A DNA stretch of 64,000 nt from an uncultured Bradyrhizobium sp. (GTDB taxonomy: Bacteria > Pseudomonadota > Alphaproteobacteria > Rhizobiales > Xanthobacteraceae): positions 62,001-126,000 of the forward strand of contig NZ_CANSMR010000022.1 of the NCBI RefSeq assembly GCF_947648125.1, read 5' to 3'. Positions 1 to 64,000 of this stretch are shown in pieces (positions within the stretch are counted from its first letter, which is position 1; every line of letters starts with the position of its first letter). The notes beneath the pieces are model-generated. The model was not told where the DNA came from. It saw only the letters and a list, made by a program, of their open reading frames with translations, and did no database searches. The translations under genes were made by a program, and so were the position numbers.

Positions 1-756
1 ATCTCCGATGTCCATCTCGGAGCCCGCGGTTCGCAAGCCGACCGCCTGCTGGACTTCCTCCGCTCCCACGACGCCGACACGATCTACCTCGTTGGTGATA
101 TCGTCGACGGCTGGGCGCTGAAGTCGAACTGGTACTGGCCGCAGACCCACAACGATTTCGTGCAGAAGATGCTGCGCAAGGCGCGCAAGGGCGCCAAGGT
201 GATCTACGTCCCGGGCAACCACGACGAGTTCCTGCGCAAATATTACGGCACGCATTTCGGCGGCATCGACGTGGTGGAGAACACCGTTCACACCGGCGCC
301 GACGGCAAGCGCTACCTCGTGATCCACGGCGACATCTTCGATCTCGTAGTGCAGAACGCGCGCTGGCTCGCCCATCTCGGCGACAAGGCCTACGACTTCG
401 CGATCCAGATGAATCGCTTCGTCAACTTCTTCCGCAAGATGTTCGGCGTGCCGTACTGGTCGCTGTCGCAATGGGCCAAGCTGAAGGTCAAGAAGGCGGT
501 GAACTATATCGGCGCGTTCGAGGCGACACTTGCCGGCGAGGCGCGGCGTCACGGCTGCGACGGCGTGATCTGCGGCCACATCCACTACGCGACGATTCAT
601 GACGAGCACGGCATCCGCTACATGAATTGCGGCGACTGGGTGGAGAGCTGCACGGCGCTCGCCGAGCACGAGGACGGCCATTTCGAGATCATCACCTGGA
701 CCGACCCGGTGCGCCGGATCGCGCCAGTTCCGCGAGTGACGGCACGCGCTGCATGA
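1..756 (+). CDS. Metallophosphoesterase, LpxH/PlcP-like (5' truncated)
   Basis: Calcineurin-like metallophosphoesterase whose first residues lie outside the window; the frame is open from base 1. The metal-binding motifs are in order: SDVHLG, GDIVDGW, GNHDE and CGHIH. Relatives are annotated either as UDP-2,3-diacylglucosamine diphosphatase (lipid A synthesis) or as PlcP, the phospholipase C used by rhizobia and marine bacteria to strip phospholipid head groups when phosphate is short. The stop codon overlaps the start of the following glycosyltransferase (ATGA), so the two are translationally coupled. A phosphatase next to a GT4 enzyme resembles plcP-agt lipid-remodelling pairs, so I lean to PlcP, but the upstream promoter is not visible. 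Confidence 0.85.
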   Translation: MSDVHLGARGSQADRLLDFLRSHDADTIYLVGDIVDGWALKSNWYWPQTHNDFVQKMLRKARKGAKVIYVPGNHDEFLRKYYGTHFGGIDVVENTVHTGADGKRYLVIHGDIFDLVVQNARWLAHLGDKAYDFAIQMNRFVNFFRKMFGVPYWSLSQWAKLKVKKAVNYIGAFEATLAGEARRHGCDGVICGHIHYATIHDEHGIRYMNCGDWVESCTALAEHEDGHFEIITWTDPVRRIAPVPRVTARAA

Positions 757-1844
757 CGCATATCCTGGTCGCGACCGATGCGTGGCATCCCCAAGTCAAC
801 GGGGTTGTCCGCACGCTGACCATGATGGCACAGGCGGCGAAATCGCTCGGCGTCGAGGTCAGCTTCCTGACGCCGGACGAGTTCCGCACCTTCGCGATGC
901 CGAGCTATCGCGATCTGAGGCTGGCACTTCCCTACCAGGCCAAGGTCGCAAGCCTGATCGAGGCGGCAAAGCCCGACAGCATCCACATCGCGACCGAAGG
1001 CCCGATCGGGCTGTCGGTCCGCCGCTATTGCCGCAAGCACGGCCTGCCGTTCACGACGAGCTTCCACACCCGCTTTCCCGAGTACGTCTCGGCACGGACG
1101 CCGGTTCCGGAAGCCTGGGTGTGGCGCGCGCTGCGCTGGTTCCACCGGCCGAGCCGGGCGGTGATGGCCGCGACCCCGGCGCTGGCCGCCGAGCTGCGTC
1201 AGCGCGGCTTCCGCAACGTGGTGCTGTGGTCGCGCGGGGTCGATACCGCGCTGTTCCACCCGCGCGATGTCGATCTCTGCCTGCCGCAGCCGGTCTATCT
1301 CAGCGTCGGCCGGGTGGCGGTGGAGAAGAACCTCGAGGCGTTCCTCGATCTCGATCTGCCCGGCACCAAGGTCGTGGTCGGCGACGGCCCGGCGCGGGCG
1401 GCGCTGGAGCGGAAATATCCCGAAGCCGTCTTCCTCGGCGCCCGCCATGGGGAAGAATTGGCCGAAATCTATGCCGCGGCCGATGTGTTCGTTTTCCCCA
1501 GCCGCACCGATACGTTCGGTTTGGTGCTCCTTGAAGCATTAGCCAGCGGCCTGCCGGTTGCCGCTTTTCCGGTCACCGGTCCCCGCGACGTGATCGGCGC
1601 GGCGCCGGTCGGCGTGCTTGACGAGGATCTGCGCCACGCCTGCCTGGAGGCGCTCAGCATCCCGCGGCAGGCCTGCGTCGATTTCGCCGCGCTCCACACC
1701 TGGCAGGCGTCGGCGCGGGTGTTCATCGACCGCTGCATGAACGTCCGCCCCGCGGCGCCCGACGGGGAAGGGGAGGCGTTCGAATTCGGCGCCGAAGAGC
1801 ATCATTTCGCGGCGCTGCCGGCGCCGCATTCCACCTCACGCTAG
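753..1844 (+). CDS. Glycosyltransferase family 4 (GT-B fold)
   Basis: 363-residue retaining glycosyltransferase. The N-terminal ATDAWHPQVNGVVRTL stretch and the C-terminal FGLVLLEALASGLPVAAFP segment (an E-x7-E type donor-binding motif) are typical of GT4 enzymes that use nucleotide sugars at the inner membrane. The start chosen is the ATG overlapping the phosphoesterase stop; a longer frame runs upstream inside that gene and is not used. Likely acceptors are diacylglycerol or phosphatidyl lipids. Paired with the upstream phosphoesterase it could make glycolipids that replace phospholipids (Agt-like), or act as a mannosyltransferase. Substrate cannot be read from the sequence. Confidence 0.85.
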   Translation: MTHILVATDAWHPQVNGVVRTLTMMAQAAKSLGVEVSFLTPDEFRTFAMPSYRDLRLALPYQAKVASLIEAAKPDSIHIATEGPIGLSVRRYCRKHGLPFTTSFHTRFPEYVSARTPVPEAWVWRALRWFHRPSRAVMAATPALAAELRQRGFRNVVLWSRGVDTALFHPRDVDLCLPQPVYLSVGRVAVEKNLEAFLDLDLPGTKVVVGDGPARAALERKYPEAVFLGARHGEELAEIYAAADVFVFPSRTDTFGLVLLEALASGLPVAAFPVTGPRDVIGAAPVGVLDEDLRHACLEALSIPRQACVDFAALHTWQASARVFIDRCMNVRPAAPDGEGEAFEFGAEEHHFAALPAPHSTSR

Positions 1845-1900
1845 ACGAGTCACGCTAAAGCGTCTTGCCGGGCTGCCCGCTACCGCGATACAAATCGTGG

Positions 1901-2890
1901 ATGACGGACATCACTCTCAATCCACCCGTTGCTGCCGCGGACATCGATGCCGCCGCAAGGGTGGTCGCGCCGTTCGCGGTGCGCACGCCGCTCCTGACTT
2001 TCCCCGTTCTCAACGAACGCGTCGGCACCCAGGTCTTCCTCAAGCCCGAGATGTTGCAGCGAACCGGATCGTTCAAGTTCCGCGGCGCCTTCAACAAGCT
2101 CGCCTCTATCCCGCAGGACAAGCGGAGCGGGGGCGTCGTCGCGTTCTCCTCGGGCAACCACGCCCAGGGCGTTGCCGCGGCGGCAAAGATCCTCAACATG
2201 CAGGCGACCATCGTGATGCCTGCGGACTCCCCGATCACCAAGCGCGAGCGGACGAAGTCCTATGGCGCCGAGGTTGTGCTGTACGACCGCGATCGCGACG
2301 ACCGCGAGGCGATTGCCAATGGCATCGCCGGCAAGCGCGGCGCGACGTTGGTGCGTCCCTATGACGATCCCTTCGTGATCGCGGGCCAGGGCACCGCCGG
2401 CCGCGAGATCGCCGAGGACATGGCCGCGCTCGGGCTCGTGCCCGACATCGTGGTGGCGCCGGCTTCGGGCGGCGGCCTGATCGCGGGTGTTGCGACCGCG
2501 GTGAAGGCGAAATATCCGCAGGCCCAGGTGATCGTCGCCGAGCCCGCGGGCTATGACGATCACGCTTTGTCGCTCAAGGTCGGCCATCGCGAGGCGCATC
2601 CGGTCGCGGCGCGCACCATCTGCGATGCGCTGATGGCGATGATGCCGGGCGAACTCACCTTTGCCATCAACAGCAAGCTGCTCGCAAATGGCGTCAGCGT
2701 CTCCGACGACGAGGTCGGCGCCGCCGTCGCCTTCGCCTATCGCGAGCTGAAGCTCGTGGTCGAGCCCGGCGGCGCGGTCGGGCTCGCGGCGCTGCTCGCG
2801 GGACGGATCGACGCCAAGGGCAAGAACGTCGTCATCGTACTCTCGGGTGGCAATGTCGACGCAGACCTGTTCGCGAAGCTTGTCGCCTGA
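1901..2890 (+). CDS. Threonine/serine dehydratase, PLP-dependent
   Basis: 329-residue fold-type II PLP enzyme. The Schiff-base lysine is Lys59 in TGSFKFRGA. The SGNHAQGV loop, the glycine-rich phosphate loop ASGGGLIAG and the C-terminal SGGNVD are all present. There is no C-terminal ACT domain, so this is the short catabolic form (threonine ammonia-lyase, TdcB-like; serine racemase is an alternative) rather than feedback-regulated IlvA. It converts threonine to 2-oxobutanoate and ammonia in the cytoplasm. The start at MTDITL is preferred over an upstream in-frame ATG because the family begins there. A strong hairpin terminator follows. Confidence 0.9.
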   Translation: MTDITLNPPVAAADIDAAARVVAPFAVRTPLLTFPVLNERVGTQVFLKPEMLQRTGSFKFRGAFNKLASIPQDKRSGGVVAFSSGNHAQGVAAAAKILNMQATIVMPADSPITKRERTKSYGAEVVLYDRDRDDREAIANGIAGKRGATLVRPYDDPFVIAGQGTAGREIAEDMAALGLVPDIVVAPASGGGLIAGVATAVKAKYPQAQVIVAEPAGYDDHALSLKVGHREAHPVAARTICDALMAMMPGELTFAINSKLLANGVSVSDDEVGAAVAFAYRELKLVVEPGGAVGLAALLAGRIDAKGKNVVIVLSGGNVDADLFAKLVA

Positions 2891-2909
2891 GACCAGCATC
2901 TTGAAAGGA

Positions 2910-2942
2910 ACGGGGGCAGGGCAGTGCGCGCTCTGCCCCCGT
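2910..2942. terminator. Terminator between convergent genes
   Basis: A perfect 10-bp stem, ACGGGGGCAG pairing with CTGCCCCCGT, with a 13-nt loop and followed by TTTC. It lies between the dehydratase stop and the stop of the convergent caspase-like gene, so it can serve both strands. Confidence 0.8.
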
Positions 2943-2963
2943 TTCGTTGCGTGGTGCGGCCGA

Positions 2964-4523
2964 TCAGTGCCTGAAGCTGCCACGATGGCTGCCGCCAATC
3001 CCGCCGACGTGCGAGACGGACGGACTTGAGTGGAACGCGGCATGGCCGCCGCCTGAACCCGTCCGGTTGACTTGCATGCTCTGCCGCTCGGCGCGGAAGT
3101 GCTGCCTGCTGTTGTTTTTCATGATCGCGTTCGACGTGGCCTTGCCGGCATTCGCGGCAGGCAGGCTAGCAACCTTGCCCTTGCCGATTGAGCTCGGCAT
3201 GCCGACCGGCTTCGCTCCAGGTGCGGGCAGGGTCACGATCTTGCCGACGGTGCCTTGCTCGCCGGCATTGATCGGCCGGAAGGCCGGACGGTTTGACAGC
3301 CGCGTGAACTGCATCAGCGGGACTGCCTTCGGCTGCGCCTGCAGCTTCAACGCCGATTGCGCATAGGGGCTGCTGCCGAAATTGTCGTGGAAGGTCTTGT
3401 AGGCGAAAGGCGTGTTGGCAAGCACCGCCTTGTGCCAGGCCGCGACCTGCAGCCAGTTCGTCAGCAGGAAGCGAATGCGATCGCACAGCGGATCGCGCGG
3501 ATAAAGCCGGATGAATTCCTCATAGTATTCCGGACGGCCCTCGGACAGCACGAAGTCATAGGCCTGGCGCACCGAGCGGTTCGGCAGGTTCGATGCCATC
3601 TGCACGACCGGGCCATTCGCCGGCGCTCGCGCCGACGCCACGGCAGTGTCGCCGAAGAAATAGAAATCGGAGGTCAGCGACGAGCTTTCCCAGGGCGTCT
3701 GCCGGCCGTCGGTCGTCGAGTTGACGTCGAGACGAATGCGCTTGAACAGCTGCTCGATCGGCAGATTGGGCTCGCGCGCCAGGCGCAGGAAGGCGTTGGT
3801 GTAGGGGCTGTGGCCGTTGCTGCCGTCCTGCGCTTCCATGCCCGGCGCCGTCGAATAGCCGACAATCGAGCCGTTCGGTGCATCGACGACGGCAAGGCCG
3901 CGGCCGGCGTCGTTTACGTTGGGAAACGGGTTGTTGCGGCAGGCATCGAGCACCACGATGCGCATCCGGCTCGGGATGTTCTCCAACGTGCCCATCACGT
4001 CGACGAGGCGCACCGCATTGCCGTCGAGGTCGGACGGCGTTGCGATCCTGGCATCGACCGGAATCAGATAGTTCTCGCCGGCGAGCTGCACGCCGTGGCC
4101 GGCGTAATAGATCATCGCGACCGTACCGGGACCGCGCGCCGAGACCTTGTCGGAGAAATCCCGCAACACCTTCACCATGTCGCCCTGCCTGAGGTCTGTC
4201 GCGGCGATCACCTCGAAGCCGGCCGCGTTCAGCAGCTCGGCCATCGACTGCGCGTCATTGCCTGGATTGGCAAGCTTCGGCGCATTCTCATAGTTGGCAT
4301 TGCCGATCACGAGCGCGACGCGCTGCTCGGGGCCGCGCAATGCGGCCGGCGCCGCTGCGGTAGGCGTCGCCGGCGAAGCGGCTTGATCGATGGATTGTGC
4401 CGACGCCTGCGTGGCATTGCCGACGGTCATGCCGCCGGTCTCGGCAGATGCTGCGCCTGATCCACCGAGGCTCAGCAGACCAAGCAATGCGGCCGATATC
4501 ATGATGGATGTCAGGCGGACCAT
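2964..4523 (-). CDS. Secreted caspase-family (peptidase C14) protein
   Basis: 519 residues. A signal peptide covers about residues 1-27 (ending GAASA). A caspase-like p20 domain follows at about residues 66-295, with RVALVIGNANYEN at its start, the catalytic histidine His143 in YYAGHG and the catalytic cysteine Cys195 in DACRNNP. Both members of the dyad are intact, so it should be an active Arg/Lys-specific cysteine peptidase in the periplasm. The C-terminal 220 residues hold no recognised domain apart from a TPR-like stretch (EYYEEFIRLYPRDPLCDRI) and a basic, low-complexity tail. Such proteins are common but poorly characterised in Rhizobiales. Confidence 0.85.
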   Translation of the reverse strand: MVRLTSIMISAALLGLLSLGGSGAASAETGGMTVGNATQASAQSIDQAASPATPTAAAPAALRGPEQRVALVIGNANYENAPKLANPGNDAQSMAELLNAAGFEVIAATDLRQGDMVKVLRDFSDKVSARGPGTVAMIYYAGHGVQLAGENYLIPVDARIATPSDLDGNAVRLVDVMGTLENIPSRMRIVVLDACRNNPFPNVNDAGRGLAVVDAPNGSIVGYSTAPGMEAQDGSNGHSPYTNAFLRLAREPNLPIEQLFKRIRLDVNSTTDGRQTPWESSSLTSDFYFFGDTAVASARAPANGPVVQMASNLPNRSVRQAYDFVLSEGRPEYYEEFIRLYPRDPLCDRIRFLLTNWLQVAAWHKAVLANTPFAYKTFHDNFGSSPYAQSALKLQAQPKAVPLMQFTRLSNRPAFRPINAGEQGTVGKIVTLPAPGAKPVGMPSSIGKGKVASLPAANAGKATSNAIMKNNSRQHFRAERQSMQVNRTGSGGGHAAFHSSPSVSHVGGIGGSHRGSFRH

Positions 4524-4541
4524 CGTGCGCTCCCAAAAGCT

Positions 4542-4558
4542 GGTCCCGGTGCGGGACC
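4542..4558. other. Small perfect hairpin upstream of the caspase-like gene
   Basis: GGTCCCG and CGGGACC pair perfectly around a 3-nt loop, about 20 nt upstream of the caspase-like start codon and about 100 nt past the stop of the preceding gene on the same strand. It may terminate that gene or lie in the 5' leader of this one. No T-tract is present. Confidence 0.4.
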
Positions 4559-4661
4559 GGTCGCGGCGAGGCTAGGCGCGGACGCGCCCGTCGTACGTGA
4601 GCTGGGTCACGCTGCGCGGGTGGTCAATGGGAGGTGGAGGCGTAGCGCGCGCACGTCGCGC

Positions 4662-5945
4662 TTACGAGAAGAACGCGATTCTCTCGACCTGGCTCATACG
4701 GCGGATCGGCGCGAGCGGATCATTGGCTGCGACGCTCGGCTTCTTCAAAAGGCCGCTCGCGATGATTGTCGAGCCGAGTGAGACTTCGGCTGCGGGAGCC
4801 GCGGCAGCCTCGACGGCGGGCGGGAGAGGCGGCGGCACGGCTGCCGGAGCCGCGGCAACCGGTGCTGCAGCCATCGGCGCTGCGGCCATCGGCGGCGGCT
4901 CGACCTTGACCTCGATCGGCTCGGGCGCCGGCGCGGGCTGAATGGCCGGTGCGACCATCTCGGGCTCGGCGGCCATTGCCTCGGCGACGCGCATCTCCTC
5001 GGCAAGGTGCATCTCTTCGGCGATCGCTTCTTCGTCGATCGGATCGGGCGCGCCCATCTCCATCGCGATGAGGTCGAGCACCGCTTCGTCCTGCGCGTCA
5101 GCGGCGGCCTCGGTGACGCGGGCGAGTTCTGCCGCTTCGGCTTCGGCCAGCGCGGCCTCCGCCTTGAGCCATGCTTCGTTTGGCTCCGGCATGGCGGCTG
5201 TGGCAGCCTCAATGCTCGGCGTTGCAACGGCCTCCTGGGGCGGCGCCGGCGGCGTGGCGGCGATAGTGGCTTCAGGCGCAGCGCTCTCGGTGGCAGTGCT
5301 TTCGACTACCGATTGCGGCGAGGGGGCAGCAGCGGGCGGTTCCGGAACCGGCGCTTCGGCCACGGCCGCTGGCTCAGCCGTGGGCGTCGCCGCCTGGTCC
5401 GGATCGAATTCGCTGAGCCGGCGGGCCAGCGCCGCGAAAGCAGCATCCAGCACGGCCTTGGCGTCGTCCATCGAAACCTCGGCCGCACCGGCCTCGATCG
5501 CACTGGCCTGCGAATCGATGATGTCGCAGATCCGGCCGTCATTGCCGATCTCGCGCAGCCGCCAGGAGATCTCCCTGATCACCCGTACGCCCTTGCGCAC
5601 AGGCGCGAGGTTCGGCTCGAAGCTGATGCCGTCGAGTGCAGCGATGGCCGAGGCCTGGGCGGCCTCGATCGCGCCGCGCAGGGCGGCCAGCGCCTGTGCC
5701 AGCTGCTCGTCCCTGATGGCCGCTGCGGCGGCTTGCCGCTGCGCGCTGAGGCTGTCCTCGATCCGCGCCACGGCATCGAGCACCATGCGGGTATCGGCAT
5801 TGCGGTTGCGCTTGGCGTATTCGCCGAGGAACCAGCGGCCCCGCGAGGTCTCCATGAAGGCCGCGCTGATTGCAGCATAGTCCTCCTCGCTCGGCAGGGC
5901 CGCGCGGGCGGATATCGGAGACAGGGCGAATGCTTCTTCGGCCAT
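4662..5945 (-). CDS. Alanine/proline/glutamate-rich protein, unknown function
   Basis: 427 residues. I do not recognise a named family. Residues about 15-165 are a helical, conserved-looking domain containing ETSRGRWFLGEYAKRNRNADT, followed by a long Ala/Pro/Glu-rich low-complexity region (about 190-400) and a short ordered C-terminus ending IRRMSQVERIAFFS. No signal peptide or membrane segment is evident, so it is probably cytoplasmic. The start is the second in-frame ATG (MAEEAFALSP), which has GGAGAG about 7 nt upstream; the longer frame has no such site. It is divergent from the MFS gene across 75 bp. Confidence 0.75.
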   Translation of the reverse strand: MAEEAFALSPISARAALPSEEDYAAISAAFMETSRGRWFLGEYAKRNRNADTRMVLDAVARIEDSLSAQRQAAAAAIRDEQLAQALAALRGAIEAAQASAIAALDGISFEPNLAPVRKGVRVIREISWRLREIGNDGRICDIIDSQASAIEAGAAEVSMDDAKAVLDAAFAALARRLSEFDPDQAATPTAEPAAVAEAPVPEPPAAAPSPQSVVESTATESAAPEATIAATPPAPPQEAVATPSIEAATAAMPEPNEAWLKAEAALAEAEAAELARVTEAAADAQDEAVLDLIAMEMGAPDPIDEEAIAEEMHLAEEMRVAEAMAAEPEMVAPAIQPAPAPEPIEVKVEPPPMAAAPMAAAPVAAAPAAVPPPLPPAVEAAAAPAAEVSLGSTIIASGLLKKPSVAANDPLAPIRRMSQVERIAFFS

Positions 5946-6020
5946 CACAATCTCTCCGCGCAAATCACTGCGCGTTACGCTAACGATCACCACGATATCG
6001 CGCGAATCGCAATTGAATTG

Positions 6021-7193
6021 ATGTCTTCCGAATCACAAATCCCCATCGCAGCCAAGGTTGCGCCGCGGCGATTCGCGCGCAGCCTCGCGGCATTCTATGC
6101 CACGACGTTCGGGATGACCGGGGTCCACCTGCCGTTTTTCACGGTGTGGCTGAAGGCGATCGGGATCGACGCCACGTGGATCGGCCTCATCACGGCGGTG
6201 CCGCCGGTGACGCGCTTCACCGTGCTGCCACTGGTCACCGCGGCGGCGGAGCGTCGCCAGATGCTGCGCGGTGCGATGATCGTCACGGGATTCGCCACCG
6301 CGGTGGGCTTTGCCGTGATCGGCACCCAGCACCAGCCGTTGGTGTTGCTCGCGGTCTATGCGCTGACCTGCTGCGTGTGGACGCCGATGGTGCCACTCAC
6401 CGACGCCTATGCGCTGCGCGGTGTCAGGCAATTCGGCCTGAGCTACGGGCCGTTGCGGCTCTGGGGTTCGGCCGCCTTCGCGGTCTGCGCGCTGATCAGC
6501 GGGTTCCTGCTTCGCTATGTCGCCGAGGTCGATCTGATCTGGATCATCACGGCCGTGACCGTGCTCGGCGCGCTGGTCGGGCTGACGCTGCGGCCGCTCG
6601 GCCGCCCGGTGGCCACAGTCGCGCACGCGGCCGGCGTGCCGAGGCTGCTGCGTAATCCGACGTTCCTCGCCATCATCGTGTCCTCGGCGCTGATCCAGGG
6701 CAGCCACGGCGCCTATTACATCTTCGCATCGATTGCCTGGCAGCAGGCCGGTTTCAGCGGCCTGACGATCGCGGCCCTCTGGGTGCTCGGCGTGATCGCC
6801 GAGATCGTGCTGTTTGCGGCCTCGCCGCGCTTCACGCTGCCGTCGGCTGTGCTGGTGATGATCGCGGCCGCCAGCGCCGTGGCGCGCTGGGCGATCACCG
6901 CGCAGGATCCGCCGCTTGCGGTGCTGGCCGTGGTCCAGCTCGGCCACGGGCTGAGCTTCGGCCTGACCCAGGTCGGCATCATGGGGCTGATGGTGCATCA
7001 CGTGCCGGTCCATGTGATGGCACGCGCGCAGGGCTATCTCACCGCCTGCGGCGGCATTGTCGCAAGCACCACGGCGATCGTCAGCGGCATGGTCTATGCG
7101 CGCTTCGGGCTCGGCGTCTACGACATGATGGCGGCGATGGCGGCGACGGGCGGGCTGGTGATGTGGTTGGCGCGCAAACGACTAACCCACTAG
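6021..7193 (+). CDS. MFS transporter, phenylpropionate-permease-like
   Basis: 390-residue inner-membrane protein with about 12 hydrophobic segments. Its start (FYATTFGMTGVHLPFFTVWLKAIGI) matches the short MFS_1-like group that contains the 3-phenylpropionate permease HcaT. The substrate is unknown. The frame is open for 1 kb upstream through antisense of the preceding gene; the ATG at 6021 is the first that gives a normal N-terminus. Its stop overlaps the stop of the convergent epimerase gene by 4 bp. Confidence 0.85.
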   Translation: MSSESQIPIAAKVAPRRFARSLAAFYATTFGMTGVHLPFFTVWLKAIGIDATWIGLITAVPPVTRFTVLPLVTAAAERRQMLRGAMIVTGFATAVGFAVIGTQHQPLVLLAVYALTCCVWTPMVPLTDAYALRGVRQFGLSYGPLRLWGSAAFAVCALISGFLLRYVAEVDLIWIITAVTVLGALVGLTLRPLGRPVATVAHAAGVPRLLRNPTFLAIIVSSALIQGSHGAYYIFASIAWQQAGFSGLTIAALWVLGVIAEIVLFAASPRFTLPSAVLVMIAAASAVARWAITAQDPPLAVLAVVQLGHGLSFGLTQVGIMGLMVHHVPVHVMARAQGYLTACGGIVASTTAIVSGMVYARFGLGVYDMMAAMAATGGLVMWLARKRLTH

Positions 7194-8191
7194 CCCCAGA
7201 GTGCGGCGTCGGGCGGATAGACCAGGCTGCCCTCGTAGCGCAGGCCGTTGTCGCGGTCCCTGGCCAGCAGCAGCGGGCCGTCGAGATCGACGAAGCGCGC
7301 AGCTTGCGCGATCAGCATCGCCGGCGCCATCGCGAGCGAGGTCGCGACCATGCAGCCGATCATGATCTCGAAGCCGAGCGCGCGGGCGGCGTCCGCCATC
7401 GCAAGCGCTTCGGTCAGCCCGCCGGTCTTGTCGAGCTTGATGTTGACGGCGTCATAGCGGCCGCGCAGGCCTTCGAGCGAGGCGCGGTCATGCACGCTCT
7501 CGTCGGCGCAGACCGCAACCGGGCGCTTGATCCGCAGCAGCGCCTCGTCCTTGCCCGCCGGCAGCGGCTGCTCGATCAGCGTGACGCCGGCATTGGCGCA
7601 GGCCGCGAGATTGGCGGCGAGGTTGTCCTCGGTCCAGGCTTCATTGGCGTCGACGATCAGTTCGGATGCCGGTGCCGCCTTGCGCACGGCGGCGATCCGC
7701 GCGGCGTCGCCATCGCCGCCGAGCTTGATCTTGAGCAGCGCGCGATGCGCGGCCTTGGCGGTGGCCTCCGCCATCGCCTCTGATGTCCCGAGCGAGATCG
7801 TGTAGGCGGTGGTGCGCGGCTCCGGCGCAGGCCGGCCGCGCAGGTTCCAGATCCGCCTGCCGGCGCGTTTGGCCTCGAGGTCCGCCAGCGCGCAATCCAG
7901 CGCGTTGCGGGCGGCGCCGGCGGGCATCCTGGCCTGCAAGGCGATGCGGTCCATGCCGCCGGCGAGTGGCTCCTGCATCGCCTGGATCGCCTGCAGCGTC
8001 GCCTCGGGGGTTTCGCCATAGCGCGGGTAGGGCACGCATTCGCCGCGGCCGGTGAGGCCGCCCTGGCTCACCTCGGCCACCACCACGACAGCCTCGGTCT
8101 TTGCGCCACGGCTGATCGTGAAGGTTCCGGCGATCGGCCAGCGCTCGATCCGCCCGGTCAGGGAAATCGCTCCTTGTGGGGTGGAAGTCAT
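7190..8191 (-). CDS. L-Ala-D/L-Glu-type dipeptide epimerase
   Basis: 333-residue enolase-superfamily enzyme of the muconate lactonizing subgroup. The catalytic KIKLG lysine pair, the metal ligands in VDANEAW, EQPLP and ADES, and the second lysine in NIKLDKTGGL are all visible. Enzymes of this type epimerise L-Ala-D-Glu or related dipeptides and are used in murein peptide recycling. The cytoplasmic location fits the absence of a signal peptide. It sits opposite a transporter gene with overlapping ends, so a shared operon is excluded. The exact dipeptide specificity is inferred. Confidence 0.88.
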   Translation of the reverse strand: MTSTPQGAISLTGRIERWPIAGTFTISRGAKTEAVVVVAEVSQGGLTGRGECVPYPRYGETPEATLQAIQAMQEPLAGGMDRIALQARMPAGAARNALDCALADLEAKRAGRRIWNLRGRPAPEPRTTAYTISLGTSEAMAEATAKAAHRALLKIKLGGDGDAARIAAVRKAAPASELIVDANEAWTEDNLAANLAACANAGVTLIEQPLPAGKDEALLRIKRPVAVCADESVHDRASLEGLRGRYDAVNIKLDKTGGLTEALAMADAARALGFEIMIGCMVATSLAMAPAMLIAQAARFVDLDGPLLLARDRDNGLRYEGSLVYPPDAALWG

Positions 8192-8332
8192 TTTAAAGTC
8201 TACTATTTCCTGAACCGTAGCTTGCGACGCGCAACCAACTATGGCTGGTTAGTGACAGATTCGACAAGCCGATCCGGCATCGCCGGAGATCTGCGTGAGC
8301 GGCGGCCAGCCGGCTTGAGGGGTAGGCAAAAG

Positions 8333-9466
8333 GTGAGCGGCGACCCGACACTGGAGCGGATAGCCCAAGGCGAAGGACTGGCGTTGTGCGCGGCGGGCAA
8401 CTGGACGGCCCGCTTTGCGCCCGCGCTCGAGCGGATCGTCTCCGACGCCGAGAAACTGCGCGGCAGCCGTCCCCACATCTTCATCGACGTGTCGCAGGTC
8501 GCGAGCCTCGACACGTTCGGCGCGTGGCTGATCGAGCGGCTGCGCCGCAGCCTCAGCGATGCCAGCGCCGAAGCCGAGATCGCGGGCCTCTCGGCCAATT
8601 ATTCCAGCCTGGTCGACGAGGTCCGGCGCGTCGGCCCCGCGCCCAAGGCCGCGAGCGAACCGCTGCTGATATCGGGCATGCTCGAGCAGATCGGGCGCAC
8701 CGTGGCCGGGATCGGCGGCACGATCATCGGCCTGGTCGATATGCTCGGTGCGGTGCTGGCCGCGGCCGCCAAGGTGCTGATCCATCCGCGCAGCTTCCGC
8801 TTCACCTCGACGGTGCATCACCTCGAGCAGGTCTGCTTGCGCGCGGTGCCGATCGTAGTGCTGATCACCTTCCTGATCGGCTGCATCATCTCGCAGCAGG
8901 GCATCTTCCATTTCCGCAGGTTCGGCGCCGACATCTTCGTGGTCGACATGCTCGGCGTGCTCGTGTTGCGCGAGATCGGCGTGCTGCTGGTCGCGATCAT
9001 GGTCGCGGGCCGTTCCGGCTCGGCCTATACCGCCGAGCTCGGCTCGATGAAGATGCGCGAGGAGATCGACGCGCTGCGCACCATGGGCTTCGATCCGATC
9101 GAGGTCCTGATCCTGCCGCGCATGCTGGCACTGGTGCTGGCGCTGCCGATCCTGGCCTTTCTCGGCGCGATGGCCGCGCTCTATGGCGGCGGCCTGGTGG
9201 CCTGGCTCTATGGCGGCGTCGATCCGGAGGCCTTCCTGCTCCGCCTTCGTGATGCCATATCGATCGACCATTTCATCGTCGGCATGGTCAAGGCGCCTGT
9301 CATGGCCGCGGTGATCGGCATCGTCGCCTGCGTCGAGGGGCTGGCAGTGCAGGGCTCGGCGGAGTCGCTCGGACAGCACACCACCGCGTCGGTGGTGAAA
9401 GGGATCTTCTTCGTGATCGTGATGGACGGCGTGTTCGCGATCTTCTTCGCCTCGATCGGGATGTGA
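8333..9466 (+). CDS. mlaE: MlaE-family ABC lipid transporter permease with N-terminal STAS-like domain
   Basis: 377 residues from a GTG start at 8333; the frame extends to 8174 but that part looks non-coding, and a weak purine-rich site precedes the GTG. Residues about 1-110 form a STAS/MlaB-like domain (FIDVSQVASLDTFGAWL), so the separate MlaB subunit is fused here. The rest is the MlaE permease (SQQGIFHFRRFGADIFVVDMLGVLVLREIG and AGRSGSAYTAELGSMKMREEIDALRTMG). With the next two genes it forms a system moving phospholipids between inner and outer membrane. The downstream gene begins 3 nt after the stop. Confidence 0.9.
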   Translation: MSGDPTLERIAQGEGLALCAAGNWTARFAPALERIVSDAEKLRGSRPHIFIDVSQVASLDTFGAWLIERLRRSLSDASAEAEIAGLSANYSSLVDEVRRVGPAPKAASEPLLISGMLEQIGRTVAGIGGTIIGLVDMLGAVLAAAAKVLIHPRSFRFTSTVHHLEQVCLRAVPIVVLITFLIGCIISQQGIFHFRRFGADIFVVDMLGVLVLREIGVLLVAIMVAGRSGSAYTAELGSMKMREEIDALRTMGFDPIEVLILPRMLALVLALPILAFLGAMAALYGGGLVAWLYGGVDPEAFLLRLRDAISIDHFIVGMVKAPVMAAVIGIVACVEGLAVQGSAESLGQHTTASVVKGIFFVIVMDGVFAIFFASIGM

Positions 9467-9468
9467 TC

Positions 9469-10239
9469 ATGGCCGAGCAGGAGATCGACGCCATTATCCG
9501 GGTCCGCGACATCACGGTTCAGTTCGGCAGCACGCGCGTGCTCGACGGCCTCAACCTCGACGTCAAGCGCGGCGAGATCCTCGGCTTCGTCGGCCCGTCG
9601 GGCGCCGGCAAGTCGGTGCTGACGCGCACCATCATCGGCCTCGTGCCGAAGGTCTCCGGCCGCATCGAAGTGTTCGGCGTCGATCTCGATGCCGCGAGCT
9701 CGTCGCAGCGCCGCGCCGTCGAGCGGCGCTGGGGCATCCTGTTCCAGCAGGGCGCGCTGTTCTCCTCGCTTACCGTGCGGCAGAACATCCAGTTTCCGGC
9801 GCGCGAATATCTGCGGGTCTCGCAGCGGCTGCTCGACGAGATCATGGTGGCAAAGCTCGTGATGGTCGGGCTCAAGCCCGAGGTCGCCGATCGCTATCCG
9901 TCGGAACTGTCCGGCGGCATGATCAAGCGCGTCGCTTTGGCGCGCGCACTCGCGCTCGATCCCGAGCTCGTGTTCCTCGACGAGCCGACGTCGGGTCTCG
10001 ATCCGATCGGCGCCGGCGATTTCGACGAGCTGGTGCGCACCCTGCAGCGCACTTTGGGGCTGACCGTTTTCATGGTAACCCACGATCTCGACAGCCTTTA
10101 CACGGCGTGCGACCGTATCGCCGTTTTAGGGAACGGTAAGATCATTGCTGCAGGATCGATCGCCGACATGAAGGCATCGCAGCATCCGTGGCTGCAGCAA
10201 TATTTCAACGGCAAGCGCGCCCGCGCCGTTGTGGCCTAG
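9469..10239 (+). CDS. mlaF: MlaF-type ABC transporter ATPase
   Basis: 256-residue ATPase with Walker A GPSGAGKS, signature ELSGGMIKRVALARA, Walker B LVFLDEP and switch histidine in MVTHD. The SGGM form of the signature and the RRWGILFQQGALFSSLTV stretch are characteristic of MlaF rather than other ABC ATPases. It energises lipid transport by MlaE at the inner membrane. The ATG is 3 nt beyond the mlaE stop; a GTG 6 nt earlier would overlap that stop and is less likely. Confidence 0.93.
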   Translation: MAEQEIDAIIRVRDITVQFGSTRVLDGLNLDVKRGEILGFVGPSGAGKSVLTRTIIGLVPKVSGRIEVFGVDLDAASSSQRRAVERRWGILFQQGALFSSLTVRQNIQFPAREYLRVSQRLLDEIMVAKLVMVGLKPEVADRYPSELSGGMIKRVALARALALDPELVFLDEPTSGLDPIGAGDFDELVRTLQRTLGLTVFMVTHDLDSLYTACDRIAVLGNGKIIAAGSIADMKASQHPWLQQYFNGKRARAVVA

Positions 10240-10241
10240 CC

Positions 10242-10284
10242 CATGATCCCGAAACGAAAAGACCGGTTTTCGGACGAGATCATG
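10242..10284. repeat. Intergenic palindrome between mlaF and mlaD
   Basis: An imperfect palindrome bounded by CATGATC and GATCATG with an internal ACCGGTTTTCGG. This resembles the short palindromic intergenic repeats common in Bradyrhizobium and Rhodopseudomonas. It sits inside the mla operon, where a hairpin could tune mlaD expression or mRNA stability. Confidence 0.65.
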
Positions 10285-10358
10285 CGCCAACAGGAATTCG
10301 ACGGCTCGAACGCAGGCAGACTGCGCGAGCGCCCAAGAGTGATGAACGCGAGCAATTG

Positions 10359-11234
10359 ATGGAAACGCGGGCGAACTACGTCTTGATCGGGGCTTTCACG
10401 CTGGCGGTAATCGCCGCGGCGTTCGGCTTCGTGCTGTGGTTCCAGAGCCTGCACACCACCAAGCAGCGCAGCCCGTTGCGGGTGATTTTCGAGGGGCCGG
10501 CGTCGGGCCTGCGCAATGGCGGCAACGTCAATTTTAACGGTATCCGGATAGGGGAGGTGGTCTCGGTCAAGCTCGACAACCCCAGGCGCGTGGTCGCGCT
10601 TGCGATGATCGAGAACAACGCACCGCTGCGGAAGGACACCCTGGTCGGCCTCGAATTCCAGGGCCTGACCGGCGTCGCCGCGATCTCGCTGAAGGGCGGC
10701 GAAGAGGCTGCCCCGCCGGTGCCGCTGGATGAGGACGGCATCCCGGTTCTGACCGCCGACCCGAACGCGCTGCAGGACGTCACCGAGGCGATCCGCGCCA
10801 CCCTACAGAACGTCAACCGCATCGTCGCCGACAATCAGCAGTCGGTGAAGAACTCGCTGAAGAATCTCGAGGTCTTCACCCAGGCGCTCGCGCGCAATTC
10901 CGAGAAGATCGACAACGTCATGCTCAAGGTCGACGGCGTGATGGGTAAGGCCGACAATCTGATGCTGGGCCTCAACGCGATCGCGGGCGGCAACAACGGC
11001 AGCGAGCTGAACCTGATGGTGAAGTCGATCCGCGAGCTCGCCGACAACATCGACAAACGGTCCAATCTGCTGATCAACGATGGCCGCCGCACGCTGTCCG
11101 ACATCAGCCGCGCCGTGAACAATTTCGACCGCAACCCGAGCCGGGTGATCTTCGGCGGCAGCAACAACGCCGCACCCGAGCCCGCGCCGGCTCCGGCCGC
11201 AGCACCTGCCGGGCCGCGGCGGCGGCAGCAATAG
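10359..11234 (+). CDS. mlaD: MlaD-family lipid-binding protein (MCE domain)
   Basis: 291 residues. A single N-terminal membrane anchor (NYVLIGAFTLAVIAAAFGFVLWFQ) is followed by an MCE domain (about residues 35-120: VIFEGPASGLRNGGNVNFNGIRIGEVVSV) and a long helical C-terminal part with a Pro/Ala-rich end. It should form the periplasmic hexameric ring through which lipids pass. The start chosen is the ATG of METRANYVLIG, the usual family N-terminus; the upstream in-frame sequence overlaps mlaF. No mlaC or mlaA is in the window. Confidence 0.9.
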   Translation: METRANYVLIGAFTLAVIAAAFGFVLWFQSLHTTKQRSPLRVIFEGPASGLRNGGNVNFNGIRIGEVVSVKLDNPRRVVALAMIENNAPLRKDTLVGLEFQGLTGVAAISLKGGEEAAPPVPLDEDGIPVLTADPNALQDVTEAIRATLQNVNRIVADNQQSVKNSLKNLEVFTQALARNSEKIDNVMLKVDGVMGKADNLMLGLNAIAGGNNGSELNLMVKSIRELADNIDKRSNLLINDGRRTLSDISRAVNNFDRNPSRVIFGGSNNAAPEPAPAPAAAPAGPRRRQQ

Positions 11235-11273
11235 GCTACGCGCCCTCCGTTCGTCCCGACGATCGTCGCAGTC

Positions 11274-11636
11274 CTACCGGGGCGCCGCCGCAGATGGCTC
11301 GGCTGCTTCAGGAACGAAGCGGCGATAGCGGTCGTCCGGATACGTCTGCTCGGAGCGAATCCTCAGGCTGCGTACGCGGTGGGGATCGGATGCCGCATCG
11401 ACGACGCCGTTGGTTGCCGGCCATTCGCGACCGGACGCATCGCGGATCGCGCCGCCGGCCGGCCGGACGGGCGTCGTTCGAACGACGGGCGTGTCGGCTG
11501 CCGGCTTGTTCGGCTCCTGTATTTTGATGGTCCGGATCTTGGATGGCTGGATCGGATCCGCCGTCGCGGTCGCGGCCGTCCCGATTGTCCCGAGCACCGT
11601 CAGCGCGGCGATGGGGCGCCAGCATGCGAGCAACAT
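11274..11636 (-). CDS. Small secreted protein, unknown function
   Basis: 120 residues with a signal peptide (about 1-26, ending ATATA) and a short polar mature region rich in Pro, Arg and Asp. No cysteine pair or known domain is seen. A GAGAGGG ribosome site lies just upstream of the ATG. It is convergent with mlaD (40-bp gap) and lies downstream of the growth-ring gene on the same strand, separated from it by a terminator. Confidence 0.65.
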   Translation of the reverse strand: MLLACWRPIAALTVLGTIGTAATATADPIQPSKIRTIKIQEPNKPAADTPVVRTTPVRPAGGAIRDASGREWPATNGVVDAASDPHRVRSLRIRSEQTYPDDRYRRFVPEAAEPSAAAPR

Positions 11637-11691
11637 CTGAACCCTCTCAGCTCGTTCATCCGCAATTCCAGTCTTGCGTCGACGAAAAGCA

Positions 11692-11717
11692 AAACGGAGG
11701 CATCGCTGCCTCCGTTT
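11692..11717 (-). terminator. Rho-independent terminator of the growth-ring gene
   Basis: A perfect 11-bp stem (AAACGGAGGCA with TGCCTCCGTTT) and a 4-nt loop, followed on the minus strand by TTTTGCTTTTC. It lies 27 bp past the stop of the large gene on the same strand. Confidence 0.85.
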
Positions 11718-11743
11718 GCTGTATCGTGATCGGTTCGAACACT

Positions 11744-14700
11744 TTACCCCAGCCGTCCCGCCGCATGGGCGAGCAGGGTGTAGACCAGCCCGGTCTCCGA
11801 GGTCAGGTGGCTGCTCAGCTCCTGCTGGCCGCGGCCTTCGCGGGCGACTTCGTCGAGCAGGCGCTCGAACTCCGCGATGTAGCGGTCGACCGTCTGCTTG
11901 AAGCCGCGGTCGGCGCGGTACTTGCGGGCCACCTCATCGAAGGCCTTCTGGCCGGCCGGCGTGTAGAGGCGCTTGGAGAACGCCTTGTTCTCGCCGCGCT
12001 GGTAGCGATCCCACATCTCGGCGGCGAGCGTGCGGTCCATCAGCCGGCCGATGTCGAGCGACAGCGACTCCAGCGGATTGGCGGCCGGCTGCTGCTGCGG
12101 GCGCGGGCGCTGCTGGGCGTCGCGGCCCTGCGGGGCAGGCGGCGGCGCGTCGCTGCGGTTAAGCAGGTCGGACAGCCAGCCATCGCCGTTGTTGGGGCTG
12201 GCCGGGCTGACCGACGGGGCCTCGGTGCGTCGCGAGGTCGACATGCCGAGATCCGGCGGCGGCAGCGTCGAGGCGCTGTTGCCATTGTCGCGCACGCTGT
12301 CCCGCATGCGCACGTCGGCGCGGCCGCCGGCGGCAGCCATCACCGGCTCCTCGTGGCGAACGCTGGCGCGGTTGGTCGAGACCACGTCGAGCCCGCGGCC
12401 GTGATGGGCGACGATGCGGTTCAGCTCGGCCAGGGCCTCGATCTGGTCGACGATCACCTTGCGCATCTGCGCAGTGTTTTCGGCGGCCTCCTGCGGCATC
12501 TCCAGCACGCCGCGGCGCAGCTCGTTGCGGGTGGCCTCGAGCTCGCTGTGCATCTCGCTCGCCATCTGCTTCATCGCCGTGACCATCGCGGAGAACTTCT
12601 CCGTCGATTCCTTGAACATCGCATCGGTCTCGGCGTTGCTCTGCTGGTAGAGGTCGTTCATGGCGTCGACGGTCTGCTGACGCTCGTTCTCGGCGGCCAT
12701 GCGCACCGCCTCGAACTGCTTGCTGATCGCAGCCGAACCGGCGCCTGCGGTCTCCGCCACCACGCGCGCGATGTCGCGGGCGCGTTCCTCGGCCGCGCCG
12801 AGCGATTCATCGAGCAGACCGGTGAAGCGCGACAGCCGCTGATCGAGATCGGTGGTGCGCAGGTCGATGGTCGTGACCAGCGATTCCAGCGCCGACTTGC
12901 GCTCGCTGACGGAGGCCGTCGTCGAGCGGTTGGCCTGTTCGACCACGGCAGCCGCCTCGATCAGCGCCTTGCCATGGGTCTCGAACTGGCTCGACAGCGC
13001 GCCGAGATCTTCCAGCGCCTTGCCGGTCTTGCTGTTGAACACCGTGAGCTGGTCTTCCAGCGTCTGGGTCGCCACGCCGTTGCGCGAGGTGACGTCGTTC
13101 ATGGCGGACACGAAGTCGGCCACGCGGGTCACCAGCGCGCGCTCCAGCGAGTTGAGGTTGTCGTGGGCGCCGGTCAACACTTCCTGCAGCAGGATGTTGC
13201 CCTCGCGCAGCCGCTCGAACAGCGCCACCGTATCGGTGCGCAGGATCTTGCTGGTCTCCTGCATTTCCGTGACGGCCGAGATCGAGACCTGGCGCGACTG
13301 GTCGATCGCCGCGCGCGAGGCCTGCTCGAGCTCCTTGAGCGACTTCGCCACCGCACCGGTCGCCTGATCGCCGGCCGAGGTGATGTTGCGCGCGACGTCG
13401 CCGCCGTGCGCCGCCATCGACTGCGAGAAGGCGAGGCCGCGGGTTTCGATCGCCTTCAGCGCGTCCGCGGTGGCGCGATCCATGTCGTTCGACAGCTGCG
13501 TGGTCTTGGCGGTCAGCGCCTCGACCAGCGAGCCGCGGCGGCCGTCGACCATCTGCGACAGCCGCTCGGTCTGCTGCTGCACATAGGTGACGATCTCGTC
13601 GGTCTTGCCGGTCATCGCCGAGCCGAATGCGCTGGAAGCGGACAGCACCGAACGTTCGATGTCGGCGGAGGTCGTCTTGACCTTAGTCGAGACCTCGTTG
13701 GACATGGTGATCAGGGCGGCCTGTGCGTTCTGCGCAGAGGTCTGGATGTTGTCGGTGGTCTTGGCCGTGACCGAACCCAGCGCGCGCTCGATATCGGTCG
13801 AGAGCGTGCGGATCTGGGCGGCGGCATCGGCGGAGGTCGCCGCAAACGAGCTCTGGGCCTCGCGGGCGCTGCCCAGGATGGTCTGTGCGGTCTCGGCGCT
13901 AGCCGCGGTCAGCGAGCGCTCGATCTCGACAGAGATCGCGCGCATCTGGCTTGCAGCCTCGCTGGACGTTGCCACGAATGAGTTCTGGGCATCGCGGGCA
14001 CTGCCGACGATCGTCTGGGCGGTGTTGGTGCCGACCGACGTCAGGGTGCGCTCGACATCGGCTGCCAGCGACTTGACGTGGTTGGCTGCATCCGTCGACG
14101 CGGTGACGAGGGTGTTCTGCGCCTCGCGAGCGCCGGCCGTCAGCACCTCGATGGTGCCGGAACCGGCCATCGACAGCGCACGCTGGATATCGGCGGCAAG
14201 CGCCGTCACCTTTGTCGCAGACTCGGTCGATGCATTGACCAGCATGCTCTGGGCTTCACGCGCGCCGGCGGTGATCGATTCCGCGGTGGCGGAGCCGGCC
14301 ATCGAGAGCGAGCGCTCCATGTCGGCCGCCAGGGTGCGGACCAGATCGGTGGCCTCGGTGGATGCACCGGCCAGCGTGCTCTGGGCCTCGCGGGCCGAGG
14401 CGACGATGGCTTCCGCGGTGGCGGAGCCTGCCATCGACAGCGAACGCTCGATGTCGGCCGACAGGGTGCGGACCAGATTGGTGGCGTCGGTCGACGCGCC
14501 GGCCAGCGTGTTCTGGGCCTCGCGGGCCGAGGCGACGACGGCTTCCGCGGTCGCGGTGCCGGCGGTCGAGAGCGAGTGCTGCATGTCGGCCGCGAGCGTG
14601 CGGACCAGATTGGTGGCTTCGGTCGACGCGCCGGCCAGCGTGCTCTGGGCCTCGCGGGCGGAGGCGACGACGGCTTCCGCGGTCGCGGAACCGGCCATCG

Positions 14701-17674
14701 ACAGCGAACGCTCGACGTCGCTGGCGAGCGACTTGACCTGGCCGGTGACGTCGGCCGACGTTGCGATCAGCGTGGTCTGGGCCTCGCGGGCGCCGGTCAT
14801 GATCGCTTCGGCGGCGGCAGAGCCGGACATCGACAGCGATTGCTCGACATCGGAAGCCAGCGACTTGACCTGGCTTGCGGCTTCGGCCGAGGCGGAGACC
14901 AGCGTGGTCTGCGCGTCGCGGGCGCCCGACAGCACCGAGGCTGCGGTGGCGCTACCGGCCGCCTGCAGCGTGCGCTCGACGTCCTCCGACAGCGCCTTGA
15001 TCTGCGAGGCGACGTCGCCGGATGCGGAGACCAGCGACACCTGGGCGTCGCGGGCACTGGTGAGGATCGAGTTGGCGGCGCTGGTGCCGACGGCGGTCAG
15101 CACGCCCTCGACCTCGGCCGAGCTCAGCTTGAGCTGGTTGCCGACATCCGCGGACACGGTGAGCAGCGCCTGCTGCGCGGTGCGCGCACCGGTCTGGATG
15201 GTTTCGCTGGTGTTGACCACGAGGTTGGTCAGCGAGCGCTCGGCGTCCTCGACATGGGACTTGATGCTCGACGACAACATTTCGGCGCGGGACATCAGGT
15301 CCTCGCTCGCTTGGCGGCCGCTGCTCTCGATGCGGCCGGCGACGGCCTCGACGCGCGAGCCGAGCAGGTCCTCGAACTGCGCGACGCGGGTGTCGATGTC
15401 ACCGGCGATGACGCCGACGCGGCTCTCGATGCCCTGCTGGATGTCGGCGAAGCGCGCCGAGATGGTGTCGGTCAGGTTCGAGCTATGACCACTGATGGTC
15501 TCGACGAGGCGGCTGTTGTGACCATTGATGGTATCGGCGAGGCGGGTGCTGTGGCCGTTGATGGTGTCGACGAGACGGTTGCTGTGGCCGTCGATGGTCT
15601 CGGTGACGCCGTTGATGCGATGGTCGACCGCGGCGATCGCCTGCACGGTGCCCTCGGTCAGGGTCGTGGTCAGCAGGCCGAGGCGCGAGTCGATCGAGTG
15701 GATCGCCTGGGTGGCGCCTTCGGTCAGCTGGGTCGCGAGCGTCCCGAGATGGCCGTCGATGGTGTCGGTGACCGACTTGGCGCGGCTCTCGAAGGTGACT
15801 TCGAGCGTCCGCATGCGGCCGTCGATCGCGTCATCCAGCGACTGCAGGCGGCCGTCGAACGAGCCGATCTTGGTGGCGAGCGAACTGTCGAAGGACGACA
15901 GCTTGTCGGTCAGCGAGGCGTCGAGGTTGGTGACGCGGCTGCCGAGCGTGGTCTCGAACTGCAGCAGGCGCTGGTCGAGCGAAGCGGTGATCTCGCCGCT
16001 ATTGGTGGTGACGCGATTGTCGAAGGTGTCGACATAGGTCTTGAGGCTGTCGGCGATGTCCTGGGTCCGCTGGCCCATGCGCTCGACGATGTCGCCGCCG
16101 AACGTCTTCACGGTGCGGTCGAATTCCGAGATGTGGCGGGTGATCAGCGCGCCGAGCGTGCCGGAGTCGCGGGCGAATTTCTCGGCGAGCTCGCTGCCGT
16201 GGTTCTTCACCAGGTCGTCGAACGCGCTCATCTGCAGCGACAGCGAGTCGTGCGCGGTCTCGGTCTGGCCCACCACCTTGGCCACCAGCGAGTTGACGGT
16301 GACGTCGAGCGCCTCGCTCGCCCTGTCGCCGGAGGTCATGATCTGGCCGGCGAGGCGGTTGCCGGCGTCGTCGATCTTGCTGACGAGGTCGTTGCTGCGC
16401 AGCTCGAGCTCGAGCAGCAGCGAGTCCGCGGAGTTCTTCAGGGAGTCGTGGACCTCTTCGGTGCGGTCGGAGATGCCGTCGACGATCGCGGACGAACGCT
16501 GCTCGAACTCGCCGGTGATGCGATCGACGCGCTCGTTCAGCATCTCGTGGACGCGATCGGCCAGATCGACGAACTCGTCATGGACGTGGCCGGTCTTGAA
16601 GTTGAGGCTGGTGGTGAGCCGCTCGGAGGCGTCCATCACCGCGCGCGTGGTCTCGGCGCTGGCTTCCTCGAGGCGGTCGAGCAGGTCGCCGCCGCGCTCG
16701 CCGAGCGCGAGGATCATGTTGTCGCCGGCATGGCCCAACGCGGTCGTGATGTGCTGGCCGCGCTCTTCCAGCGCGCTGGTGATGCTCTTGGCGACCTCGT
16801 CGACGCGCGAGGCAATCGCGTCCGAGATCAGCGCGATGTCGTGGCGCAGGTCGATCTGCACGCCGGAGATCGCGCTGCGCACCTGCTCGGCCTGGCCGAC
16901 CAGATTGTCGCGCTGGTGGGCGATGTCCTGCAGCAGCGCGCGGATGCGCACTTCATTGTCGGAATAGGCGCGCTCCAGCGCCGCCACCTCGTTGGCAACC
17001 AGCGTCTCGAGTTCGCCGGCGCGCGCGATCGCGCGTTCGACGCCATCGCCCATCGCCGCGACCTCGCGGCGGATCGCCTGGCCGACCGTCACCATGGAAT
17101 CGGCGGCGGCGTTTTCCGGCTCGGAGAATCGCATTGCGACCTGGGCCATCGATTGCGCGATCATCTGCATGCGCTGACCGTGCGCGGCGAGGCTGGCGAG
17201 ATAATAGAACAGCAGCACCGGAACGGCGAACAGCGCGGCGAGGCCGGCGAGCACCAGGACGCCGGTGCCCTGGGCCATCGAAGCCTGCAGGGCCGGCCAG
17301 AACGCGATGGTGAGGATGACGCCGCCGAGCAGCCAGGCGCCGGAGCAGACGAAGAACAGCGTGAAGGCGTTGCGGGCGCGCCCTCCCTGCAGCGTCTGCA
17401 GCATCTGGCCGATGGTCTCGCGATCATCATTGGCGGCGCGGCGCGGCGCGCGCGGCTCCTCGATCGGCTCGAACACCGAACGATCGGCATTCGGACGGGA
17501 CTCGAACGATGCGGCTGAAAAATCCGGAGCTGACAGCGGCAGGCTCGGCGGCGCGGCGCCTTCGTTGAGGGGGCTGCGGCTCTCCGCGCCCTGTTCGCTG
17601 ATGTTGAGGGCTTCCTGGATGGCAGAAAGCGCGACTTCGGTGGGATCTTTGACCTTCTTGGGAGTGTTCGCCAT
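11744..17674 (-). CDS. Giant coiled-coil membrane protein, growth pole ring (GPR/RgsE)-like
   Basis: 1976 residues. Two membrane segments (about residues 103-126 and 138-162) follow an 80-residue proline-rich cytoplasmic head; almost all the rest is alpha-helical with apolipoprotein-like 11-residue periodicity. Long stretches are internal repeats: five 11-mers of the type DTINGHSxRL, then about twelve 44-residue units containing SAREAQxTL and DxERSLSMAG. Length, two membrane segments and repeat style match GPR of Agrobacterium and RgsE of Sinorhizobium, which organise the ring at the growing pole of Rhizobiales. The start is MANTPKKVKD, with GAGAGGG upstream; the longer frame lacks support. 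A CtrA-like box lies about 170 bp upstream. Confidence 0.8.
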   Translation of the reverse strand: MANTPKKVKDPTEVALSAIQEALNISEQGAESRSPLNEGAAPPSLPLSAPDFSAASFESRPNADRSVFEPIEEPRAPRRAANDDRETIGQMLQTLQGGRARNAFTLFFVCSGAWLLGGVILTIAFWPALQASMAQGTGVLVLAGLAALFAVPVLLFYYLASLAAHGQRMQMIAQSMAQVAMRFSEPENAAADSMVTVGQAIRREVAAMGDGVERAIARAGELETLVANEVAALERAYSDNEVRIRALLQDIAHQRDNLVGQAEQVRSAISGVQIDLRHDIALISDAIASRVDEVAKSITSALEERGQHITTALGHAGDNMILALGERGGDLLDRLEEASAETTRAVMDASERLTTSLNFKTGHVHDEFVDLADRVHEMLNERVDRITGEFEQRSSAIVDGISDRTEEVHDSLKNSADSLLLELELRSNDLVSKIDDAGNRLAGQIMTSGDRASEALDVTVNSLVAKVVGQTETAHDSLSLQMSAFDDLVKNHGSELAEKFARDSGTLGALITRHISEFDRTVKTFGGDIVERMGQRTQDIADSLKTYVDTFDNRVTTNSGEITASLDQRLLQFETTLGSRVTNLDASLTDKLSSFDSSLATKIGSFDGRLQSLDDAIDGRMRTLEVTFESRAKSVTDTIDGHLGTLATQLTEGATQAIHSIDSRLGLLTTTLTEGTVQAIAAVDHRINGVTETIDGHSNRLVDTINGHSTRLADTINGHNSRLVETISGHSSNLTDTISARFADIQQGIESRVGVIAGDIDTRVAQFEDLLGSRVEAVAGRIESSGRQASEDLMSRAEMLSSSIKSHVEDAERSLTNLVVNTSETIQTGARTAQQALLTVSADVGNQLKLSSAEVEGVLTAVGTSAANSILTSARDAQVSLVSASGDVASQIKALSEDVERTLQAAGSATAASVLSGARDAQTTLVSASAEAASQVKSLASDVEQSLSMSGSAAAEAIMTGAREAQTTLIATSADVTGQVKSLASDVERSLSMAGSATAEAVVASAREAQSTLAGASTEATNLVRTLAADMQHSLSTAGTATAEAVVASAREAQNTLAGASTDATNLVRTLSADIERSLSMAGSATAEAIVASAREAQSTLAGASTEATDLVRTLAADMERSLSMAGSATAESITAGAREAQSMLVNASTESATKVTALAADIQRALSMAGSGTIEVLTAGAREAQNTLVTASTDAANHVKSLAADVERTLTSVGTNTAQTIVGSARDAQNSFVATSSEAASQMRAISVEIERSLTAASAETAQTILGSAREAQSSFAATSADAAAQIRTLSTDIERALGSVTAKTTDNIQTSAQNAQAALITMSNEVSTKVKTTSADIERSVLSASSAFGSAMTGKTDEIVTYVQQQTERLSQMVDGRRGSLVEALTAKTTQLSNDMDRATADALKAIETRGLAFSQSMAAHGGDVARNITSAGDQATGAVAKSLKELEQASRAAIDQSRQVSISAVTEMQETSKILRTDTVALFERLREGNILLQEVLTGAHDNLNSLERALVTRVADFVSAMNDVTSRNGVATQTLEDQLTVFNSKTGKALEDLGALSSQFETHGKALIEAAAVVEQANRSTTASVSERKSALESLVTTIDLRTTDLDQRLSRFTGLLDESLGAAEERARDIARVVAETAGAGSAAISKQFEAVRMAAENERQQTVDAMNDLYQQSNAETDAMFKESTEKFSAMVTAMKQMASEMHSELEATRNELRRGVLEMPQEAAENTAQMRKVIVDQIEALAELNRIVAHHGRGLDVVSTNRASVRHEEPVMAAAGGRADVRMRDSVRDNGNSASTLPPPDLGMSTSRRTEAPSVSPASPNNGDGWLSDLLNRSDAPPPAPQGRDAQQRPRPQQQPAANPLESLSLDIGRLMDRTLAAEMWDRYQRGENKAFSKRLYTPAGQKAFDEVARKYRADRGFKQTVDRYIAEFERLLDEVAREGRGQQELSSHLTSETGLVYTLLAHAAGRLG
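13660..15240 (-). repeat. Tandem 132-bp coding repeats (about 12 units)
   Basis: Inside the growth-ring gene a 132-bp unit recurs about 12 times. The easiest anchor is the plus-strand TGGGCCTCGCGGGC near 14383, 14515, 14647 and 14779. Each unit encodes 44 residues, equal to four 11-residue coiled-coil turns. Units in the middle are nearly identical; those at both ends have diverged. Confidence 0.85.
15472..15608 (-). repeat. Tandem 33-bp coding repeats (11-residue units)
   Basis: Five consecutive 33-bp units in the growth-ring gene encode variants of DTINGHSTRL. They show the basic hendecad unit from which the larger 44-residue repeats appear to be built. Confidence 0.8.
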
Positions 17675-17842
17675 GTTCAGTCTGAGCCCTCTCACTATTT
17701 TACGCGTCGGCGAGCTTGCGATCGTCCCCGCGCAAGCTCGAAGCCGGTGCCCACAAGCGGAGCGCAAGCGCCCCCTCGGCGGCTTGTCCGCTACATCCGC
17801 AAACATCCTATTGGGAGAGCGATGCGAATGAAATGCTTGCGA

Positions 17843-17857
17843 TTAATACTTTCTTAA
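17843..17857. promoter_or_regulatory. CtrA-like box between the growth-ring gene and hpt
   Basis: TTAA, seven bases, TTAA: an exact match to the core consensus for the cell-cycle regulator CtrA. A second imperfect site (TTAA, six bases, TTAAC) starts at 17854 and a TTAACCA half site lies near 17981. The box is about 170 bp upstream of the growth-ring start and 200 bp upstream of hpt. Confidence 0.55.
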
Positions 17858-18053
17858 TCATCGTTAACAGCTTTGCGCCATAAGGCCTTATCGGTACTCG
17901 AAATTCCTGCCGCAGAGGGCCGATTGTGTCCGGAAATTGTCCAGAATCGGGCGGTTTTGCCGATCATCCCGACAACAATTCGTTAACCAGTTTCGTGATT
18001 GGCTGGGCGAACGGTCCGCCGGTGAAGCCCGGCAGAGACGACAGGGACAGGCC

Positions 18054-18431
18054 ATGCCGCTTCATCTCGAACGGGTTGAATGGACGCAATCGCCGCCGCT
18101 CGCGCCGGGCGACGGGCCGATCGACGTCGATCACCTCCGGCGGATGACGCTGGGCGACCCGGGGCTGGAGCGGGAAGTGCTGGCGATGTTCTCGACCCAG
18201 TCGGCCCGGATCCTTGGCGAGCTGGCTGCCTTGCCGCCCGAGGCTCCGACCCACGCCCATACCCTGAAAGGATCGGCGCGGGCGATTGGCGCCTTCGGTG
18301 TCGCCGAGGCTGCCGCCAACCTGGAAACCGCGCTGACCGCCGGTTCCGACCCGGCCCAGCCGCTCGCCGCGCTCGGGGCCGCGATTGCCGAGGCGCGCAC
18401 GGCGATCGAGCTGATTCTGGGCCGCTCCTAG
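18054..18431 (+). CDS. Hpt (histidine phosphotransfer) domain protein
   Basis: 125-residue single-domain phosphotransfer protein. The phosphorylated histidine is His69 in HTLKGSARAIGA, the standard Hpt motif. A predominantly helical bundle surrounds it, and there is no kinase or receiver domain. It should relay phosphate between a hybrid kinase and a response regulator in the cytoplasm; no partner is encoded nearby. The ATG at 18054 has GGGACAGG upstream; an in-frame upstream extension to 17937 would run through the presumed promoter. It is divergent from the growth-ring gene, so a cell-cycle role is possible but inferred. Confidence 0.82.
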   Translation: MPLHLERVEWTQSPPLAPGDGPIDVDHLRRMTLGDPGLEREVLAMFSTQSARILGELAALPPEAPTHAHTLKGSARAIGAFGVAEAAANLETALTAGSDPAQPLAALGAAIAEARTAIELILGRS

Positions 18432-18595
18432 GCCTTCCGGCATCTCCACCACGGCCTGCGGCAACGGTCTGGGCGCCGTCCTGGCCGGCCGGCAGGTTTT
18501 CGGTCTCCGCGCTAGCGCTGTGAAGATCGACCCGTTATACGACTGCCGGGACCTTTCCAACCATCGTCCGGCGCATTCCGGCAGCACGAGCAATC

Positions 18596-18916
18596 ATGGC
18601 CAAAATCCACTTTATCGACCATTCCGGAGAGAAACGCTCCATTGATATCGAGAACGGCGCGACGGTGATGGAAGGCGCGATCCGCAACGCCATTCCCGGC
18701 ATTGAAGCCGAATGCGGCGGCGCCTGCGCCTGTGCGACCTGCCATGTCTATGTCGATGACGCGTGGCGCGAGAAGGTCGGCGCGCCGTCGCCGATGGAAG
18801 AGGACATGCTGGATTTCGGCTTCGACGTGCGTCCGAATTCGCGGCTGTCCTGCCAGATCAAGGTGACCGACGATCTCGACGGACTGGTCGTGTCGACGCC
18901 GGAGCGGCAGGCCTAG
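18596..18916 (+). CDS. [2Fe-2S] ferredoxin, adrenodoxin type
   Basis: 106 residues. Four cluster-binding cysteines are in the usual order: [14 protein letters not shown] supplies three and RLSCQI the fourth. The motif spacing places it in the vertebrate/putidaredoxin/FdxB class. It carries electrons to a P450, a dioxygenase or Fe-S assembly. A ferredoxin-NADP reductase gene lies 0.7 kb downstream on the same strand and is a candidate electron donor. The stop codon is the first base triplet of a long palindrome. Confidence 0.92.
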
Positions 18917-18960
18917 AGCCCTTCGTTCCGATTGAATCGGAACGGGGCTCTAGATTTTGT
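18914..18960 (+). terminator. Terminator fused to the ferredoxin stop codon
   Basis: TAGAGCCC pairs with GGGCTCTA and the inner CGTTCCGATT pairs with AATCGGAACG, giving a long stem with a 2-nt bulge, followed by GATTTTGTTTT. The stop codon is inside the left arm. Confidence 0.8.
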
Positions 18961-19013
18961 TTTGACGCGTTTTCTTCACGCGAACCGGTACCCACTTCGC
19001 TCGAAAACGCTCT
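18914..19013. repeat. Bradyrhizobium-type intergenic palindromic repeat
   Basis: The terminator stem is followed by a second imperfect palindrome, GACGCGTTTTC to GAAAACGCTC, with ACCGGTACC near its centre. This composite is a familiar dispersed element of Bradyrhizobium genomes and shares the ACCGGT core with the repeat in the mla operon. Confidence 0.6.
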
Positions 19014-19021
19014 GTCGTCTC

Positions 19022-19513
19022 CTATTCGCCGTCCGGGTTCACACCGCGACGGACCCAGCGGCGGAAGTTCTCCTTGACCTCCGCCGGCAGCGGCGTCGGT
19101 CTGCGCGTGGCCTCATCGATCATCACGGTGACCGCCTTCGCCGACGCCACACATCTCCCTTCCGAAAATACCACCTGATCGAAGGTGGTCGACGTCCGTC
19201 CGAACTTGACGAGACCAAGCCCGAGCTCGATCTGGCCCGGCCAGTGCAGCTCGGCACGGAAATGGATGTCGAGCCGCACCATGATCCAGCCAAGCCCGGC
19301 CGGCATCAGCCCCATGCTGCGATCCTTCACCAGCGTGACGCGGCCGGTTTCAAAATAGCTCGCATAGACGGCGTTGTTGACGTGCCCGTTCGGGTCGAGA
19401 TCGGCAAAGCGCACATTGTCGGACAGGCGATAGGGAAAGTCTTCCAGGCGCAGTGCATCGTCGGCGCGGACAGGGGCGTTCACGAGGGGGATCTCCGGCG
19501 GTTTCCCGCCCAT
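19022..19513 (-). CDS. Acyl-CoA thioesterase, hot-dog fold (YbgC/FadM-like)
   Basis: 163 residues with the hot-dog signature RFADLDPNGHVNNAVYASYFE; the aspartate and the NGHVNN loop match 4-hydroxybenzoyl-CoA thioesterase-like enzymes. It hydrolyses acyl-CoA in the cytoplasm; chain length is unknown. The annotated ATG has a poor ribosome site. A GTG ten codons downstream (at 19483) has GGAG 11 nt upstream and is an equally good start. It is divergent from the ferredoxin-NADP reductase gene. Confidence 0.85.
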   Translation of the reverse strand: MGGKPPEIPLVNAPVRADDALRLEDFPYRLSDNVRFADLDPNGHVNNAVYASYFETGRVTLVKDRSMGLMPAGLGWIMVRLDIHFRAELHWPGQIELGLGLVKFGRTSTTFDQVVFSEGRCVASAKAVTVMIDEATRRPTPLPAEVKENFRRWVRRGVNPDGE

Positions 19514-19634
19514 ACAGCCGAGTTACGCAGGCTCGGCAAGGGGTTGCCGCGCCAGCCACTGTCCCTATTATGCATGTCCCGATCCGGCCATACTTGGCTG
19601 GACAGGCGAAAGCCGTCCAGCCAATCTCAACTGA

Positions 19635-20675
<1,041 letters not shown>

Positions 20676-20796
20676 TTCCACTCCGACAGCGACAAATGCC
20701 GGGGGCATGGGCCATTGCCCGTGCGGCGCGGGTACTGGAACACTCCGCGAAATGGCCGTAGTCTGCTCGTAATCGAGTTTGTCGATTGATCAGGTG

Positions 20797-21378
20797 ATGA
20801 TGATGCGGAACACGCTATCCAGACTTCGGCTGATCCTGGCGATCGCCACGGCCTTTGCGCTGGCTGCTCCGCTTGCGGCTTCGGCGGCCGAGCTATCGGC
20901 GGCCGGTCTCTGGCAGAAGATCGAGGACGGCAAGACCGAGGGCTGGTTCCTGGTGATCGAGCGCAACGGCCTGTTCGAAGGCATGATCGCAAAGATGTTC
21001 TCAGCGCCCGGCGATGCGCCCAATCCGGTCTGCTCCAAATGCACCGACGATCGCAAGGACATGCCGTGGCTTGGCATTCCCCTCATCCGCGACATGAAGC
21101 GCAACGGGCTCGCCTATGAAGGCGGCAACGTGCTCGATCCACGCAACGGCAAGGTCTACAAGGCGAAGATGACGCTGAGCGCCGATGGACAGACGCTGAC
21201 CATGCGCGGCTATCTCGGCATCTCGCTGTTCGGCAAGGACGAGGTCTGGACCCGGCTGCCGGATACGGCGCTCGCGCAGCTCGATCCTACAATCGTCGCC
21301 AAATATCTGCCGGCGCAAGCCGCAGCGATGAAGCCGCCGCCTCCGCCGGCGCCTTTGCCCGCGACGAAGCGGCACTAG
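20797..21378 (+). CDS. Secreted DUF2147 protein
   Basis: 193 residues with a signal peptide (about 1-32, ending ASAAE). The mature domain starts [22 protein letters not shown] and contains ICD-like CSKC and a glycine-rich [17 protein letters not shown], as in DUF2147, a small beta-sandwich periplasmic family of unknown function. The tail is proline-rich. Three consecutive ATGs (20797, 20800, 20803) follow a GTG, so the exact start is uncertain by two residues. Confidence 0.8.
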
Positions 21379-21413
21379 GACTCTCTCACTCCGATCGGGA
21401 TCAGGTTCAGGTT

Positions 21414-21435
21414 CGCTCGCGGCTGCACGCGAGCG
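21414..21435. terminator. Hairpin between convergent genes
   Basis: A perfect 8-bp stem, CGCTCGCG with CGCGAGCG, around a 6-nt loop, in the 65-bp gap between the stops of the DUF2147 and SGNH hydrolase genes. It lacks a T-tract, so efficiency is uncertain. Confidence 0.5.
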
Positions 21436-21443
21436 TGCGGCGT

Positions 21444-23402
21444 TCAGCGTTGCTCCGGTGCCGTCGCCAATGGCGCGACCGGCTCGGAGATCACCTCAGG
21501 CACCGTGGTGTTCAATCGCAGCACGGCGGCGGCTGCGGGGACCGCAGCATCGGCCATTGCAGCATGACCTTCGGCGCTCGGATGCACCGCGCCGCCATAC
21601 ACCGCCGACAGGATGCCCCAAGTCGCATCGTGGATGTCGGTCGGCTGCATCGAGGACGGCAGGCCCTGGGGGTAGGTCATCGCCGCGAAATAGCTGTCAT
21701 TGGCGTCGCGGATCCAGCGCGCGCGCGGCAGATAGGCGCGGTATTCGCCGGCGCTGCGGCCGCATTTGAGCGGCTGGCTGGCCGCGGCGACGATGTCGGA
21801 GACGAAGCTGTCGCCGTTGGCGGCGAAGCAGTCGCGGTCGAACTCCGGATCGGTCGACGCGCGTGCGCAGAAGCCGTGGCTTGCAAACGCATCCTGATGC
21901 GCATCGACGAAGGTCATGCGGTCGGCCTGCGGATTGCGGCAGATGATGCCGGACTGGCACTGCGCGATCGCCTTGAGCTGCGGCAGGAACTCGTTCTGCA
22001 CGAACCCCGAGACCGCCGCGAGCCGCTTGGGATCGGCGTTGAACGAGGGATGGATCTCGAAGCCGGCGCGGCCGCCGGGGCAGGGCGCGCCGCCATTGGC
22101 CAGGGCCGGATTGGCGTAGGCCGTGTAGACCACGTGCGAGAGGTCGCCGCCGACCAAAGGCTTCAGCGCGTCGCGCAGCTTGGCGAAATCGGCCGGCAGA
22201 TCGCGCGCCAATGCCGAACGGGCATCGTCGACGCTGGCCATCGAGCCGCCCTGGCTGAACAGCGTACGTTCGGTCGGCGTGTCGACGATTACGTTGGCGA
22301 CGAGGCCGGAGAAGTAGATGTCGTTGGCGCCGACCGACAGCAGCACGAGATCGAGCGTGCGGTCCGGCTGCCGGCGCTTGGCGGCTGCGAGTGCCGTGCG
22401 CAGCTCCGCGATCTGGCCGTTGACGGTGCCCGCGCAGGTGTTGGCGGTTTTCGTCGGCAGACATTCCCGCGCCTGCTGCGAGCCGAGCAGGCCGTCGGCG
22501 ATGGTGGCGCCGGTGCAGGCCAGCGGCAGATAGGTCACCGCGACGTGGGGATATTGCACGGCGAGCGCAAGCGCGGTGCGGGTCTGGTAGCTGTACAGCG
22601 AACGGTGACAGGCCGAGTTGAGCCACAGCGCGCTCTGGCGCTGCCAGTTGGTCAGGGTGTCGGGTGCTTCGCAGGCGCGGCCGCCTTTGAAGCCGGCGCG
22701 GCTCGGCCGGTAGTATTGTGCCCCGCCGAGATAGGAGCGGAAGCAGAACCCCTCGTCGGAGAGTGCGATCGCGCGATCGGGATTGCCTTCGCCGGATGCG
22801 ATGCTGTCGCCGAGGCCGGCGATCAGCAGATCGCGCACCGCGATCTGGGTCGTCACGCGCTGGTTGGCGTCCGAGCCGCTGGCGACGTCGACGGTCGCGA
22901 CCGTGGTGCGGCCGAAGCGGACGCGCAGATTGACCGGCTCGGCGCAATCGAATGTCGAGGATTGCGGCCCATCGCCGTCGTCGAACGACCAGGCGCAGGT
23001 CGCGCCGACCGGAACCGGACCCGTGAGCCGCACCACGATCGGGTGATCGATCGGCGTCAGATAGCTTTCCTTGACGTTGTCGCGGGTGCAGGGCTCGCTG
23101 ACGCGGCCCTGCAGGTCGATGCAGAGCCGGTTGACCGTGTTGCGCGCCCAGCCGCGGCCGTCGCTCTGCAGTTCCAGCGCCTGCTCCGAGGCCAGCACGC
23201 TGCGGCCGAGCCCGCTTTCGACATGCAGGCGGAAGTCGCGTTCCTCGCGGAACAGGCGGAAGCGGTTGCGGACCTCCCATGAGATCGAGAGCTGGGTATC
23301 CTGCGCGTCCGCGGCTGAAGCCAATACCGCCGCGAGCGCGCTGCCGAGCAGCACGCTGCAGACCGTGACACGAAACGGAAATCGAACCAGAAAGCCAATC
23401 AT
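21444..23402 (-). CDS. Large secreted SGNH/GDSL hydrolase
   Basis: 652 residues. A signal peptide (about 1-33, ending ASAADA) is followed by a beta-rich region of about 170 residues and then an SGNH esterase domain. The nucleophile motif is LGDSIASGEGNP, the block III motif SVGANDIYFSG, and the catalytic histidine VHPSAEGH. Many cysteines suggest a disulphide-stabilised periplasmic or exported enzyme. The substrate (ester, lipid or polysaccharide acyl group) is unknown. The start at MIGFLVRFPF gives a normal signal peptide; the frame continues 20 codons upstream without a better site. Confidence 0.8.
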   Translation of the reverse strand: MIGFLVRFPFRVTVCSVLLGSALAAVLASAADAQDTQLSISWEVRNRFRLFREERDFRLHVESGLGRSVLASEQALELQSDGRGWARNTVNRLCIDLQGRVSEPCTRDNVKESYLTPIDHPIVVRLTGPVPVGATCAWSFDDGDGPQSSTFDCAEPVNLRVRFGRTTVATVDVASGSDANQRVTTQIAVRDLLIAGLGDSIASGEGNPDRAIALSDEGFCFRSYLGGAQYYRPSRAGFKGGRACEAPDTLTNWQRQSALWLNSACHRSLYSYQTRTALALAVQYPHVAVTYLPLACTGATIADGLLGSQQARECLPTKTANTCAGTVNGQIAELRTALAAAKRRQPDRTLDLVLLSVGANDIYFSGLVANVIVDTPTERTLFSQGGSMASVDDARSALARDLPADFAKLRDALKPLVGGDLSHVVYTAYANPALANGGAPCPGGRAGFEIHPSFNADPKRLAAVSGFVQNEFLPQLKAIAQCQSGIICRNPQADRMTFVDAHQDAFASHGFCARASTDPEFDRDCFAANGDSFVSDIVAAASQPLKCGRSAGEYRAYLPRARWIRDANDSYFAAMTYPQGLPSSMQPTDIHDATWGILSAVYGGAVHPSAEGHAAMADAAVPAAAAVLRLNTTVPEVISEPVAPLATAPEQR

Positions 23403-23517
23403 GGCGCGGTTTGACGCGAGTGGTACGGCGAAAATAAGAGAAGCGGCTGCAGAGACCAACAATCCGGGATCGAAATACCGGGGCAGCAGGGGACCTTGGG
23501 GCCGATAACGTTCGCTG

Positions 23518-24594
23518 TTACCGTCTCAGCCGCCTGATCTGCTGCTGCCGGCTTTCGATCGGTTGCCGCACGGTCGCCGAAGCCGTGCAGGCTTGGCTGA
23601 GTCTTTTTCGTTCTTGCCAGGGCCGCACCACGTTGAGCCACAGCTCCCGCATGCCCATGATCGAGATCGAGATCCCGAACGGGATCAGGAAGTAGAGGAT
23701 ACGGAACACGACCAGCGTCGCCAGCAATTGCTCCTTGCTGAACTCCGGCAGCGCCACCAGCATCGCAGCGTCGAACACGCCGATCGAGCCGGGGGCGTGG
23801 CTCGCGAAGCCGAGCAGCGTCGCCAGGATGAACACCACCGCCAGCGAGACGAAGTCGATATGCGGCTCGGTCGGCATCAGCAGATACATCGCGAGCGCGC
23901 AGAAGCCGAGATCGACCACGCCGATGATAATCTGCAGCAGCGTCAGCTTGGCCGAGGGCAGCACCACCTTCCAGCCGTTCTGGCCGAGCTCGCGGCGCTT
24001 CTCGCCGGTCAGGAGCCAGACGAAATAGGAGCCGATGCCGGCGAGGCAGCCGAGCGCGATCAGCCGGTTCATCGCCGGCGGCAGCAGGTCCATCGCCGAT
24101 GCCGCCGCGGGGTGCCAGGCCATGCCGAAGCCGAGCACGAACAGATTGCCGAGCCAGAAGGTCAGGCCGGAGAGAAAGCAGATCTTGGCGACGTCGATCG
24201 CGGAGAGGCCGTAGTCGGAATAGATCCGGAAGCGGATCGCGCCGCCGGTAAAGACGGTGGCGCCGATATTGTGGCCGATCGTGTAGCTGGTGAAGCTCGA
24301 CAGCGCTGCGATGCGGTAGGGGACGTGCGTCTTGCCGATCGTGCGCAGCGCGAAGAAGTCATAGAAGGTCAGCGTGCAGAACGCTCCGACCACGCAGAGC
24401 GCCGCCAGCGCGATCCGGTGCGGCGCGATGTCGGTCAGCGCGGTGAGGATGATACCGGTGTCGACGCCCTTCAGGGTGTGGACCAGCGTCGTGACCGCGA
24501 ACACGATGATGAGCACGCTCGCAGCGATCCCGAGCCGTTTCCAGCCGATCTTTTCCTTGAAGCCACGCCCAAGCGTGGTCAGCAGCCGAAGCAT
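23518..24594 (-). CDS. YbhN/UPF0104 (LPG synthase TM-domain) membrane protein
   Basis: 358 residues with about eight hydrophobic segments. The family features are visible: SYTIGHNIGATVFTGGAIRFRIYSDYGLS and FASHAPGSIGVFDAAMLVAL, as in the flippase-like domain of lysylphosphatidylglycerol synthases. No catalytic aminoacyl-transfer domain is attached, so it is probably a lipid-handling or hopanoid-related membrane protein rather than a synthase. The C-terminus is basic. It is 115 bp downstream of nothing on its own strand except the intergenic region; the SGNH gene follows it and they may be co-transcribed. Confidence 0.8.
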   Translation of the reverse strand: MLRLLTTLGRGFKEKIGWKRLGIAASVLIIVFAVTTLVHTLKGVDTGIILTALTDIAPHRIALAALCVVGAFCTLTFYDFFALRTIGKTHVPYRIAALSSFTSYTIGHNIGATVFTGGAIRFRIYSDYGLSAIDVAKICFLSGLTFWLGNLFVLGFGMAWHPAAASAMDLLPPAMNRLIALGCLAGIGSYFVWLLTGEKRRELGQNGWKVVLPSAKLTLLQIIIGVVDLGFCALAMYLLMPTEPHIDFVSLAVVFILATLLGFASHAPGSIGVFDAAMLVALPEFSKEQLLATLVVFRILYFLIPFGISISIMGMRELWLNVVRPWQERKRLSQACTASATVRQPIESRQQQIRRLRR

Positions 24595-25210
24595 TCATCC
24601 TCCCGGCAGGGACAATTTCAGTGGGACCCGGTCACGGACGGCGACGGGTGACGGGCAATCGCACCGTACGCGATGACCCATAAGGCAAAACCGATGCGTT
24701 GTGCAGCCCTTGACAAGCCAACCTTCGGCTCCCGTCCAGCGTTGTTGTCATACTGGCTACATATGTTCTCGCTCTGCGGAATGTGAGTCGCAGCTATGTC
24801 GTCGTCCGCGACGGGACCACTGCATGTTCCGCCGTCCTTCAGCCATTCCTGGCGATTTCGTCGGTATTTTTGCCGATTTTGCCGCCGTCGCAGCACCACT
24901 GCGGGGCCGTCGGAGCGGAGCGAATAGACGATATGCATCAGCGTGGGGGAGGTCCGGGCCGGCTGCGGCGTTTACCAAAGCGTGAAGTCGATGTGCGCAT
25001 CTGCGTGATCCAGCTGTGGACCGCTGTTCGGGCCGGAATGAGGCGCCCGGGGGGCCGTCCGTAGGTCTATTGAGGCAAAACGCCGCGCAACATCGCCGCG
25101 ACCACATGGCCCGGCCGCCATGACGATACCACACTTCGATCCGTAGCGAAGTATCATTGAGAAACGAAGACCTATCTCTCGGATTGGTTGCGCAGAGCGA
25201 GGTCAAGACC
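24595..25210. other. 616-bp gap without a recognisable gene
   Basis: Several short frames exist on both strands, but none has a recognisable protein sequence or a convincing ribosome site. The stretch presumably holds promoters for the YbhN gene and the DHA2 transporter; a candidate operator is listed separately. I see no RNA gene. Confidence 0.6.
25133..25152. promoter_or_regulatory. Candidate operator upstream of the DHA2 transporter
   Basis: ACTTCG and CGAAGT form a perfect inverted repeat around 8 nt, about 60 bp upstream of the transporter start. It resembles a TetR- or MarR-type site; no such regulator is encoded next door. Confidence 0.4.
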
Positions 25211-26626
25211 ATGCAACAGACATCCCTGCACCTCCGGCGCGTGCCGGACCAGCGCGCGGCGTCGCATCAGCAGTCGACCGGGCTTGCGGCGACGTTGACG
25301 CTCGCGGCGATGAGTCTCGGTTACGGCGTCGTGCAGCTCGACGTCACCATCGTCAACACGGCGCTCAACCCCATGGGCGGCTCGCTCGGCGGCGGCGTTG
25401 CCGAACTGCAATGGGTGGTCAGCGCCTACACCATCGCGTTTGCCGCCTTCATCCTGACCGCGGGCGCGCTCGGCGACCGGATCGGCGCCAAGCGCATTTT
25501 CATGGCTGGCTTCGCCATCTTCACCGCGGCGTCGGTTGCGTGCGCCGTCGCGCCGGATGCCGTGACGCTGATCGCCGCGCGCTGCGTGCAGGGGCTGGCT
25601 GCGGCCATCCTGGTGCCGAACTCGCTCGCGCTGCTCCGCCACGCCTATGCAGACGAGAAGGCGCGGGGACGCGCGGTCGGCGTCTGGGCCGCAGGCGCGA
25701 GCCTTGCGCTGACCGCGGGCCCGTTCGTCGGCGGCGGGCTGATCACGCTGGTCGGCTGGCGCGCGATCTTCCTGGTCAATCTGCCGATCGGGCTGGCCGG
25801 GCTGTGGCTCGCCTGGCGCTTTGCCGGCGAAACCACGCGCCATCACCAGCACCGGCTCGATCTGCCGGGACAGATTGCGGCGATCGCCACGCTCGGCACG
25901 CTGGCCGGCGCGCTCATCGAGGGCGGCGCGCTCGGCTGGGGTAGCCCGTTCGTGGTCGCAGGCTTCGCTCTGGCGGCGGTCTTCTCCGTGCTGTTCGTCT
26001 GGCATGAGGCGCGCGCCGCGCAGCCGATGCTGCCGCTCTCGCTGTTCAGCCACAGGATGTTTGCTCTGACCTCGCTGGTCGGCCTGCTGGTGAACGTTGC
26101 GTTCTACGGGCTGATCTTCGTGCTCAGCCTCTACTTCCAGCAAGTCAACGGCCTGTCGGCGTTCGCAACCGGCCTCGCGTTCGTGCCGATGCTCGGTGCC
26201 GTGCTGCCCGCCAACCTGATCGCGCCGCACGTCGCCGAGCGGATCGGCGCGCCGCGGACGATCGCGCTCGGCGCGGCGATCTCGGCCGCCGGGTGCCTGG
26301 CGATGCTGTTCATCGGTCCCGGCACGACCTATCTTGCGATCTGCCTGCAACTGCTGGCGATCAGCGGCGGCCTCGGCCTGCTGGTGCCGCCCCTGACATC
26401 GGCGCTGCTCGGCAGTGCCGAGCCGCAGCATGCCGGGATCGCGGCCGGGGTGCTGAATGCGACCCGGCAGACTGGCAGCGTGCTCGGTGTCGCGCTGTTC
26501 GGCTCGATGGTTAGCCGCTCCACGGCTTTCATCGCGGGCCTGCATGCCGCCTTGGTGATCTCCGCCGCCGTGCTGCTTGCCGCCGCCGCGCTGATCTGGA
26601 TCGGCGCATCATCACAAGCCCGGTAA
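25211..26626 (+). CDS. MFS transporter, DHA2 (14-TM) drug efflux type
   Basis: 471 residues with about 14 hydrophobic segments. DHA2 motifs are clear: LDVTIVNTALNPM in helix 1, GALGDRIGAKRIF in loop 2-3, and AGPFVGGGLITLVGWRAIFLVNLPIG in helix 5, followed by RETxxxHR-like spacing. It should export drugs or small toxic compounds by proton antiport across the inner membrane. The start MQQTSLHLRR is preceded by AGCGAGG; a longer frame starts 18 codons upstream. An inverted repeat in the promoter region suggests repression by a ligand-responsive regulator. Confidence 0.85.
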   Translation: MQQTSLHLRRVPDQRAASHQQSTGLAATLTLAAMSLGYGVVQLDVTIVNTALNPMGGSLGGGVAELQWVVSAYTIAFAAFILTAGALGDRIGAKRIFMAGFAIFTAASVACAVAPDAVTLIAARCVQGLAAAILVPNSLALLRHAYADEKARGRAVGVWAAGASLALTAGPFVGGGLITLVGWRAIFLVNLPIGLAGLWLAWRFAGETTRHHQHRLDLPGQIAAIATLGTLAGALIEGGALGWGSPFVVAGFALAAVFSVLFVWHEARAAQPMLPLSLFSHRMFALTSLVGLLVNVAFYGLIFVLSLYFQQVNGLSAFATGLAFVPMLGAVLPANLIAPHVAERIGAPRTIALGAAISAAGCLAMLFIGPGTTYLAICLQLLAISGGLGLLVPPLTSALLGSAEPQHAGIAAGVLNATRQTGSVLGVALFGSMVSRSTAFIAGLHAALVISAAVLLAAAALIWIGASSQAR

Positions 26627-26763
26627 GAGAACTGACGCGAACGCGAAATTGCACAGATTCCTGCGTGAGCAGGTCACATAAGCATCCTGCCCTTCGAGAT
26701 GATTTCGGCCCGGATTCAAGCCTTTTTCACCATGCGTGGAGCCTTGTTGCGGTGCGGTTACCG

Positions 26764-26800
26764 TTCGTACACGAATGCGCCTGTTTTTATGGGTCCATAA
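26764..26800. promoter_or_regulatory. Two inverted repeats ahead of the MHYT gene
   Basis: TTCGT-AC-ACGAA at 26764-26775 and TTATGG-GT-CCATAA at 26787-26800, the second ending directly before the first possible start codon. They could be operators or a leader hairpin controlling access to the ribosome site. Confidence 0.4.
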
Positions 26801-26812
26801 ATGGGGCCTATA

Positions 26813-29215
26813 ATGTATCGCGTTTTGACCTGTCTCACCCTGGAACATGACTGGCGGTTGGTCGTCCTCGGTGGGGTGATCTGCCTGCTCGCCAGCGCCG
26901 TCGCGATCAGCCTGTTTCACCGCGCCCGCGCGGCAGAGGGCCGGGCCCGCGAGATCTGGATCGGTCTCGATGCGGCGGTCGGCGGTTGCGGCATCTGGGC
27001 CACCCATTTCGTCGCCATGCTGGCGTACGATCCCGGCATCGAGGCCGGATACAACATTCCGATCACGCTGCTGTCGCTGGTGCTCGCGGTTGCGATCCTG
27101 GCCGTCGGCCTGGCGGTCGCAACGCTCAACGAACGCTGGTGGACGGTCGCGGCCGGTGGCGCGATTGTCGGCGTCGGTGTCGCGGCGATGCATTACACCG
27201 GCATGCTGGGGCTGGAACTGCCGGCGCGCATCGTCTGGTCGCCCGGCATCGTCGCCGCATCGATCGTATTCGGAAGCCTGTTTGGCGCGGTCGCGCTGGT
27301 CGTTGCCACGCGCGGCGAACGCCTTGGCACCACGGCGGCTGCGACTGGTCTTCTGACGGTCGCGATCGTCTCGCATCATTTCACCGGGATGGGTGCGGTG
27401 ACGCTGGTCCCGGATCCGACGATCGTTCCCGACGGACTTTCGGTCTCGCCGCGCGTGCTGTCGTTCATGACCGCGGTGGCTGCCTTTGCGATCCTCGGTC
27501 TCTCGCTGATCGCCTCCATCCTCGATCGTCGCGCCAAGACCGAGCTTCACAAGCAGAAGATGGTGCTGGATACCGCGCTCGAGAACATGTCGCAGGGACT
27601 GTGCATGTTCGATGTCGATGGCCGCATCATGCTGTTCAACGAGCGCTACAGCGAGATCATGGGGCGCAATCGCGTGCCGCTGCAGGGACGCCTCTTGATC
27701 GACGTCCTGCAGGACCTGCATTCCATCGGCGAGTGGGACGGCGATCCCGAGGAATTCTGCAACGCGCTCGTCGCCGAGGCAAAGGCCGGCCACAGCGCGA
27801 CGCGGATCGTCAGCCGCAACGAGCGCGCGATTCGTGTCGTCGATCAGCCGATGAAGGGTGGCGGCTGGGTCGCGACTTTCGAGGACATCACCGAATGGCA
27901 GCAGGCCCAGGAACAGATCTCACACATGGCGCGGCATGACGCGCTGACCAATCTGCCGAACCGGACGCTGTTCCGTGAGCAGCTCGAGAAGGCTTCGAGA
28001 CTGGCCAAGCGCTCCGACCAGCTGGCGGTGCTCTGCCTCGATCTCGATCATTTCAAGGAGATCAACGACACCCTCGGACATCCGATCGGCGACGCGCTGC
28101 TGCGCGAGGTTGCGCGCCGGTTGGGCGAATGCGTGACCGAGCACGACACCGTGGCGCGGCTCGGCGGCGACGAATTCGCCATCGTGCAGTTCTGCAGCAA
28201 CTGCGAGCCGTCCGTGGTGTCGTCGCTGGCAAGTGCGGTGGTCGAGCGGATCGCCGCGCCCTATGAGATCGGGGGCCATCAGCTCGTGATCGGTGTCAGC
28301 ATCGGCATCTCGCTTGCGCCCGAGGACGGCAAGGATCCCGACGAGCTGCTGCAAAAGGCGGATCTGGCGCTTTACCGCGCCAAGGCCGACGGCCGCGGCA
28401 CCTATCGGTTCTTCGAGACCGGGATGGATGCGCGTGCGCAGGCGCGCCGCCTGCTGGAGCGTGACCTCCGGCTCGCGCTCCAGCGCGACGAGTTCGAGGT
28501 CTATTATCAACCGATCCGCGATGTCGTGGGCGATCGGGTCGTCGCCTTCGAGGCGCTGGTACGCTGGAATCATTCGCTGCGCGGGCTGATCGCACCGAAC
28601 AATTTCATTCCGGTCGCCGAAGAAACCGGGCTGATCGTTCCGCTGGGCGAGATCGTGCTGCGCAAGGCCTGCGCGGAGGCCGTGAGATGGCCCGCGGACA
28701 TCGCGGTCGCCGTCAACCTGTCTCCGGTGCAGTTCAAGAACCCAAATCTGGTGTCGTCGGTGAAGGCGGCGCTGGAAGCATCTGGCCTGTCGCCGGATCG
28801 GCTCGAGCTCGAGATCACCGAATCGGTGCTGCTGCAGAACAGCGAGGCGACGCTCGCGGTGCTGCACGAGCTGCGCGGTTTCGGCGTCCGGATCTCGCTG
28901 GACGATTTCGGCACCGGCTATTCCTCGCTGAGCTATCTGCGCAGCTTCCCGTTCGACAAGATCAAGATCGACCGTTCCTTCGTGACGGACCTTGCGACGC
29001 GCGAGGACTCGATGGCGATCGTGCGCGCCGTCACCGGTCTCGGCAAGAGCCTCGGCATCGTCACCACCGCCGAGGGGGTCGAGACCGATACCCAGTTCGA
29101 CCTGCTGCGTCAGGAAGGCTGCACGCAGGCGCAGGGCTATCTGTTCAGCCCGCCGCGGCCGGCGGCTGACGTCGCCAAGATGTTGCGCTGGGTACCGGAA
29201 CGATCGGTCGCCTGA
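26813..29215 (+). CDS. MHYT-PAS-GGDEF-EAL cyclic-di-GMP signalling protein
   Basis: 800 residues. Seven-helix N-terminal MHYT sensor (about 1-240) with the metal-binding triads ATHFVAML, AMHYTGML and SHHFTGMG. A PAS domain follows (about 255-365), then GGDEF (about 375-535; intact RLGGDEFAIV) and EAL (about 550-790; intact AFEALVRW, ITES, LDDFGTGYSSLSYL, TAEGVE). Both synthesis and hydrolysis of c-di-GMP are therefore possible. MHYT is proposed to sense copper-bound O2, CO or NO in the inner membrane. The start at 26813 has GGGG eight bases upstream; the ATG at 26801 is an alternative adding four residues. Confidence 0.9.
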   Translation: MYRVLTCLTLEHDWRLVVLGGVICLLASAVAISLFHRARAAEGRAREIWIGLDAAVGGCGIWATHFVAMLAYDPGIEAGYNIPITLLSLVLAVAILAVGLAVATLNERWWTVAAGGAIVGVGVAAMHYTGMLGLELPARIVWSPGIVAASIVFGSLFGAVALVVATRGERLGTTAAATGLLTVAIVSHHFTGMGAVTLVPDPTIVPDGLSVSPRVLSFMTAVAAFAILGLSLIASILDRRAKTELHKQKMVLDTALENMSQGLCMFDVDGRIMLFNERYSEIMGRNRVPLQGRLLIDVLQDLHSIGEWDGDPEEFCNALVAEAKAGHSATRIVSRNERAIRVVDQPMKGGGWVATFEDITEWQQAQEQISHMARHDALTNLPNRTLFREQLEKASRLAKRSDQLAVLCLDLDHFKEINDTLGHPIGDALLREVARRLGECVTEHDTVARLGGDEFAIVQFCSNCEPSVVSSLASAVVERIAAPYEIGGHQLVIGVSIGISLAPEDGKDPDELLQKADLALYRAKADGRGTYRFFETGMDARAQARRLLERDLRLALQRDEFEVYYQPIRDVVGDRVVAFEALVRWNHSLRGLIAPNNFIPVAEETGLIVPLGEIVLRKACAEAVRWPADIAVAVNLSPVQFKNPNLVSSVKAALEASGLSPDRLELEITESVLLQNSEATLAVLHELRGFGVRISLDDFGTGYSSLSYLRSFPFDKIKIDRSFVTDLATREDSMAIVRAVTGLGKSLGIVTTAEGVETDTQFDLLRQEGCTQAQGYLFSPPRPAADVAKMLRWVPERSVA

Positions 29216-29236
29216 TCTGGAAGAAGGCCGGGAGCT

Positions 29237-29671
29237 CTAGCTCTTGCGCAGGGCAAAATAGGCACCACAAAACGCCATTGCGGCGCCGAGGCACAGGGCG
29301 GCAAGACCGGCGAGCACGGCGGAAATGGTCGAAACCGTGCTCGGCGCCGCCGCAGCCTGGCCGGCGCCGGCCAGCATCAGCACGCCGACGACGATCAGGA
29401 ACTGCCGCATCCGCTGCGGGATCTGGCCGGCCACCGCGCTGTGCATCAGATTGGCGGTGAAGTAGCCGCCCGAAAACCCGACGCTCGCGATCAGCCACCA
29501 GGCGATCGCCGCGCCTGCCGGCATGAACTCGTGCGTATCGGAGCGCCACAGGCCGCCGAGATCGAGCCCGTACCGCGCGCCGAGCATGTGCACGGCAAGC
29601 GCCAGCAGCACGCCGGATATCATCGCGCCGCCGAGGATGAGGTAACGCGGAAAATAGGTCGTCTCGGGCAT
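29237..29671 (-). CDS. Four-helix membrane protein, unknown function
   Basis: 144 residues with about four hydrophobic segments, beginning MPETTYFPRYLILGGAMISG and ending FALRKS. No known family is recognised. It is convergent with the MHYT gene, with a gap of 21 bp. The start chosen gives a normal N-terminus; in-frame ATGs farther upstream overlap the neighbouring gene's leader. Confidence 0.65.
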   Translation of the reverse strand: MPETTYFPRYLILGGAMISGVLLALAVHMLGARYGLDLGGLWRSDTHEFMPAGAAIAWWLIASVGFSGGYFTANLMHSAVAGQIPQRMRQFLIVVGVLMLAGAGQAAAAPSTVSTISAVLAGLAALCLGAAMAFCGAYFALRKS

Positions 29672-29715
29672 GGCTCGCTTGTAGGATAGGCGCGACATCC
29701 CATGCAAGCGCGCGG

Positions 29716-30369
29716 ATGTGTCTGAACAGGTGGAACGGCGGATTGCCAACAACGTTGCAGGACCGGCCGGACGCAGGCGAGGGGGCGCCGGTGCGCTATG
29801 CCTACAAGGCCTCATTGGTCGGCTCGGCGCACCAGTTCGAGCTGACCGGGGCGGGGTTGTCGTGGCGGATCGCCGGCAGGTCGGGCGTGTGGGATTACGC
29901 CGACATCTCCGTTGTCAAACTGTCCTACCGTCCGGTCTCGATGCAGCAGCAGCGGTTTCGCGCCGACATCGACAACGCCAAAGGCGGGCGGATCGCGATC
30001 CTGTCGACCACCTGGCAGACCGCGACGCTGGTCGCGCCGCAAGGACATCTCTACCGCGATTTCATCGTCGAGCTGCATCGCCGGATGCAGGCGGCGGGCA
30101 GCACAGCCAGGCTGGTCGGAGGCCTCGGGCCGAAGACATACACCGCCGCGCTGGCGCTGCTGGCGTGCCTTGCGGTTGCCATGACCGGATTGCTGGTGAT
30201 GGCGCTGCTGGCTGCGAACTGGATGGGCGCGCTGTTCCTGGTCGGCTTTGCCGCGCTGTTCACCTGGCAGGTCGGCGGCTTCGTCACCCGCAACCGCCCG
30301 CGGCGCTACGGCTTCGATCAATTGCCCGATGCGCTGTTGCCGAAGCCGGTTCGCAATCAAGCGCAATGA
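29716..30369 (+). CDS. Membrane-anchored protein, unknown function
   Basis: 217 residues. The N-terminal half is soluble (SLVGSAHQFELTGAGLSWRIAGRSGVWDYADISVVKLSYRP in part), and two hydrophobic segments lie at about 135-185. The soluble part looks like a bacterial PH-type fold (short beta strands around a W-D-Y core), but this is only an impression. The start could instead be a GTG at 29791. It is divergent from the four-helix membrane gene and just upstream of the YdcF gene, with which it may be co-transcribed. Confidence 0.65.
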   Translation: MCLNRWNGGLPTTLQDRPDAGEGAPVRYAYKASLVGSAHQFELTGAGLSWRIAGRSGVWDYADISVVKLSYRPVSMQQQRFRADIDNAKGGRIAILSTTWQTATLVAPQGHLYRDFIVELHRRMQAAGSTARLVGGLGPKTYTAALALLACLAVAMTGLLVMALLAANWMGALFLVGFAALFTWQVGGFVTRNRPRRYGFDQLPDALLPKPVRNQAQ

Positions 30370-30441
30370 AATGTGACTTCGTGCGGGCGTCCGTGCGCGG
30401 CATCGTCAGCGCGCGGTGTCGCGGGCGGAGCGAGCAGGGGC

Positions 30442-31035
30442 ATGGACGATCGAAGTTTGCGGATGCCGTCACTTGACGAGATCGCCGCGATCAATGCCCG
30501 GCACCCGATCGAGACGCCGCTCAAGCCCGCCGATCTGCTGTTCGTGTTCGGCACGCGCGGAGATGTCGCCGGGCGGGTCGACATGGCGGTCCGGCTCTGG
30601 CGCGACGGCTTTGCGCGCTGGTCGATCGTGAGCGGCGGCGTCACGCCGGGCGATGACCGCTCGGAATGCGAGGTCATCAAGGCCGCGATGGTCGCGGGCG
30701 GCGTGCCGGCCGAGCGGATCCTCGAGGAGCATCGCGCGCGGAACACCGGCGAGAACGTGATCTTCTCGCTGCCGGTGATCGACGCGGCGCTGGGGCTCGC
30801 CAATATCAGGAGCGTGATCTGCCTCGGCAACAGCTGGACCGCGCGGCGCTATCCGATGACGCTGCACCGGCACTGGCCGGAGGTCGAGAAGATGCTGGTG
30901 ACGGTGGATCATTTTGCAGTGCCGCGTGCGCACTGGCACACCGTCCCCGAGTTTCGCCGCCGCGTTCTGTCCGAATGGGACAAGATCGAGCCGTACAAGG
31001 CGAGGGGATTTATTGCGGAGTGGCCGGTTGCCTGA
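30442..31035 (+). CDS. YdcF/ElyC-family protein (DUF218)
   Basis: 197 residues containing the DUF218 pattern: LLFVFGTRG, IVSGGVTPG, SECEVIKAAM, ARNTGENVIFS and LGNSWTARRY. The family includes the S-adenosylmethionine-binding YdcF and envelope proteins SanA and ElyC. This member has no membrane segment and should be cytoplasmic. Its role is unknown. ATG at 30442 follows AGGGGC; the frame is open 23 codons further upstream. Confidence 0.82.
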   Translation: MDDRSLRMPSLDEIAAINARHPIETPLKPADLLFVFGTRGDVAGRVDMAVRLWRDGFARWSIVSGGVTPGDDRSECEVIKAAMVAGGVPAERILEEHRARNTGENVIFSLPVIDAALGLANIRSVICLGNSWTARRYPMTLHRHWPEVEKMLVTVDHFAVPRAHWHTVPEFRRRVLSEWDKIEPYKARGFIAEWPVA

Positions 31036-31197
31036 AGGCAAGTCCGCGATGGCACGGGGATACGGACGAGCCGGCCGAGCTGAGGATTGAGTTGGACAAG
31101 GCAACTGCGGCGGCCGCTCTCGCGGTCGGGCTGTAAGTGGGCTGTAAGCAACACGCTGTAAACTCAGCAACTGATTTGCTTTTGGCTGGAGGGTCAG

Positions 31198-31554
31198 ATG
31201 ACAATCCGGGCTCCTTTTTTGGCTCTATGCCTCGTGCTCCTGAGCATCCCACCGGCGCTTTCCAAGGGCAGCGTAGGCAACAAACATGATCCGCTTGATC
31301 ACAACCACGTCGACAACTTGCCGCCCGATGTGCGGCAATACGTTGCCGGAATTTGCAGGGGAACGCCTGTCGCGCAGCACGACTTTGCGACCTACTCACC
31401 GCAAGAAAAGCGCTGGCGGATCAACCTCGAATATCTGCAGTGCGGCGTGATCGGGGAATATCGCAGAGGCAACCAATGCCTGGACGTCGACTTCGTAGCC
31501 GACGGCGCGCATTTTCGTCTCGCGAGAAAGACGTATGCTGCCTGTGGCTTTTGA
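31198..31554 (+). CDS. Small secreted protein with conserved cysteines
   Basis: 118 residues with a signal peptide (about 1-22, ending PALS) and a mature domain holding four cysteines (GICRG, YLQCG, NQCLD, AACGF), which could form two disulphides in the periplasm. No family is recognised. A strong GGAGGG ribosome site precedes the ATG, which supports a real gene. Confidence 0.75.
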   Translation: MTIRAPFLALCLVLLSIPPALSKGSVGNKHDPLDHNHVDNLPPDVRQYVAGICRGTPVAQHDFATYSPQEKRWRINLEYLQCGVIGEYRRGNQCLDVDFVADGAHFRLARKTYAACGF

Positions 31555-31664
31555 TGCTCTCGCGCTCGGATCACCGAGAATAGGCCGCGGCGAGTGCCGC
31601 GATCGTGAGTGACATCTGTATCCAATTCTGGACTGCTGCGCCGCTTCGGAGTGAGCGTGCGACG

Positions 31665-33008
31665 TCATTCCGTCGAGTCAAAATCCTCTTCGGTCGCGCT
31701 CAGCATTCCGGCCAAGGTCCGCAGGCCGAGGTCGAGCTGCTCCATCGGCGGCGCGGCTAGCGCGAGCCGCACCGCATTGGGCGCGTGTCCCGGCGTGGCG
31801 GCGAAAGTCGTCGACGGCGTCAGCGCGATGTCGCGTCGCGCCGCGGCCGCGACCAGGGTCTGCGAGCGCCAGTGCGGCGGCAAGGTCAGCCACAGATGAT
31901 AGGATTTCGGATTGGTCTGGATCTCGAAATCGGCCAGATGCTTGGCTGCGATCTGCTGGCGGCGGCCGGCGTCGATCCGCTTCAGCCGTGACAGTTCGGC
32001 CGCTGTGCCGTCCGCCATCAGGCGCTGCCCCGCGGCGAAGGCGTAGCCCGACGCGGTCCAGCCGCCCGAGCGCACCGCGGCCATGATGCTTTCGCGCAGC
32101 CGCGGCGGCGGCACGATGAAGCCAAGCGCGAGACCGGGCGCGACCTTCTTCGACAGGCTGTCGAGCACGATGCAGCTGTCCGGCGCGAGCGCGGCCAGCG
32201 GCATCTCATCGTCGAGGAATCCGTAGACGCCATCCTCGATGACGACGAGGCCGAGCTTCTCCACCACGCGCAACAGCTCGGCGCGGCGCTCGGCCGGCAT
32301 CGTGATGCTGAGCGGGTTCTGGATCGTGGGCTGGATATAGATCGCGGACAGATGCGCCTCGCGATGCGCCTTCTGCACCGCGTCGGGGCGCACGCCGTGC
32401 TCGTCCATCGCAAGCGGCACCAGCGCGATGCCAAGCCGTGCGGCAATACCCTTCACGAACGGATAGGTCAGCGCCTCGACGCCGCAGCGCCCGCCCGGCG
32501 GCACGACGGCGGCGAGCGCGGAGGCGATGCATTGCCGGCCATTGGCGGTGAACACGATCTGGTCGGGATTCGGCGCCCAGCTCTTGCGTGTCAGGAATTC
32601 CGCAGAGATCGTGCGCGCCGCCCGCGTGCCGAAACTGGTCGCCGGCCGCAGCGCGCCCTCGAGCACCTCGGGTCGCTCCAGCCCTTCGAGGCTCTTGGCG
32701 ATCATCGTCGCCTGATGCGGCAGCAGCGGATAGTTGAATTCGAGATCGATGCGGGCGCCGCGCGGCTCGGTCGGAGCGGCGATGCCGCGGCGCGCCTCGC
32801 CGGATACGAAGGTGCCGCGGCCGACTTCACCGACCACCAAGCCGCGCCGCAACAGCTCGGTGTAGACCCGGCTCGCAGTCGAGACCGCGATGTTGCGGTC
32901 ATAGGCGAAATGGCGTTGCGGCGGCAGACGGTCGCCCGCCTTCAGCGCGCCGCTGGCGATCTCGGCGGCCACCGCATCCGCCAGCTTCAGATATTCGAAC
33001 CTCGACAT
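31665..33008 (-). CDS. MocR-type regulator (GntR winged helix + aminotransferase domain)
   Basis: 447 residues. N-terminal GntR winged helix (about 1-75: FEYLKLADAVAAEIASGALKAGDRLPP in part, ending RGTFV). The remainder is a fold-type I aminotransferase-like domain with the PLP lysine in DSLSKKVAPGL. MocR proteins use PLP as effector and commonly control vitamin B6, GABA or taurine genes. No obvious target enzyme lies beside it; the divergent neighbour is a DUF1127 gene. Direct repeats directly upstream of its start suggest autoregulation. The start codon lacks a clear ribosome site. Confidence 0.88.
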   Translation of the reverse strand: MSRFEYLKLADAVAAEIASGALKAGDRLPPQRHFAYDRNIAVSTASRVYTELLRRGLVVGEVGRGTFVSGEARRGIAAPTEPRGARIDLEFNYPLLPHQATMIAKSLEGLERPEVLEGALRPATSFGTRAARTISAEFLTRKSWAPNPDQIVFTANGRQCIASALAAVVPPGGRCGVEALTYPFVKGIAARLGIALVPLAMDEHGVRPDAVQKAHREAHLSAIYIQPTIQNPLSITMPAERRAELLRVVEKLGLVVIEDGVYGFLDDEMPLAALAPDSCIVLDSLSKKVAPGLALGFIVPPPRLRESIMAAVRSGGWTASGYAFAAGQRLMADGTAAELSRLKRIDAGRRQQIAAKHLADFEIQTNPKSYHLWLTLPPHWRSQTLVAAAARRDIALTPSTTFAATPGHAPNAVRLALAAPPMEQLDLGLRTLAGMLSATEEDFDSTE

Positions 33009-33010
33009 TA

Positions 33011-33049
33011 TTGCACCGAGAGCAATGTTTTACTTGCTCCGAGTAATGT
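33011..33049. promoter_or_regulatory. Direct repeats in the MocR gene promoter
   Basis: TTGCACCGAG (33011-33020) and TTGCTCCGAG (33034-33043), spaced 23 bp, both followed by AATGT nearby. They begin 3 bp before the regulator start. Direct repeats are the usual operator form of MocR proteins, so this is probably its own site. Confidence 0.55.
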
Positions 33050-33189
33050 ACCGGATCATTTAAGAGGGAACAAGCCCATGATTGCACCGAAGAGCGCGCA
33101 AGCGATCCGAGGTTTCGACGGCGCAGGTGCTGAGACGGCATTTGTGTCAACGGCATAGCTTTGTCGCGTGGGCATCGAAGGAGATGACA

Positions 33190-33426
33190 ATGACGACCAT
33201 ATCCTCAGCTGCCGCATCGCCCGCGCGGTCCAGTATGACGGGCGGATTGCTCCGATTGCTCCGAGAGTGGGGCGATGCACTCGCGACCTATTGGGTGCGC
33301 CGGGAGGCGATCAAGACGCTGCGCCAGCTCGATGACCGGACGCTGCGCGATATCGGGCTCTCGCGCTGCCAGATCGAGCCCGCCGTCGCCGGCGATCTCG
33401 ATATGGAGCTGGTGCGGATCCGTTGA
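33190..33426 (+). CDS. DUF1127 (YjiS-like) protein
   Basis: 78 residues. The C-terminal 45 residues carry the DUF1127 pattern of an arginine-rich helix followed by LRQLDDRTLRDIGLSR. Proteins of this family are small, cytoplasmic and, in Agrobacterium and Rhodobacter, involved in RNA turnover, phosphate and sRNA responses. The ATG at 33190 is 6 nt after AAGGAG, better spaced than the ATG at 33184. It is divergent from the MocR gene. Confidence 0.85.
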   Translation: MTTISSAAASPARSSMTGGLLRLLREWGDALATYWVRREAIKTLRQLDDRTLRDIGLSRCQIEPAVAGDLDMELVRIR

Positions 33427-33649
33427 GCAGAAGCGTGGTGCGGCGGCTTCGCGTGATCGGAGCCATCGCATCGCAGGCGGCCGTGACGGTTCGTGGTGCG
33501 GCTTTGAGCAACCAGCGTTTGAGCGTGGCGAAGAACTGTTCAGGTCACGTCCGGACACTAAGTGCCGGTTGCAGAATTCACCGAAACTACACCAAAGATG
33601 CCGAAGAACCCCGGGTTGTCGCCGCCGTCGCTCCAAGGTTGTGGCGCTC

Positions 33650-33689
33650 TATGCTAGCGTATTAGTTGCGTATGCTAGCGTTGTAGTTG
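33650..33689. promoter_or_regulatory. Tandem direct repeat just upstream of the PAS-GGDEF-EAL gene
   Basis: Two 19-bp copies, each starting TATGCTAGCGT and ending AGTTG, spaced exactly 21 bp (two helical turns), with 3 differences. The second copy ends 7 bp before the start codon, overlapping the likely ribosome site. Confidence 0.5.
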
Positions 33690-33696
33690 GGGACCG

Positions 33697-36240
33697 ATGG
33701 CCGCTCGCAAATTGTCGCAAGGGCAGGCCCCGACCCGGGAAGCGCGTCGCCGCTGGCATGAGGAGCGGTCGCTGCGGTGCGCCATCAGGCTGGCCCGCAT
33801 GGGCTACTGGGAGTCGCAGAGCGCCGCCGCGACCGATTTCTGGATATCGCCCGAGCTTGCTGCCTTCTACGAATTCGAAACGGTCGACGGCTTCGTCCCC
33901 ATCGCGACGGTGCGCGAGCGCTATTTGCCTGAAAGCCGGAAGGTCCTGGAGGCGCATTATGCGGCCTGCTGGGTGGAGGGACAGCCCTATGCGGTGCGGA
34001 CGAGGCTCCGCAGTCCCGATGGCAGCCTGCTCGACTGCGTGGTGCATGGCGAGCCGGAATTCGACGCGCGCGGTCAGGTCCGACGCGTGTCCGGCATTGT
34101 CCGCGACGTCACGGAGGAGACCTCCGCGCTGCGGCGCCTGACAGAGAGCGAGCAACGGCTGGCCGATTTTGTCTCGACCGCCTCGGACTGGTGCTGGGAG
34201 AGCGACGCTGCCCACCGGCTGCTGCCCTATCCCAAATCGCTTGCCGGCAATGCGGCTTTCCAGACGGTGGCCTCCGGCGGCAAGGCGCGCTGGGAACTGG
34301 CCTATGCGCCCGAGGACGGGGAGGCCATGGCGCGGCACCGGGCCGACATGGAGGCCCATCGCCCTTTTCGCGACTTCACCTATACGCTGATCGGCCAGGA
34401 CGGGTCGCGCGTCAGTATCTGCACCAGCGGCAAGCCCATCTTCGCCGATGATGGCACCTTTCTCGGCTATCGCGGCACGTCCAGCGACATCACCCAGCTC
34501 AGGGCGGCCAAGGCTTTGCTCGACCAGCGCACGCGGGCGCTGGAGGAAGCTCACCGGCTCGGCAAGATCGGCACCTGGAGCTACCGCCTGGACACCGGCC
34601 GTACGATCTGGGCGCCCGAACTCTACCAGCTTCTCGGCTTCGACCCCGACGCGTTCGAGCCGACCGATGAGAGCATGAGGCCCTATTTCCTGGACGGCGA
34701 CGCCGACCGCTTCAAGGACCTGCAGCGGAGGGTCGTCCGCACCCGAAGGACCGAGGCCACCGACCTGCGCATCTTGCACGCGGACGGCGCGGCCCGCGAT
34801 CTGGCTGTCATCTGCAAGGCGGAGGTTGCCCATGACAAGGTCATCGGCATCATCGGTACCGTGCAGGACGTCACCGAGCGCAAGGAGGCTGAGCGCCAAC
34901 TCGAGCAGCTCGCCTACACCGACCCCTTGACCGGGCTCGCCAATCGCGCGCTGTTCACGCGCCAGCTCGCCGTGCTGATCGAGGGCTGCAGCCGGCAAGA
35001 CCGACGCGCCGCGCTGCTGCTCATCGACCTCGATCGCTTCAAGGAGGTCAACGATTCCCTCGGCCACGCCGCCGGCGACAAATTGCTGATCCAGGTAGCG
35101 GCAGCACTGCGGCAGGAGCTGGGGCCGCGCGCCTTCATCGCCCGGCTCGGTGGCGACGAATTCGCCGTGCTGGCGGAGGGATGCGGCATGTCCGACGCCG
35201 CGCTGACCGGACTTGCCGATCGGCTCATCGGCAAGCTGTCCGTCCCCGTCGATCTCGCCGAGGGCGAGGCCTTCGTCGGCGCCACCATCGGCATCGCCCG
35301 CCTGCCGGAGCACGGGGCGACGGCGGAGACCGCCGTGCGCAATGCGGACCTGGCGCTCTATATGGCCAAGGAGGCCGGGCGCGGCCGCGCGCAACTGTTC
35401 GAGCCGGTCTATGCCCAGGCGGTCGATCAAAGGCTCGATCTCGGCCGGCATCTGCGCCACGCGGTTGAGGCCGGCACACTCGAGGCCCATTACCAGCCGC
35501 AGCTGGACCTGAGGACCGGCCGCGTCACCAGCTTCGAGGCGCTGCTGCGCTGGACCCATCCCGAGCGCGGGCCAATCTCGCCGGCGGAGTTCATCCCGAT
35601 CGCCGAAAGCTCCGGGCTCATCGTCGATCTCGGCCTGTGGGTGCTGCGCGAGGCCTGCCGGCAGGGCCGCGCCTGGCTCGATGCCGGGTTGCCGCCGCGC
35701 TCCGTCTCGGTCAACGTCTCACCCGCGCAGATCTGGAACGTGGATTTCGATGCGGCCGTCTCGGCGGTGCTGGCGGAGACCGGCTTTCCGGCGAAGCTGC
35801 TCTGCCTGGAGCTGACCGAAAGCCTGTTCGTGGATCATACCGAGCAGCGGATCAGTCGCACGCTGACGGCGCTCTCCGGTCTCGGCGTTCGGCTGGCGCT
35901 CGACGATTTTGGCTCAGGCTATTCCTCGCTCGGCTATCTGACGCGCCTGCCGTTCCACTGGCTGAAGGTGGACCGCGCCTTCGTGGACGGCATTTCCACC
36001 GCGCCGGAGAAGCGCAAGCTGCTCGGCGGCATCATCGCGCTGTCGCACGGGCTCGGCATGACTGTGGTGGCGGAGGGAGCCGAATTGCCGGCCGAAGTGG
36101 ACGTGCTCGGCGGGCTCGATTGCGACCTGGTGCAGGGCTTCGTGTTTTCTCCGCCGGTCGCCGCCGACAAGGCGCCGCTGGTGGCCGCCAGCATCGAGCG
36201 CGAGGCGCGCCGGATTGAGCCAAAACGGAATCGCCTCTAG
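33697..36240 (+). CDS. Multi-PAS GGDEF-EAL cyclic-di-GMP protein
   Basis: 847 residues, no membrane segment. Three PAS-type domains (about 25-150, 155-270 and 275-395), then GGDEF (about 405-565; RLGGDEFAVL intact) and EAL (about 580-830; SFEALLRW, LTES, LDDFGSGYSSLGYL intact). It is a cytoplasmic dual cyclase/phosphodiesterase candidate responding to a PAS ligand or partner. GC content is typical of the flanking chromosome. It is the last gene before the repeat-rich region. Confidence 0.9.
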   Translation: MAARKLSQGQAPTREARRRWHEERSLRCAIRLARMGYWESQSAAATDFWISPELAAFYEFETVDGFVPIATVRERYLPESRKVLEAHYAACWVEGQPYAVRTRLRSPDGSLLDCVVHGEPEFDARGQVRRVSGIVRDVTEETSALRRLTESEQRLADFVSTASDWCWESDAAHRLLPYPKSLAGNAAFQTVASGGKARWELAYAPEDGEAMARHRADMEAHRPFRDFTYTLIGQDGSRVSICTSGKPIFADDGTFLGYRGTSSDITQLRAAKALLDQRTRALEEAHRLGKIGTWSYRLDTGRTIWAPELYQLLGFDPDAFEPTDESMRPYFLDGDADRFKDLQRRVVRTRRTEATDLRILHADGAARDLAVICKAEVAHDKVIGIIGTVQDVTERKEAERQLEQLAYTDPLTGLANRALFTRQLAVLIEGCSRQDRRAALLLIDLDRFKEVNDSLGHAAGDKLLIQVAAALRQELGPRAFIARLGGDEFAVLAEGCGMSDAALTGLADRLIGKLSVPVDLAEGEAFVGATIGIARLPEHGATAETAVRNADLALYMAKEAGRGRAQLFEPVYAQAVDQRLDLGRHLRHAVEAGTLEAHYQPQLDLRTGRVTSFEALLRWTHPERGPISPAEFIPIAESSGLIVDLGLWVLREACRQGRAWLDAGLPPRSVSVNVSPAQIWNVDFDAAVSAVLAETGFPAKLLCLELTESLFVDHTEQRISRTLTALSGLGVRLALDDFGSGYSSLGYLTRLPFHWLKVDRAFVDGISTAPEKRKLLGGIIALSHGLGMTVVAEGAELPAEVDVLGGLDCDLVQGFVFSPPVAADKAPLVAASIEREARRIEPKRNRL

Positions 36241-36326
36241 GCGAACACCGCTTTGGCAGCATTCTTTTGCCCGTGGCTTTGCCTCGATGGTGGCCGCTGA
36301 CCAATGAGCTCGCCGGAGGTTCGAGA

Positions 36327-36383
36327 AGGGCCAGATTCGGACTCATGCATCGCACAAAAACCGGTCTATGTTCGATCACCTCG
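36327..36383 (+). repeat. Island repeat copy 1 (right end only)
   Basis: Starts at GGGCCAGATTCGGACTCATG and runs into a 3' remnant (TTCGATCACCTCGTC) shared with copies 2, 11 and 14. The left half of the element is missing. Confidence 0.55.
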
Positions 36384-36403
36384 TCGATGCCCGCGAGCCC
36401 AGT

Positions 36404-37969
36404 TCATTCGGGCAACCCCGCCTTCCGAAGACCCTCCGTCACCGGCTTCCCGTTTGGTGGCCCGCCCCGGGCGATATACGCAGATATGGTAAAGGCGGGA
36501 TCGAGCTCAAGCACATGCGCCGCCGCCGCACGCGCCTCCGCCTCGCGTCCGAGATGGGCGAAAGCGGATGCGAGACACCGGTAAGCTGTCGAAAAGGAAG
36601 GCTTTAGACGAAGGGCTTTCTTCCCCGCGGCGATAGCCTCGTCAAAGCGACCAAGCTCGATAAAAGCATACCCCATCCCGGCAAACGTCATGTGTAGCCT
36701 CGGGTCTACCGGGCTCATGCGAATGGCACGTTCAAAGCTCCGGACCGCTTCTTCCGACAGCCCCGAATATCTGTAGACGTGGCCTCTACCGTGCCATACG
36801 TCAAATGAATTTGGATTAAGCGTGGCCGCCCGGTCAGCCGTTTCGGTCGCACTTTCACAATCGCCGACCATGAACGCTGAGACTACGGCAGCCCATGCTA
36901 ACGTGCTTGGATCCCCATCGTCGAGGCTCAATGCCAAGCGAGAAAGCCGAACTGCTTCCTTTCTGTCGAATTGAGGATCAGTGGAATAGCCCCAAAGCAC
37001 GTTTCGCATGTGACAGTTACCTGCCAGAGCCGCGACTAGGCCGAAACGAGGGTCCAGCTCCAAAGCGCGATGGGTCAGCCTGATCGCCTCGGCCTCCCCT
37101 TCGCGGGTCGCTAGGTAAATCTGCGGCAGAGCACGGAGATAAAAATCATAGGCGGTGAGGTTCTCCGGTCGCCGCCGCATTGCTACTGCAATTTCTATTT
37201 GAAGCAACTTTGGCTCAATGGCTGAGACAACGGCGACCGTCACTTCGTCCTGGAGAGCGAAAACGTCTGTCAGGTCACGCTCGAACCTGTCCGCCCAAAT
37301 GTGTGCCCCTGTAATCGCATCAATCAATTGCCCTGTAATGCGAACTTTCCCGGCCGCCTTGCGCACGGACCCCTCAAGGACATAGCGGACACCAAGCCTG
37401 CGTCCGACCTCCTTGATATCGACGGATTTGTTTTTGAACGTAAAGCTCGAATTGCGAGCGATCACGAACAGCCATTTGAACCGCGAAAGCGCTGTAGTGA
37501 TCTCGTCCACCATCCCATCCGCAAAATACTCCTGCTCGGGATCGCCGCTCATGTTCTCGAATGGCAATACGGCGATGGACGGCTTATCGGGAAGGGCGGG
37601 TGCGGGATTCGACGATTCCACGTGGCCGTCTGGGGCCAGCACGGCACCAGAAGTCCTTTCCCCTTCGTGCACTGCACCAACGAACCGAAAGCCCCTGCGC
37701 GGCAACGTCTTGATCAGGCGCTGTTCCTCCCCGGAATCGCCGATTGCGCTTCGGGCGACATTCAGCCGGGTCGTCAGTGCTGCATCCGAAACGCTGCGCC
37801 CGTTCCAGACGGCATTGATGAGGTCGTCCTTGCTGACGACGCGGTCCCTGTTGCGGATCAGGTAATCGAGCAGATCGAACACCTGCGGCGCGACGGAGAC
37901 GACGTCCGCCCCGCGATGCAGCTCGCGCCGGTCGGTGTCGAATGCGTACCCCTCGAAGAGATAGCGCAA
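36404..37969 (-). CDS. Winged-helix (OmpR/CadC-type) + TolB-like/TPR protein, copy A
   Basis: 521 residues from a TTG start that has AAGGAG nine bases upstream, giving MRYLFEGYAFD. Residues about 1-95 are an OmpR-type DNA-binding winged helix (VSVAPQVFDLLDYLIRNR, AVWNGRSVSD). A TolB-N-like region follows (IAVLPFENMSGDPEQEYFADG, LGVRYVLEGSVRK, ALQDEV), then about five TPR repeats. There is no membrane helix, unlike CadC. It probably regulates transcription in response to an unknown signal or partner. The first 91 codons and the promoter are practically identical to copy B. The frame continues open upstream, but that part lies in the shared promoter. Confidence 0.82.
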   Translation of the reverse strand: MRYLFEGYAFDTDRRELHRGADVVSVAPQVFDLLDYLIRNRDRVVSKDDLINAVWNGRSVSDAALTTRLNVARSAIGDSGEEQRLIKTLPRRGFRFVGAVHEGERTSGAVLAPDGHVESSNPAPALPDKPSIAVLPFENMSGDPEQEYFADGMVDEITTALSRFKWLFVIARNSSFTFKNKSVDIKEVGRRLGVRYVLEGSVRKAAGKVRITGQLIDAITGAHIWADRFERDLTDVFALQDEVTVAVVSAIEPKLLQIEIAVAMRRRPENLTAYDFYLRALPQIYLATREGEAEAIRLTHRALELDPRFGLVAALAGNCHMRNVLWGYSTDPQFDRKEAVRLSRLALSLDDGDPSTLAWAAVVSAFMVGDCESATETADRAATLNPNSFDVWHGRGHVYRYSGLSEEAVRSFERAIRMSPVDPRLHMTFAGMGYAFIELGRFDEAIAAGKKALRLKPSFSTAYRCLASAFAHLGREAEARAAAAHVLELDPAFTISAYIARGGPPNGKPVTEGLRKAGLPE

Positions 37970-38128
37970 GATGCGAATCTCCTTGGACGCGAGCCCCCCG
38001 ACAACCGGGCTTTGACCTCGCAGGACATCGCAAGAATAAGCTGCCGGTGAGGAAAATGTAAGCTGGCGGTCAAGCGTGCCCACCGACCCCGCGGCACCTT
38101 CGTGCCAGTGGAAAGACACCGTCCCAGG
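37696..38128 (-). repeat. 433-bp near-identical direct repeat, copy A
   Basis: Matches 40211-40643 with one difference by eye (A at 38082 versus G at 40597). It covers about 160 bp of upstream DNA plus codons 1-91 of the winged-helix gene and ends exactly at the domain boundary (LPR). Confidence 0.9.
38033..38061 (-). promoter_or_regulatory. Predicted promoter of winged-helix/TPR gene copy A
   Basis: On the minus strand TTACAT, 17 bases, TATTCT, about 60 bp ahead of the TTG start. The same box precedes copy B and the 48.8-kb paralogue. Confidence 0.55.
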
Positions 38129-38286
38129 GCGACAACGGAAAATGGCAGACTTGCTGCCGCTTGGTAACCCTGAACCAAGTAATGTCGACGAAGACAAATC
38201 TTCATCGAGATTGCTTTGAGGTTCGCGCCCCAAATGTCGCTCGATACATGCCTCTTGGATAATTCACATCACTATGGAGGTAGCCC

Positions 38287-38586
38287 ATGCCGATCGTACA
38301 ATTTACTCGTTTCAAGACCGACAAGCCCGATGAAATGGTCCAGATTGTCAGGCGGGCGAAGAAAATCTTTGAAAAACACGGCGCCGAATTTCTTCGGCTG
38401 TCCCGTTTCCACACTGGCGCGTGGGCAGGAGAGTTGCTGGTTGCGACGCGCTACGCCAGTTGGGAAGTTTACGGCAAAGTGCAGGAGGCCGTGGCAAAGG
38501 ACCCGGAGTTCGCGCAGGTGCAGGCGGAAGGAATGAAAATCTCCGAACTACAGGGCCGCAACATCGCCGTTGGCATCGATCTCTAG
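38287..38586 (+). CDS. Small dimeric alpha-beta barrel-like protein
   Basis: 99 residues, starting MPIVQFTRFKTDKPDEM. The alternation of short strands and helices and the size suggest a ferredoxin-like alpha/beta barrel (EthD/NIPSNAP/antibiotic monooxygenase type), but no catalytic motif is visible and I cannot name the family. GGAGG lies 8 bases before the ATG, and a strong hairpin follows the gene, so it is a well-delimited single-gene unit. It is divergent from winged-helix gene copy A. Confidence 0.75.
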   Translation: MPIVQFTRFKTDKPDEMVQIVRRAKKIFEKHGAEFLRLSRFHTGAWAGELLVATRYASWEVYGKVQEAVAKDPEFAQVQAEGMKISELQGRNIAVGIDL

Positions 38587-38622
38587 TCGGGGCGCCGCCC
38601 AGCGACCCACGTCAAGCGCGGA

Positions 38623-38645
38623 GGCCGCCGGGCATACCGGCGGCC
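38623..38645 (+). terminator. Terminator after the small barrel protein gene
   Basis: A perfect 9-bp stem, GGCCGCCGG with CCGGCGGCC, 5-nt loop, followed by GTTTCAATTT, 37 bp past the stop. Confidence 0.75.
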
Positions 38646-38764
38646 GTTTCAATTTCGATAGATTGCACTCCTGGCTGCGTTACTCTGCGCCCGGCTCCTT
38701 GCCTCACCGCTCCGGAGATCCGATAATCTCGTCATCGACGCAATCACGGTGAATTGGGCTGGTG

Positions 38765-38925
38765 ATGTCGCAGAAGGGGGCAACCGCGTCGTCTTTACGG
38801 TCGGCCAGCTACTTCCGGTCTACCCACAATTTCAGACATGTCGCTGCACTGCGCTAACTGACGCGAGGGGCCACTTCCGGACTCATGCAGCGCAGCAAAC
38901 ACGCTCTGTTCGGTCACCTCGTCGG
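38765..38925 (+). repeat. Island repeat copy 2 (type A) with 3' remnant
   Basis: Begins ATGTCGCAGAAGGGGGCA, contains CAGACATGTCGCTGCACTGC and reaches GGGCCACTTCCGGACTCATG at 38868-38887. It continues into a tail (TTCGGTCACCTCGTCGGCG) matching the 3' end of the ABC substrate-binding gene at 50.86 kb. Confidence 0.75.
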
Positions 38926-38933
38926 CGCGGGCT

Positions 38934-40484
38934 CTATTCTGGTAACCCCGCTTTCCGAAGGCCCTCAATTAGCAGCTTCGCATTTGACAGCCCGCCCCGT
39001 GCGATCCACGCAGATATCGTAAAGGCGGGATCGACCTCAAGCACACGCGCCGCCGCCTCACGCGCCTTAGCATCTCGCCCGAGATGAGCGAAAGCGGACG
39101 CGAGACAGCGGTGAGCTGGTGAGTAGGACGGGTCCTGACGAAGAGCCTTGTTCCCTGCGACGATGGCCTCGTCAAAGCGACCAAGCTCGACCAACGCCGT
39201 CCCCATCGCCGCAAACATCAGGTGCAGCCGCGGGTCTACCGGGCTCATGCGCATGGCGCGTTCAAAGCTCCGGACAGCTTCCTCCGGCAGCCCCGCAATT
39301 CTGTAGACTTGGCCTCTGCTGTTCCATGCGCCGAATGAATTTGGGTTGAGCGCGACCGCCCGGTCGGCCATTTCGATCTCACTTTCACTATCGCCGACCA
39401 TGAACGCCGAGGTTATGGCAGCCGTTGCCAATGTGTCCGGATCACCATCGTCGATACTCAATGCCAGGCGACAAAGCCGAATGGCTTCCTTGCGCTCGAA
39501 TTGCGGATCCATGGCGTAGCCCAAGACGACGTTGAGCATGTGACAGTTGCCCGCCAGCGCTGCGACAAAGCCGAACCGAGGGTCAAGCTCCAAGGCACGG
39601 TGAGCCAGCCTTATCGCCTCCGCTACCCGTACGCGGGTCGTTAGGTAAAACTGCTGCCTCGCGCGGAGAGAAAAATCATACGCGCTGAGATTCTCCGGGC
39701 GCTGCCGCGTGGCCATTGCAATTTCTGTTTGGAGCAATTTTGGCTGAATGGCTGAGACAACAGCGACCGTGACTTCGTCCTGCAGAGCGAAAATGTCGGT
39801 CAAGTCGCGCTCGAACCTGTCCGCCCAAATGTGCGCGCCTGTAACAGCATCGATCAACTGTCCCGTGATGCGAACTTTGCCTGACGCCTTGCGCACCGAC
39901 CCCTCGAGGACATAGCGCACACCAAGCCTGCGCCCGACTTCCTTGACATCGACGACTTTGCCTTTGAACGTAAAGCTCGAATTACGCGCAATCACGAATA
40001 ACCATTTGAAACGCGACAGCGCCGTCGTGATCTCCTCGACCATCCCGTCGGCGAAATATTCCTGTTCGCGGTCGCCGCTCATGTTCTCGAACGGCAGCAC
40101 GGCGATGGAGGGCTTGTCGGGAAGCGCAGGAGCGCTCTCGGGCGGATCGCCGGGATGAGGGCCGGCACCTTCTCGCGCCTCCCGCACCTGTCCGACGAAA
40201 CGGAATCCCTTGCGCGGCAACGTCTTGATCAGGCGCTGTTCCTCCCCGGAATCGCCGATTGCGCTTCGGGCGACATTCAGCCGGGTCGTCAGTGCTGCAT
40301 CCGAAACGCTGCGCCCGTTCCAGACGGCATTGATGAGGTCGTCCTTGCTGACGACGCGGTCCCTGTTGCGGATCAGGTAATCGAGCAGATCGAACACCTG
40401 CGGCGCGACGGAGACGACGTCCGCCCCGCGATGCAGCTCGCGCCGGTCGGTGTCGAATGCGTACCCCTCGAAGAGATAGCGCAA
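38934..40484 (-). CDS. Winged-helix (OmpR/CadC-type) + TolB-like/TPR protein, copy B
   Basis: 516 residues from a TTG start equivalent to that of copy A (AAGGAG nine bases upstream). Domain order is the same: winged helix (1-95), TolB-N-like region, TPR repeats ending EGLRKAGLPE. The first 91 residues are identical to copy A while the TPR part differs at many positions, so both proteins should recognise the same DNA but different partners. The frame is open far upstream through antisense of the DUF1127 gene; this is not used. Its 3' end lies beside repeat copy 2. Confidence 0.82.
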   Translation of the reverse strand: MRYLFEGYAFDTDRRELHRGADVVSVAPQVFDLLDYLIRNRDRVVSKDDLINAVWNGRSVSDAALTTRLNVARSAIGDSGEEQRLIKTLPRKGFRFVGQVREAREGAGPHPGDPPESAPALPDKPSIAVLPFENMSGDREQEYFADGMVEEITTALSRFKWLFVIARNSSFTFKGKVVDVKEVGRRLGVRYVLEGSVRKASGKVRITGQLIDAVTGAHIWADRFERDLTDIFALQDEVTVAVVSAIQPKLLQTEIAMATRQRPENLSAYDFSLRARQQFYLTTRVRVAEAIRLAHRALELDPRFGFVAALAGNCHMLNVVLGYAMDPQFERKEAIRLCRLALSIDDGDPDTLATAAITSAFMVGDSESEIEMADRAVALNPNSFGAWNSRGQVYRIAGLPEEAVRSFERAMRMSPVDPRLHLMFAAMGTALVELGRFDEAIVAGNKALRQDPSYSPAHRCLASAFAHLGRDAKAREAAARVLEVDPAFTISAWIARGGLSNAKLLIEGLRKAGLPE

Positions 40485-40643
40485 GATGCGAATCTCCTTG
40501 GACGCGAGCCCCCCGACAACCGGGCTTTGACCTCGCAGGACATCGCAAGAATAAGCTGCCGGTGAGGAAAATGTAAGCTGGCGGTCAAGCGTGCCCGCCG
40601 ACCCCGCGGCACCTTCGTGCCAGTGGAAAGACACCGTCCCAGG
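40211..40643 (-). repeat. 433-bp near-identical direct repeat, copy B
   Basis: Partner of 37696-38128. Here it ends inside the ribosome site (CAGG of AGGAG) of the divergent DUF1127 gene, which suggests this is the original context and copy A the recipient. Confidence 0.9.
40527..40576. promoter_or_regulatory. Overlapping divergent promoters (copy B and DUF1127)
   Basis: Minus strand: TTACAT at 40576-40571, 17 bases, TATTCT at 40553-40548 for the winged-helix gene. Plus strand: TTGACC at 40527, 17 bases, AATAAG at 40550 for the DUF1127 gene. The two -10 regions overlap, so the genes are likely to compete or be co-regulated. Confidence 0.5.
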
Positions 40644-40653
40644 AGACACCGCA

Positions 40654-40950
40654 ATGAGCACGACACGCGGCACGGCGTGGCAGGAACAGACATCCGTATC
40701 GACCCGGCATATCTCCGGCTTCATTCGGAAATGTTGGGATGCCTTTCTGGAGCGCCGCGAACGCCAGAAATTGCGTACCAACCTGTCCGGCTTGAGTGAC
40801 CAGGAGCTGATGGATATCGGCACTACACGCGGCGAGATCGACTACGTCGCCTCACACCGGGATATTGACCCACGAGGCATCCGATCCGGGGAATGGCTGC
40901 GATACCTGCCAACGGTGGACGGCCAAATTGGACCCATCGACTTCCGATAG
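40654..40950 (+). CDS. DUF1127 protein
   Basis: 98 residues. The DUF1127 helix-turn pattern is in the middle (ERRERQKLRTNLSGLSDQELMDIGTTRGEIDYV) with a 30-residue C-terminal extension (RDIDPRGIRS and onward). Cytoplasmic, with no catalytic residues expected; family members influence RNA turnover and stress adaptation. AGGAG lies 9 bases before the ATG. It is divergent from winged-helix gene copy B with overlapping promoters. Confidence 0.8.
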   Translation: MSTTRGTAWQEQTSVSTRHISGFIRKCWDAFLERRERQKLRTNLSGLSDQELMDIGTTRGEIDYVASHRDIDPRGIRSGEWLRYLPTVDGQIGPIDFR

Positions 40951-41034
40951 GGGGCAAGCGCGTCGTTCTGGGGCACGCCGATCACTTCCGGTTCTATCTT
41001 GTGAACAGACGTAGTCAGGGCCGCTCCGCATGTT
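40945..41034 (+). repeat. Island repeat copy 3 (degenerate)
   Basis: GGGGGCAAGCGCGTCGTTCT at the left, ATCACTTCCGGTTCTA in the middle, GGGCCGCTCCGCATG at the right; clearly related to type A but decayed. Confidence 0.5.
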
Positions 41035-41056
41035 CAAAAATGCAAGAGCCGTCATT

Positions 41057-41851
41057 TCAATGAGTGCGCGCAGCAGGTTTCGACGCTTTGAAGACGTATC
41101 GGTTGGTACTGAAGAAGTATCTTCCTGCTTCGCTCAGGCGCTCGAACTCGCTATGCCACTCGCTGAGATCATCAGCCGAAACGTCTTTCTTGCGCCCAAC
41201 AAAATCTCGAATGCCCCTTGCTAGTCCCTTGCTGTAGCTATCATCATCACATTGCAGGTTGAGGATCGGAAAGATGGTTGCTCCGTCAAATCGAAACCCT
41301 GCATTGACTAACTTGTGTGCCAAGAATCTTGGGAGATGCGGATGAGCACAATGCTCTTCCCATGACTTCATGACCAAGGCCATACGTTCTGGATTTTCGG
41401 AATGCCACACAACGGCGTCCCAATCCGTTGCGACAAAGATCGTTCTGCCGCCCGGCCTCAGAACGCGAAACGTCTCGGACAGAACGCGGTCAACATCAGG
41501 AACGTACTCGGCAACTTGCGTACATACAACGGCATCAAGCGACGCGTCTGCCTGACCTAGATTAGTCGCATCGCCGATGGCATATGAAAGCCACGTTGAA
41601 GCTTTCCGCCGATTGCAGAGGTCTATTAGATCGGTCGAAATATCGATGCCGATGACAGCACCATGACGCCCAACGATCTCTCCCATGCTTTCGCACAGAT
41701 AGCCCGGACCACATCCGATATCCAGAACGCGCTCACCACTGGACAAATCGAGTTGCCGAATTGTCTCCAATCGTTGCGCCACCACGTCTCTCGTGAGATA
41801 GGTCTTTTCGAGTCCTTTTGCGGCTTCCTTAGTGAATTCGAGCTTGCTCAT
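41057..41851 (-). CDS. SAM-dependent methyltransferase (class I)
   Basis: 264 residues. SAM-binding motif I is VLDIGCGPGYLCES; the acidic end of strand 2 is VIGIDIS; the post-motifs DAVVCTQVAEYVPDVDRVL and FRVLRPGGRTIFVATDW place it near UbiE/Methyltransf_11 proteins. The acceptor is unknown. GGAGG precedes the ATG of MSKLEFTKEA; a longer frame of 20 codons is less likely. It is flanked on both sides by island repeats. Confidence 0.82.
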   Translation of the reverse strand: MSKLEFTKEAAKGLEKTYLTRDVVAQRLETIRQLDLSSGERVLDIGCGPGYLCESMGEIVGRHGAVIGIDISTDLIDLCNRRKASTWLSYAIGDATNLGQADASLDAVVCTQVAEYVPDVDRVLSETFRVLRPGGRTIFVATDWDAVVWHSENPERMALVMKSWEEHCAHPHLPRFLAHKLVNAGFRFDGATIFPILNLQCDDDSYSKGLARGIRDFVGRKKDVSADDLSEWHSEFERLSEAGRYFFSTNRYVFKASKPAARTH

Positions 41852-41957
41852 CGTCGCCTCCACCCGGTAGGGCGCATGGAGAATTAGAGCTCGAAAGATA
41901 GGGTAAATCAATGGTCAGCAGGTCACCCGCCGTGTGACCCAAGGCCGGAAGCCGCCG

Positions 41958-42077
41958 GTGTCTGCGTTGGGTCAAATTGAGAAGAACTCATCATGAGCAC
42001 ATGCCTTCCGGGTTACCCCTGAATGCGGGCATCGCCCGGTGCAGTTGGCATGTCTCGAACAGGCCAGAAGCGGAAAT
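41958..42077 (+). repeat. Island repeat copy 4 (type B, degenerate)
   Basis: Left arm GTGTCTGCGTTGGGTCA, right arm GGCCAGAAGCGGAAAT, with GTTGGCATGTCTCGAAC before the right arm as in the other type B copies. Confidence 0.6.
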
Positions 42078-42156
42078 AGTTATGCTGTTAGTTCGCGCCG
42101 AAGGCGATCGACGCGCGCGGGCTGGATCAAGGTCGATCAAGTAACATGCGCGCCGC

Positions 42157-42969
42157 TCACGATTTCCGGCCGCTGCCAAACATGATTTCAACTTCGATCT
42201 CAATGGGTCCGCCTTCGTTGCCGACCTCGCGCCTTATCTCTTCGCGAACGACACGACGCGTCTCCTCCGGCAACGCAACAAAGGCCTCGCCCGCCGATCC
42301 CCAACCGCGCTCGATGTGCTCGAAATAGACTTCAAAGGACGCGTGCGGAAAACGTTGCGAGTGGATCGTGACCTCTAGGTCGGCAAAACCGGCCTGCTCA
42401 AATAGCGCCCGTAACCTGCGTTCATCGCCGAACGAAAAAAGCCGATCGGCGGATGAAACGTACGATGGCACATGCCGCGCGATCGCGAGATGAACGCGCG
42501 TGTTGTAGGAACGCTCAGGTACCGTATTGACCGATACGGCAGCTCGCCCGCCGCCTTTCAGGACGCGATGAAACTCGCTGAGACCGCGGAGAGGATCGGG
42601 AAAGAACATCAAGCCAAGGCTGCACAGGACTGTATCGAAGGTGTCGCTCCGGAAGCTCAGGGCTTGACCGTCTTCGATGACGACGGTTGCGTTTGACGCG
42701 TTGGCAAGGCGTCCCTTCGCTTGTTCGACCATGTCCGGAGAAACGTCGGCTGCTGTGAGGCGACCATCCCGGCCAATGATAGCCAATGCGGCTTCAGCCG
42801 CAAGGCCAGTACCGGTCGCAATGTCCAGAACGGTCTGACCGGCTGCAACACGACCGGCCCGGATCAGGAACGGAATAAAATACGACGAGACGTGAGCAAA
42901 GCCCTGGTCATAACCGGCGGCGGCCGCGCTGCCGTATTGCTTCATTTTCATGTCGCTGACATCGCTCAT
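42157..42969 (-). CDS. SAM-dependent methyltransferase (class I)
   Basis: 270 residues from MSDVSDMKMKQYG. Motif I is VLDIATGTGLAAEAAL, followed by LTAADVSPDMVEQAK and FHRVLKGGGRAAVSV. The overall pattern resembles small-molecule and ubiquinone-type methyltransferases. It is not closely similar to the neighbouring methyltransferase. GAGG lies about 10 bases before the chosen ATG; an ATG three codons earlier lacks spacing. Two copies of a dyad operator about 110-185 bp upstream suggest repression by a TetR-type protein that is not encoded nearby. Confidence 0.8.
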   Translation of the reverse strand: MSDVSDMKMKQYGSAAAAGYDQGFAHVSSYFIPFLIRAGRVAAGQTVLDIATGTGLAAEAALAIIGRDGRLTAADVSPDMVEQAKGRLANASNATVVIEDGQALSFRSDTFDTVLCSLGLMFFPDPLRGLSEFHRVLKGGGRAAVSVNTVPERSYNTRVHLAIARHVPSYVSSADRLFSFGDERRLRALFEQAGFADLEVTIHSQRFPHASFEVYFEHIERGWGSAGEAFVALPEETRRVVREEIRREVGNEGGPIEIEVEIMFGSGRKS

Positions 42970-43080
42970 GGTTGGCATCCTCGATGTGAAGCCAGGTGCC
43001 ATCAGATGACGCGACCGTCCGCGCTCCTGCTCCAATCAGGGGCGGGGCACCGACCGGTCAGAGAGTCGCGCGAGATAGTT

Positions 43081-43154
43081 TGTAAACAGCTCTGTGTACG
43101 AACACTCCGCTCGCAGCGTTCGACTGTCAAGCAAAATGTAGACAGGTCTGTGTA
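43081..43154 (-). promoter_or_regulatory. Twin dyad operators ahead of a methyltransferase gene
   Basis: TGTAAACAGCTCTGTGTA (43081-43098) and TGTAGACAGGTCTGTGTA (43137-43154) are two copies of one imperfect palindrome (ACAG-NN-CTGT core), 56 bp apart. A TTGACA on the minus strand (43130-43125) sits between them. The layout fits a repressor of the TetR class. Confidence 0.6.
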
Positions 43155-43218
43155 GGCGCGTCGAGTAAGTAGATCCGCTACGGCAGCATTGGCATTGGCG
43201 CTGCCTTGGCCCAGGGCA

Positions 43219-43337
43219 ATGTCGGCTTGGGGTCAATCGCGTCGTGTTGCAGTCGGCCAGCTACTTTCGGTCTCCCCTCAACTTCGGACATGCCGCTGCA
43301 CTGCGCCAACTGACGCGATGGGCCAAACTGCGACATT
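43219..43337 (+). repeat. Island repeat copy 5 (type A, nearly complete)
   Basis: Left arm ATGTCGGCTTGGGGTCA, central CGGACATGCCGCTGCACTGC, right arm GATGGGCCAAACTGCGACAT. Confidence 0.8.
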
Positions 43338-43388
43338 CCCTCGTCACGTCGAGGCGACGATCTCTGGATGTAGCCTCCCATAGTCGGA

Positions 43389-43982
43389 CTAGTTACTGCT
43401 GTAGCAATCTTCCTTCCTATATTCGGCGCGAGACATTCTCGGCCAATACTCGTCACGCGACGTACGCATCGGAATGCACTCGGGGTGTTGCGAAGCTGGG
43501 AAAAATTGCAGCGCATGGCCGGGACGTCCGAAATCGAACGCGCCGATGTACTTCCAACCAACGCTTGATGCAAACGGCGAGAGTGTTTTTAACTCCAGTG
43601 TCCGCAGATCAACAACGTAGTCGTCTTCCCCAGGGCTGAGGACGGCAACTTCATGTTGAGGCGTTTCATAAATGCTGTGCCGGGCGTTGTGCAGCCAGTC
43701 GAAGCCGGTGATTTCGCCGCGGACGGAGCCGCGCGGCGTCGAGGCAGTCAGAAAAACGCCGCTCTCCTGCGTCACATCCCAGATCATGTAGAACTCAAGC
43801 TTAATAGTCGCGTTCAGTTCAGAAATTGAGATGCTCGACGAATAAGCAGGAGGGCTAAAGACGACTGAAAGGTAAAGGTAGGTGATAGCGCCGTAAGCGA
43901 GGGCGAACAAAGCAGATGGGGCGGCCAGCAATGCTAGGACCATTCCAATCAGGATGCGCCTTGCGACGCGCGCGATAGCCAT
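43389..43982 (-). CDS. Membrane-anchored protein, unknown function
   Basis: 197 residues. One long hydrophobic stretch (about 10-42: ILIGMVLALLAAPSALFALA and on) anchors a soluble domain with no recognisable motif. Cysteines near the C-terminus (HPECIPM, KEDCYSSN) may form a disulphide. AAGGAC precedes the ATG. Codon use and GC are lower than in the chromosome left of 36 kb, in keeping with an acquired gene. Confidence 0.6.
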   Translation of the reverse strand: MAIARVARRILIGMVLALLAAPSALFALAYGAITYLYLSVVFSPPAYSSSISISELNATIKLEFYMIWDVTQESGVFLTASTPRGSVRGEITGFDWLHNARHSIYETPQHEVAVLSPGEDDYVVDLRTLELKTLSPFASSVGWKYIGAFDFGRPGHALQFFPASQHPECIPMRTSRDEYWPRMSRAEYRKEDCYSSN

Positions 43983-44430
43983 GGGCTGTCCTTCAAGCGA
44001 CCGAGATATTTCGAGCTTACTTGCGCGTTATCTACTTCAATGTTTTACGCGCCCGAATTACGCAAGCGTCGGTTCCAGGACACTTTGGCCGAGATGGTGC
44101 GCCCGTGTGTGGTCTTGTCCGGAGATGTGAGGTTCTGTACGGGGTCTTGGTTCACCGTGCCCGTTTGCTTGCTCGCCAGAACGAGGAAGTCGGCTTTGGG
44201 TCACTCTCGGAAGTCGGCGGCCCTTCCGCCGAAGTCCATTAGTCTCCAGTGAGCAGACATCCGCAGACCTCCCGATGAGGTTCGAAAGGGGCCAGAAGCG
44301 GACTTGGGACCATTTAGCGGAGTGGACCAAGGCCTCTGCAGGCTAAATGGCGATCATAATGTCCGGCGGCCCTCGCGACGGGAGGGGTTCCTTTTCGCTC
44401 GCCGCCGGTGTTTCATCTGCGCGGCGGAGA
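43983..44430. other. 448-bp gap with island repeat copy 6
   Basis: Holds repeat copy 6; short frames here (for example 44040-44252) run through the repeat and look spurious. The kinase-like gene may start 84 bases earlier than chosen, shrinking this gap. Confidence 0.55.
44188..44307 (+). repeat. Island repeat copy 6 (type B)
   Basis: Left arm GAAGTCGGCTTTGGGTCA, central AGCAGACATCCGCAGACC, right arm GGGGCCAGAAGCGGACTTGG. Confidence 0.75.
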
Positions 44431-45249
44431 ATGGGCATGCAGGGATCGCTGGGGGAAAAGATCGGTGAGGGCGCCTTCTCCGAAGCCTACGCCTGGGCGC
44501 CCGGTCAGGTCGTGAAGCTGTTTAAGGCCGGCGTCTCTCATCTGCTCGGCCGGCACGAGGTACGCATGATCCGCGCCGTGCGCGCCGCCGGCGTCCCGGT
44601 GCCGGCGGTGTTCGGCGAGGTGACGCTGGACGGGCGCTTCGGCATCGTGCTGGAGCGCCTCGACGGACCGACCCTGTGGCATCTCTCGCGGACCGGCGCG
44701 GTGACGTTCGAACAGGCGGGCGCGATCGTCGCGGCGCTGGCCATGTCTCTTCACAAGATGCCCCCGCCGCCCGAAGTCCCCTCCATGCGCGAGTATATGG
44801 AGAGCGAGTTGCGGCACGACGACGGCAAGGTCCCGAAGCACATCGCCACGGATATCCTCGCCCTGATCGATCGCCTGCCGACCGGCGACGGGCTTTGCCA
44901 TTGCGACCTTAGCCCCGGCAACGTGATCATGACGGCGGAAGGCCCAAAGCTCGTCGACTGGACCTTCGCGATGCGCGGGGCCGCCGCCCTCGATCTTGCG
45001 TTCTTGCATGTCATCCTGTCCGAGCTCGCCCCGGAAATAGCGGACAATCCGGAGCGGCCGCGCGCGACCAATGCGGCGGCGCAATCCGAATATGCGCGGC
45101 TGGCCGGCATCTCTCTCGCGGAGCTGACGGCGGCAATGGAGCCGTATTTGCCCATCGTCCGCACCTTCGTCGTCTTCGGCAACGTGGTGCCTGCGCTGCG
45201 GGAGCGGCTAATCCAGCGCATCGAAGCGGGACTGCGCTCGGAAGACTGA
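44431..45249 (+). CDS. Kinase-like phosphotransferase (APH/RIO type)
   Basis: 272 residues. Glycine-rich loop IGEGAFSEAY, ATP lysine Lys29 in VVKLFK, and the catalytic loop HCDLSPGNVIM with the metal aspartate in KLVDWTFAM. These are the hallmarks of the aminoglycoside-phosphotransferase/choline-kinase-like fold. Target (antibiotic, sugar or protein) is unknown. Two closely spaced ATGs follow GGCGGAGA; an in-frame ATG at 44347 would add 28 low-quality residues. It stands alone between two island repeats. Confidence 0.78.
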   Translation: MGMQGSLGEKIGEGAFSEAYAWAPGQVVKLFKAGVSHLLGRHEVRMIRAVRAAGVPVPAVFGEVTLDGRFGIVLERLDGPTLWHLSRTGAVTFEQAGAIVAALAMSLHKMPPPPEVPSMREYMESELRHDDGKVPKHIATDILALIDRLPTGDGLCHCDLSPGNVIMTAEGPKLVDWTFAMRGAAALDLAFLHVILSELAPEIADNPERPRATNAAAQSEYARLAGISLAELTAAMEPYLPIVRTFVVFGNVVPALRERLIQRIEAGLRSED

Positions 45250-45296
45250 ACCGTCTTGGTCACGGCGCGAGCGGAAGTGGCCTGTCGAAGCGAGGC

Positions 45297-45421
45297 GTCA
45301 GTATCTCCTTTGGGTCACTAGCCGCCCATGGCGAGCGAACGGGGGACTTCCGGTTCACCTCGAACAGCCGACGTTCGCGAATCGTCATGCAGACCGTCAG
45401 CTATGGGCCACTTCCTGACTC
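45297..45421 (+). repeat. Island repeat copy 7 (type C)
   Basis: Core 45311-45410 is identical to 51957-52056 except for one base. Bounded by TTTGGGTCACTAGCC and CTATGGGCCACTTCC; the inner part differs from types A and B. Confidence 0.8.
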
Positions 45422-45457
45422 ATGCACTGCAACAAGCAGAACGGGTCTGCTTGAACG

Positions 45458-47230
45458 TCAGCCCTCAGGTGCCCCGGCCAAGCGCATGCCCTTGATCGTG
45501 CGCTCGCGCCCCGCGAGGTAGGTCGGATCGGACAATGCCCATACACCAGTGCCATCGATGTATCGGCGCACCGTGAAAGTTGGGTCAACCGCAAGGCCCG
45601 CTTGCACCGCCTCTCGCGCGAGGTCCAACTCTCCGAGCCGCGCCAGCGCGGAAGCTAGATGGAAGTGCGCGAGGGAATAATTTCGGTTTGCGTCGATGCC
45701 TCGGCGTAGCCAGATAACGGCTTCCTCATCCAAATTGAGCTGTGCTTTGGCCAAGCCGATCCATACCAACCATCTGTGCGACATTGTGTCGTGAGGAGAA
45801 AGACGGAATGCTTCGTTGATGTGGGCCTCGGTTTCTGCTCCCCGTCCAAGGAGAAACTTGGCGTACCCGATGAGACCGTGAGCACCCGCCAGATTGGGGT
45901 CCAATGCCAAGGCCCGCTCGCACTCATCGATGCCTTGAGCCACACGTCTCGTGTACATGTAGATCAGGCCCAAATATACGTGCGCGGCAGCGTAGTTCGG
46001 TGCGAGGGTCAAAGCCTTGGTCAAGCTCGCCTCTGCTGTCTTGCACCGCCCCGACCAGTCGTCACTCGTGAGCACCGCCGCAACTGACGCATCAACCATC
46101 CCTAAGCCCACCATTGCCTCGATGTTGCCGGGATCGATGGACATGGCCCGCTCGAAGAAGCTGCGCGCTTGCGGTAGGTTTTCCGCGGTCAATCCCTTGT
46201 TCAACCGAGCCCAGCCTTGGAAAACCAAATCCATGCAGTCCGGATGCAACGAACGCTCTGCCCTCAGCGCCTCTACTGCAACGAGTTGAGCCTGCAGCTG
46301 GTTTGCCAGCCTGGATACAATTTCGTCCTGCATGTCGAAGAGGTCAGCGACCGGCTTATCAAAACGCTCAGCCCACAGATGTTCTCCATTTTCGGCGTCG
46401 ATCAATTGCACGTTGACCCGGAGACGATTGCCGCCGCGTTGCACCGAACCTTCAAGCACATAGCGGATGTTCAGCTCACGTCCCAGCTTCTTCACGTCCA
46501 CAGCTTTGCCCTTGAACGTGAACGCAGTGTTTCGCGCAATCACGAACGCGCCACTGATACGCGACAGGTCCGTAGTCAGGCTCTCGATCACCCCATCGAC
46601 GAAATATTCCTGCTCGGGACCGCCGCCGATGTTTGCGAACGGCAGCACCACGATGGACAAACGCGGAGCTAAAGACCGCAACGGTGCCGTTTGATGAACA
46701 CTTGCGCTCGGGCCAACCGAATAGGCGCGGATCGGACAGGCAATGTTTTTGAGAGTTTGCTCGCCAAGGTCAGTGAACTCGACCGGGACCTTGCCGCGAA
46801 CCTGTTCATAAGCCGACGACGAGATACAGATGCCCCCTGGCTCAGCGATCCCCTCGAGCCGAGCCGCGACATTGACGCCATCGCCAAGAATGTCATCGCC
46901 CTCGATCAGAATATCTCCGAGATTGACCCCGATCCGAAAGAGCATTCGCCGGTCCTGCGGGACACCTTCGTTCCTCTGGGCCATCGCGACTTGCACAGCT
47001 ACTGCGCATTCAACAGCATCGACCACCGAGGGAAACTCTACGAGCAGGCCGTCTCCCGTGGTCTTGACGATGCGGCCACCATGCTTTGCAACTAGCGCAT
47101 CAGTGACCTTGCGGTGTTCGCGGAGTGTGCGGGCGGTGCCGACCTCGTCGAGCCCCATGAGCCGCGAGTAGCCCGCCACGTCAGCAGCCACTATCGCCGC
47201 CAACCTGCGTCCGACCCGGGCTTCGGCCAT
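45458..47230 (-). CDS. Class III adenylate/guanylate cyclase + TolB-like/TPR protein
   Basis: 590 residues. Cyclase domain at about 1-180 with the two metal aspartates in AADVAGYS (Asp17) and TGDGLLVEF (Asp60) and the transition-state pair in GVNVAARLEG. A TolB-N-like region (IVVLPFANIGGGPEQEYFVDG, LNIRYVLEGSVQRGG) and about six TPR repeats follow. All key cyclase residues seen are intact, so it should make cAMP or cGMP; no membrane helix is present. The start MAEARVGRR has GGAG 12 bases upstream; the frame is open 26 codons further. It is distant in sequence from the TPR family at 36, 39 and 56 kb. Confidence 0.85.
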   Translation of the reverse strand: MAEARVGRRLAAIVAADVAGYSRLMGLDEVGTARTLREHRKVTDALVAKHGGRIVKTTGDGLLVEFPSVVDAVECAVAVQVAMAQRNEGVPQDRRMLFRIGVNLGDILIEGDDILGDGVNVAARLEGIAEPGGICISSSAYEQVRGKVPVEFTDLGEQTLKNIACPIRAYSVGPSASVHQTAPLRSLAPRLSIVVLPFANIGGGPEQEYFVDGVIESLTTDLSRISGAFVIARNTAFTFKGKAVDVKKLGRELNIRYVLEGSVQRGGNRLRVNVQLIDAENGEHLWAERFDKPVADLFDMQDEIVSRLANQLQAQLVAVEALRAERSLHPDCMDLVFQGWARLNKGLTAENLPQARSFFERAMSIDPGNIEAMVGLGMVDASVAAVLTSDDWSGRCKTAEASLTKALTLAPNYAAAHVYLGLIYMYTRRVAQGIDECERALALDPNLAGAHGLIGYAKFLLGRGAETEAHINEAFRLSPHDTMSHRWLVWIGLAKAQLNLDEEAVIWLRRGIDANRNYSLAHFHLASALARLGELDLAREAVQAGLAVDPTFTVRRYIDGTGVWALSDPTYLAGRERTIKGMRLAGAPEG

Positions 47231-47308
47231 CCGGTGTGCTCCGGTCCAAGGCAATAACAGCTCAAGTCTATGGGTCAATATCGGGGTGTGTCCATCCCCT
47301 CGCAGCAA

Positions 47309-47424
47309 TGACCGCTGTGGGTCAAGAGCGTCGTTTTCGCAGCCAATCGGTTGCTTCCGGTCTGTCCCGACAAGCAGACATCTTCAGAGGCCATCGGCAC
47401 GTCTCAAACGGGCCAATTCCGGAC
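47309..47424 (+). repeat. Island repeat copy 8 (type B)
   Basis: Left arm ATGACCGCTGTGGGTCA, central AAGCAGACATCTTCAGAG, right arm ACGGGCCAATTCCGGACC. Confidence 0.7.
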
Positions 47425-47435
47425 CTCGAGCCTTA

Positions 47436-48359
47436 TTAGGGATCTCGTTGGAGCCTGAACACTGTCTGCAGGAGTTCCTTCACCGCCTCGCGGGCCGCAG
47501 CTGCAGCGGCTTCGTTGTAACCGATGTGAGGATCGGTCTGTACGCAAGGGTCCGCGTACGTAAACGGCTCGCCGGTCTCGGCATTTATGATGATGCCGAG
47601 AGGCTCTTCCTTCAACTTACACGCACGTACAGTCTGCGCCTTCAATACGGTCGGTGTCTTCGGTGCGAGCGGGTTATCGAAGACGTGGTGTGCGTCAGGG
47701 AATTCGATCAGCCTGGCGTCCTTGCCGGCGGCGCGGAGGCGTTCGAAATAGGAACGGCAAGGAGCTACTGGGTTGTAGTCGTCTGCCGTGCCATGGAACT
47801 GTCGGATGGGCGCCGTGCTGACTTCGGTGTCGCCGATGATCGCGATACTGCATGACGCATAAAACGGAATGTACGCCGCAAATTCGATGCCTGGATGCCA
47901 AGTCTGCTGGAAGCGCGTAAAGCTGGCAGCCAGCACGGCTTGTCCGCCGCGTGAGAACCCCATCGGTACAATGCGTGTGGCATCGATCTTGGGATGATCG
48001 ATGAGCACGTCGTAGGCCCGGTACACATCCAGCACCATGTTGAACCGTCCGAGTTGTTCCTGATCGGGATTTACGTCGACCAAACCACGTCCGGAGAAGC
48101 TGTCGATCACGAAGGACGCGATCCCCATCTCATTGAAGTACTTCGCCCAGAATTCCTCGCGAGACCCCGTGCCTAACGACCCATGTACGAGGATGACCGC
48201 CGGCAAACGGTCCGAAGCGCTTCGCGGCAGCCGCAACTCCCCGGCGAGCGTGACGGCCTTTCCGTCCTTGTCGCCTGTGAGAAACTGTTGATCCGTCAGT
48301 GTCAGGCTTTCGAACGGGCGCAATTCCCTGCGTGCCACCAAGTCATTGAGTGCAGGCAT
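47436..48359 (-). CDS. Alpha/beta hydrolase, dienelactone hydrolase-like
   Basis: 307 residues. Oxyanion region ILVHGSLGTG, nucleophile Ser136 in GFSRGGQ, acid in FHGTADDYNP and histidine in DAHHVFDNP form the expected triad. The family cleaves esters or lactones of small molecules. No signal peptide is present. GGAGGAGG lies directly ahead of the ATG. It is a single-gene unit between two repeats; a promoter must lie in the gap shared with the divergent winged-helix gene at 48.77 kb. Confidence 0.82.
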   Translation of the reverse strand: MPALNDLVARRELRPFESLTLTDQQFLTGDKDGKAVTLAGELRLPRSASDRLPAVILVHGSLGTGSREEFWAKYFNEMGIASFVIDSFSGRGLVDVNPDQEQLGRFNMVLDVYRAYDVLIDHPKIDATRIVPMGFSRGGQAVLAASFTRFQQTWHPGIEFAAYIPFYASCSIAIIGDTEVSTAPIRQFHGTADDYNPVAPCRSYFERLRAAGKDARLIEFPDAHHVFDNPLAPKTPTVLKAQTVRACKLKEEPLGIIINAETGEPFTYADPCVQTDPHIGYNEAAAAAAREAVKELLQTVFRLQRDP

Positions 48360-48509
48360 AGCCTCCTCCCAGATTGTTTGCCTCAGCTACGCACTTACAA
48401 CTATGCGTTCGGCGGCTATCAATAAAGACTGGCGGCTCCGGTTGCGTTGTGTGCATGGGGTATTGCGGCTCAGCCTCCATGTTGGGCAGTCGGCGCAAAA
48501 TGGTGACCG

Positions 48510-48629
48510 AATGTCTGCTCGGGGTCATTCGCGTTATTTTGTAGTTGGCCATCTACTTCCGATCTACCCCCAGTTTCAGACATACCGCTGCACTGCGCCA
48601 ACTGAAGCGATGGGCCATAGGCGGACATT
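48510..48629 (+). repeat. Island repeat copy 9 (type A, best preserved termini)
   Basis: Left arm AATGTCTGCTCGGGGTCA and right arm TGGGCCATAGGCGGACATT are inverted repeats of each other with a few mismatches. Positions 48522-48617 equal 53914-54009 with one difference. Confidence 0.85.
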
Positions 48630-48690
48630 CCGATCTCCTCTGACCAGAAGAAACACCGCCGTTCCGGGCAAAACCTCTTTAACCAGCCGC

Positions 48691-48719
48691 TTACATTTTG
48701 CGCACGAGCGGCATAATCT
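48691..48719 (+). promoter_or_regulatory. Predicted promoter of the 48.8-kb winged-helix gene
   Basis: TTACAT, 17 bases, TAATCT, within GCTTACATTTT shared with the promoters at 38.05 and 40.57 kb. Confidence 0.55.
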
Positions 48720-48770
48720 TTCATTTGGCTGTGGCTCTGAGCGTCTCTGAAGGCCAGCGGGGGAGTGGCT

Positions 48771-50354
48771 GTGCGCTATCTCTTCGAGAATTATACGTTT
48801 GACCCGGACCGTCGCGAACTACGCCGCGACGCCGAGATAGTCCCGATCACACCACAGGCGTTCGACCTCCTCGACTACCTGATCCGCAACAGGGAGCGCG
48901 TCGTCAGCAAAGACGATCTCATCCGTGCCATCTGGAATGGCCGCGCCGTCTCGGATGCAGCGTTGACGACCCGCCTCAATGCCGCCCGGGACGCGATCGG
49001 CGACACCGGCGAGAAGCGCCACCTGATTAAGACATTGCCGCGCAAGGGCTTCCGCTTCGTGGGTACTGTATTCGAGGACCAGCAGCGCGCAGTCGGGTCG
49101 GCTAACTTGGCGACGCATGGCGGTGAATTCGGAAAGATGCCGTCTTCAGCGCCCCGTCTTTCCATTGTTGTGCTGCCCTTCGCCAATCTTAGTGGCGACA
49201 AGCAGCAGGACGACTTCGTCGATGCGATTACAGAGAATCTTACCACTGACATATCTCGCCTTCCCGATTATTTCGTTATTTCGTGCAAGACGGCTTTCGC
49301 ATTCAAGGGCAAAATTGTGGATGCTCGACAGATTGGCCGCGAGCTTGGAGTTCGCTACGTGCTGGAAGGCAGCGTCCAGAGCGGGACCGATCGCCTACGC
49401 GTGAACGCACAACTCATCGACGCAGAATCAGGCGCACACCTCTGGGCCGAACGCTTCGACAAGCCACGAGCAGCCCCGCTCGACATGCAGGATGAGATCA
49501 CAGCTCGACTCGCACGGGCTATGGATATCCAACTGATGGCAGCGGAGACGCGGCGTCTAGAGTGCAAGGAACCAAAGGAATTGGATGGAGTCGACCTCGC
49601 ACTTCGCGGATGGATGGTATTTTTCCAAAAAGTCTCAGTCGCCGGGGCCCGCGAAGCACGTAGTATATTTGAGGAGGCGCTCCGCATCGACAAGACCAAC
49701 GTCGATGTGCTGATGGGTTTGGTCGAAACCCACCTATGGGAAGTCAACGCCTATATGTCCCAAGCGCGTGCTGAGCAAGTCCGTCTGGCCGAGGCAGCGA
49801 TGTCTCAAGCGTCGGAACTGACACCACTCACTGCCCGCATGCATTTTTGTCGTGCCGCGTTGTTGGTCGCCCTGCGAGCACCAGAGGGAGCCCTTCGCGA
49901 AATTGAACTCGCCATGAGCTTGGATCCCGATTTGCCTTATGTTCACGTGAGAGCAGGGTGGGTTAAGATTTTTCTTGGACGTGGCGAGGAAGCCGAAGGT
50001 CATGTGACCACCGCGATGCGCCTCAGCCCGCGCGATCCAATGCTTGGAACCTGGTACGCGGTTCTTGGTCTGGCGGATCTGCACCTCGGTAGGCTTGACA
50101 AGGCTGTGGACCGTTTGCGGAAGGCTGTCGATATTGCTCCCAAAAATGAGCTCCCCTACTTCCATCTAGCGGCGGCTCTGGCTCTTCAGGACAGTAAATC
50201 GGAAGCGGTCCAGGCCAGCGAAGTCGGAAGGCGGCTGGCTCCCATTTTCCGCATCGGTAAGTGCCGCGTCGAAGTCCAAAGCGACAACCCTGTTTTCTTA
50301 CGGCAGCGCAATCGAATCTATGAAGGTATGGAAAGGGCCGGCGTCCCAGACTGA
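48771..50354 (+). CDS. Winged-helix (OmpR/CadC-type) + TolB-like/TPR protein, diverged paralogue
   Basis: 527 residues from a GTG start (MRYLFENYTFD) with GGGGA seven bases upstream; an in-frame GTG two codons earlier is possible. The OmpR-type winged helix (1-95) is close to that of copies A and B (RAIWNGRAVSDAALTTRL), while the TolB-like/TPR part (IVVLPFANLSGDKQQDDFVDA) is closer to the cyclase protein at 45.5 kb. It thus combines modules of two lineages. No membrane helix is seen, so it should be a cytoplasmic regulator. Confidence 0.83.
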   Translation: MRYLFENYTFDPDRRELRRDAEIVPITPQAFDLLDYLIRNRERVVSKDDLIRAIWNGRAVSDAALTTRLNAARDAIGDTGEKRHLIKTLPRKGFRFVGTVFEDQQRAVGSANLATHGGEFGKMPSSAPRLSIVVLPFANLSGDKQQDDFVDAITENLTTDISRLPDYFVISCKTAFAFKGKIVDARQIGRELGVRYVLEGSVQSGTDRLRVNAQLIDAESGAHLWAERFDKPRAAPLDMQDEITARLARAMDIQLMAAETRRLECKEPKELDGVDLALRGWMVFFQKVSVAGAREARSIFEEALRIDKTNVDVLMGLVETHLWEVNAYMSQARAEQVRLAEAAMSQASELTPLTARMHFCRAALLVALRAPEGALREIELAMSLDPDLPYVHVRAGWVKIFLGRGEEAEGHVTTAMRLSPRDPMLGTWYAVLGLADLHLGRLDKAVDRLRKAVDIAPKNELPYFHLAAALALQDSKSEAVQASEVGRRLAPIFRIGKCRVEVQSDNPVFLRQRNRIYEGMERAGVPD

Positions 50355-50384
50355 TGTCATTTCACAAGGGCTAACGGAGAGATG

Positions 50385-50585
50385 ATGTCATCGATCAACG
50401 ATCACCTACAGCGCGCTTCCACCTTCAAGGCTTCAGTTGATGCATACAATCTTTTCGATAGCCTGCGCACGGCCGGGTTGCTGGAAAAACTGCACGGTGG
50501 TCGAGCGAACAGTGTCTTCAGTTCTTCTGTGAAAGTGCCTAGGCCGGTTCGAGAGCTCTGGGGTAATAAGCCGAACGTCCGCTAG
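50385..50585 (+). CDS. Short ORF, possible small protein or gene remnant
   Basis: 66 codons after a GGAGAG, starting MSSINDHLQRASTF. The last residues (NKPNVR) are encoded by DNA entering repeat copy 10, as in many spurious frames of this region. I see no family. It could be the truncated start of a lost gene downstream of the winged-helix gene. Confidence 0.3.
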   Translation: MSSINDHLQRASTFKASVDAYNLFDSLRTAGLLEKLHGGRANSVFSSSVKVPRPVRELWGNKPNVR

Positions 50586-50702
50586 GTCCGCTTCGGGTCA
50601 AAAACCGCCGTTTTGACCGTCTCGCGATTACTTCCGATCTACCCCGATAAACGGACAATTTCAGCGTCCGTCGGCATGTCTCAAGGGGGCCAGAAGCAGA
50701 CA
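50585..50702 (+). repeat. Island repeat copy 10 (type B)
   Basis: Left arm GGTCCGCTTCGGGTCA, central ATAAACGGACAATTTCAGCG, right arm GGGGGCCAGAAGCAGACA. Confidence 0.75.
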
Positions 50703-50762
50703 CCCGATCCCTAACTAGGCCGTGTACCTATAAACCCGGCGGCGTCATTGTGACTGGCAACT

Positions 50763-50880
50763 ACGTCCGCTTTGCTCCTATAGCGACCAAGTTCGTGCGG
50801 CAGCGCAGTATGTCGCGATGGGCCACGTCCGGACTCATGCATCGCAGCAAATTGCGCGCCTATTCGATCACCTCATCGGC
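50763..50880 (+). repeat. Island repeat copy 11 (right end, joined to a live gene)
   Basis: Contains CGATGGGCCACGTCCGGACT and the CATGCATCGCAGCAAA tail. It then runs directly into the 3' end of the ABC substrate-binding gene, showing what the tails of copies 1, 2 and 14 derive from. Confidence 0.65.
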
Positions 50881-51861
50881 CAACGCGAGCACTTTCGGCG
50901 GAATTTCGAGGCTAAGGACCTTGGCGGTCTTGAGATTGATGACCAACTCGAATTTGGTTGGCTGCTGCACAGGTAGATCCGCGGGTTTGGCGCCCCTGAG
51001 AATTCGATCTACGTAAGAGGCTGTCTGTCGGGCCAGATGGGCCAGATTGGCGCCGTAGGACATGAGCCCGCCTAGCTCCACTCCCTCCCTCGCAGCGTAG
51101 ATCGTCGGCAATCTCTTTTCCGCCGCGATGCCCACGATCCGGCTGTACTCTGCATACAGCATTGGGCTGGGAAACACGCACAGCGCATCAGCACCGTCTC
51201 GAGTAGTGGTGGAAAGGGTGCTGGTAATTTCCTCCGGGCTGTTTGCCGGCACAAATTGAAGCTGGATACCCAGCGCGTGCGCCGCATGCTCAGCCTCCTT
51301 GACCATCCCCACCATTGTTCGATCATTGTAGGCACGCGGATGCCAGAGGACCGCCACGCGAGAGTGTTGGGGCACGACTTCGCTGAGCAATTGTAGCCGC
51401 TTCGTGACCAGCTGCGGGCCGAGGAAACTTGTCCCTGTAATGTTTCCGCCGGGCCGCGGTAGGTTGGCCACCAGTTCATCATCAACGGGATCAGCCATGC
51501 CGATCGCGACAATGGGAATGACGCTGGTTGCTTGCTTGGCAGGGCCGGCAGCCGTCGTACTCACGGCAACGATGACATCCACGTTGTGCTTCACCAATTC
51601 AGAAGCGGCTTCACGAAGTCGATCGATATCGGCTTCTGAGAGCACACGCTCGATGGCGATGTTTTGCCCGTCCACGTAACCAAGTTCGCGAAGGCCAGCC
51701 ACGAAAGCTTTCAACATTACGCGGTTTGGACTGGCATCCTCAGAGCGGCTGGGCGAGAGAATACCTATTCGCGGTATCTTTGTTCCTTGCTGTGCACGCA
51801 CGATGCGTGGCCACGTCGCAGCGGCGCCCGCGAGAAGGATAATGAACTCTCGTCGCAGCAC
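50860..51861 (-). CDS. ABC transporter substrate-binding protein (ABC_sub_bind/DUF534)
   Basis: 333 residues. A Tat/Sec-type signal (MLRREFIILLAGAAATWPRIVRAQ) is followed by two Rossmann-like lobes typical of the ABC_sub_bind family (IPRIGILSPS, FVAGLRELGYVDGQN, NLPRPGGNITGTS, YAAREGVELGGLMSYG). It binds an unknown ligand, possibly an amino acid, in the periplasm. No permease or ATPase gene accompanies it, as often seen for this expanded Bradyrhizobium family. Its final codons lie within the tail of repeat copy 11. The overall length is normal, so it appears intact. Confidence 0.88.
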   Translation of the reverse strand: MLRREFIILLAGAAATWPRIVRAQQGTKIPRIGILSPSRSEDASPNRVMLKAFVAGLRELGYVDGQNIAIERVLSEADIDRLREAASELVKHNVDVIVAVSTTAAGPAKQATSVIPIVAIGMADPVDDELVANLPRPGGNITGTSFLGPQLVTKRLQLLSEVVPQHSRVAVLWHPRAYNDRTMVGMVKEAEHAAHALGIQLQFVPANSPEEITSTLSTTTRDGADALCVFPSPMLYAEYSRIVGIAAEKRLPTIYAAREGVELGGLMSYGANLAHLARQTASYVDRILRGAKPADLPVQQPTKFELVINLKTAKVLSLEIPPKVLALADEVIE

Positions 51862-52502
51862 GACTGGTCCCCCTGACGCTTAGGTCCGTAGCCTACCACA
51901 TGCTGAATGAGAACGCGTTTTGCACTACAGCAAATTGGGTCGCTCGACTTCCGGAATGGGTCACTAGCCGCCCATGGCGAGCGAACGGGGGACTTCCGGT
52001 TCACCTCGAACAGCCGCCGTTCGCGAATCGTCATGCAGACCGTCAGCTATGGGCCAACAGGCGACATCGCAAGGCCGCAAACTGAAACGCTAAAAGCAAA
52101 AAAGCCCCGCACGATGCCAGGTAGGATGCTGCTGCTCGCCCTCAACGACCACAATGAGGCAGTGTATCTGTCCAAACTCGACAGAAGGGAGAACCCGGGG
52201 GGTGAGCTGTGCAACAAATGTTCGGAGGTCGCCAATGTCCGCTAATGGAATGGGTCCCTTGGCAACAACTTTCTGACGTTTGTGCGGCATTGGTCGGGTG
52301 CGGTCACGTGTCCGCCCTCTCGGTGCGCGATGCTCGGACGCGCAAAAGCGGGCGTGTTGCCGCTATCGGTCTTTGGTGCTCTATTTGCTAGTGCAGCGCG
52401 GATTATCCTTGGCCCGGCTTCCCTGTCTTCCGGAAAGGCTGGAAGCAGGAGAGCTTCTGTAAGGCTCGTGAGCGGTAACGGACGGTTATCGGAGGACGCA
52501 TC
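51862..52502. other. 641-bp gap with island repeat copy 12
   Basis: Repeat copy 12 fills 51940-52070. Beyond it, several frames (for example 51907-52245) have no protein-like sequence. AATGTCCGCTAATGG at 52234 may be a stray repeat end. The ribosome site GGAGGA for the cyclase-hydrolase gene lies at the right edge. Confidence 0.55.
51940..52070 (+). repeat. Island repeat copy 12 (type C)
   Basis: Core 51957-52056 equals 45311-45410 with one mismatch. Right end is CTATGGGCCAACAGGCGACA. Confidence 0.8.
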
Positions 52503-53858
52503 TTGGAGCGCAGGCTTGCAGCAATTCTGGCTGCGGATGTGGCGGGCTACAGCCGTCTCATGGGCATGGACGAGGAAGGCACGCACGCCCAGCTGAAGGG
52601 GCATCTGCAGGCGTTGGTCGATCCAAAAATCGAAGAACATCGGGGCCGTATCGTCAAAAACACCGGAGACGGTATGCTGGTCGAGTTCGCGTCCGTGGTT
52701 GACGCGGTACGATGCGCCGTTGAAGTGCAACGCGGCATGAGCGAGCGGAACGTCGGGGTAAGTGTCGACAAGCGGATCGAGTTTCGCGTTGGCGTCAACC
52801 TCGGCGACATCATGATCGAGGAGAACGATATTTATGGCGATGGCGTGAACATCGCCGCACGGCTTGAGGGGATAGCCGAACCGGGTGGAATCTGCATTTC
52901 GCGCCAGGCACGCGATCACCTGGTCGAAAAACTCGCGTTCACCTGCGAGAAGCTGGGGCTTCGGAACCTCAAGAACATCGCCAAGCCCGTCGAAGTCTAT
53001 TCGGTGAACTTCGATTCCGCCAGCATGACGCAAGAGATCAAATATTGCCGGGCGCCCGATGGGGTGCGCCTTGCCTATGCAACCGTGGGGCAGGGTTTAC
53101 CCTTCGTCAAGGCGGCGAACTGGATGAACCACCTTGAGTACGATTGGGAGAGCCCGATCTGGCATCATTTGCTGGAGGGATTGGCGCGAAATCACACGCT
53201 GGTTCGATACGACGCAAGAGGCAACGGGCTGTCGGATTGGGATGTCGATGAGCTTTCTCTCGAGGCATGGGTCGGCGATTTAGAAACCGTGGTCGATACC
53301 ATTGGGATCGAGCGCTTTCCCCTTCTTGGCGTCTCCCAAGGGTGTGCCATTTCCATTGCTTATGCCGTGCGGCATCCAGAGCGCCTTTCTCACTTGATCC
53401 TGTATGGTGGTTTTGCACTGGGCGGCGGCAAGCGATCACCAGAGGAGCATGAGAAGCGAAAGGCGATGGGAACTTTGATGCGCCTTGGGTGGGGCATGGA
53501 TGATCCGGCGTTCCGGCAAATGTTCACCTCGCAGTTCATTCCCGAGGGCACAAAGGAACAGGCCGATTGGTTCAACGACCTTCAACGGAAGACCACATCA
53601 CCTGAATGCGCGGCTCGCTACTTTGAAGTCTGGGGAAATATCGATGTGCGCGAATTGCTCCAGCAAGTGCAGGTGCCAACGCTTGTCATGCATGCGCGCG
53701 GTGATCTTATGGTCCCGATCGATGCGGGCCGTCAGATGGCGGCCGGGATTCCCGGTGCTCGTTTCATAGCGCTTCCGGGGAGGAATCACCTCTTTCTGAA
53801 GCACGAACCCGCAACTGCTCGGTTTTTCGAGGAGATCAATCTTTTTTTGACTAAGTGA
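52503..53858 (+). CDS. Class III cyclase fused to an alpha/beta hydrolase
   Basis: 451 residues from a TTG start with GGAGGA seven bases upstream. The cyclase domain (1-170) has Asp12 in AADVAGYS, Asp56 in NTGDGMLVEF and GVNIAARLEG. It is followed directly by an alpha/beta hydrolase (about 180-451) with Ser278 in GVSQGC, Asp401 in ARGDLMVP and His429 in GRNHLFL. Both catalytic sets are intact. No membrane segment is present. The fusion suggests that the hydrolase reacts to a small ester-like molecule and sets cyclic-nucleotide output, or the reverse; this is inference. Confidence 0.87.
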   Translation: MERRLAAILAADVAGYSRLMGMDEEGTHAQLKGHLQALVDPKIEEHRGRIVKNTGDGMLVEFASVVDAVRCAVEVQRGMSERNVGVSVDKRIEFRVGVNLGDIMIEENDIYGDGVNIAARLEGIAEPGGICISRQARDHLVEKLAFTCEKLGLRNLKNIAKPVEVYSVNFDSASMTQEIKYCRAPDGVRLAYATVGQGLPFVKAANWMNHLEYDWESPIWHHLLEGLARNHTLVRYDARGNGLSDWDVDELSLEAWVGDLETVVDTIGIERFPLLGVSQGCAISIAYAVRHPERLSHLILYGGFALGGGKRSPEEHEKRKAMGTLMRLGWGMDDPAFRQMFTSQFIPEGTKEQADWFNDLQRKTTSPECAARYFEVWGNIDVRELLQQVQVPTLVMHARGDLMVPIDAGRQMAAGIPGARFIALPGRNHLFLKHEPATARFFEEINLFLTK

Positions 53859-53901
53859 TCCGGGCTGGAGACCCTTACGAAGGGCGTCGATCCGGTAAAG
53901 A

Positions 53902-54024
53902 AATGTCCGGGTTGGGTCATTCGCGTTATTTTGTAGTTGGCCATCTACTTCCGATCTAGCCCCAGTTTCAGACATACCGCTGCACTGCGCCAACTGAAGC
54001 GATGGGCCACCAGCGGAAGTCATT
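53902..54024 (+). repeat. Island repeat copy 13 (type A)
   Basis: Left arm AATGTCCGGGTTGGGTCA, right arm GATGGGCCACCAGCGGAAGT. The core 53914-54009 is nearly identical to copy 9. Confidence 0.85.
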
Positions 54025-54137
54025 CGCGACTTCACTCTATGACTTTGCGCGTCGTGCCTAACAGCGCGCGATCGCGGAAGGCCAGGCCGCTCCTGGGAGC
54101 GGCATTTGAAAAACGGCCCGACAACGCGGACACCCAT

Positions 54138-54827
54138 TCAGCTTTCGGCAACTCGTTGGAGCCCGCCGGGATCGAGCAGGACGGTGGATGCATAGGTGTG
54201 TCGGATCAAACCTTCGCGCTCGAACTCGGCGAAGTAACCGTTCACGGTCTTGCGCGTCAGCCCAACCATTTCAGATAACGCTTCCTGGCTGAGACGCAGC
54301 ATGGGTTTACCACTTTCGTCCTTCTCCCTCGCCAAGCGGATCATTCGGGCGGCGAGCCGCTGGCGAGGTGGCAGCGCAATCGTCTCGGCAAGGAGCTGGA
54401 CCAAATCGCGGGATCTCAGATAGGCCAGCGCTGCTACAGCCTTCCAAATCTGGGGCCGTGTGGTCGCAATTTGCGCGAGAGCCCGGTCTGATGCGAGCAG
54501 AATCAGACTGTTCTCCACGCACCGAACTGTAACCAATCGTGGGCCTCCACCAAATCGCGAAGTCTGACCCATGGCGCCGCCCGCGCCAACCGATCCCAAC
54601 AGGACCTGCCGCTCTCCGGGCGCCTGACACAGGACATGAACCAATCCACGGATGACGATCAGCAAGCCCGTATCTTCGTCTCCTTCCGCGTACGTCCACA
54701 TGCCGGCCTGAAAGTCGACCAACCGCGCATGGGTTAGCAGCGGTTCGATGAGATCAACGCCGTGGTCATGCAACCACTTCTGTCGTCCCAGAACTTCGCG
54801 CGCTCTAGCGAGGTCGAACTTTTCCAT
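54138..54827 (-). CDS. Crp/Fnr-family transcription regulator
   Basis: 229 residues from MEKFDLARAR. N-terminal cyclic-nucleotide-binding-like beta barrel (about 25-135; GLLIVIRGLVHVL) and C-terminal helix-turn-helix (about 155-225; LRLSQEALSEMVGLTRKTVNGYFAEFEREGLI). The FNR cysteines are absent, and the phosphate-binding cassette of CAP is not well conserved (PGERQVLLGSVGAGGAMG), so the effector is uncertain. It is divergent from the TauD-type gene across 85 bp and is the obvious candidate regulator. The frame continues 29 codons upstream into that promoter. Confidence 0.85.
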   Translation of the reverse strand: MEKFDLARAREVLGRQKWLHDHGVDLIEPLLTHARLVDFQAGMWTYAEGDEDTGLLIVIRGLVHVLCQAPGERQVLLGSVGAGGAMGQTSRFGGGPRLVTVRCVENSLILLASDRALAQIATTRPQIWKAVAALAYLRSRDLVQLLAETIALPPRQRLAARMIRLAREKDESGKPMLRLSQEALSEMVGLTRKTVNGYFAEFEREGLIRHTYASTVLLDPGGLQRVAES

Positions 54828-54912
54828 GCCTGATTGTAACAGGAGTGACAGTCTTATGCATCCACTCGGGTATCCTGACCTGGCGAAGTAGCAATACAGG
54901 GAGAAACCCGTC

Positions 54913-55746
54913 ATGGCCTCCGAAGTGCTCGATGTTCGTCCATTGGACCGTTGCGGCGCATCAATCGATGGGATCGATGTGACTTGCGCAACTGATGATC
55001 AGATCGACGCCATTCGCACCGCTATCTTTCAGCGCGGCGTCGTGTTCATCCAAGGCAGGGTTCTCGCGCCCGAGGAACAGATCGCCTTCGCGCGCAGGCT
55101 CGCGCCGATCGTGATCAACCGCTACTTTCCCAAAGCCGAACGCTATCCCGAGATCGCCAAGGTTGAAAAGTCCGAGTCTCAGCGGACGAATATCGGCGGA
55201 GCTTGGCACACCGACCACAGCTACGATGTGGCGCCGTCGATGGGATCGGTCCTTATGGCGGTCAAGACGCCACCCGAGGGCGGCGATACGTTGTTCGCCG
55301 ACCTCTACGCCGCCTATGACGCATTATCCCCTGGTCTCAAGGCCACCTTGCGCACACTCAAGGCCCATCACGTATCGGCTCACGCCTTTGGTGAAGGAGG
55401 TCACTACGCCAAATCCGACCGTCCGGAACTGGGCGGTTTCAAGGATACACCCGAGGCGGTCCATCCGGTCGTCATCACGCACCCCGGCAGCGGCAAGCCC
55501 GTTCTGTACGTCAATCCTGCCTTCACAACCCGCTTTGTCGGCTGGACTCGCGAAGAAAGCATGGCTTTGCTCAGCTATCTTTATCAGCATGCGACGCAGG
55601 ATCGGTTCGTCCGTCGCTTTCAGTGGCGCGCAGGCTCGATGGCCATTTGGGACAATCGCTGCACTTGGCACCATGCGCTCAACGATTACCAGGGCCACCA
55701 CCGCCTGATGCACCGCATTACCCTTGAAGGCGGTCCACTGTCCTGA
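54913..55746 (+). CDS. TauD/TfdA-family 2-oxoglutarate dioxygenase
   Basis: 277 residues. Iron ligands His99 and Asp101 in WHTDHSY and His253 in DNRCTWHHA; the 2-oxoglutarate-binding arginine is Arg268 in HRITLEG. These place it with taurine, alkylsulfatase and 2,4-D dioxygenases. The substrate is unknown. A GGGAGA ribosome site precedes the ATG. No sulfonate transporter is nearby. Control by the divergent Crp-type gene is likely. Confidence 0.88.
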   Translation: MASEVLDVRPLDRCGASIDGIDVTCATDDQIDAIRTAIFQRGVVFIQGRVLAPEEQIAFARRLAPIVINRYFPKAERYPEIAKVEKSESQRTNIGGAWHTDHSYDVAPSMGSVLMAVKTPPEGGDTLFADLYAAYDALSPGLKATLRTLKAHHVSAHAFGEGGHYAKSDRPELGGFKDTPEAVHPVVITHPGSGKPVLYVNPAFTTRFVGWTREESMALLSYLYQHATQDRFVRRFQWRAGSMAIWDNRCTWHHALNDYQGHHRLMHRITLEGGPLS

Positions 55747-55821
55747 AGGCGGACTCCATTTCACCCGGGACCGACAGCGGCGCGTAGCGGATACACGAAA
55801 ACGCCAGGACCCAGGCCAACA

Positions 55822-55950
55822 AGATGTCGCCTTTGGGTCAATCGCGCTACCAACTTCGGACATGTCGCTGCACCGCGCCAACTGACGCTATGGGCCAGAT
55901 TCGGACTCACGCAGCGCACAAAAACAGGTCAATGTTCGATCACCTCGCCG
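55822..55950 (+). repeat. Island repeat copy 14 (type A with internal deletion) and 3' remnant
   Basis: Left arm ATGTCGCCTTTGGGTCA; about 35 bases of the usual left interior are missing. The right arm GGGCCAGATTCGGACTCAC is followed by the tail TTCGATCACCTCGCCGG seen in copies 1, 2 and 11. Confidence 0.7.
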
Positions 55951-55967
55951 GCGGGGCGAGCGCGGGC

Positions 55968-57713
55968 TCATTCGGGCAGCCCCGCTTTCCGAAGGCCCTC
56001 AATCAGCAGCTTCGCGTTTGATTTCCCGCCCCGGGCGATCCACGCTGAGATTGCGAACGTGGGATCGAACTCAAGCAGACGAGCCGCCGCCTCACGGGCC
56101 TCGGCATTACGGCCGAGATGGGCGAAAGCGGACGCGAGACAGCGGTGAGCTGGCGGAAAGGAGGGGTTCTGACGAAGGGCTTTCTTCCCTGCGACGATGG
56201 CCTCGTCAAAGCGACGAAGCTCAATAAAGGCATATCCCATCCCAGCAAACGACCGGTGTAGCAACGGATCAACCGGGCTCATCCGGATGGCGCGTTCAAA
56301 GCTCCGGATTGCTTCCTCCGGCTGCCCCGCAACTCCATAGACCCAGCCTCTATAGGCCCATGCGAGATATGAATTTGGGTTAAGCGCGACCGCGCGGTCA
56401 GCCATTTCAATCTCACTTTCGCTATCGCCGACCATAAACGCCGAGGTCATGGCAGCCGTCGCTAACGTGTCTGGATCACTATCGTCGACGCTCAATGCCA
56501 AGCGAAAAAGCCGGACTGCTTCCTTGCGCTCGAATTGAGGATCGTTGGCATAGCCCAAAACGACGTTGAACATGTGACAGCCACCTGCCAAAGCCGCAAC
56601 AGAGCCGAACCGAGGGTCTAGCTCCAAGGCACGACGAGCGAGCCGGAGCGCTTCGGCTAACCCTTCGCGTGTCGTTAGGTAATTCTGCTGCATAGCTCGG
56701 AGGTAAAAATCATACGCGGTGAGGTTCTCCGGTCCCCGCCGTGCCGCTAATGCGATTTCTGTTTGTAGCAATTTTGGCTGGATGGCTGAGACAACGGCGG
56801 TCGTGACTTCGTCCTGAAGAGCAAAAACGTCTGTCAGGTCGCGCTCGAACCTGTCCGCCCAGATGTGTGCCCCTGTAATCGCATCAACCAACTGCCCTGT
56901 GATGCGAACTTTCCCCGCCGCCTTGCGCACGGACCCCTCAAGGACATAGCGGACGCCAAGCCTTCGTCCGACCTCCTTCACATCGACGGCTTTTCCTTTA
57001 AACGTGAAGCTCGAATTGCGAGCGATCACGAACAACCATTTAAACCTCGACAGCGCCGTCGTGATCTCCTCAACCATCCCGTCCGCGAAATACTCCTGCT
57101 CGGGATCGCCGCTCATGTTCTCGAAGGGCAGCACCGCGATGGAGGGCTTGTCCGGGAGTGGAGGGGCCGCAACCAGCTTCTCGATTGGCGCGCTATGAAG
57201 CTCCGCGCATAAGGCATAAGCGCGGACAGGCTTGGAGATGTTCTTGAGCTGCTGTTCGCCCCGGTCCTCGAAGCCAACGTCCAGCTTGCCCTCGACCTCG
57301 CTGTACACCTTTTCGGAAATTAGGATGCCGCCGGGATCGGCGACCCCTTCTAGCCGGACAGCAATGTTGATCCCATCACCAAAAAGGTCACCATCAGCCC
57401 CGACGATAACCTCCCCGAGATTGACCCCAATGCGCAGATTAAGGGAGCTTCGGCCTGCCGCAATGCTTTGCTGTATCTCCACCGCGCATCGCACCGCAGC
57501 CGACGGACTTGCGAACTCGGCCAACGCGCCGTCACCCGTGGTCTTGATCAGTCGCCCGTCGTGACGGGAGAGGCTGGGCTCGATTACTTCGTGTTTGAGT
57601 CGCTCGAACTCGGCGTAGGTCGCCTCCTCAGCCCGTTGCATCAACGCAGAGTAACCGACCACGTCGGCGGCCAGAATCGCCGCTAATCGCCTTTGAACCC
57701 GCTGCTCGGTCAC
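55968..57713 (-). CDS. Class III cyclase + TolB-like/TPR protein
   Basis: 581 residues from a GTG start with GGAGGGG just upstream (MTEQRVQRRLAAI). Cyclase domain (about 1-175) with Asp17 in AADVVGYS and Asp61 in TTGDGALAEF. The TolB-like/TPR part (about 195-581) is very close to those of winged-helix copies A and B, down to the final EGLRKAGLPE. Thus the same back end carries a cyclase here and a DNA-binding domain there. The cyclase motif NIAVRLEG has Val where the others have Ala. No membrane helix is seen. Confidence 0.85.
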   Translation of the reverse strand: MTEQRVQRRLAAILAADVVGYSALMQRAEEATYAEFERLKHEVIEPSLSRHDGRLIKTTGDGALAEFASPSAAVRCAVEIQQSIAAGRSSLNLRIGVNLGEVIVGADGDLFGDGINIAVRLEGVADPGGILISEKVYSEVEGKLDVGFEDRGEQQLKNISKPVRAYALCAELHSAPIEKLVAAPPLPDKPSIAVLPFENMSGDPEQEYFADGMVEEITTALSRFKWLFVIARNSSFTFKGKAVDVKEVGRRLGVRYVLEGSVRKAAGKVRITGQLVDAITGAHIWADRFERDLTDVFALQDEVTTAVVSAIQPKLLQTEIALAARRGPENLTAYDFYLRAMQQNYLTTREGLAEALRLARRALELDPRFGSVAALAGGCHMFNVVLGYANDPQFERKEAVRLFRLALSVDDSDPDTLATAAMTSAFMVGDSESEIEMADRAVALNPNSYLAWAYRGWVYGVAGQPEEAIRSFERAIRMSPVDPLLHRSFAGMGYAFIELRRFDEAIVAGKKALRQNPSFPPAHRCLASAFAHLGRNAEAREAAARLLEFDPTFAISAWIARGGKSNAKLLIEGLRKAGLPE

Positions 57714-58329
57714 AACCCCTCCGAATGACCAGACTAGCCACGCCGCTGGGACAAGGAGGAGCCTAGCACTTTGTTGCGGACCTGTGAGCGGCGATCGCGG
57801 GAGAGCCCCGTTTGCCCCAAGCGGCATTTGCCGGCCTATGGCAGGGGCTCGTCGCGCTGCGAGATTTGGATCTGGTTCATGTCGGTTTGGGGTCAAAACG
57901 GAAGCTGGCCTGCATGATCGGCGTTTGCTCTGCCCTCGGGATCAGACACTCGCCAGCCCGCTCGGCATGTCCGACAGGGGCCAACTCCGGACATTCTGGG
58001 GAGCCGCTGTCGTCGCCTCCCGACGGACGCCAATCGGGTCGTGGTGGCGCACCACCGAACCGAGCCAAGGGGCGGTCGCTCACGCTGACTTGCTATATTA
58101 GTTGCCCAGAATGAAGCTGCTAAGGCGCGTCAGGTCGCGTATAGTGTAGTTGCCCTTGAAACGGGACAGCCGAAATCGCCGTCCGGGCGAACGATCAGTA
58201 CTGATGCCATCGGCAGGCACGCTCTCTTAACAGACCGACGCTTTTTTCGGTTCGCGCCACCACTCACATTCCACGAAACGCGCGCGCCGCTTCCGCGGCG
58301 GCTCGTCGCGTCACCTTAGGAGAGAGGCG
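57714..58329. other. 616-bp gap with island repeat copy 15
   Basis: Repeat copy 15 at 57879-57995; the rest has no convincing gene. It must hold the promoter of the cupin gene. This is the right limit of the repeat-bearing stretch. Confidence 0.6.
57879..57995 (+). repeat. Island repeat copy 15 (type B)
   Basis: Left arm ATGTCGGTTTGGGGTCA, central GGGATCAGACACTCGCC, right arm GGGGCCAACTCCGGACATT. Confidence 0.75.
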
Positions 58330-58737
58330 ATGAACAAGATCGATCGAAGGGCAGCATTGGGAATCGGGTTGGCAGCGGCTTCGGCGGCCATGATGAAGCC
58401 GGCCGTCGCTCAAACCACAGGCTACAAGGATACGACGCCGTGGCCAGGTGTAGTGGTGCGTGCCTACGATGGCGAGACACCATCCCTCATCCCCGGGTTT
58501 AAGACCATCTCAATGCGCGATGTCATTATGCAGCCGGGATCGAAGACAGCCGGCCCCCCGATGATGAATGCCATGATCTGCCATATCCCCGAGGGGGAGC
58601 TTCGGATCGAGCAGGAGGGAAAGACCTTTACGGCCAAGAAAAACTTTGTCTGGACCTGCAACAAGGACACAAAGGAGCAGGCCTACAACGATGGAAACGT
58701 GGTCGCGATCATGCGGATCACAGACCTGAAGGCTTAA
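58330..58737 (+). CDS. Secreted cupin-like protein with Tat signal
   Basis: 135 residues. A twin-arginine signal (DRRAALGIGLAAASAAMMKPAVAQ) is followed by a compact beta domain (VIMQPGSKTAGPPMMNAMICHIPEGELRIEQEG) that reads as a single cupin barrel. Metal-binding histidines are few, so metal-dependent catalysis is doubtful. AGGAGAG precedes the ATG. The serine hydrolase gene follows 80 bp later on the same strand and may share its transcript. Confidence 0.75.
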   Translation: MNKIDRRAALGIGLAAASAAMMKPAVAQTTGYKDTTPWPGVVVRAYDGETPSLIPGFKTISMRDVIMQPGSKTAGPPMMNAMICHIPEGELRIEQEGKTFTAKKNFVWTCNKDTKEQAYNDGNVVAIMRITDLKA

Positions 58738-58817
58738 GGCGCGTTTCTTCGTAAGAGACCGATTGCAGGTGCGGATGGTCGCACTCGACGAGGCGCGGCA
58801 GACGACAGGAGGGAAGC

Positions 58818-60143
58818 ATGCGTACCTACCGTCGAAGGGACTTCTTCAATCTGATTTGCATTTCGGTTGCGGTGACGTGCGCCGCATTCTCGACCCTTGC
58901 GCAGGGTTTGCCCGAGGCGAGCCAGCCCGAAGCACTTGGTTTCTCATCAGAGCGGCTGCAACGCCTGACGGGTGCGTTCCAGGCGGATGTTGATAAAGGC
59001 GCGATACCCGGAGCCGTGGTTTTGATCGCCCGCAACGGCAAGGTTGCTTATCTCAAAGCCATCGGGTTTCAGGATCGTGAGAAACAAGTGCCGATGAAGA
59101 CCGGCTCAATCTTCCGAATCATGTCGATGACCAAACCCATCGTTTCTGTCGCAGCAATGATGTTGGTCGAAGAAGGCAAGCTTCAACTGCTCGATCCGGT
59201 GTCCGTCTATCTGCCTGAGTTCAAGGATCTTCAAGTGGGCGTGGAGAAGGCCAATCCCGCGACGGGAAATCCGGAGCTATCCCTCGAGCCTGCGCGCCGC
59301 GAAATGACGGTGCAAGATCTCTTGCGGCACACGTCGGGTCTTACCTACGGTACCATGGGCAAGTCCCTCGTCAAACAGACCTACAATGATGCAAAACTGT
59401 TTGATCAGAGCCAGACCCTAGCGGAGGTTGTTTCGAAGTTGTCGAAGCTCCCGCTAGCCTACCAGCCCGGAACCACCTGGGACTACGGAATGTCCGCCGA
59501 CGTGTTGGGGCGCATTGTCGAAGTCGTTTCCGGCGTGAGCCTGGACCAATTCATTGCCGACCGTATTGTCAAACCAATCGGGCTTGTCGACACGGGCTTC
59601 TATGTCACCGAAGAGAAGTTGGAGCGCCTTGCTGAGCCCCAGATCGACACCGCGACAGGCAAGCGGCCGCCGATGTGGGGCGTTAGCAAGCGACCTAATT
59701 TGATACTCGGCGGCCTCGGCCTGGTCTCGACGGCGTCCGACTATGCACGGTTTGCCCAAATGATGCTGAATGGCGGCGAACTGAACGGGGTGCGTGTGTT
59801 GTCGCCAAGAACCGTTGCGTTCATGACCTCCGATCATTTGCCGCCGGGCATTGCGTTCAGCCCGGTGACGCAGAAGGGTTTCTACGCGCAAGCGTTGGCG
59901 CCGTCGCCCGAAGACGGCCAGGGCTTCGGGCTTGGCTTTGCAGTCCGCAATGAGGCTGGACGCAATCCGCTGCCGGGATCGCCGGGAGAATTCTATTGGG
60001 TGGGCGCCTATGGCACGGCCTTCTGGGTCGATCCGAAAGAGAAGCTGATAGCGGTTTTGATGTTACAACTACCGCCGACGCCGATAGCGGCGCATTACCG
60101 CTCGCTGCTTCGCAGTCTCGTCTATCAGGCCCTTATGGACTGA
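58818..60143 (+). CDS. Secreted serine hydrolase, beta-lactamase/esterase class C type
   Basis: 441 residues with a signal peptide (about 1-29, ending STLAQG). SxxK motif at Ser103-Lys106 (SMTKP), the second motif in WDYGMSADVLG (tyrosine present, Tyr-Gly-Met instead of Tyr-Ser-Asn), and HTSGLTYG. These fit family VIII esterases and EstB-like proteins more than true AmpC. It acts in the periplasm on an unknown ester or amide. AGGAGGG precedes the ATG. Confidence 0.85.
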   Translation: MRTYRRRDFFNLICISVAVTCAAFSTLAQGLPEASQPEALGFSSERLQRLTGAFQADVDKGAIPGAVVLIARNGKVAYLKAIGFQDREKQVPMKTGSIFRIMSMTKPIVSVAAMMLVEEGKLQLLDPVSVYLPEFKDLQVGVEKANPATGNPELSLEPARREMTVQDLLRHTSGLTYGTMGKSLVKQTYNDAKLFDQSQTLAEVVSKLSKLPLAYQPGTTWDYGMSADVLGRIVEVVSGVSLDQFIADRIVKPIGLVDTGFYVTEEKLERLAEPQIDTATGKRPPMWGVSKRPNLILGGLGLVSTASDYARFAQMMLNGGELNGVRVLSPRTVAFMTSDHLPPGIAFSPVTQKGFYAQALAPSPEDGQGFGLGFAVRNEAGRNPLPGSPGEFYWVGAYGTAFWVDPKEKLIAVLMLQLPPTPIAAHYRSLLRSLVYQALMD

Positions 60144-60222
60144 CCGGCTCCCGCGTGAGACCGCCGTGGTCGCGTACACAGAATACGTCGAGACGAGCGT
60201 TCAACCAAAAAGGAGTGTCGCC

Positions 60223-60430
60223 ATGAAGAAGCGCGTTAGTAGTGGCCATGATTGCATCGATGGCCTTCGGCGTGACGGCGTGGGAAGCCGAAGTGGAATA
60301 CAGTGGGACGTTCTGCGGTATTCAAAGACGCAATGTGCTGTACTCACGTATTGAAAAACGCTGCTCGCCCCGCTGGGGCAGCGCTGAAATCTTAGCAGAG
60401 GGGGCCGTGAGTTGGTCAGGGGCGGACTAG
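60223..60430 (+). pseudogene. Frameshifted small secreted protein
   Basis: ATG at 60223 follows AAAAAGGAG and begins MKK, but the frame then loses its signal sequence. Removing one base (the C at 60232) restores MKKALVVAMIASMAFGVTAW followed by EAEVEYSGTF, a normal signal peptide plus mature part running to the stop at 60430. It is either a single-base disruption, a sequencing error, or a short form starting at GTG 60242/ATG 60248. Confidence 0.55.
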
Positions 60431-60466
60431 AATAATTCGGCCAGCGCCTGACCGAAGGGGCCGAAT

Positions 60467-60573
60467 CATGCGCCACGGCTCTCCGACGATGAATGGACTG
60501 CCATCGAGCCGATGCTGCCCAACAAGCCGCGCGGCGTGCCATGAGCGAATGACCGCGTCCTCAACGGCATCTT
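60467..60573 (+). mobile_element. IS5-family transposase remnant
   Basis: The frame from 60479 reads LSDDEWTAIEPMLPNKPRGVP, a stop, then NDRVLNGIF. This is the N-terminal part of IS5-group (DUF4096) transposases, with an internal stop and truncation on both sides. No inverted ends were found. It lies at the right border of the accessory region. Confidence 0.75.
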
Positions 60574-60726
60574 CGTGCGCAATTTCGGAATATTAGAAGA
60601 ATATCCCTGAGTTGCCCGACGTGTCAAGTCGCCTGGTCGAACGCCGGCAGCCGCCGGCTACTTTGCATGGGGTTGTTTTCGATATTTGGCACCGCCGCCT
60701 GCGGCGGCCCCAAAACTCATCCCGCT

Positions 60727-61152
60727 TTAGTGCCGCACCACGAGTACCGAGCATTTGGCGTAGCGCACGACGTGCCCGGCATTTGAGCCGAGGAAGTAGG
60801 TGCGCATCGCCGGGCGGTGCGAGGTCATCACGATCAGGTCGGCCTTCATGGCCGCGGCCTCCTCGAGGATCTCGTGATAGATGCCGCCCTGGCGGACCAC
60901 GCCCGAGATGCGCCCTGGCGCGATGCCGGATTCGCGCGCGACGATCGCGAGCGCTTCCTCCGATGTTTCACGCTGCTGGCTGTCGAAATCCGCCGGCACA
61001 TATTCGGCGAGCATCACCGGCGTCATCGGCAGCACGTTGAGCAGACGCACCGCGCCGTTCCATGTTTGCGACAGCGTCGCAGCGGTTGCGATCGCAGGCT
61101 TCGCCAGATCGGTATCGGCGAGGTCGATCGGCACGAGAATAGACTTGTACAT
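60727..61152 (-). CDS. Universal stress protein (UspA family)
   Basis: 141 residues in a single Usp domain: MYKSILVPIDLAD at the start, and the ATP-binding loop near the end in the form GSNAGHVVRYAKCSVLVVRH. The G-x2-G-x9-G(S/T) motif is only partly kept (GSNAGHV), so ATP binding is uncertain. Cytoplasmic stress-response role. GGAGG precedes the ATG. Confidence 0.9.
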   Translation of the reverse strand: MYKSILVPIDLADTDLAKPAIATAATLSQTWNGAVRLLNVLPMTPVMLAEYVPADFDSQQRETSEEALAIVARESGIAPGRISGVVRQGGIYHEILEEAAAMKADLIVMTSHRPAMRTYFLGSNAGHVVRYAKCSVLVVRH

Positions 61153-61309
61153 CTGCGCCTCCTGTCCGCGATTGGTCTGGAGCCGTTTGGTCCCTGTGCC
61201 GGGACGCGCGCCTTCTTCTTCTTGAGTTAGCTTGTCGTGTCGCCGCGAACCGGTCCCCCTGTCGCGTCGACATCAATATAGCATGGCAGAGCGGCGCTGT
61301 CCGCTTGCG

Positions 61310-61852
61310 TCAGCCGCGCGAGGCCTGCTTCAACAGTTTCGGGCTGACGAACAGGACGAGCTTGCCGCGCCGGAAGGAGACGTCGTTCCAGTCGTCTGTC
61401 GCGAAGTCGAAGACGGCGAGCCCGGAGGTCGGCAGATTGTCGCCGAGCGCGCGCTTGGCGGCCTCGTCGCCGCTGCCGGTCAGCGTCAGCGCGAGCTCGT
61501 GCATGCCGGGATTATGGCCGATCAGCATCAGCCGCTTCGGATCGGTGACGGAGGCCGTCCGGATCGCGGTGAGCAGCTGCGCCGGATCGGCGCCGTAGAG
61601 TCCCGGCACGAATTTGACTTTCGGCGCGGGTCCGGCGGCCTTCAGCGCCTCGCGCACGATCTCCCAGGTCTGCGTGGTGCGGACCGCCGGCGATACCAGC
61701 GCCAGATCGGGCCGGGGCGGGTGGCGGGCGATCCAGCCGCCGATCTCCGCCGCATCGCGGTGGCCGCGCTCGTCGAGACGACGGTCCTGGTCCTGCCCCG
61801 AAGGCGCGTCGGTTTCGGTCTTGGCGTGACGCAGCAGCAGCAAACGGCGCAT
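61310..61852 (-). CDS. sixA: Phosphohistidine phosphatase SixA-type
   Basis: 180-residue histidine phosphatase. The catalytic histidine is His9 in LLLRHAKTE; supporting residues are in VSPAVRTTQTW and LIGHNPGMHEL. SixA-type proteins are the short form of this family and dephosphorylate phosphohistidines of relay or PTS-Ntr proteins. Cytoplasmic. It is divergent from the FAD oxidoreductase. Confidence 0.88.
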   Translation of the reverse strand: MRRLLLLRHAKTETDAPSGQDQDRRLDERGHRDAAEIGGWIARHPPRPDLALVSPAVRTTQTWEIVREALKAAGPAPKVKFVPGLYGADPAQLLTAIRTASVTDPKRLMLIGHNPGMHELALTLTGSGDEAAKRALGDNLPTSGLAVFDFATDDWNDVSFRRGKLVLFVSPKLLKQASRG

Positions 61853-61946
61853 GGACTTCCATCTCGATTCGGTCTGGTCGAATTAATTCTACAGGCGCAT
61901 GCCCTGGACAAGGTGACAAGCGCCGCAGCGGTTCGTAAGAAACGAC

Positions 61947-63443
61947 ATGAGCGAGACTTCCACAAGTGCGGCAGACGGCCCCGACGAGGCGGCCTCGCCG
62001 TTCCGCGACCGTCTGGCATTCGACCTCGACGTCGACATTTGCGTGGTCGGGGCGGGGCTGGCCGGCCTGACCGTGGCACGCGAGGCGGCGCGGCTTGGCG
62101 CCAGCGTCGCCGTGCTCGAGGGCCGCCAGATCGGCTGGAACGCCTCCGGACATCATCTCGGCACCGTGATGCCAGGTTTCGGCCTGCCGATATCAGATGT
62201 GATCGAGCGCGTCGGCCTCGATGATGCCCGCGAATTGTGGGCGCTGTCGAAGGAGGGCGCAGAGTATGTCCGCGCCACCGCCACCGAGGATCTGATCCCG
62301 GGCATCAGGGCGAGCGACGGCGCGCTGGAAGTCTCCAATGTCGATGTCGGCGAAGCGCTGATCAGCCGCCTGCAGACGCTGGGTGAGGAATTTGCCACCG
62401 AAGTCGAAGGCTGGCAGGTCGATCGCGTGCGCAGCGTGCTGAGGACCGGGCGCTATTTCCACGGCATCTATTATCCGAAGGCATTCCAGATCGATGGCCG
62501 CAAATATGTGCACGGTCTCGCCGCGCTGGCAATGCGGGCGGGTGTGCGGATCTTCGAGGAGACGCCGGTCGTCAGCATCGATTTTTCGGGCATCCGCAAA
62601 CGCATCGTGACGCCGACGGCGCGACTGCGTGCGAACCATATTGTCCTCGCCGGCAACATCCATCTCGGCGCGCCGCTCAAGCGTTTGTCGGATACGCTGC
62701 TGCCGGTGTGGCGCTATGCGGCGTTGACCGAACCGCTCGGGGAACGGCTGGCGGAGGCGATCGCCTTTTCCGGCTCGGTCGTCGACAGCGACGGCATCGA
62801 TCATTTCCGTGTCGTCGATGGCGATCGCCTGTTGTGGGCCAGTCCCGAAACCACCTGGGACGCCCGGCCGAGGCGGCTCGGTGCGGCGGTGCAGCGCCGC
62901 ATCGCCACGGTGTTTCCCCAGCTCGGCAAGGTTCCGATCGCCGACACGTTCGGCGGCGCAGTCGGTGTCACCGTGCATGGCATGCCGCAGATTGGGCAGT
63001 TGCGCCGGGGCCTGTGGGTGGCGAGCGGCTTCGGCCGGCAGGGGCTCAACACCTCGGCGCTCGCCGGGCAGTTGATCGCGCGCAGCATCCTGTGGGGCGA
63101 CGACCGCTGGCGGCTGTTTTCGCCGTTCGAGCTGGTCTGGGCCGGCGGCACCACCGGTCGCGTCGCCGGTCATTTCATCGGCCTGTGGGCGAGGGGCGCC
63201 GCATCCGCGGCAGGGGTTCTGGCGCGTTACCGCGAGGGTGCACGTGCGAAGGAGCGCCTCCGCGAGGCGCGGCTGGCCGAGGCCAATCTCAAGGCAGGAA
63301 CCCGGGGACCGGCGCCCCGCCGCCCGCCGCCGTCCGCCGTGCGGCCGGTGCCGCCGCCCGGGCCCCGGCAGGCTGAGGACGGTGAGCAGCCATATGCCCA
63401 TCCCTCGCAAGAAAGTGAGCGGATCTCCGACGGGCGGATGTAA
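61947..63443 (+). CDS. FAD-dependent oxidoreductase (DAO family)
   Basis: 498 residues. N-terminal FAD-binding motif VVGAGLAGLTVAREAARLGASVAVLE, then a DAO-type substrate domain; the pattern resembles PuuB-like gamma-glutamylputrescine oxidases and glycine oxidase relatives. The last 75 residues are a basic, proline-rich, probably disordered tail (PAPRRPPPSAVRPVPPPGP) not usual for the family. The amine substrate is unknown. Confidence 0.85.
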   Translation: MSETSTSAADGPDEAASPFRDRLAFDLDVDICVVGAGLAGLTVAREAARLGASVAVLEGRQIGWNASGHHLGTVMPGFGLPISDVIERVGLDDARELWALSKEGAEYVRATATEDLIPGIRASDGALEVSNVDVGEALISRLQTLGEEFATEVEGWQVDRVRSVLRTGRYFHGIYYPKAFQIDGRKYVHGLAALAMRAGVRIFEETPVVSIDFSGIRKRIVTPTARLRANHIVLAGNIHLGAPLKRLSDTLLPVWRYAALTEPLGERLAEAIAFSGSVVDSDGIDHFRVVDGDRLLWASPETTWDARPRRLGAAVQRRIATVFPQLGKVPIADTFGGAVGVTVHGMPQIGQLRRGLWVASGFGRQGLNTSALAGQLIARSILWGDDRWRLFSPFELVWAGGTTGRVAGHFIGLWARGAASAAGVLARYREGARAKERLREARLAEANLKAGTRGPAPRRPPPSAVRPVPPPGPRQAEDGEQPYAHPSQESERISDGRM

Positions 63444-63529
63444 CGTGAGGCGGCGGGGTTCGTATTTGGTGACGAGCCAGTTTGCCAATCCTGTTCGCCA
63501 GCTTTGGCCGCCCGTATCGGAGATGATTG

Positions 63530-64000
63530 ATGATCGATCGCCGCATCCTGCTTGCTTCCGTCGCCGGCCTGTTCGGCTTCGCCGCCTTCCGCTGGCTGCG
63601 CGCCTCGCCGGCGCAGGCCGCCGAGAAATTCGAGATCGAGAAGACCGACGCCGAGTGGCGCGCGCAGCTCACGCCGCAGCAGTACGAGATCCTGCGCAAG
63701 GAGGGCACCGAGCGGCCGGGATCGAGCCCGCTGCTCAAGGAGCACCGCAAGGGCATCTTCGCCTGCGCCGGCTGCGACCTGCCGCTGTTCTCGTCCGAGA
63801 CCAAGTATGAGAGCGGCACCGGCTGGCCGAGCTTCTGGAAGCCGCTGGACAATGCGATCGGCACCACGTCGGACCGCACCTTCGGCATGCTGCGCACCGA
63901 GGTGCATTGCCGCCGCTGCGGCGGCCATCTCGGTCATGTCTTCGACGACGGTCCGAAGCCGACCGGGCTGCGCTACTGCATGGACGGTTTTGCGCTGGTG
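63530..64000 (+). CDS. msrB: Peptide-methionine (R)-S-oxide reductase, 3' truncated by window
   Basis: 157 codons are visible and the frame is open to the window end. An N-terminal twin-arginine-like signal (MIDRRILLASVAGLFGFAAF) indicates export. The MsrB domain contains zinc cysteines in CAGC and CRRCGGH, the substrate motif TGWPSFW, GHVFDDGPKPTGLRYC with the catalytic cysteine, and DGFAL. It repairs oxidised methionines in envelope proteins. The start is the second of two overlapping ATGs. Confidence 0.9.
   Translation, partial: MIDRRILLASVAGLFGFAAFRWLRASPAQAAEKFEIEKTDAEWRAQLTPQQYEILRKEGTERPGSSPLLKEHRKGIFACAGCDLPLFSSETKYESGTGWPSFWKPLDNAIGTTSDRTFGMLRTEVHCRRCGGHLGHVFDDGPKPTGLRYCMDGFALV

Follow-up and report, generated by a model that had tools for sequence, protein, structure and literature searches.

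What are the repeats that separate the genes of this Bradyrhizobium locus: mobile elements that inserted between genes, or the borders of gene units that themselves move? The initial annotation of the window, the whole 64-kb stretch of DNA analysed here, reported fifteen copies of one ~120-bp repeat and offered both readings. Our analysis favours the second. Judged from sequence comparison, the repeats would, with a probability of roughly 0.74, be the joints of a chromosomal gene-cassette array, whose cassettes are moved by site-specific recombination.

Repeats and gene units in the window

We built a sequence-only model from 11 copies; applied unfiltered to the whole window, it recovered 15 repeat places (E <= 0.006), all on the + strand between 36305 and 57994, which bears out the copy number and the uniform orientation first proposed, as well as the inverted-repeat ends. 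The same 11 copies are the nearly full matches (E <= 4e-18) and four others are partial (40943-41036, 55850-55907, 50752-50835 and 36305-36343); the next-best place in the window, at 27424, had an E of 0.12. The claimed confinement to 22 kb holds within the window and fails genome-wide, since 49 places were found in the same genome at E <= 0.05 among the 150 of 5389 first-look candidates that were scored, 45 of the 49 being clustered. Distinct interior types do exist: the cores at 45311-45410 and 51957-52056 are 99% identical and those of the repeats at 48510 and 53902 are 92% identical, and the repeat at 50718-50836 carries a distinct core type that matches Bradyrhizobium japonicum plasmid pS11L-1 (95.5% identity over 110 bp). 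Identity between copies drops beyond GGGTCA and GGGCCA. The genes of the array lie on both strands and the repeats only on +, as follows.

32105..36310 (no strand): left flank, syntenic in related species; terminal PAS-GGDEF-EAL gene 33697-36240 (+); Pfam EAL/GGDEF
36317..36344 (+): left anchor site of the array, AGGTTCGAGAA-GGGCCA-GATTCGGACTC; core shortened by deletion
36334..38766 (+): unit 1, winged-helix/TPR gene 36404-38233 (-); Pfam Trans_reg_C, TPR
38767..38884 (+): repeat (L site, core, R site), left arm decayed; 72.9 bits
38874..40956 (+): unit 2, winged-helix/TPR gene 38934-40823 (-); unit 1 paralogue
40934..41047 (+): degenerate repeat; 31.3 bits
41042..41974 (+): unit 3, methyltransferase 41057-41911 (-); Pfam
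41958..42077 (+): repeat; 62.6 bits
42067..43235 (+): unit 4, methyltransferase 42157-43035 (-); Pfam
43219..43336 (+): repeat; 77.5 bits
43326..44203 (+): unit 5, open frame 43389-43982 (-) without Pfam match
44187..44305 (+): repeat; 61.6 bits
44289..45317 (+): unit 6, APH-fold phosphotransferase 44347-45249 (+); from GGGCCA centre to end of GGGTCA centre
45301..45421 (+): repeat; core 99% identical to 51957-52056
45411..47324 (+): unit 7, adenylate/guanylate cyclase-TPR gene 45458-47308 (-); Pfam
47308..47426 (+): repeat; 78.1 bits
47410..48528 (+): unit 8, alpha/beta hydrolase 47436-48359 (-); Pfam
48511..48628 (+): repeat; 81.8 bits
48618..50600 (+): unit 9, winged-helix/TPR gene 48765-50354 (+); Pfam
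50584..50703 (+): repeat; 70.9 bits
50718..50836 (+): repeat of the other core type, in tandem with 50584..50703; match to pS11L-1
50826..51963 (+): unit 10, ABC substrate-binding gene 50860-51861 (-); Pfam
51947..52067 (+): repeat; 63.2 bits
52057..53919 (+): unit 11, cyclase-hydrolase gene 52503-53858 (+)
53903..54020 (+): repeat; 77.8 bits
54010..55840 (+): unit 12, CRP-like regulator 54138-54914 (-) and TauD dioxygenase 54913-55746 (+)
55824..55908 (+): repeat with internal deletion; 30.3 bits; alignment
55898..57895 (+): unit 13, cyclase-TPR gene 55968-57896 (-); many single-unit matches
57879..57994 (+): repeat; 61.4 bits
57984..60440 (+): last unit, beta-lactamase-fold gene 58818-60143 (+)
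60441..64000 (no strand): right flank, syntenic in related species

By eye, a decayed site may also sit at 60402-60429, in the last unit.

Each window repeat consists of two like-directed sites that flank a core of ~86 bp, ATGTCNGCTTN-GGGTCA (core) GGGCCA-NNNGCGGACAT. Elsewhere among the alphaproteobacteria each of the two sites is a complete 28-bp palindrome, ATGTCCGCTTT-G[GT]G[TC]CA-NAAGCGGACAT, with an 11-6-11 layout that resembles dif. Named metagenome bins yielded 163 sites, against 0 in a reversed-sequence control, from 80 stretches (L184-L263) of at least 120, each picked for holding an exact site; their consensus has two similar arms around a 6-bp spacer, ~28 bp in all. In these bins GTGCCA closes 10 of 10 core-length gaps and GGGTCA 52 of 64 gene-length gaps (P 9e-7). 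Sites of 28 bp without a core are also present between genes. Many copies have decayed arms, and some of the array may therefore be fossil. A dif pattern, applied to five genomes, did not pick out the chromosomal dif.

Direction is coherent beyond the window. Clusters elsewhere in the same genome are each single-direction, except one (C7) with three + and then three - elements. Across the window and 33 fetched loci, 143 of 149 elements follow the majority direction of their locus and 106 of 110 neighbours are alike (4 exceptions; median gap 1341 bp); the loci were selected for clustered matches, plus four single places, with strand ignored, some are adjoining parts of one array, and BLAST pieces of at least 250 bp were used. 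Among the metagenome bins 75 of 79 neighbouring pairs agree and 4 do not. Repeats were detected in 25/25 genus genomes tested at E <= 0.001 and, with stricter filters, in 20 of 47 genera of the family; that stricter survey left one genus genome (G108) without a repeat at E <= 1e-5. The C29 unit sits in a tRNA-Met (CAT) island with a 47-bp duplication, and its locus is therefore no clean empty-site test.

Unit borders and turnover between conserved flanks

With one genome per species and two candidate regions scored per genome, the window array was matched in 135 of 194 other genus genomes, and none of the matches listed spanned two units. Cutting the fetched loci and the window into units of 250-4500 bp, with minority-strand elements dropped, gave 96 units in 78 clusters, 10 of them shared. 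Shared gene units terminate at the 6-bp centres. For example, a 97% identical copy of the unit 8 hydrolase in another genome (G208) matches exactly 47410-48528 of the window. The APH unit likewise ends at centres, and its adjoining cores differ between places: over 22 other places (BLAST pieces <250 bp left out) the right border was recognisable in 12 and missing in 10, and the left border was found with its centre in 8 and missing in 14. None of the 21 APH matches listed extends beyond 44289-45325. One and the same unit can have different cores behind it, and what travels with a unit is the arm and centre only. Families F1 and F7 adjoin in two species, so not all unit orders are reshuffled, and gene family F1 is found in either direction relative to the sites.

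At the same locus in other species, the left flank is 91-95% identical up to 36305-36310 in G135, G085, G058, G065 and G010 (pieces of <=120 bp left out). Five other species share this flank and the anchor core through GGGCCA, followed by different DNA in each; the anchor core and centre are present in 5 of the 25 other genomes that have the left flank, and no anchor core was found in the other 20. Of 11 species regions examined, 9 match the right flank at 92-96% identity from 60441-60580 onward, and between the conserved flanks these regions hold 1.2-17 kb of other content. All 16 repeat elements detected in the locus regions of other species lie on the + strand (BLAST pieces <200 bp or of <=70% identity dropped). 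These comparisons demonstrate homology unit by unit, breakpoints at centres and content turnover at this one locus, in agreement with the earlier suggestion that the repeats border cassettes of one or two genes. Repeats spread evenly without any link to breakpoints, which the initial annotation named as a refuting result, were not observed; the repeats cluster and mark the breakpoints.

This arrangement suggests a mechanism. The basic unit is a 28-bp site of two inverted 11-bp arms and a 6-bp centre, like a simple tyrosine-recombinase site (dif). A gene cassette would begin with the right arm of one site (NNNGCGGACAT) and end with the left arm and centre of the next (ATGTCNGCTTN-GGGTCA), and the ~86-bp non-coding core with its own centre (G[GT]GCCA) would be a second kind of module. 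The centre appears to move with the upstream module, which places the crossover apparently at the right-hand end of the centre. Cassettes would load unidirectionally behind a centre, so that the sites stay in one orientation while genes face either way. The exchange would be performed, via circular cassettes, by a tyrosine recombinase that is either the host's or IS-delivered. Neither circular cassettes, nor gain or loss of units between strains, nor recombination products turned up in these genomes, one per species. We had also considered that half repeats at array ends represent a duplicated integration core; this was dropped because the unit borders put the exchange points at the 6-bp centres.

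An IS91-family unit at the same centres, and other explanations

An IS91-family unit with a Xer/integron-type tyrosine recombinase inserts directly behind site-type centres. Its left end lies behind an exact centre in 20 of 27 copies (background 0.0015) and in 6 the centre differs at two or three positions; eight of the 27 copies come from one genome. In the 2.5-kb unit of G019, the recombinase lies upstream of a full-length IS91 transposase (NF033538, 439 bits; curated cut-off 125). The right end of the IS91-family unit (CATCCGAAAACC) is similar to a left arm. Such features could mean that the gene units are rolling-circle passengers of HUH (IS91/ISCR-like) single-strand transposition, with the centre as transposase target. 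However, we noticed no IS ends at the gene units, the right end of the IS is not followed by any constant four-base sequence, and a match to the G019-type IS is missing in 96 of 146 genus genomes at E <= 1e-100. We consider this explanation unlikely.

As a general catalyst of site-specific exchange, the IS-borne recombinase was also set aside. In a survey of 31 genomes, 19 of them of the genus and including the present one, it was absent at E <= 1e-60 from 15 of the 19 and found in 4, one being the present genome with a split copy; this speaks against residence everywhere. The present genome has 10 phage-integrase matches, none of them on the array contig (C22), and Pfam recognised no recombinase among the array genes of the window.

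Homologous recombination or gene conversion among dispersed repeats at an island hot spot would need no dedicated enzyme, and is consistent with the hot-spot behaviour of the locus and with two loci (L081 and L074) in which the same adjoining units have swapped cores. Yet borders occur repeatedly at the 6-bp centre despite only ~17 bp of arm homology, and the IS inserts at the same centres, leaving this account slightly less likely still. The other reading of the initial annotation, non-autonomous mobile elements, would make the 120-bp repeat itself a MITE-like transposon with many intergenic insertions; in its favour are the inverted ends, size, intergenic location and near-identical core pairs. 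We found it improbable and rank it low, as repeats within arrays share one direction, each is a composite of two sites and a core, turnover affects gene units, core-less sites lie between genes, and Pfam detected no helper transposase among the array genes of the window. Functional RNAs or terminators selected behind genes, which intergenic, imperfect palindromes might suggest, are very improbable, since the genes face both ways and the repeats one way, six copies folded at best slightly better than shuffles (z -0.1 to -1.9) and Rfam gave no match at the gathering threshold. A REP origin was likewise ranked low: the bradyrhizobial GTAG/CGTC REPs and Br-REP1/Br-REP2 are intergenic palindromic repeats of the same genus but, as far as the available portions of the reports go, differ in sequence, are smaller and lack cassette behaviour (PMC3733652, PMC5082802).

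Relation to known cassette systems

Site-specific movement of cassettes, the reading we prefer, has parallels. According to the accessible parts of the reports, Acinetobacter plasmid dif (pdif) modules combine two arms around a 6-bp spacer with discrete, shuffling modules of varied cargo (PMC13141974), and insertion sequences of the IS1202 family hunt pdif sites (PMC10132070). The system described here is similar in its ~28-bp sites (n=163), its discrete modules, varied cargo and shuffling, and its site-seeking insertion sequences. The pdif sites, as described there, have distinct XerC/XerD arms, alternate in orientation (C and D modules) and belong to Rep_3 plasmids of one genus (PMC13141974). 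In contrast, the arms here are alike and the sites are direct repeats (75/79 neighbours). Chromosome-size contigs of G019 and G126 carry arrays as well, each centre goes with the module upstream of it, and modules made of a non-coding core are scattered among the others.

Vibrio-type integron arrays contain ~120-bp attC repeats with core sites of the form RYYYAAC ... GTTRRRY. Here too, one-direction ~120-bp imperfect palindromes lie between single genes, the apparent crossover is at one edge and an anchor site is at one end. Unlike in integrons, there is no integrase match on contig C22, the conserved ends are ATGTC...GGGTCA and GGGCCA...GACAT rather than a GTTRRRY-type core site, units move without their core, the whole repeat does not accompany the upstream gene, and genes of up to about 2 kb lie in both directions. 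Some IS91-family elements, such as ISMno24 (named in annotation), also have an additional tyrosine recombinase, and they resemble the IS unit in having a transposase above cut-off and a recombinase upstream. What sets the IS unit apart is that it inserts at a fixed point, behind the centre of a palindromic 28-bp site, which to our knowledge is not a described IS91 target.

A literature search, also by site letters, found no earlier description of a gene-shuffling system on such sites, which does not prove its absence. We lean towards regarding these arrays as a third natural gene-cassette platform besides integrons and Acinetobacter dif modules. It would comprise Alphaproteobacteria-wide arrays of palindromic 28-bp sites that take up one- or two-gene cassettes unidirectionally. 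The 6-bp spacer would stay with the upstream module, spacer modules would be interspersed, and recombinase-bearing IS91-family units would ride or feed the sites.

Bradyrhizobium and its relatives have large, quickly changing genomes, and the accessory genes of this locus (cyclase-TPR, ABC substrate-binding, methyltransferase, hydrolase) vary from species to species. If confirmed, a cassette system common in the genus could account for much of this accessory-gene turnover, the repeats could give annotators a delimiter of accessory genes, and the site would be a new directional recombination site.

Repeats and genes of the array

The initial annotation had described copies of a roughly 120-bp repeat that lie in one orientation and are confined to 22 kb, and this description was upheld when the whole window was searched with a sequence-only model of 11 repeat copies. 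Fifteen places scored E ≤ 0.006, all on the + strand and all within 36305–57994, and no further place in the window was better than E 0.12. By our assignment the array holds 15 genes (36404–60143): ten lie on the − strand, five on the +. One of the 15 is without a Pfam match. Since the genes use both strands and the repeats only one, the genes do not determine which way the repeats point. Also seen in the window were:

36404–38233, 38934–40823 and 55968–57896: TPR genes, paralogues at ~80–98% over 300-base stretches, with a common rear part and differing fronts (N-terminal winged-helix or cyclase domain)
33649–35559, antisense to a PAS-GGDEF-EAL gene: long open frame with no Pfam match, probably not a gene
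11744–17806, − strand: 2020-aa open frame, self-similar inside (13.8–15.3 kb)

The basic site and the borders of units

A pattern for the 28-bp site without the repeat's core matched at least 120 stretches of named records, of which 80, mostly alphaproteobacterial metagenome bins, were used. With the centre exact and at most three arm mismatches, these contained 163 sites (reversed-sequence control, 0) with the consensus ATGTCCGCTTT-G[GT]G[TC]CA-NAAGCGGACAT. Roughly half of the 163 served to pick their loci, a choice that took no account of direction or spacing. Neighbouring sites shared one direction in 75 of 79 cases, and gaps between sites concentrated near 46 bp, 90–98 bp and gene length. 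Pairs 80–105 bp apart (n = 10) ended in GTGCCA in all ten cases and started with GGGTCA in nine, while 52 of 64 gene-length gaps ended in GGGTCA. This dependence of centre type on gap class suggests that each centre is part of its upstream module. From the gap lengths and centre types, the Bradyrhizobium repeat is read as two such sites around a core, their inner arms decayed.

Unit borders were examined with the APH-fold unit, window unit 6. In alignment with genome G011 (92%), homology begins at the GGGCCA centre and stops where TTTGGG[TA]CA ends, and the flanking cores are of other types on both sides. Among 22 other places with this unit, the right border could be recognised in 12, with some 11 different sequences continuing from it as judged by eye, and the left border was found with a centre (GGGCCA/GGGCCG or GGGTCA) in eight, two of which carry a core-less site on the left (ATGTCCGTTCC-GGGTCA-AAGCCGGACTT at locus L134, similar at L135). 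In the remaining places, either the unit itself is shorter or the DNA around it has diverged. The array was matched in 136 of 195 genus genomes, own included; none of the matches listed from other genomes spanned two units. A hydrolase match in G208 covers window 47410–48528, beginning with the first base of a centre and stopping one base past the following one.

Distribution, direction and changing content

All 25 genus genomes examined had repeat matches at E ≤ 0.001. A stricter family-wide search gave matches at 1e-5 in 35 of 149 genomes and 20 of 47 genera, with none at that level in the genus genome G108. In the own genome (8.57 Mb on 71 contigs), 49 places reach E ≤ 0.05, and 45 of these are clustered. 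Most clusters keep to one direction, + in contigs C22 (the window array), C26, C28, C3 and C29 and − in C16, C9 and C30; C7 is mixed (three + then three −). In G019 and G126, one large contig each, arrays face either way within short distances, so their orientation is not explained by replication direction. Across 33 fetched loci and the window, 143 of 149 elements point the way that most in their locus do, and neighbours less than 6 kb apart agree in 106 of 110 cases. The 96 units between elements fall into 78 clusters, ten with more than one member. Units common to several loci mostly have different neighbours; the exception seen pairs cluster F1 with a following F7 unit, in G019 and again in G023. 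There the core between the two, from GGGTCA to the R centre, is not the same in both genomes.

On contig C29 (L038 7505–9322), a 1.7-kb island with a 47-bp duplication lies inside a tRNA-Met (CAT) gene; within it is a methyltransferase-like gene unit that has these sites at its borders.

The flank to the left of the array is conserved in a further 25 genomes. Five of them (G135, G085, G058, G065 and G010) have behind it the core of the anchor, the array's left end site; these cores are 89–91% identical to the G135 copy and close with GGGCCA. The fetched loci of the remaining 20 did not show such a core. Right after GGGCCA the DNA differs among the five species and the window species: common pieces are repeat-like and at most 137 bp, apart from pieces of 285–370 bp at 69–71% in G010. 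In G135, the 119 bp next to the anchor are similar (72%) to the beginning of window unit 10. Nine of the 11 species regions contain the right flank (from 60441–60580), 1.2 to 17 kb farther along; the region in G155 is cut off by a contig end, and the one in G060 does not reach the flank. Counting pieces over 200 bp and 70%, counterparts of window array genes between the flanks occurred only in G208 (cyclase/TPR type), besides a single 71% piece in G010. The regions yielded 16 elements, every one on the + strand like those of the window; 15 of these are enclosed by the two flanks. The left-flank end (window 36073–36310) is repeated further along the variable region in G065 (L336) and G155 (L344), in the latter just before another element.

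An IS91-family unit and the proposed exchange

Genome G019 carries a 2548-bp IS91-family unit encoding an IS91 transposase (above cut-off) and a tyrosine recombinase of Xer/integron type, whose best NCBIfam matches, XerA (192.6 bits) and integron integrase (185.6), are both below cut-off. Relatives were found in 50 of 146 genus genomes at E ≤ 1e-100; there is also one in Ensifer, and another, ISMno24 of Methylobacterium nodulans, has a similar context by eye. Left ends could be placed for 27 copies: 20 begin one base past a centre that fits G[GTA]G[CT]CA exactly, one past a centre with one mismatch and six past one with two or three (background 0.0015 exact, 0.0204 within one mismatch). Eight of the 27 come from G019; leaving these out, 12 of 19 fit exactly and 13 have no more than one mismatch. 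In all eight G019 copies (L075, L079, L080, L094–L097), the distance to the preceding GTGCCA/GAGCCA centre is one or two bases. On the right side, 19 of 24 ends have behind them an arm with 5 or more of the 8 letters of GCGGACAT. Because the recombinase was present at E ≤ 1e-60 in only four of 19 genus genomes, one being the own genome with a split copy, it may be a site hunter rather than the resident enzyme of the arrays. In this possible role the unit resembles the IS1202 family, described as hunting pdif sites (PMC10132070).

The array works like a dif-module or integron system; however, defining features of each were absent when tested here, and we therefore file it under neither. The arrays are most simply accounted for by site-specific exchange at the right-hand edge of the 6-bp centre. 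Such exchange would explain why sites keep one direction while genes are free in theirs, why centres are constant for each module type and units have the borders observed, and why content turns over between fixed flanks and the sites serve as an IS target.
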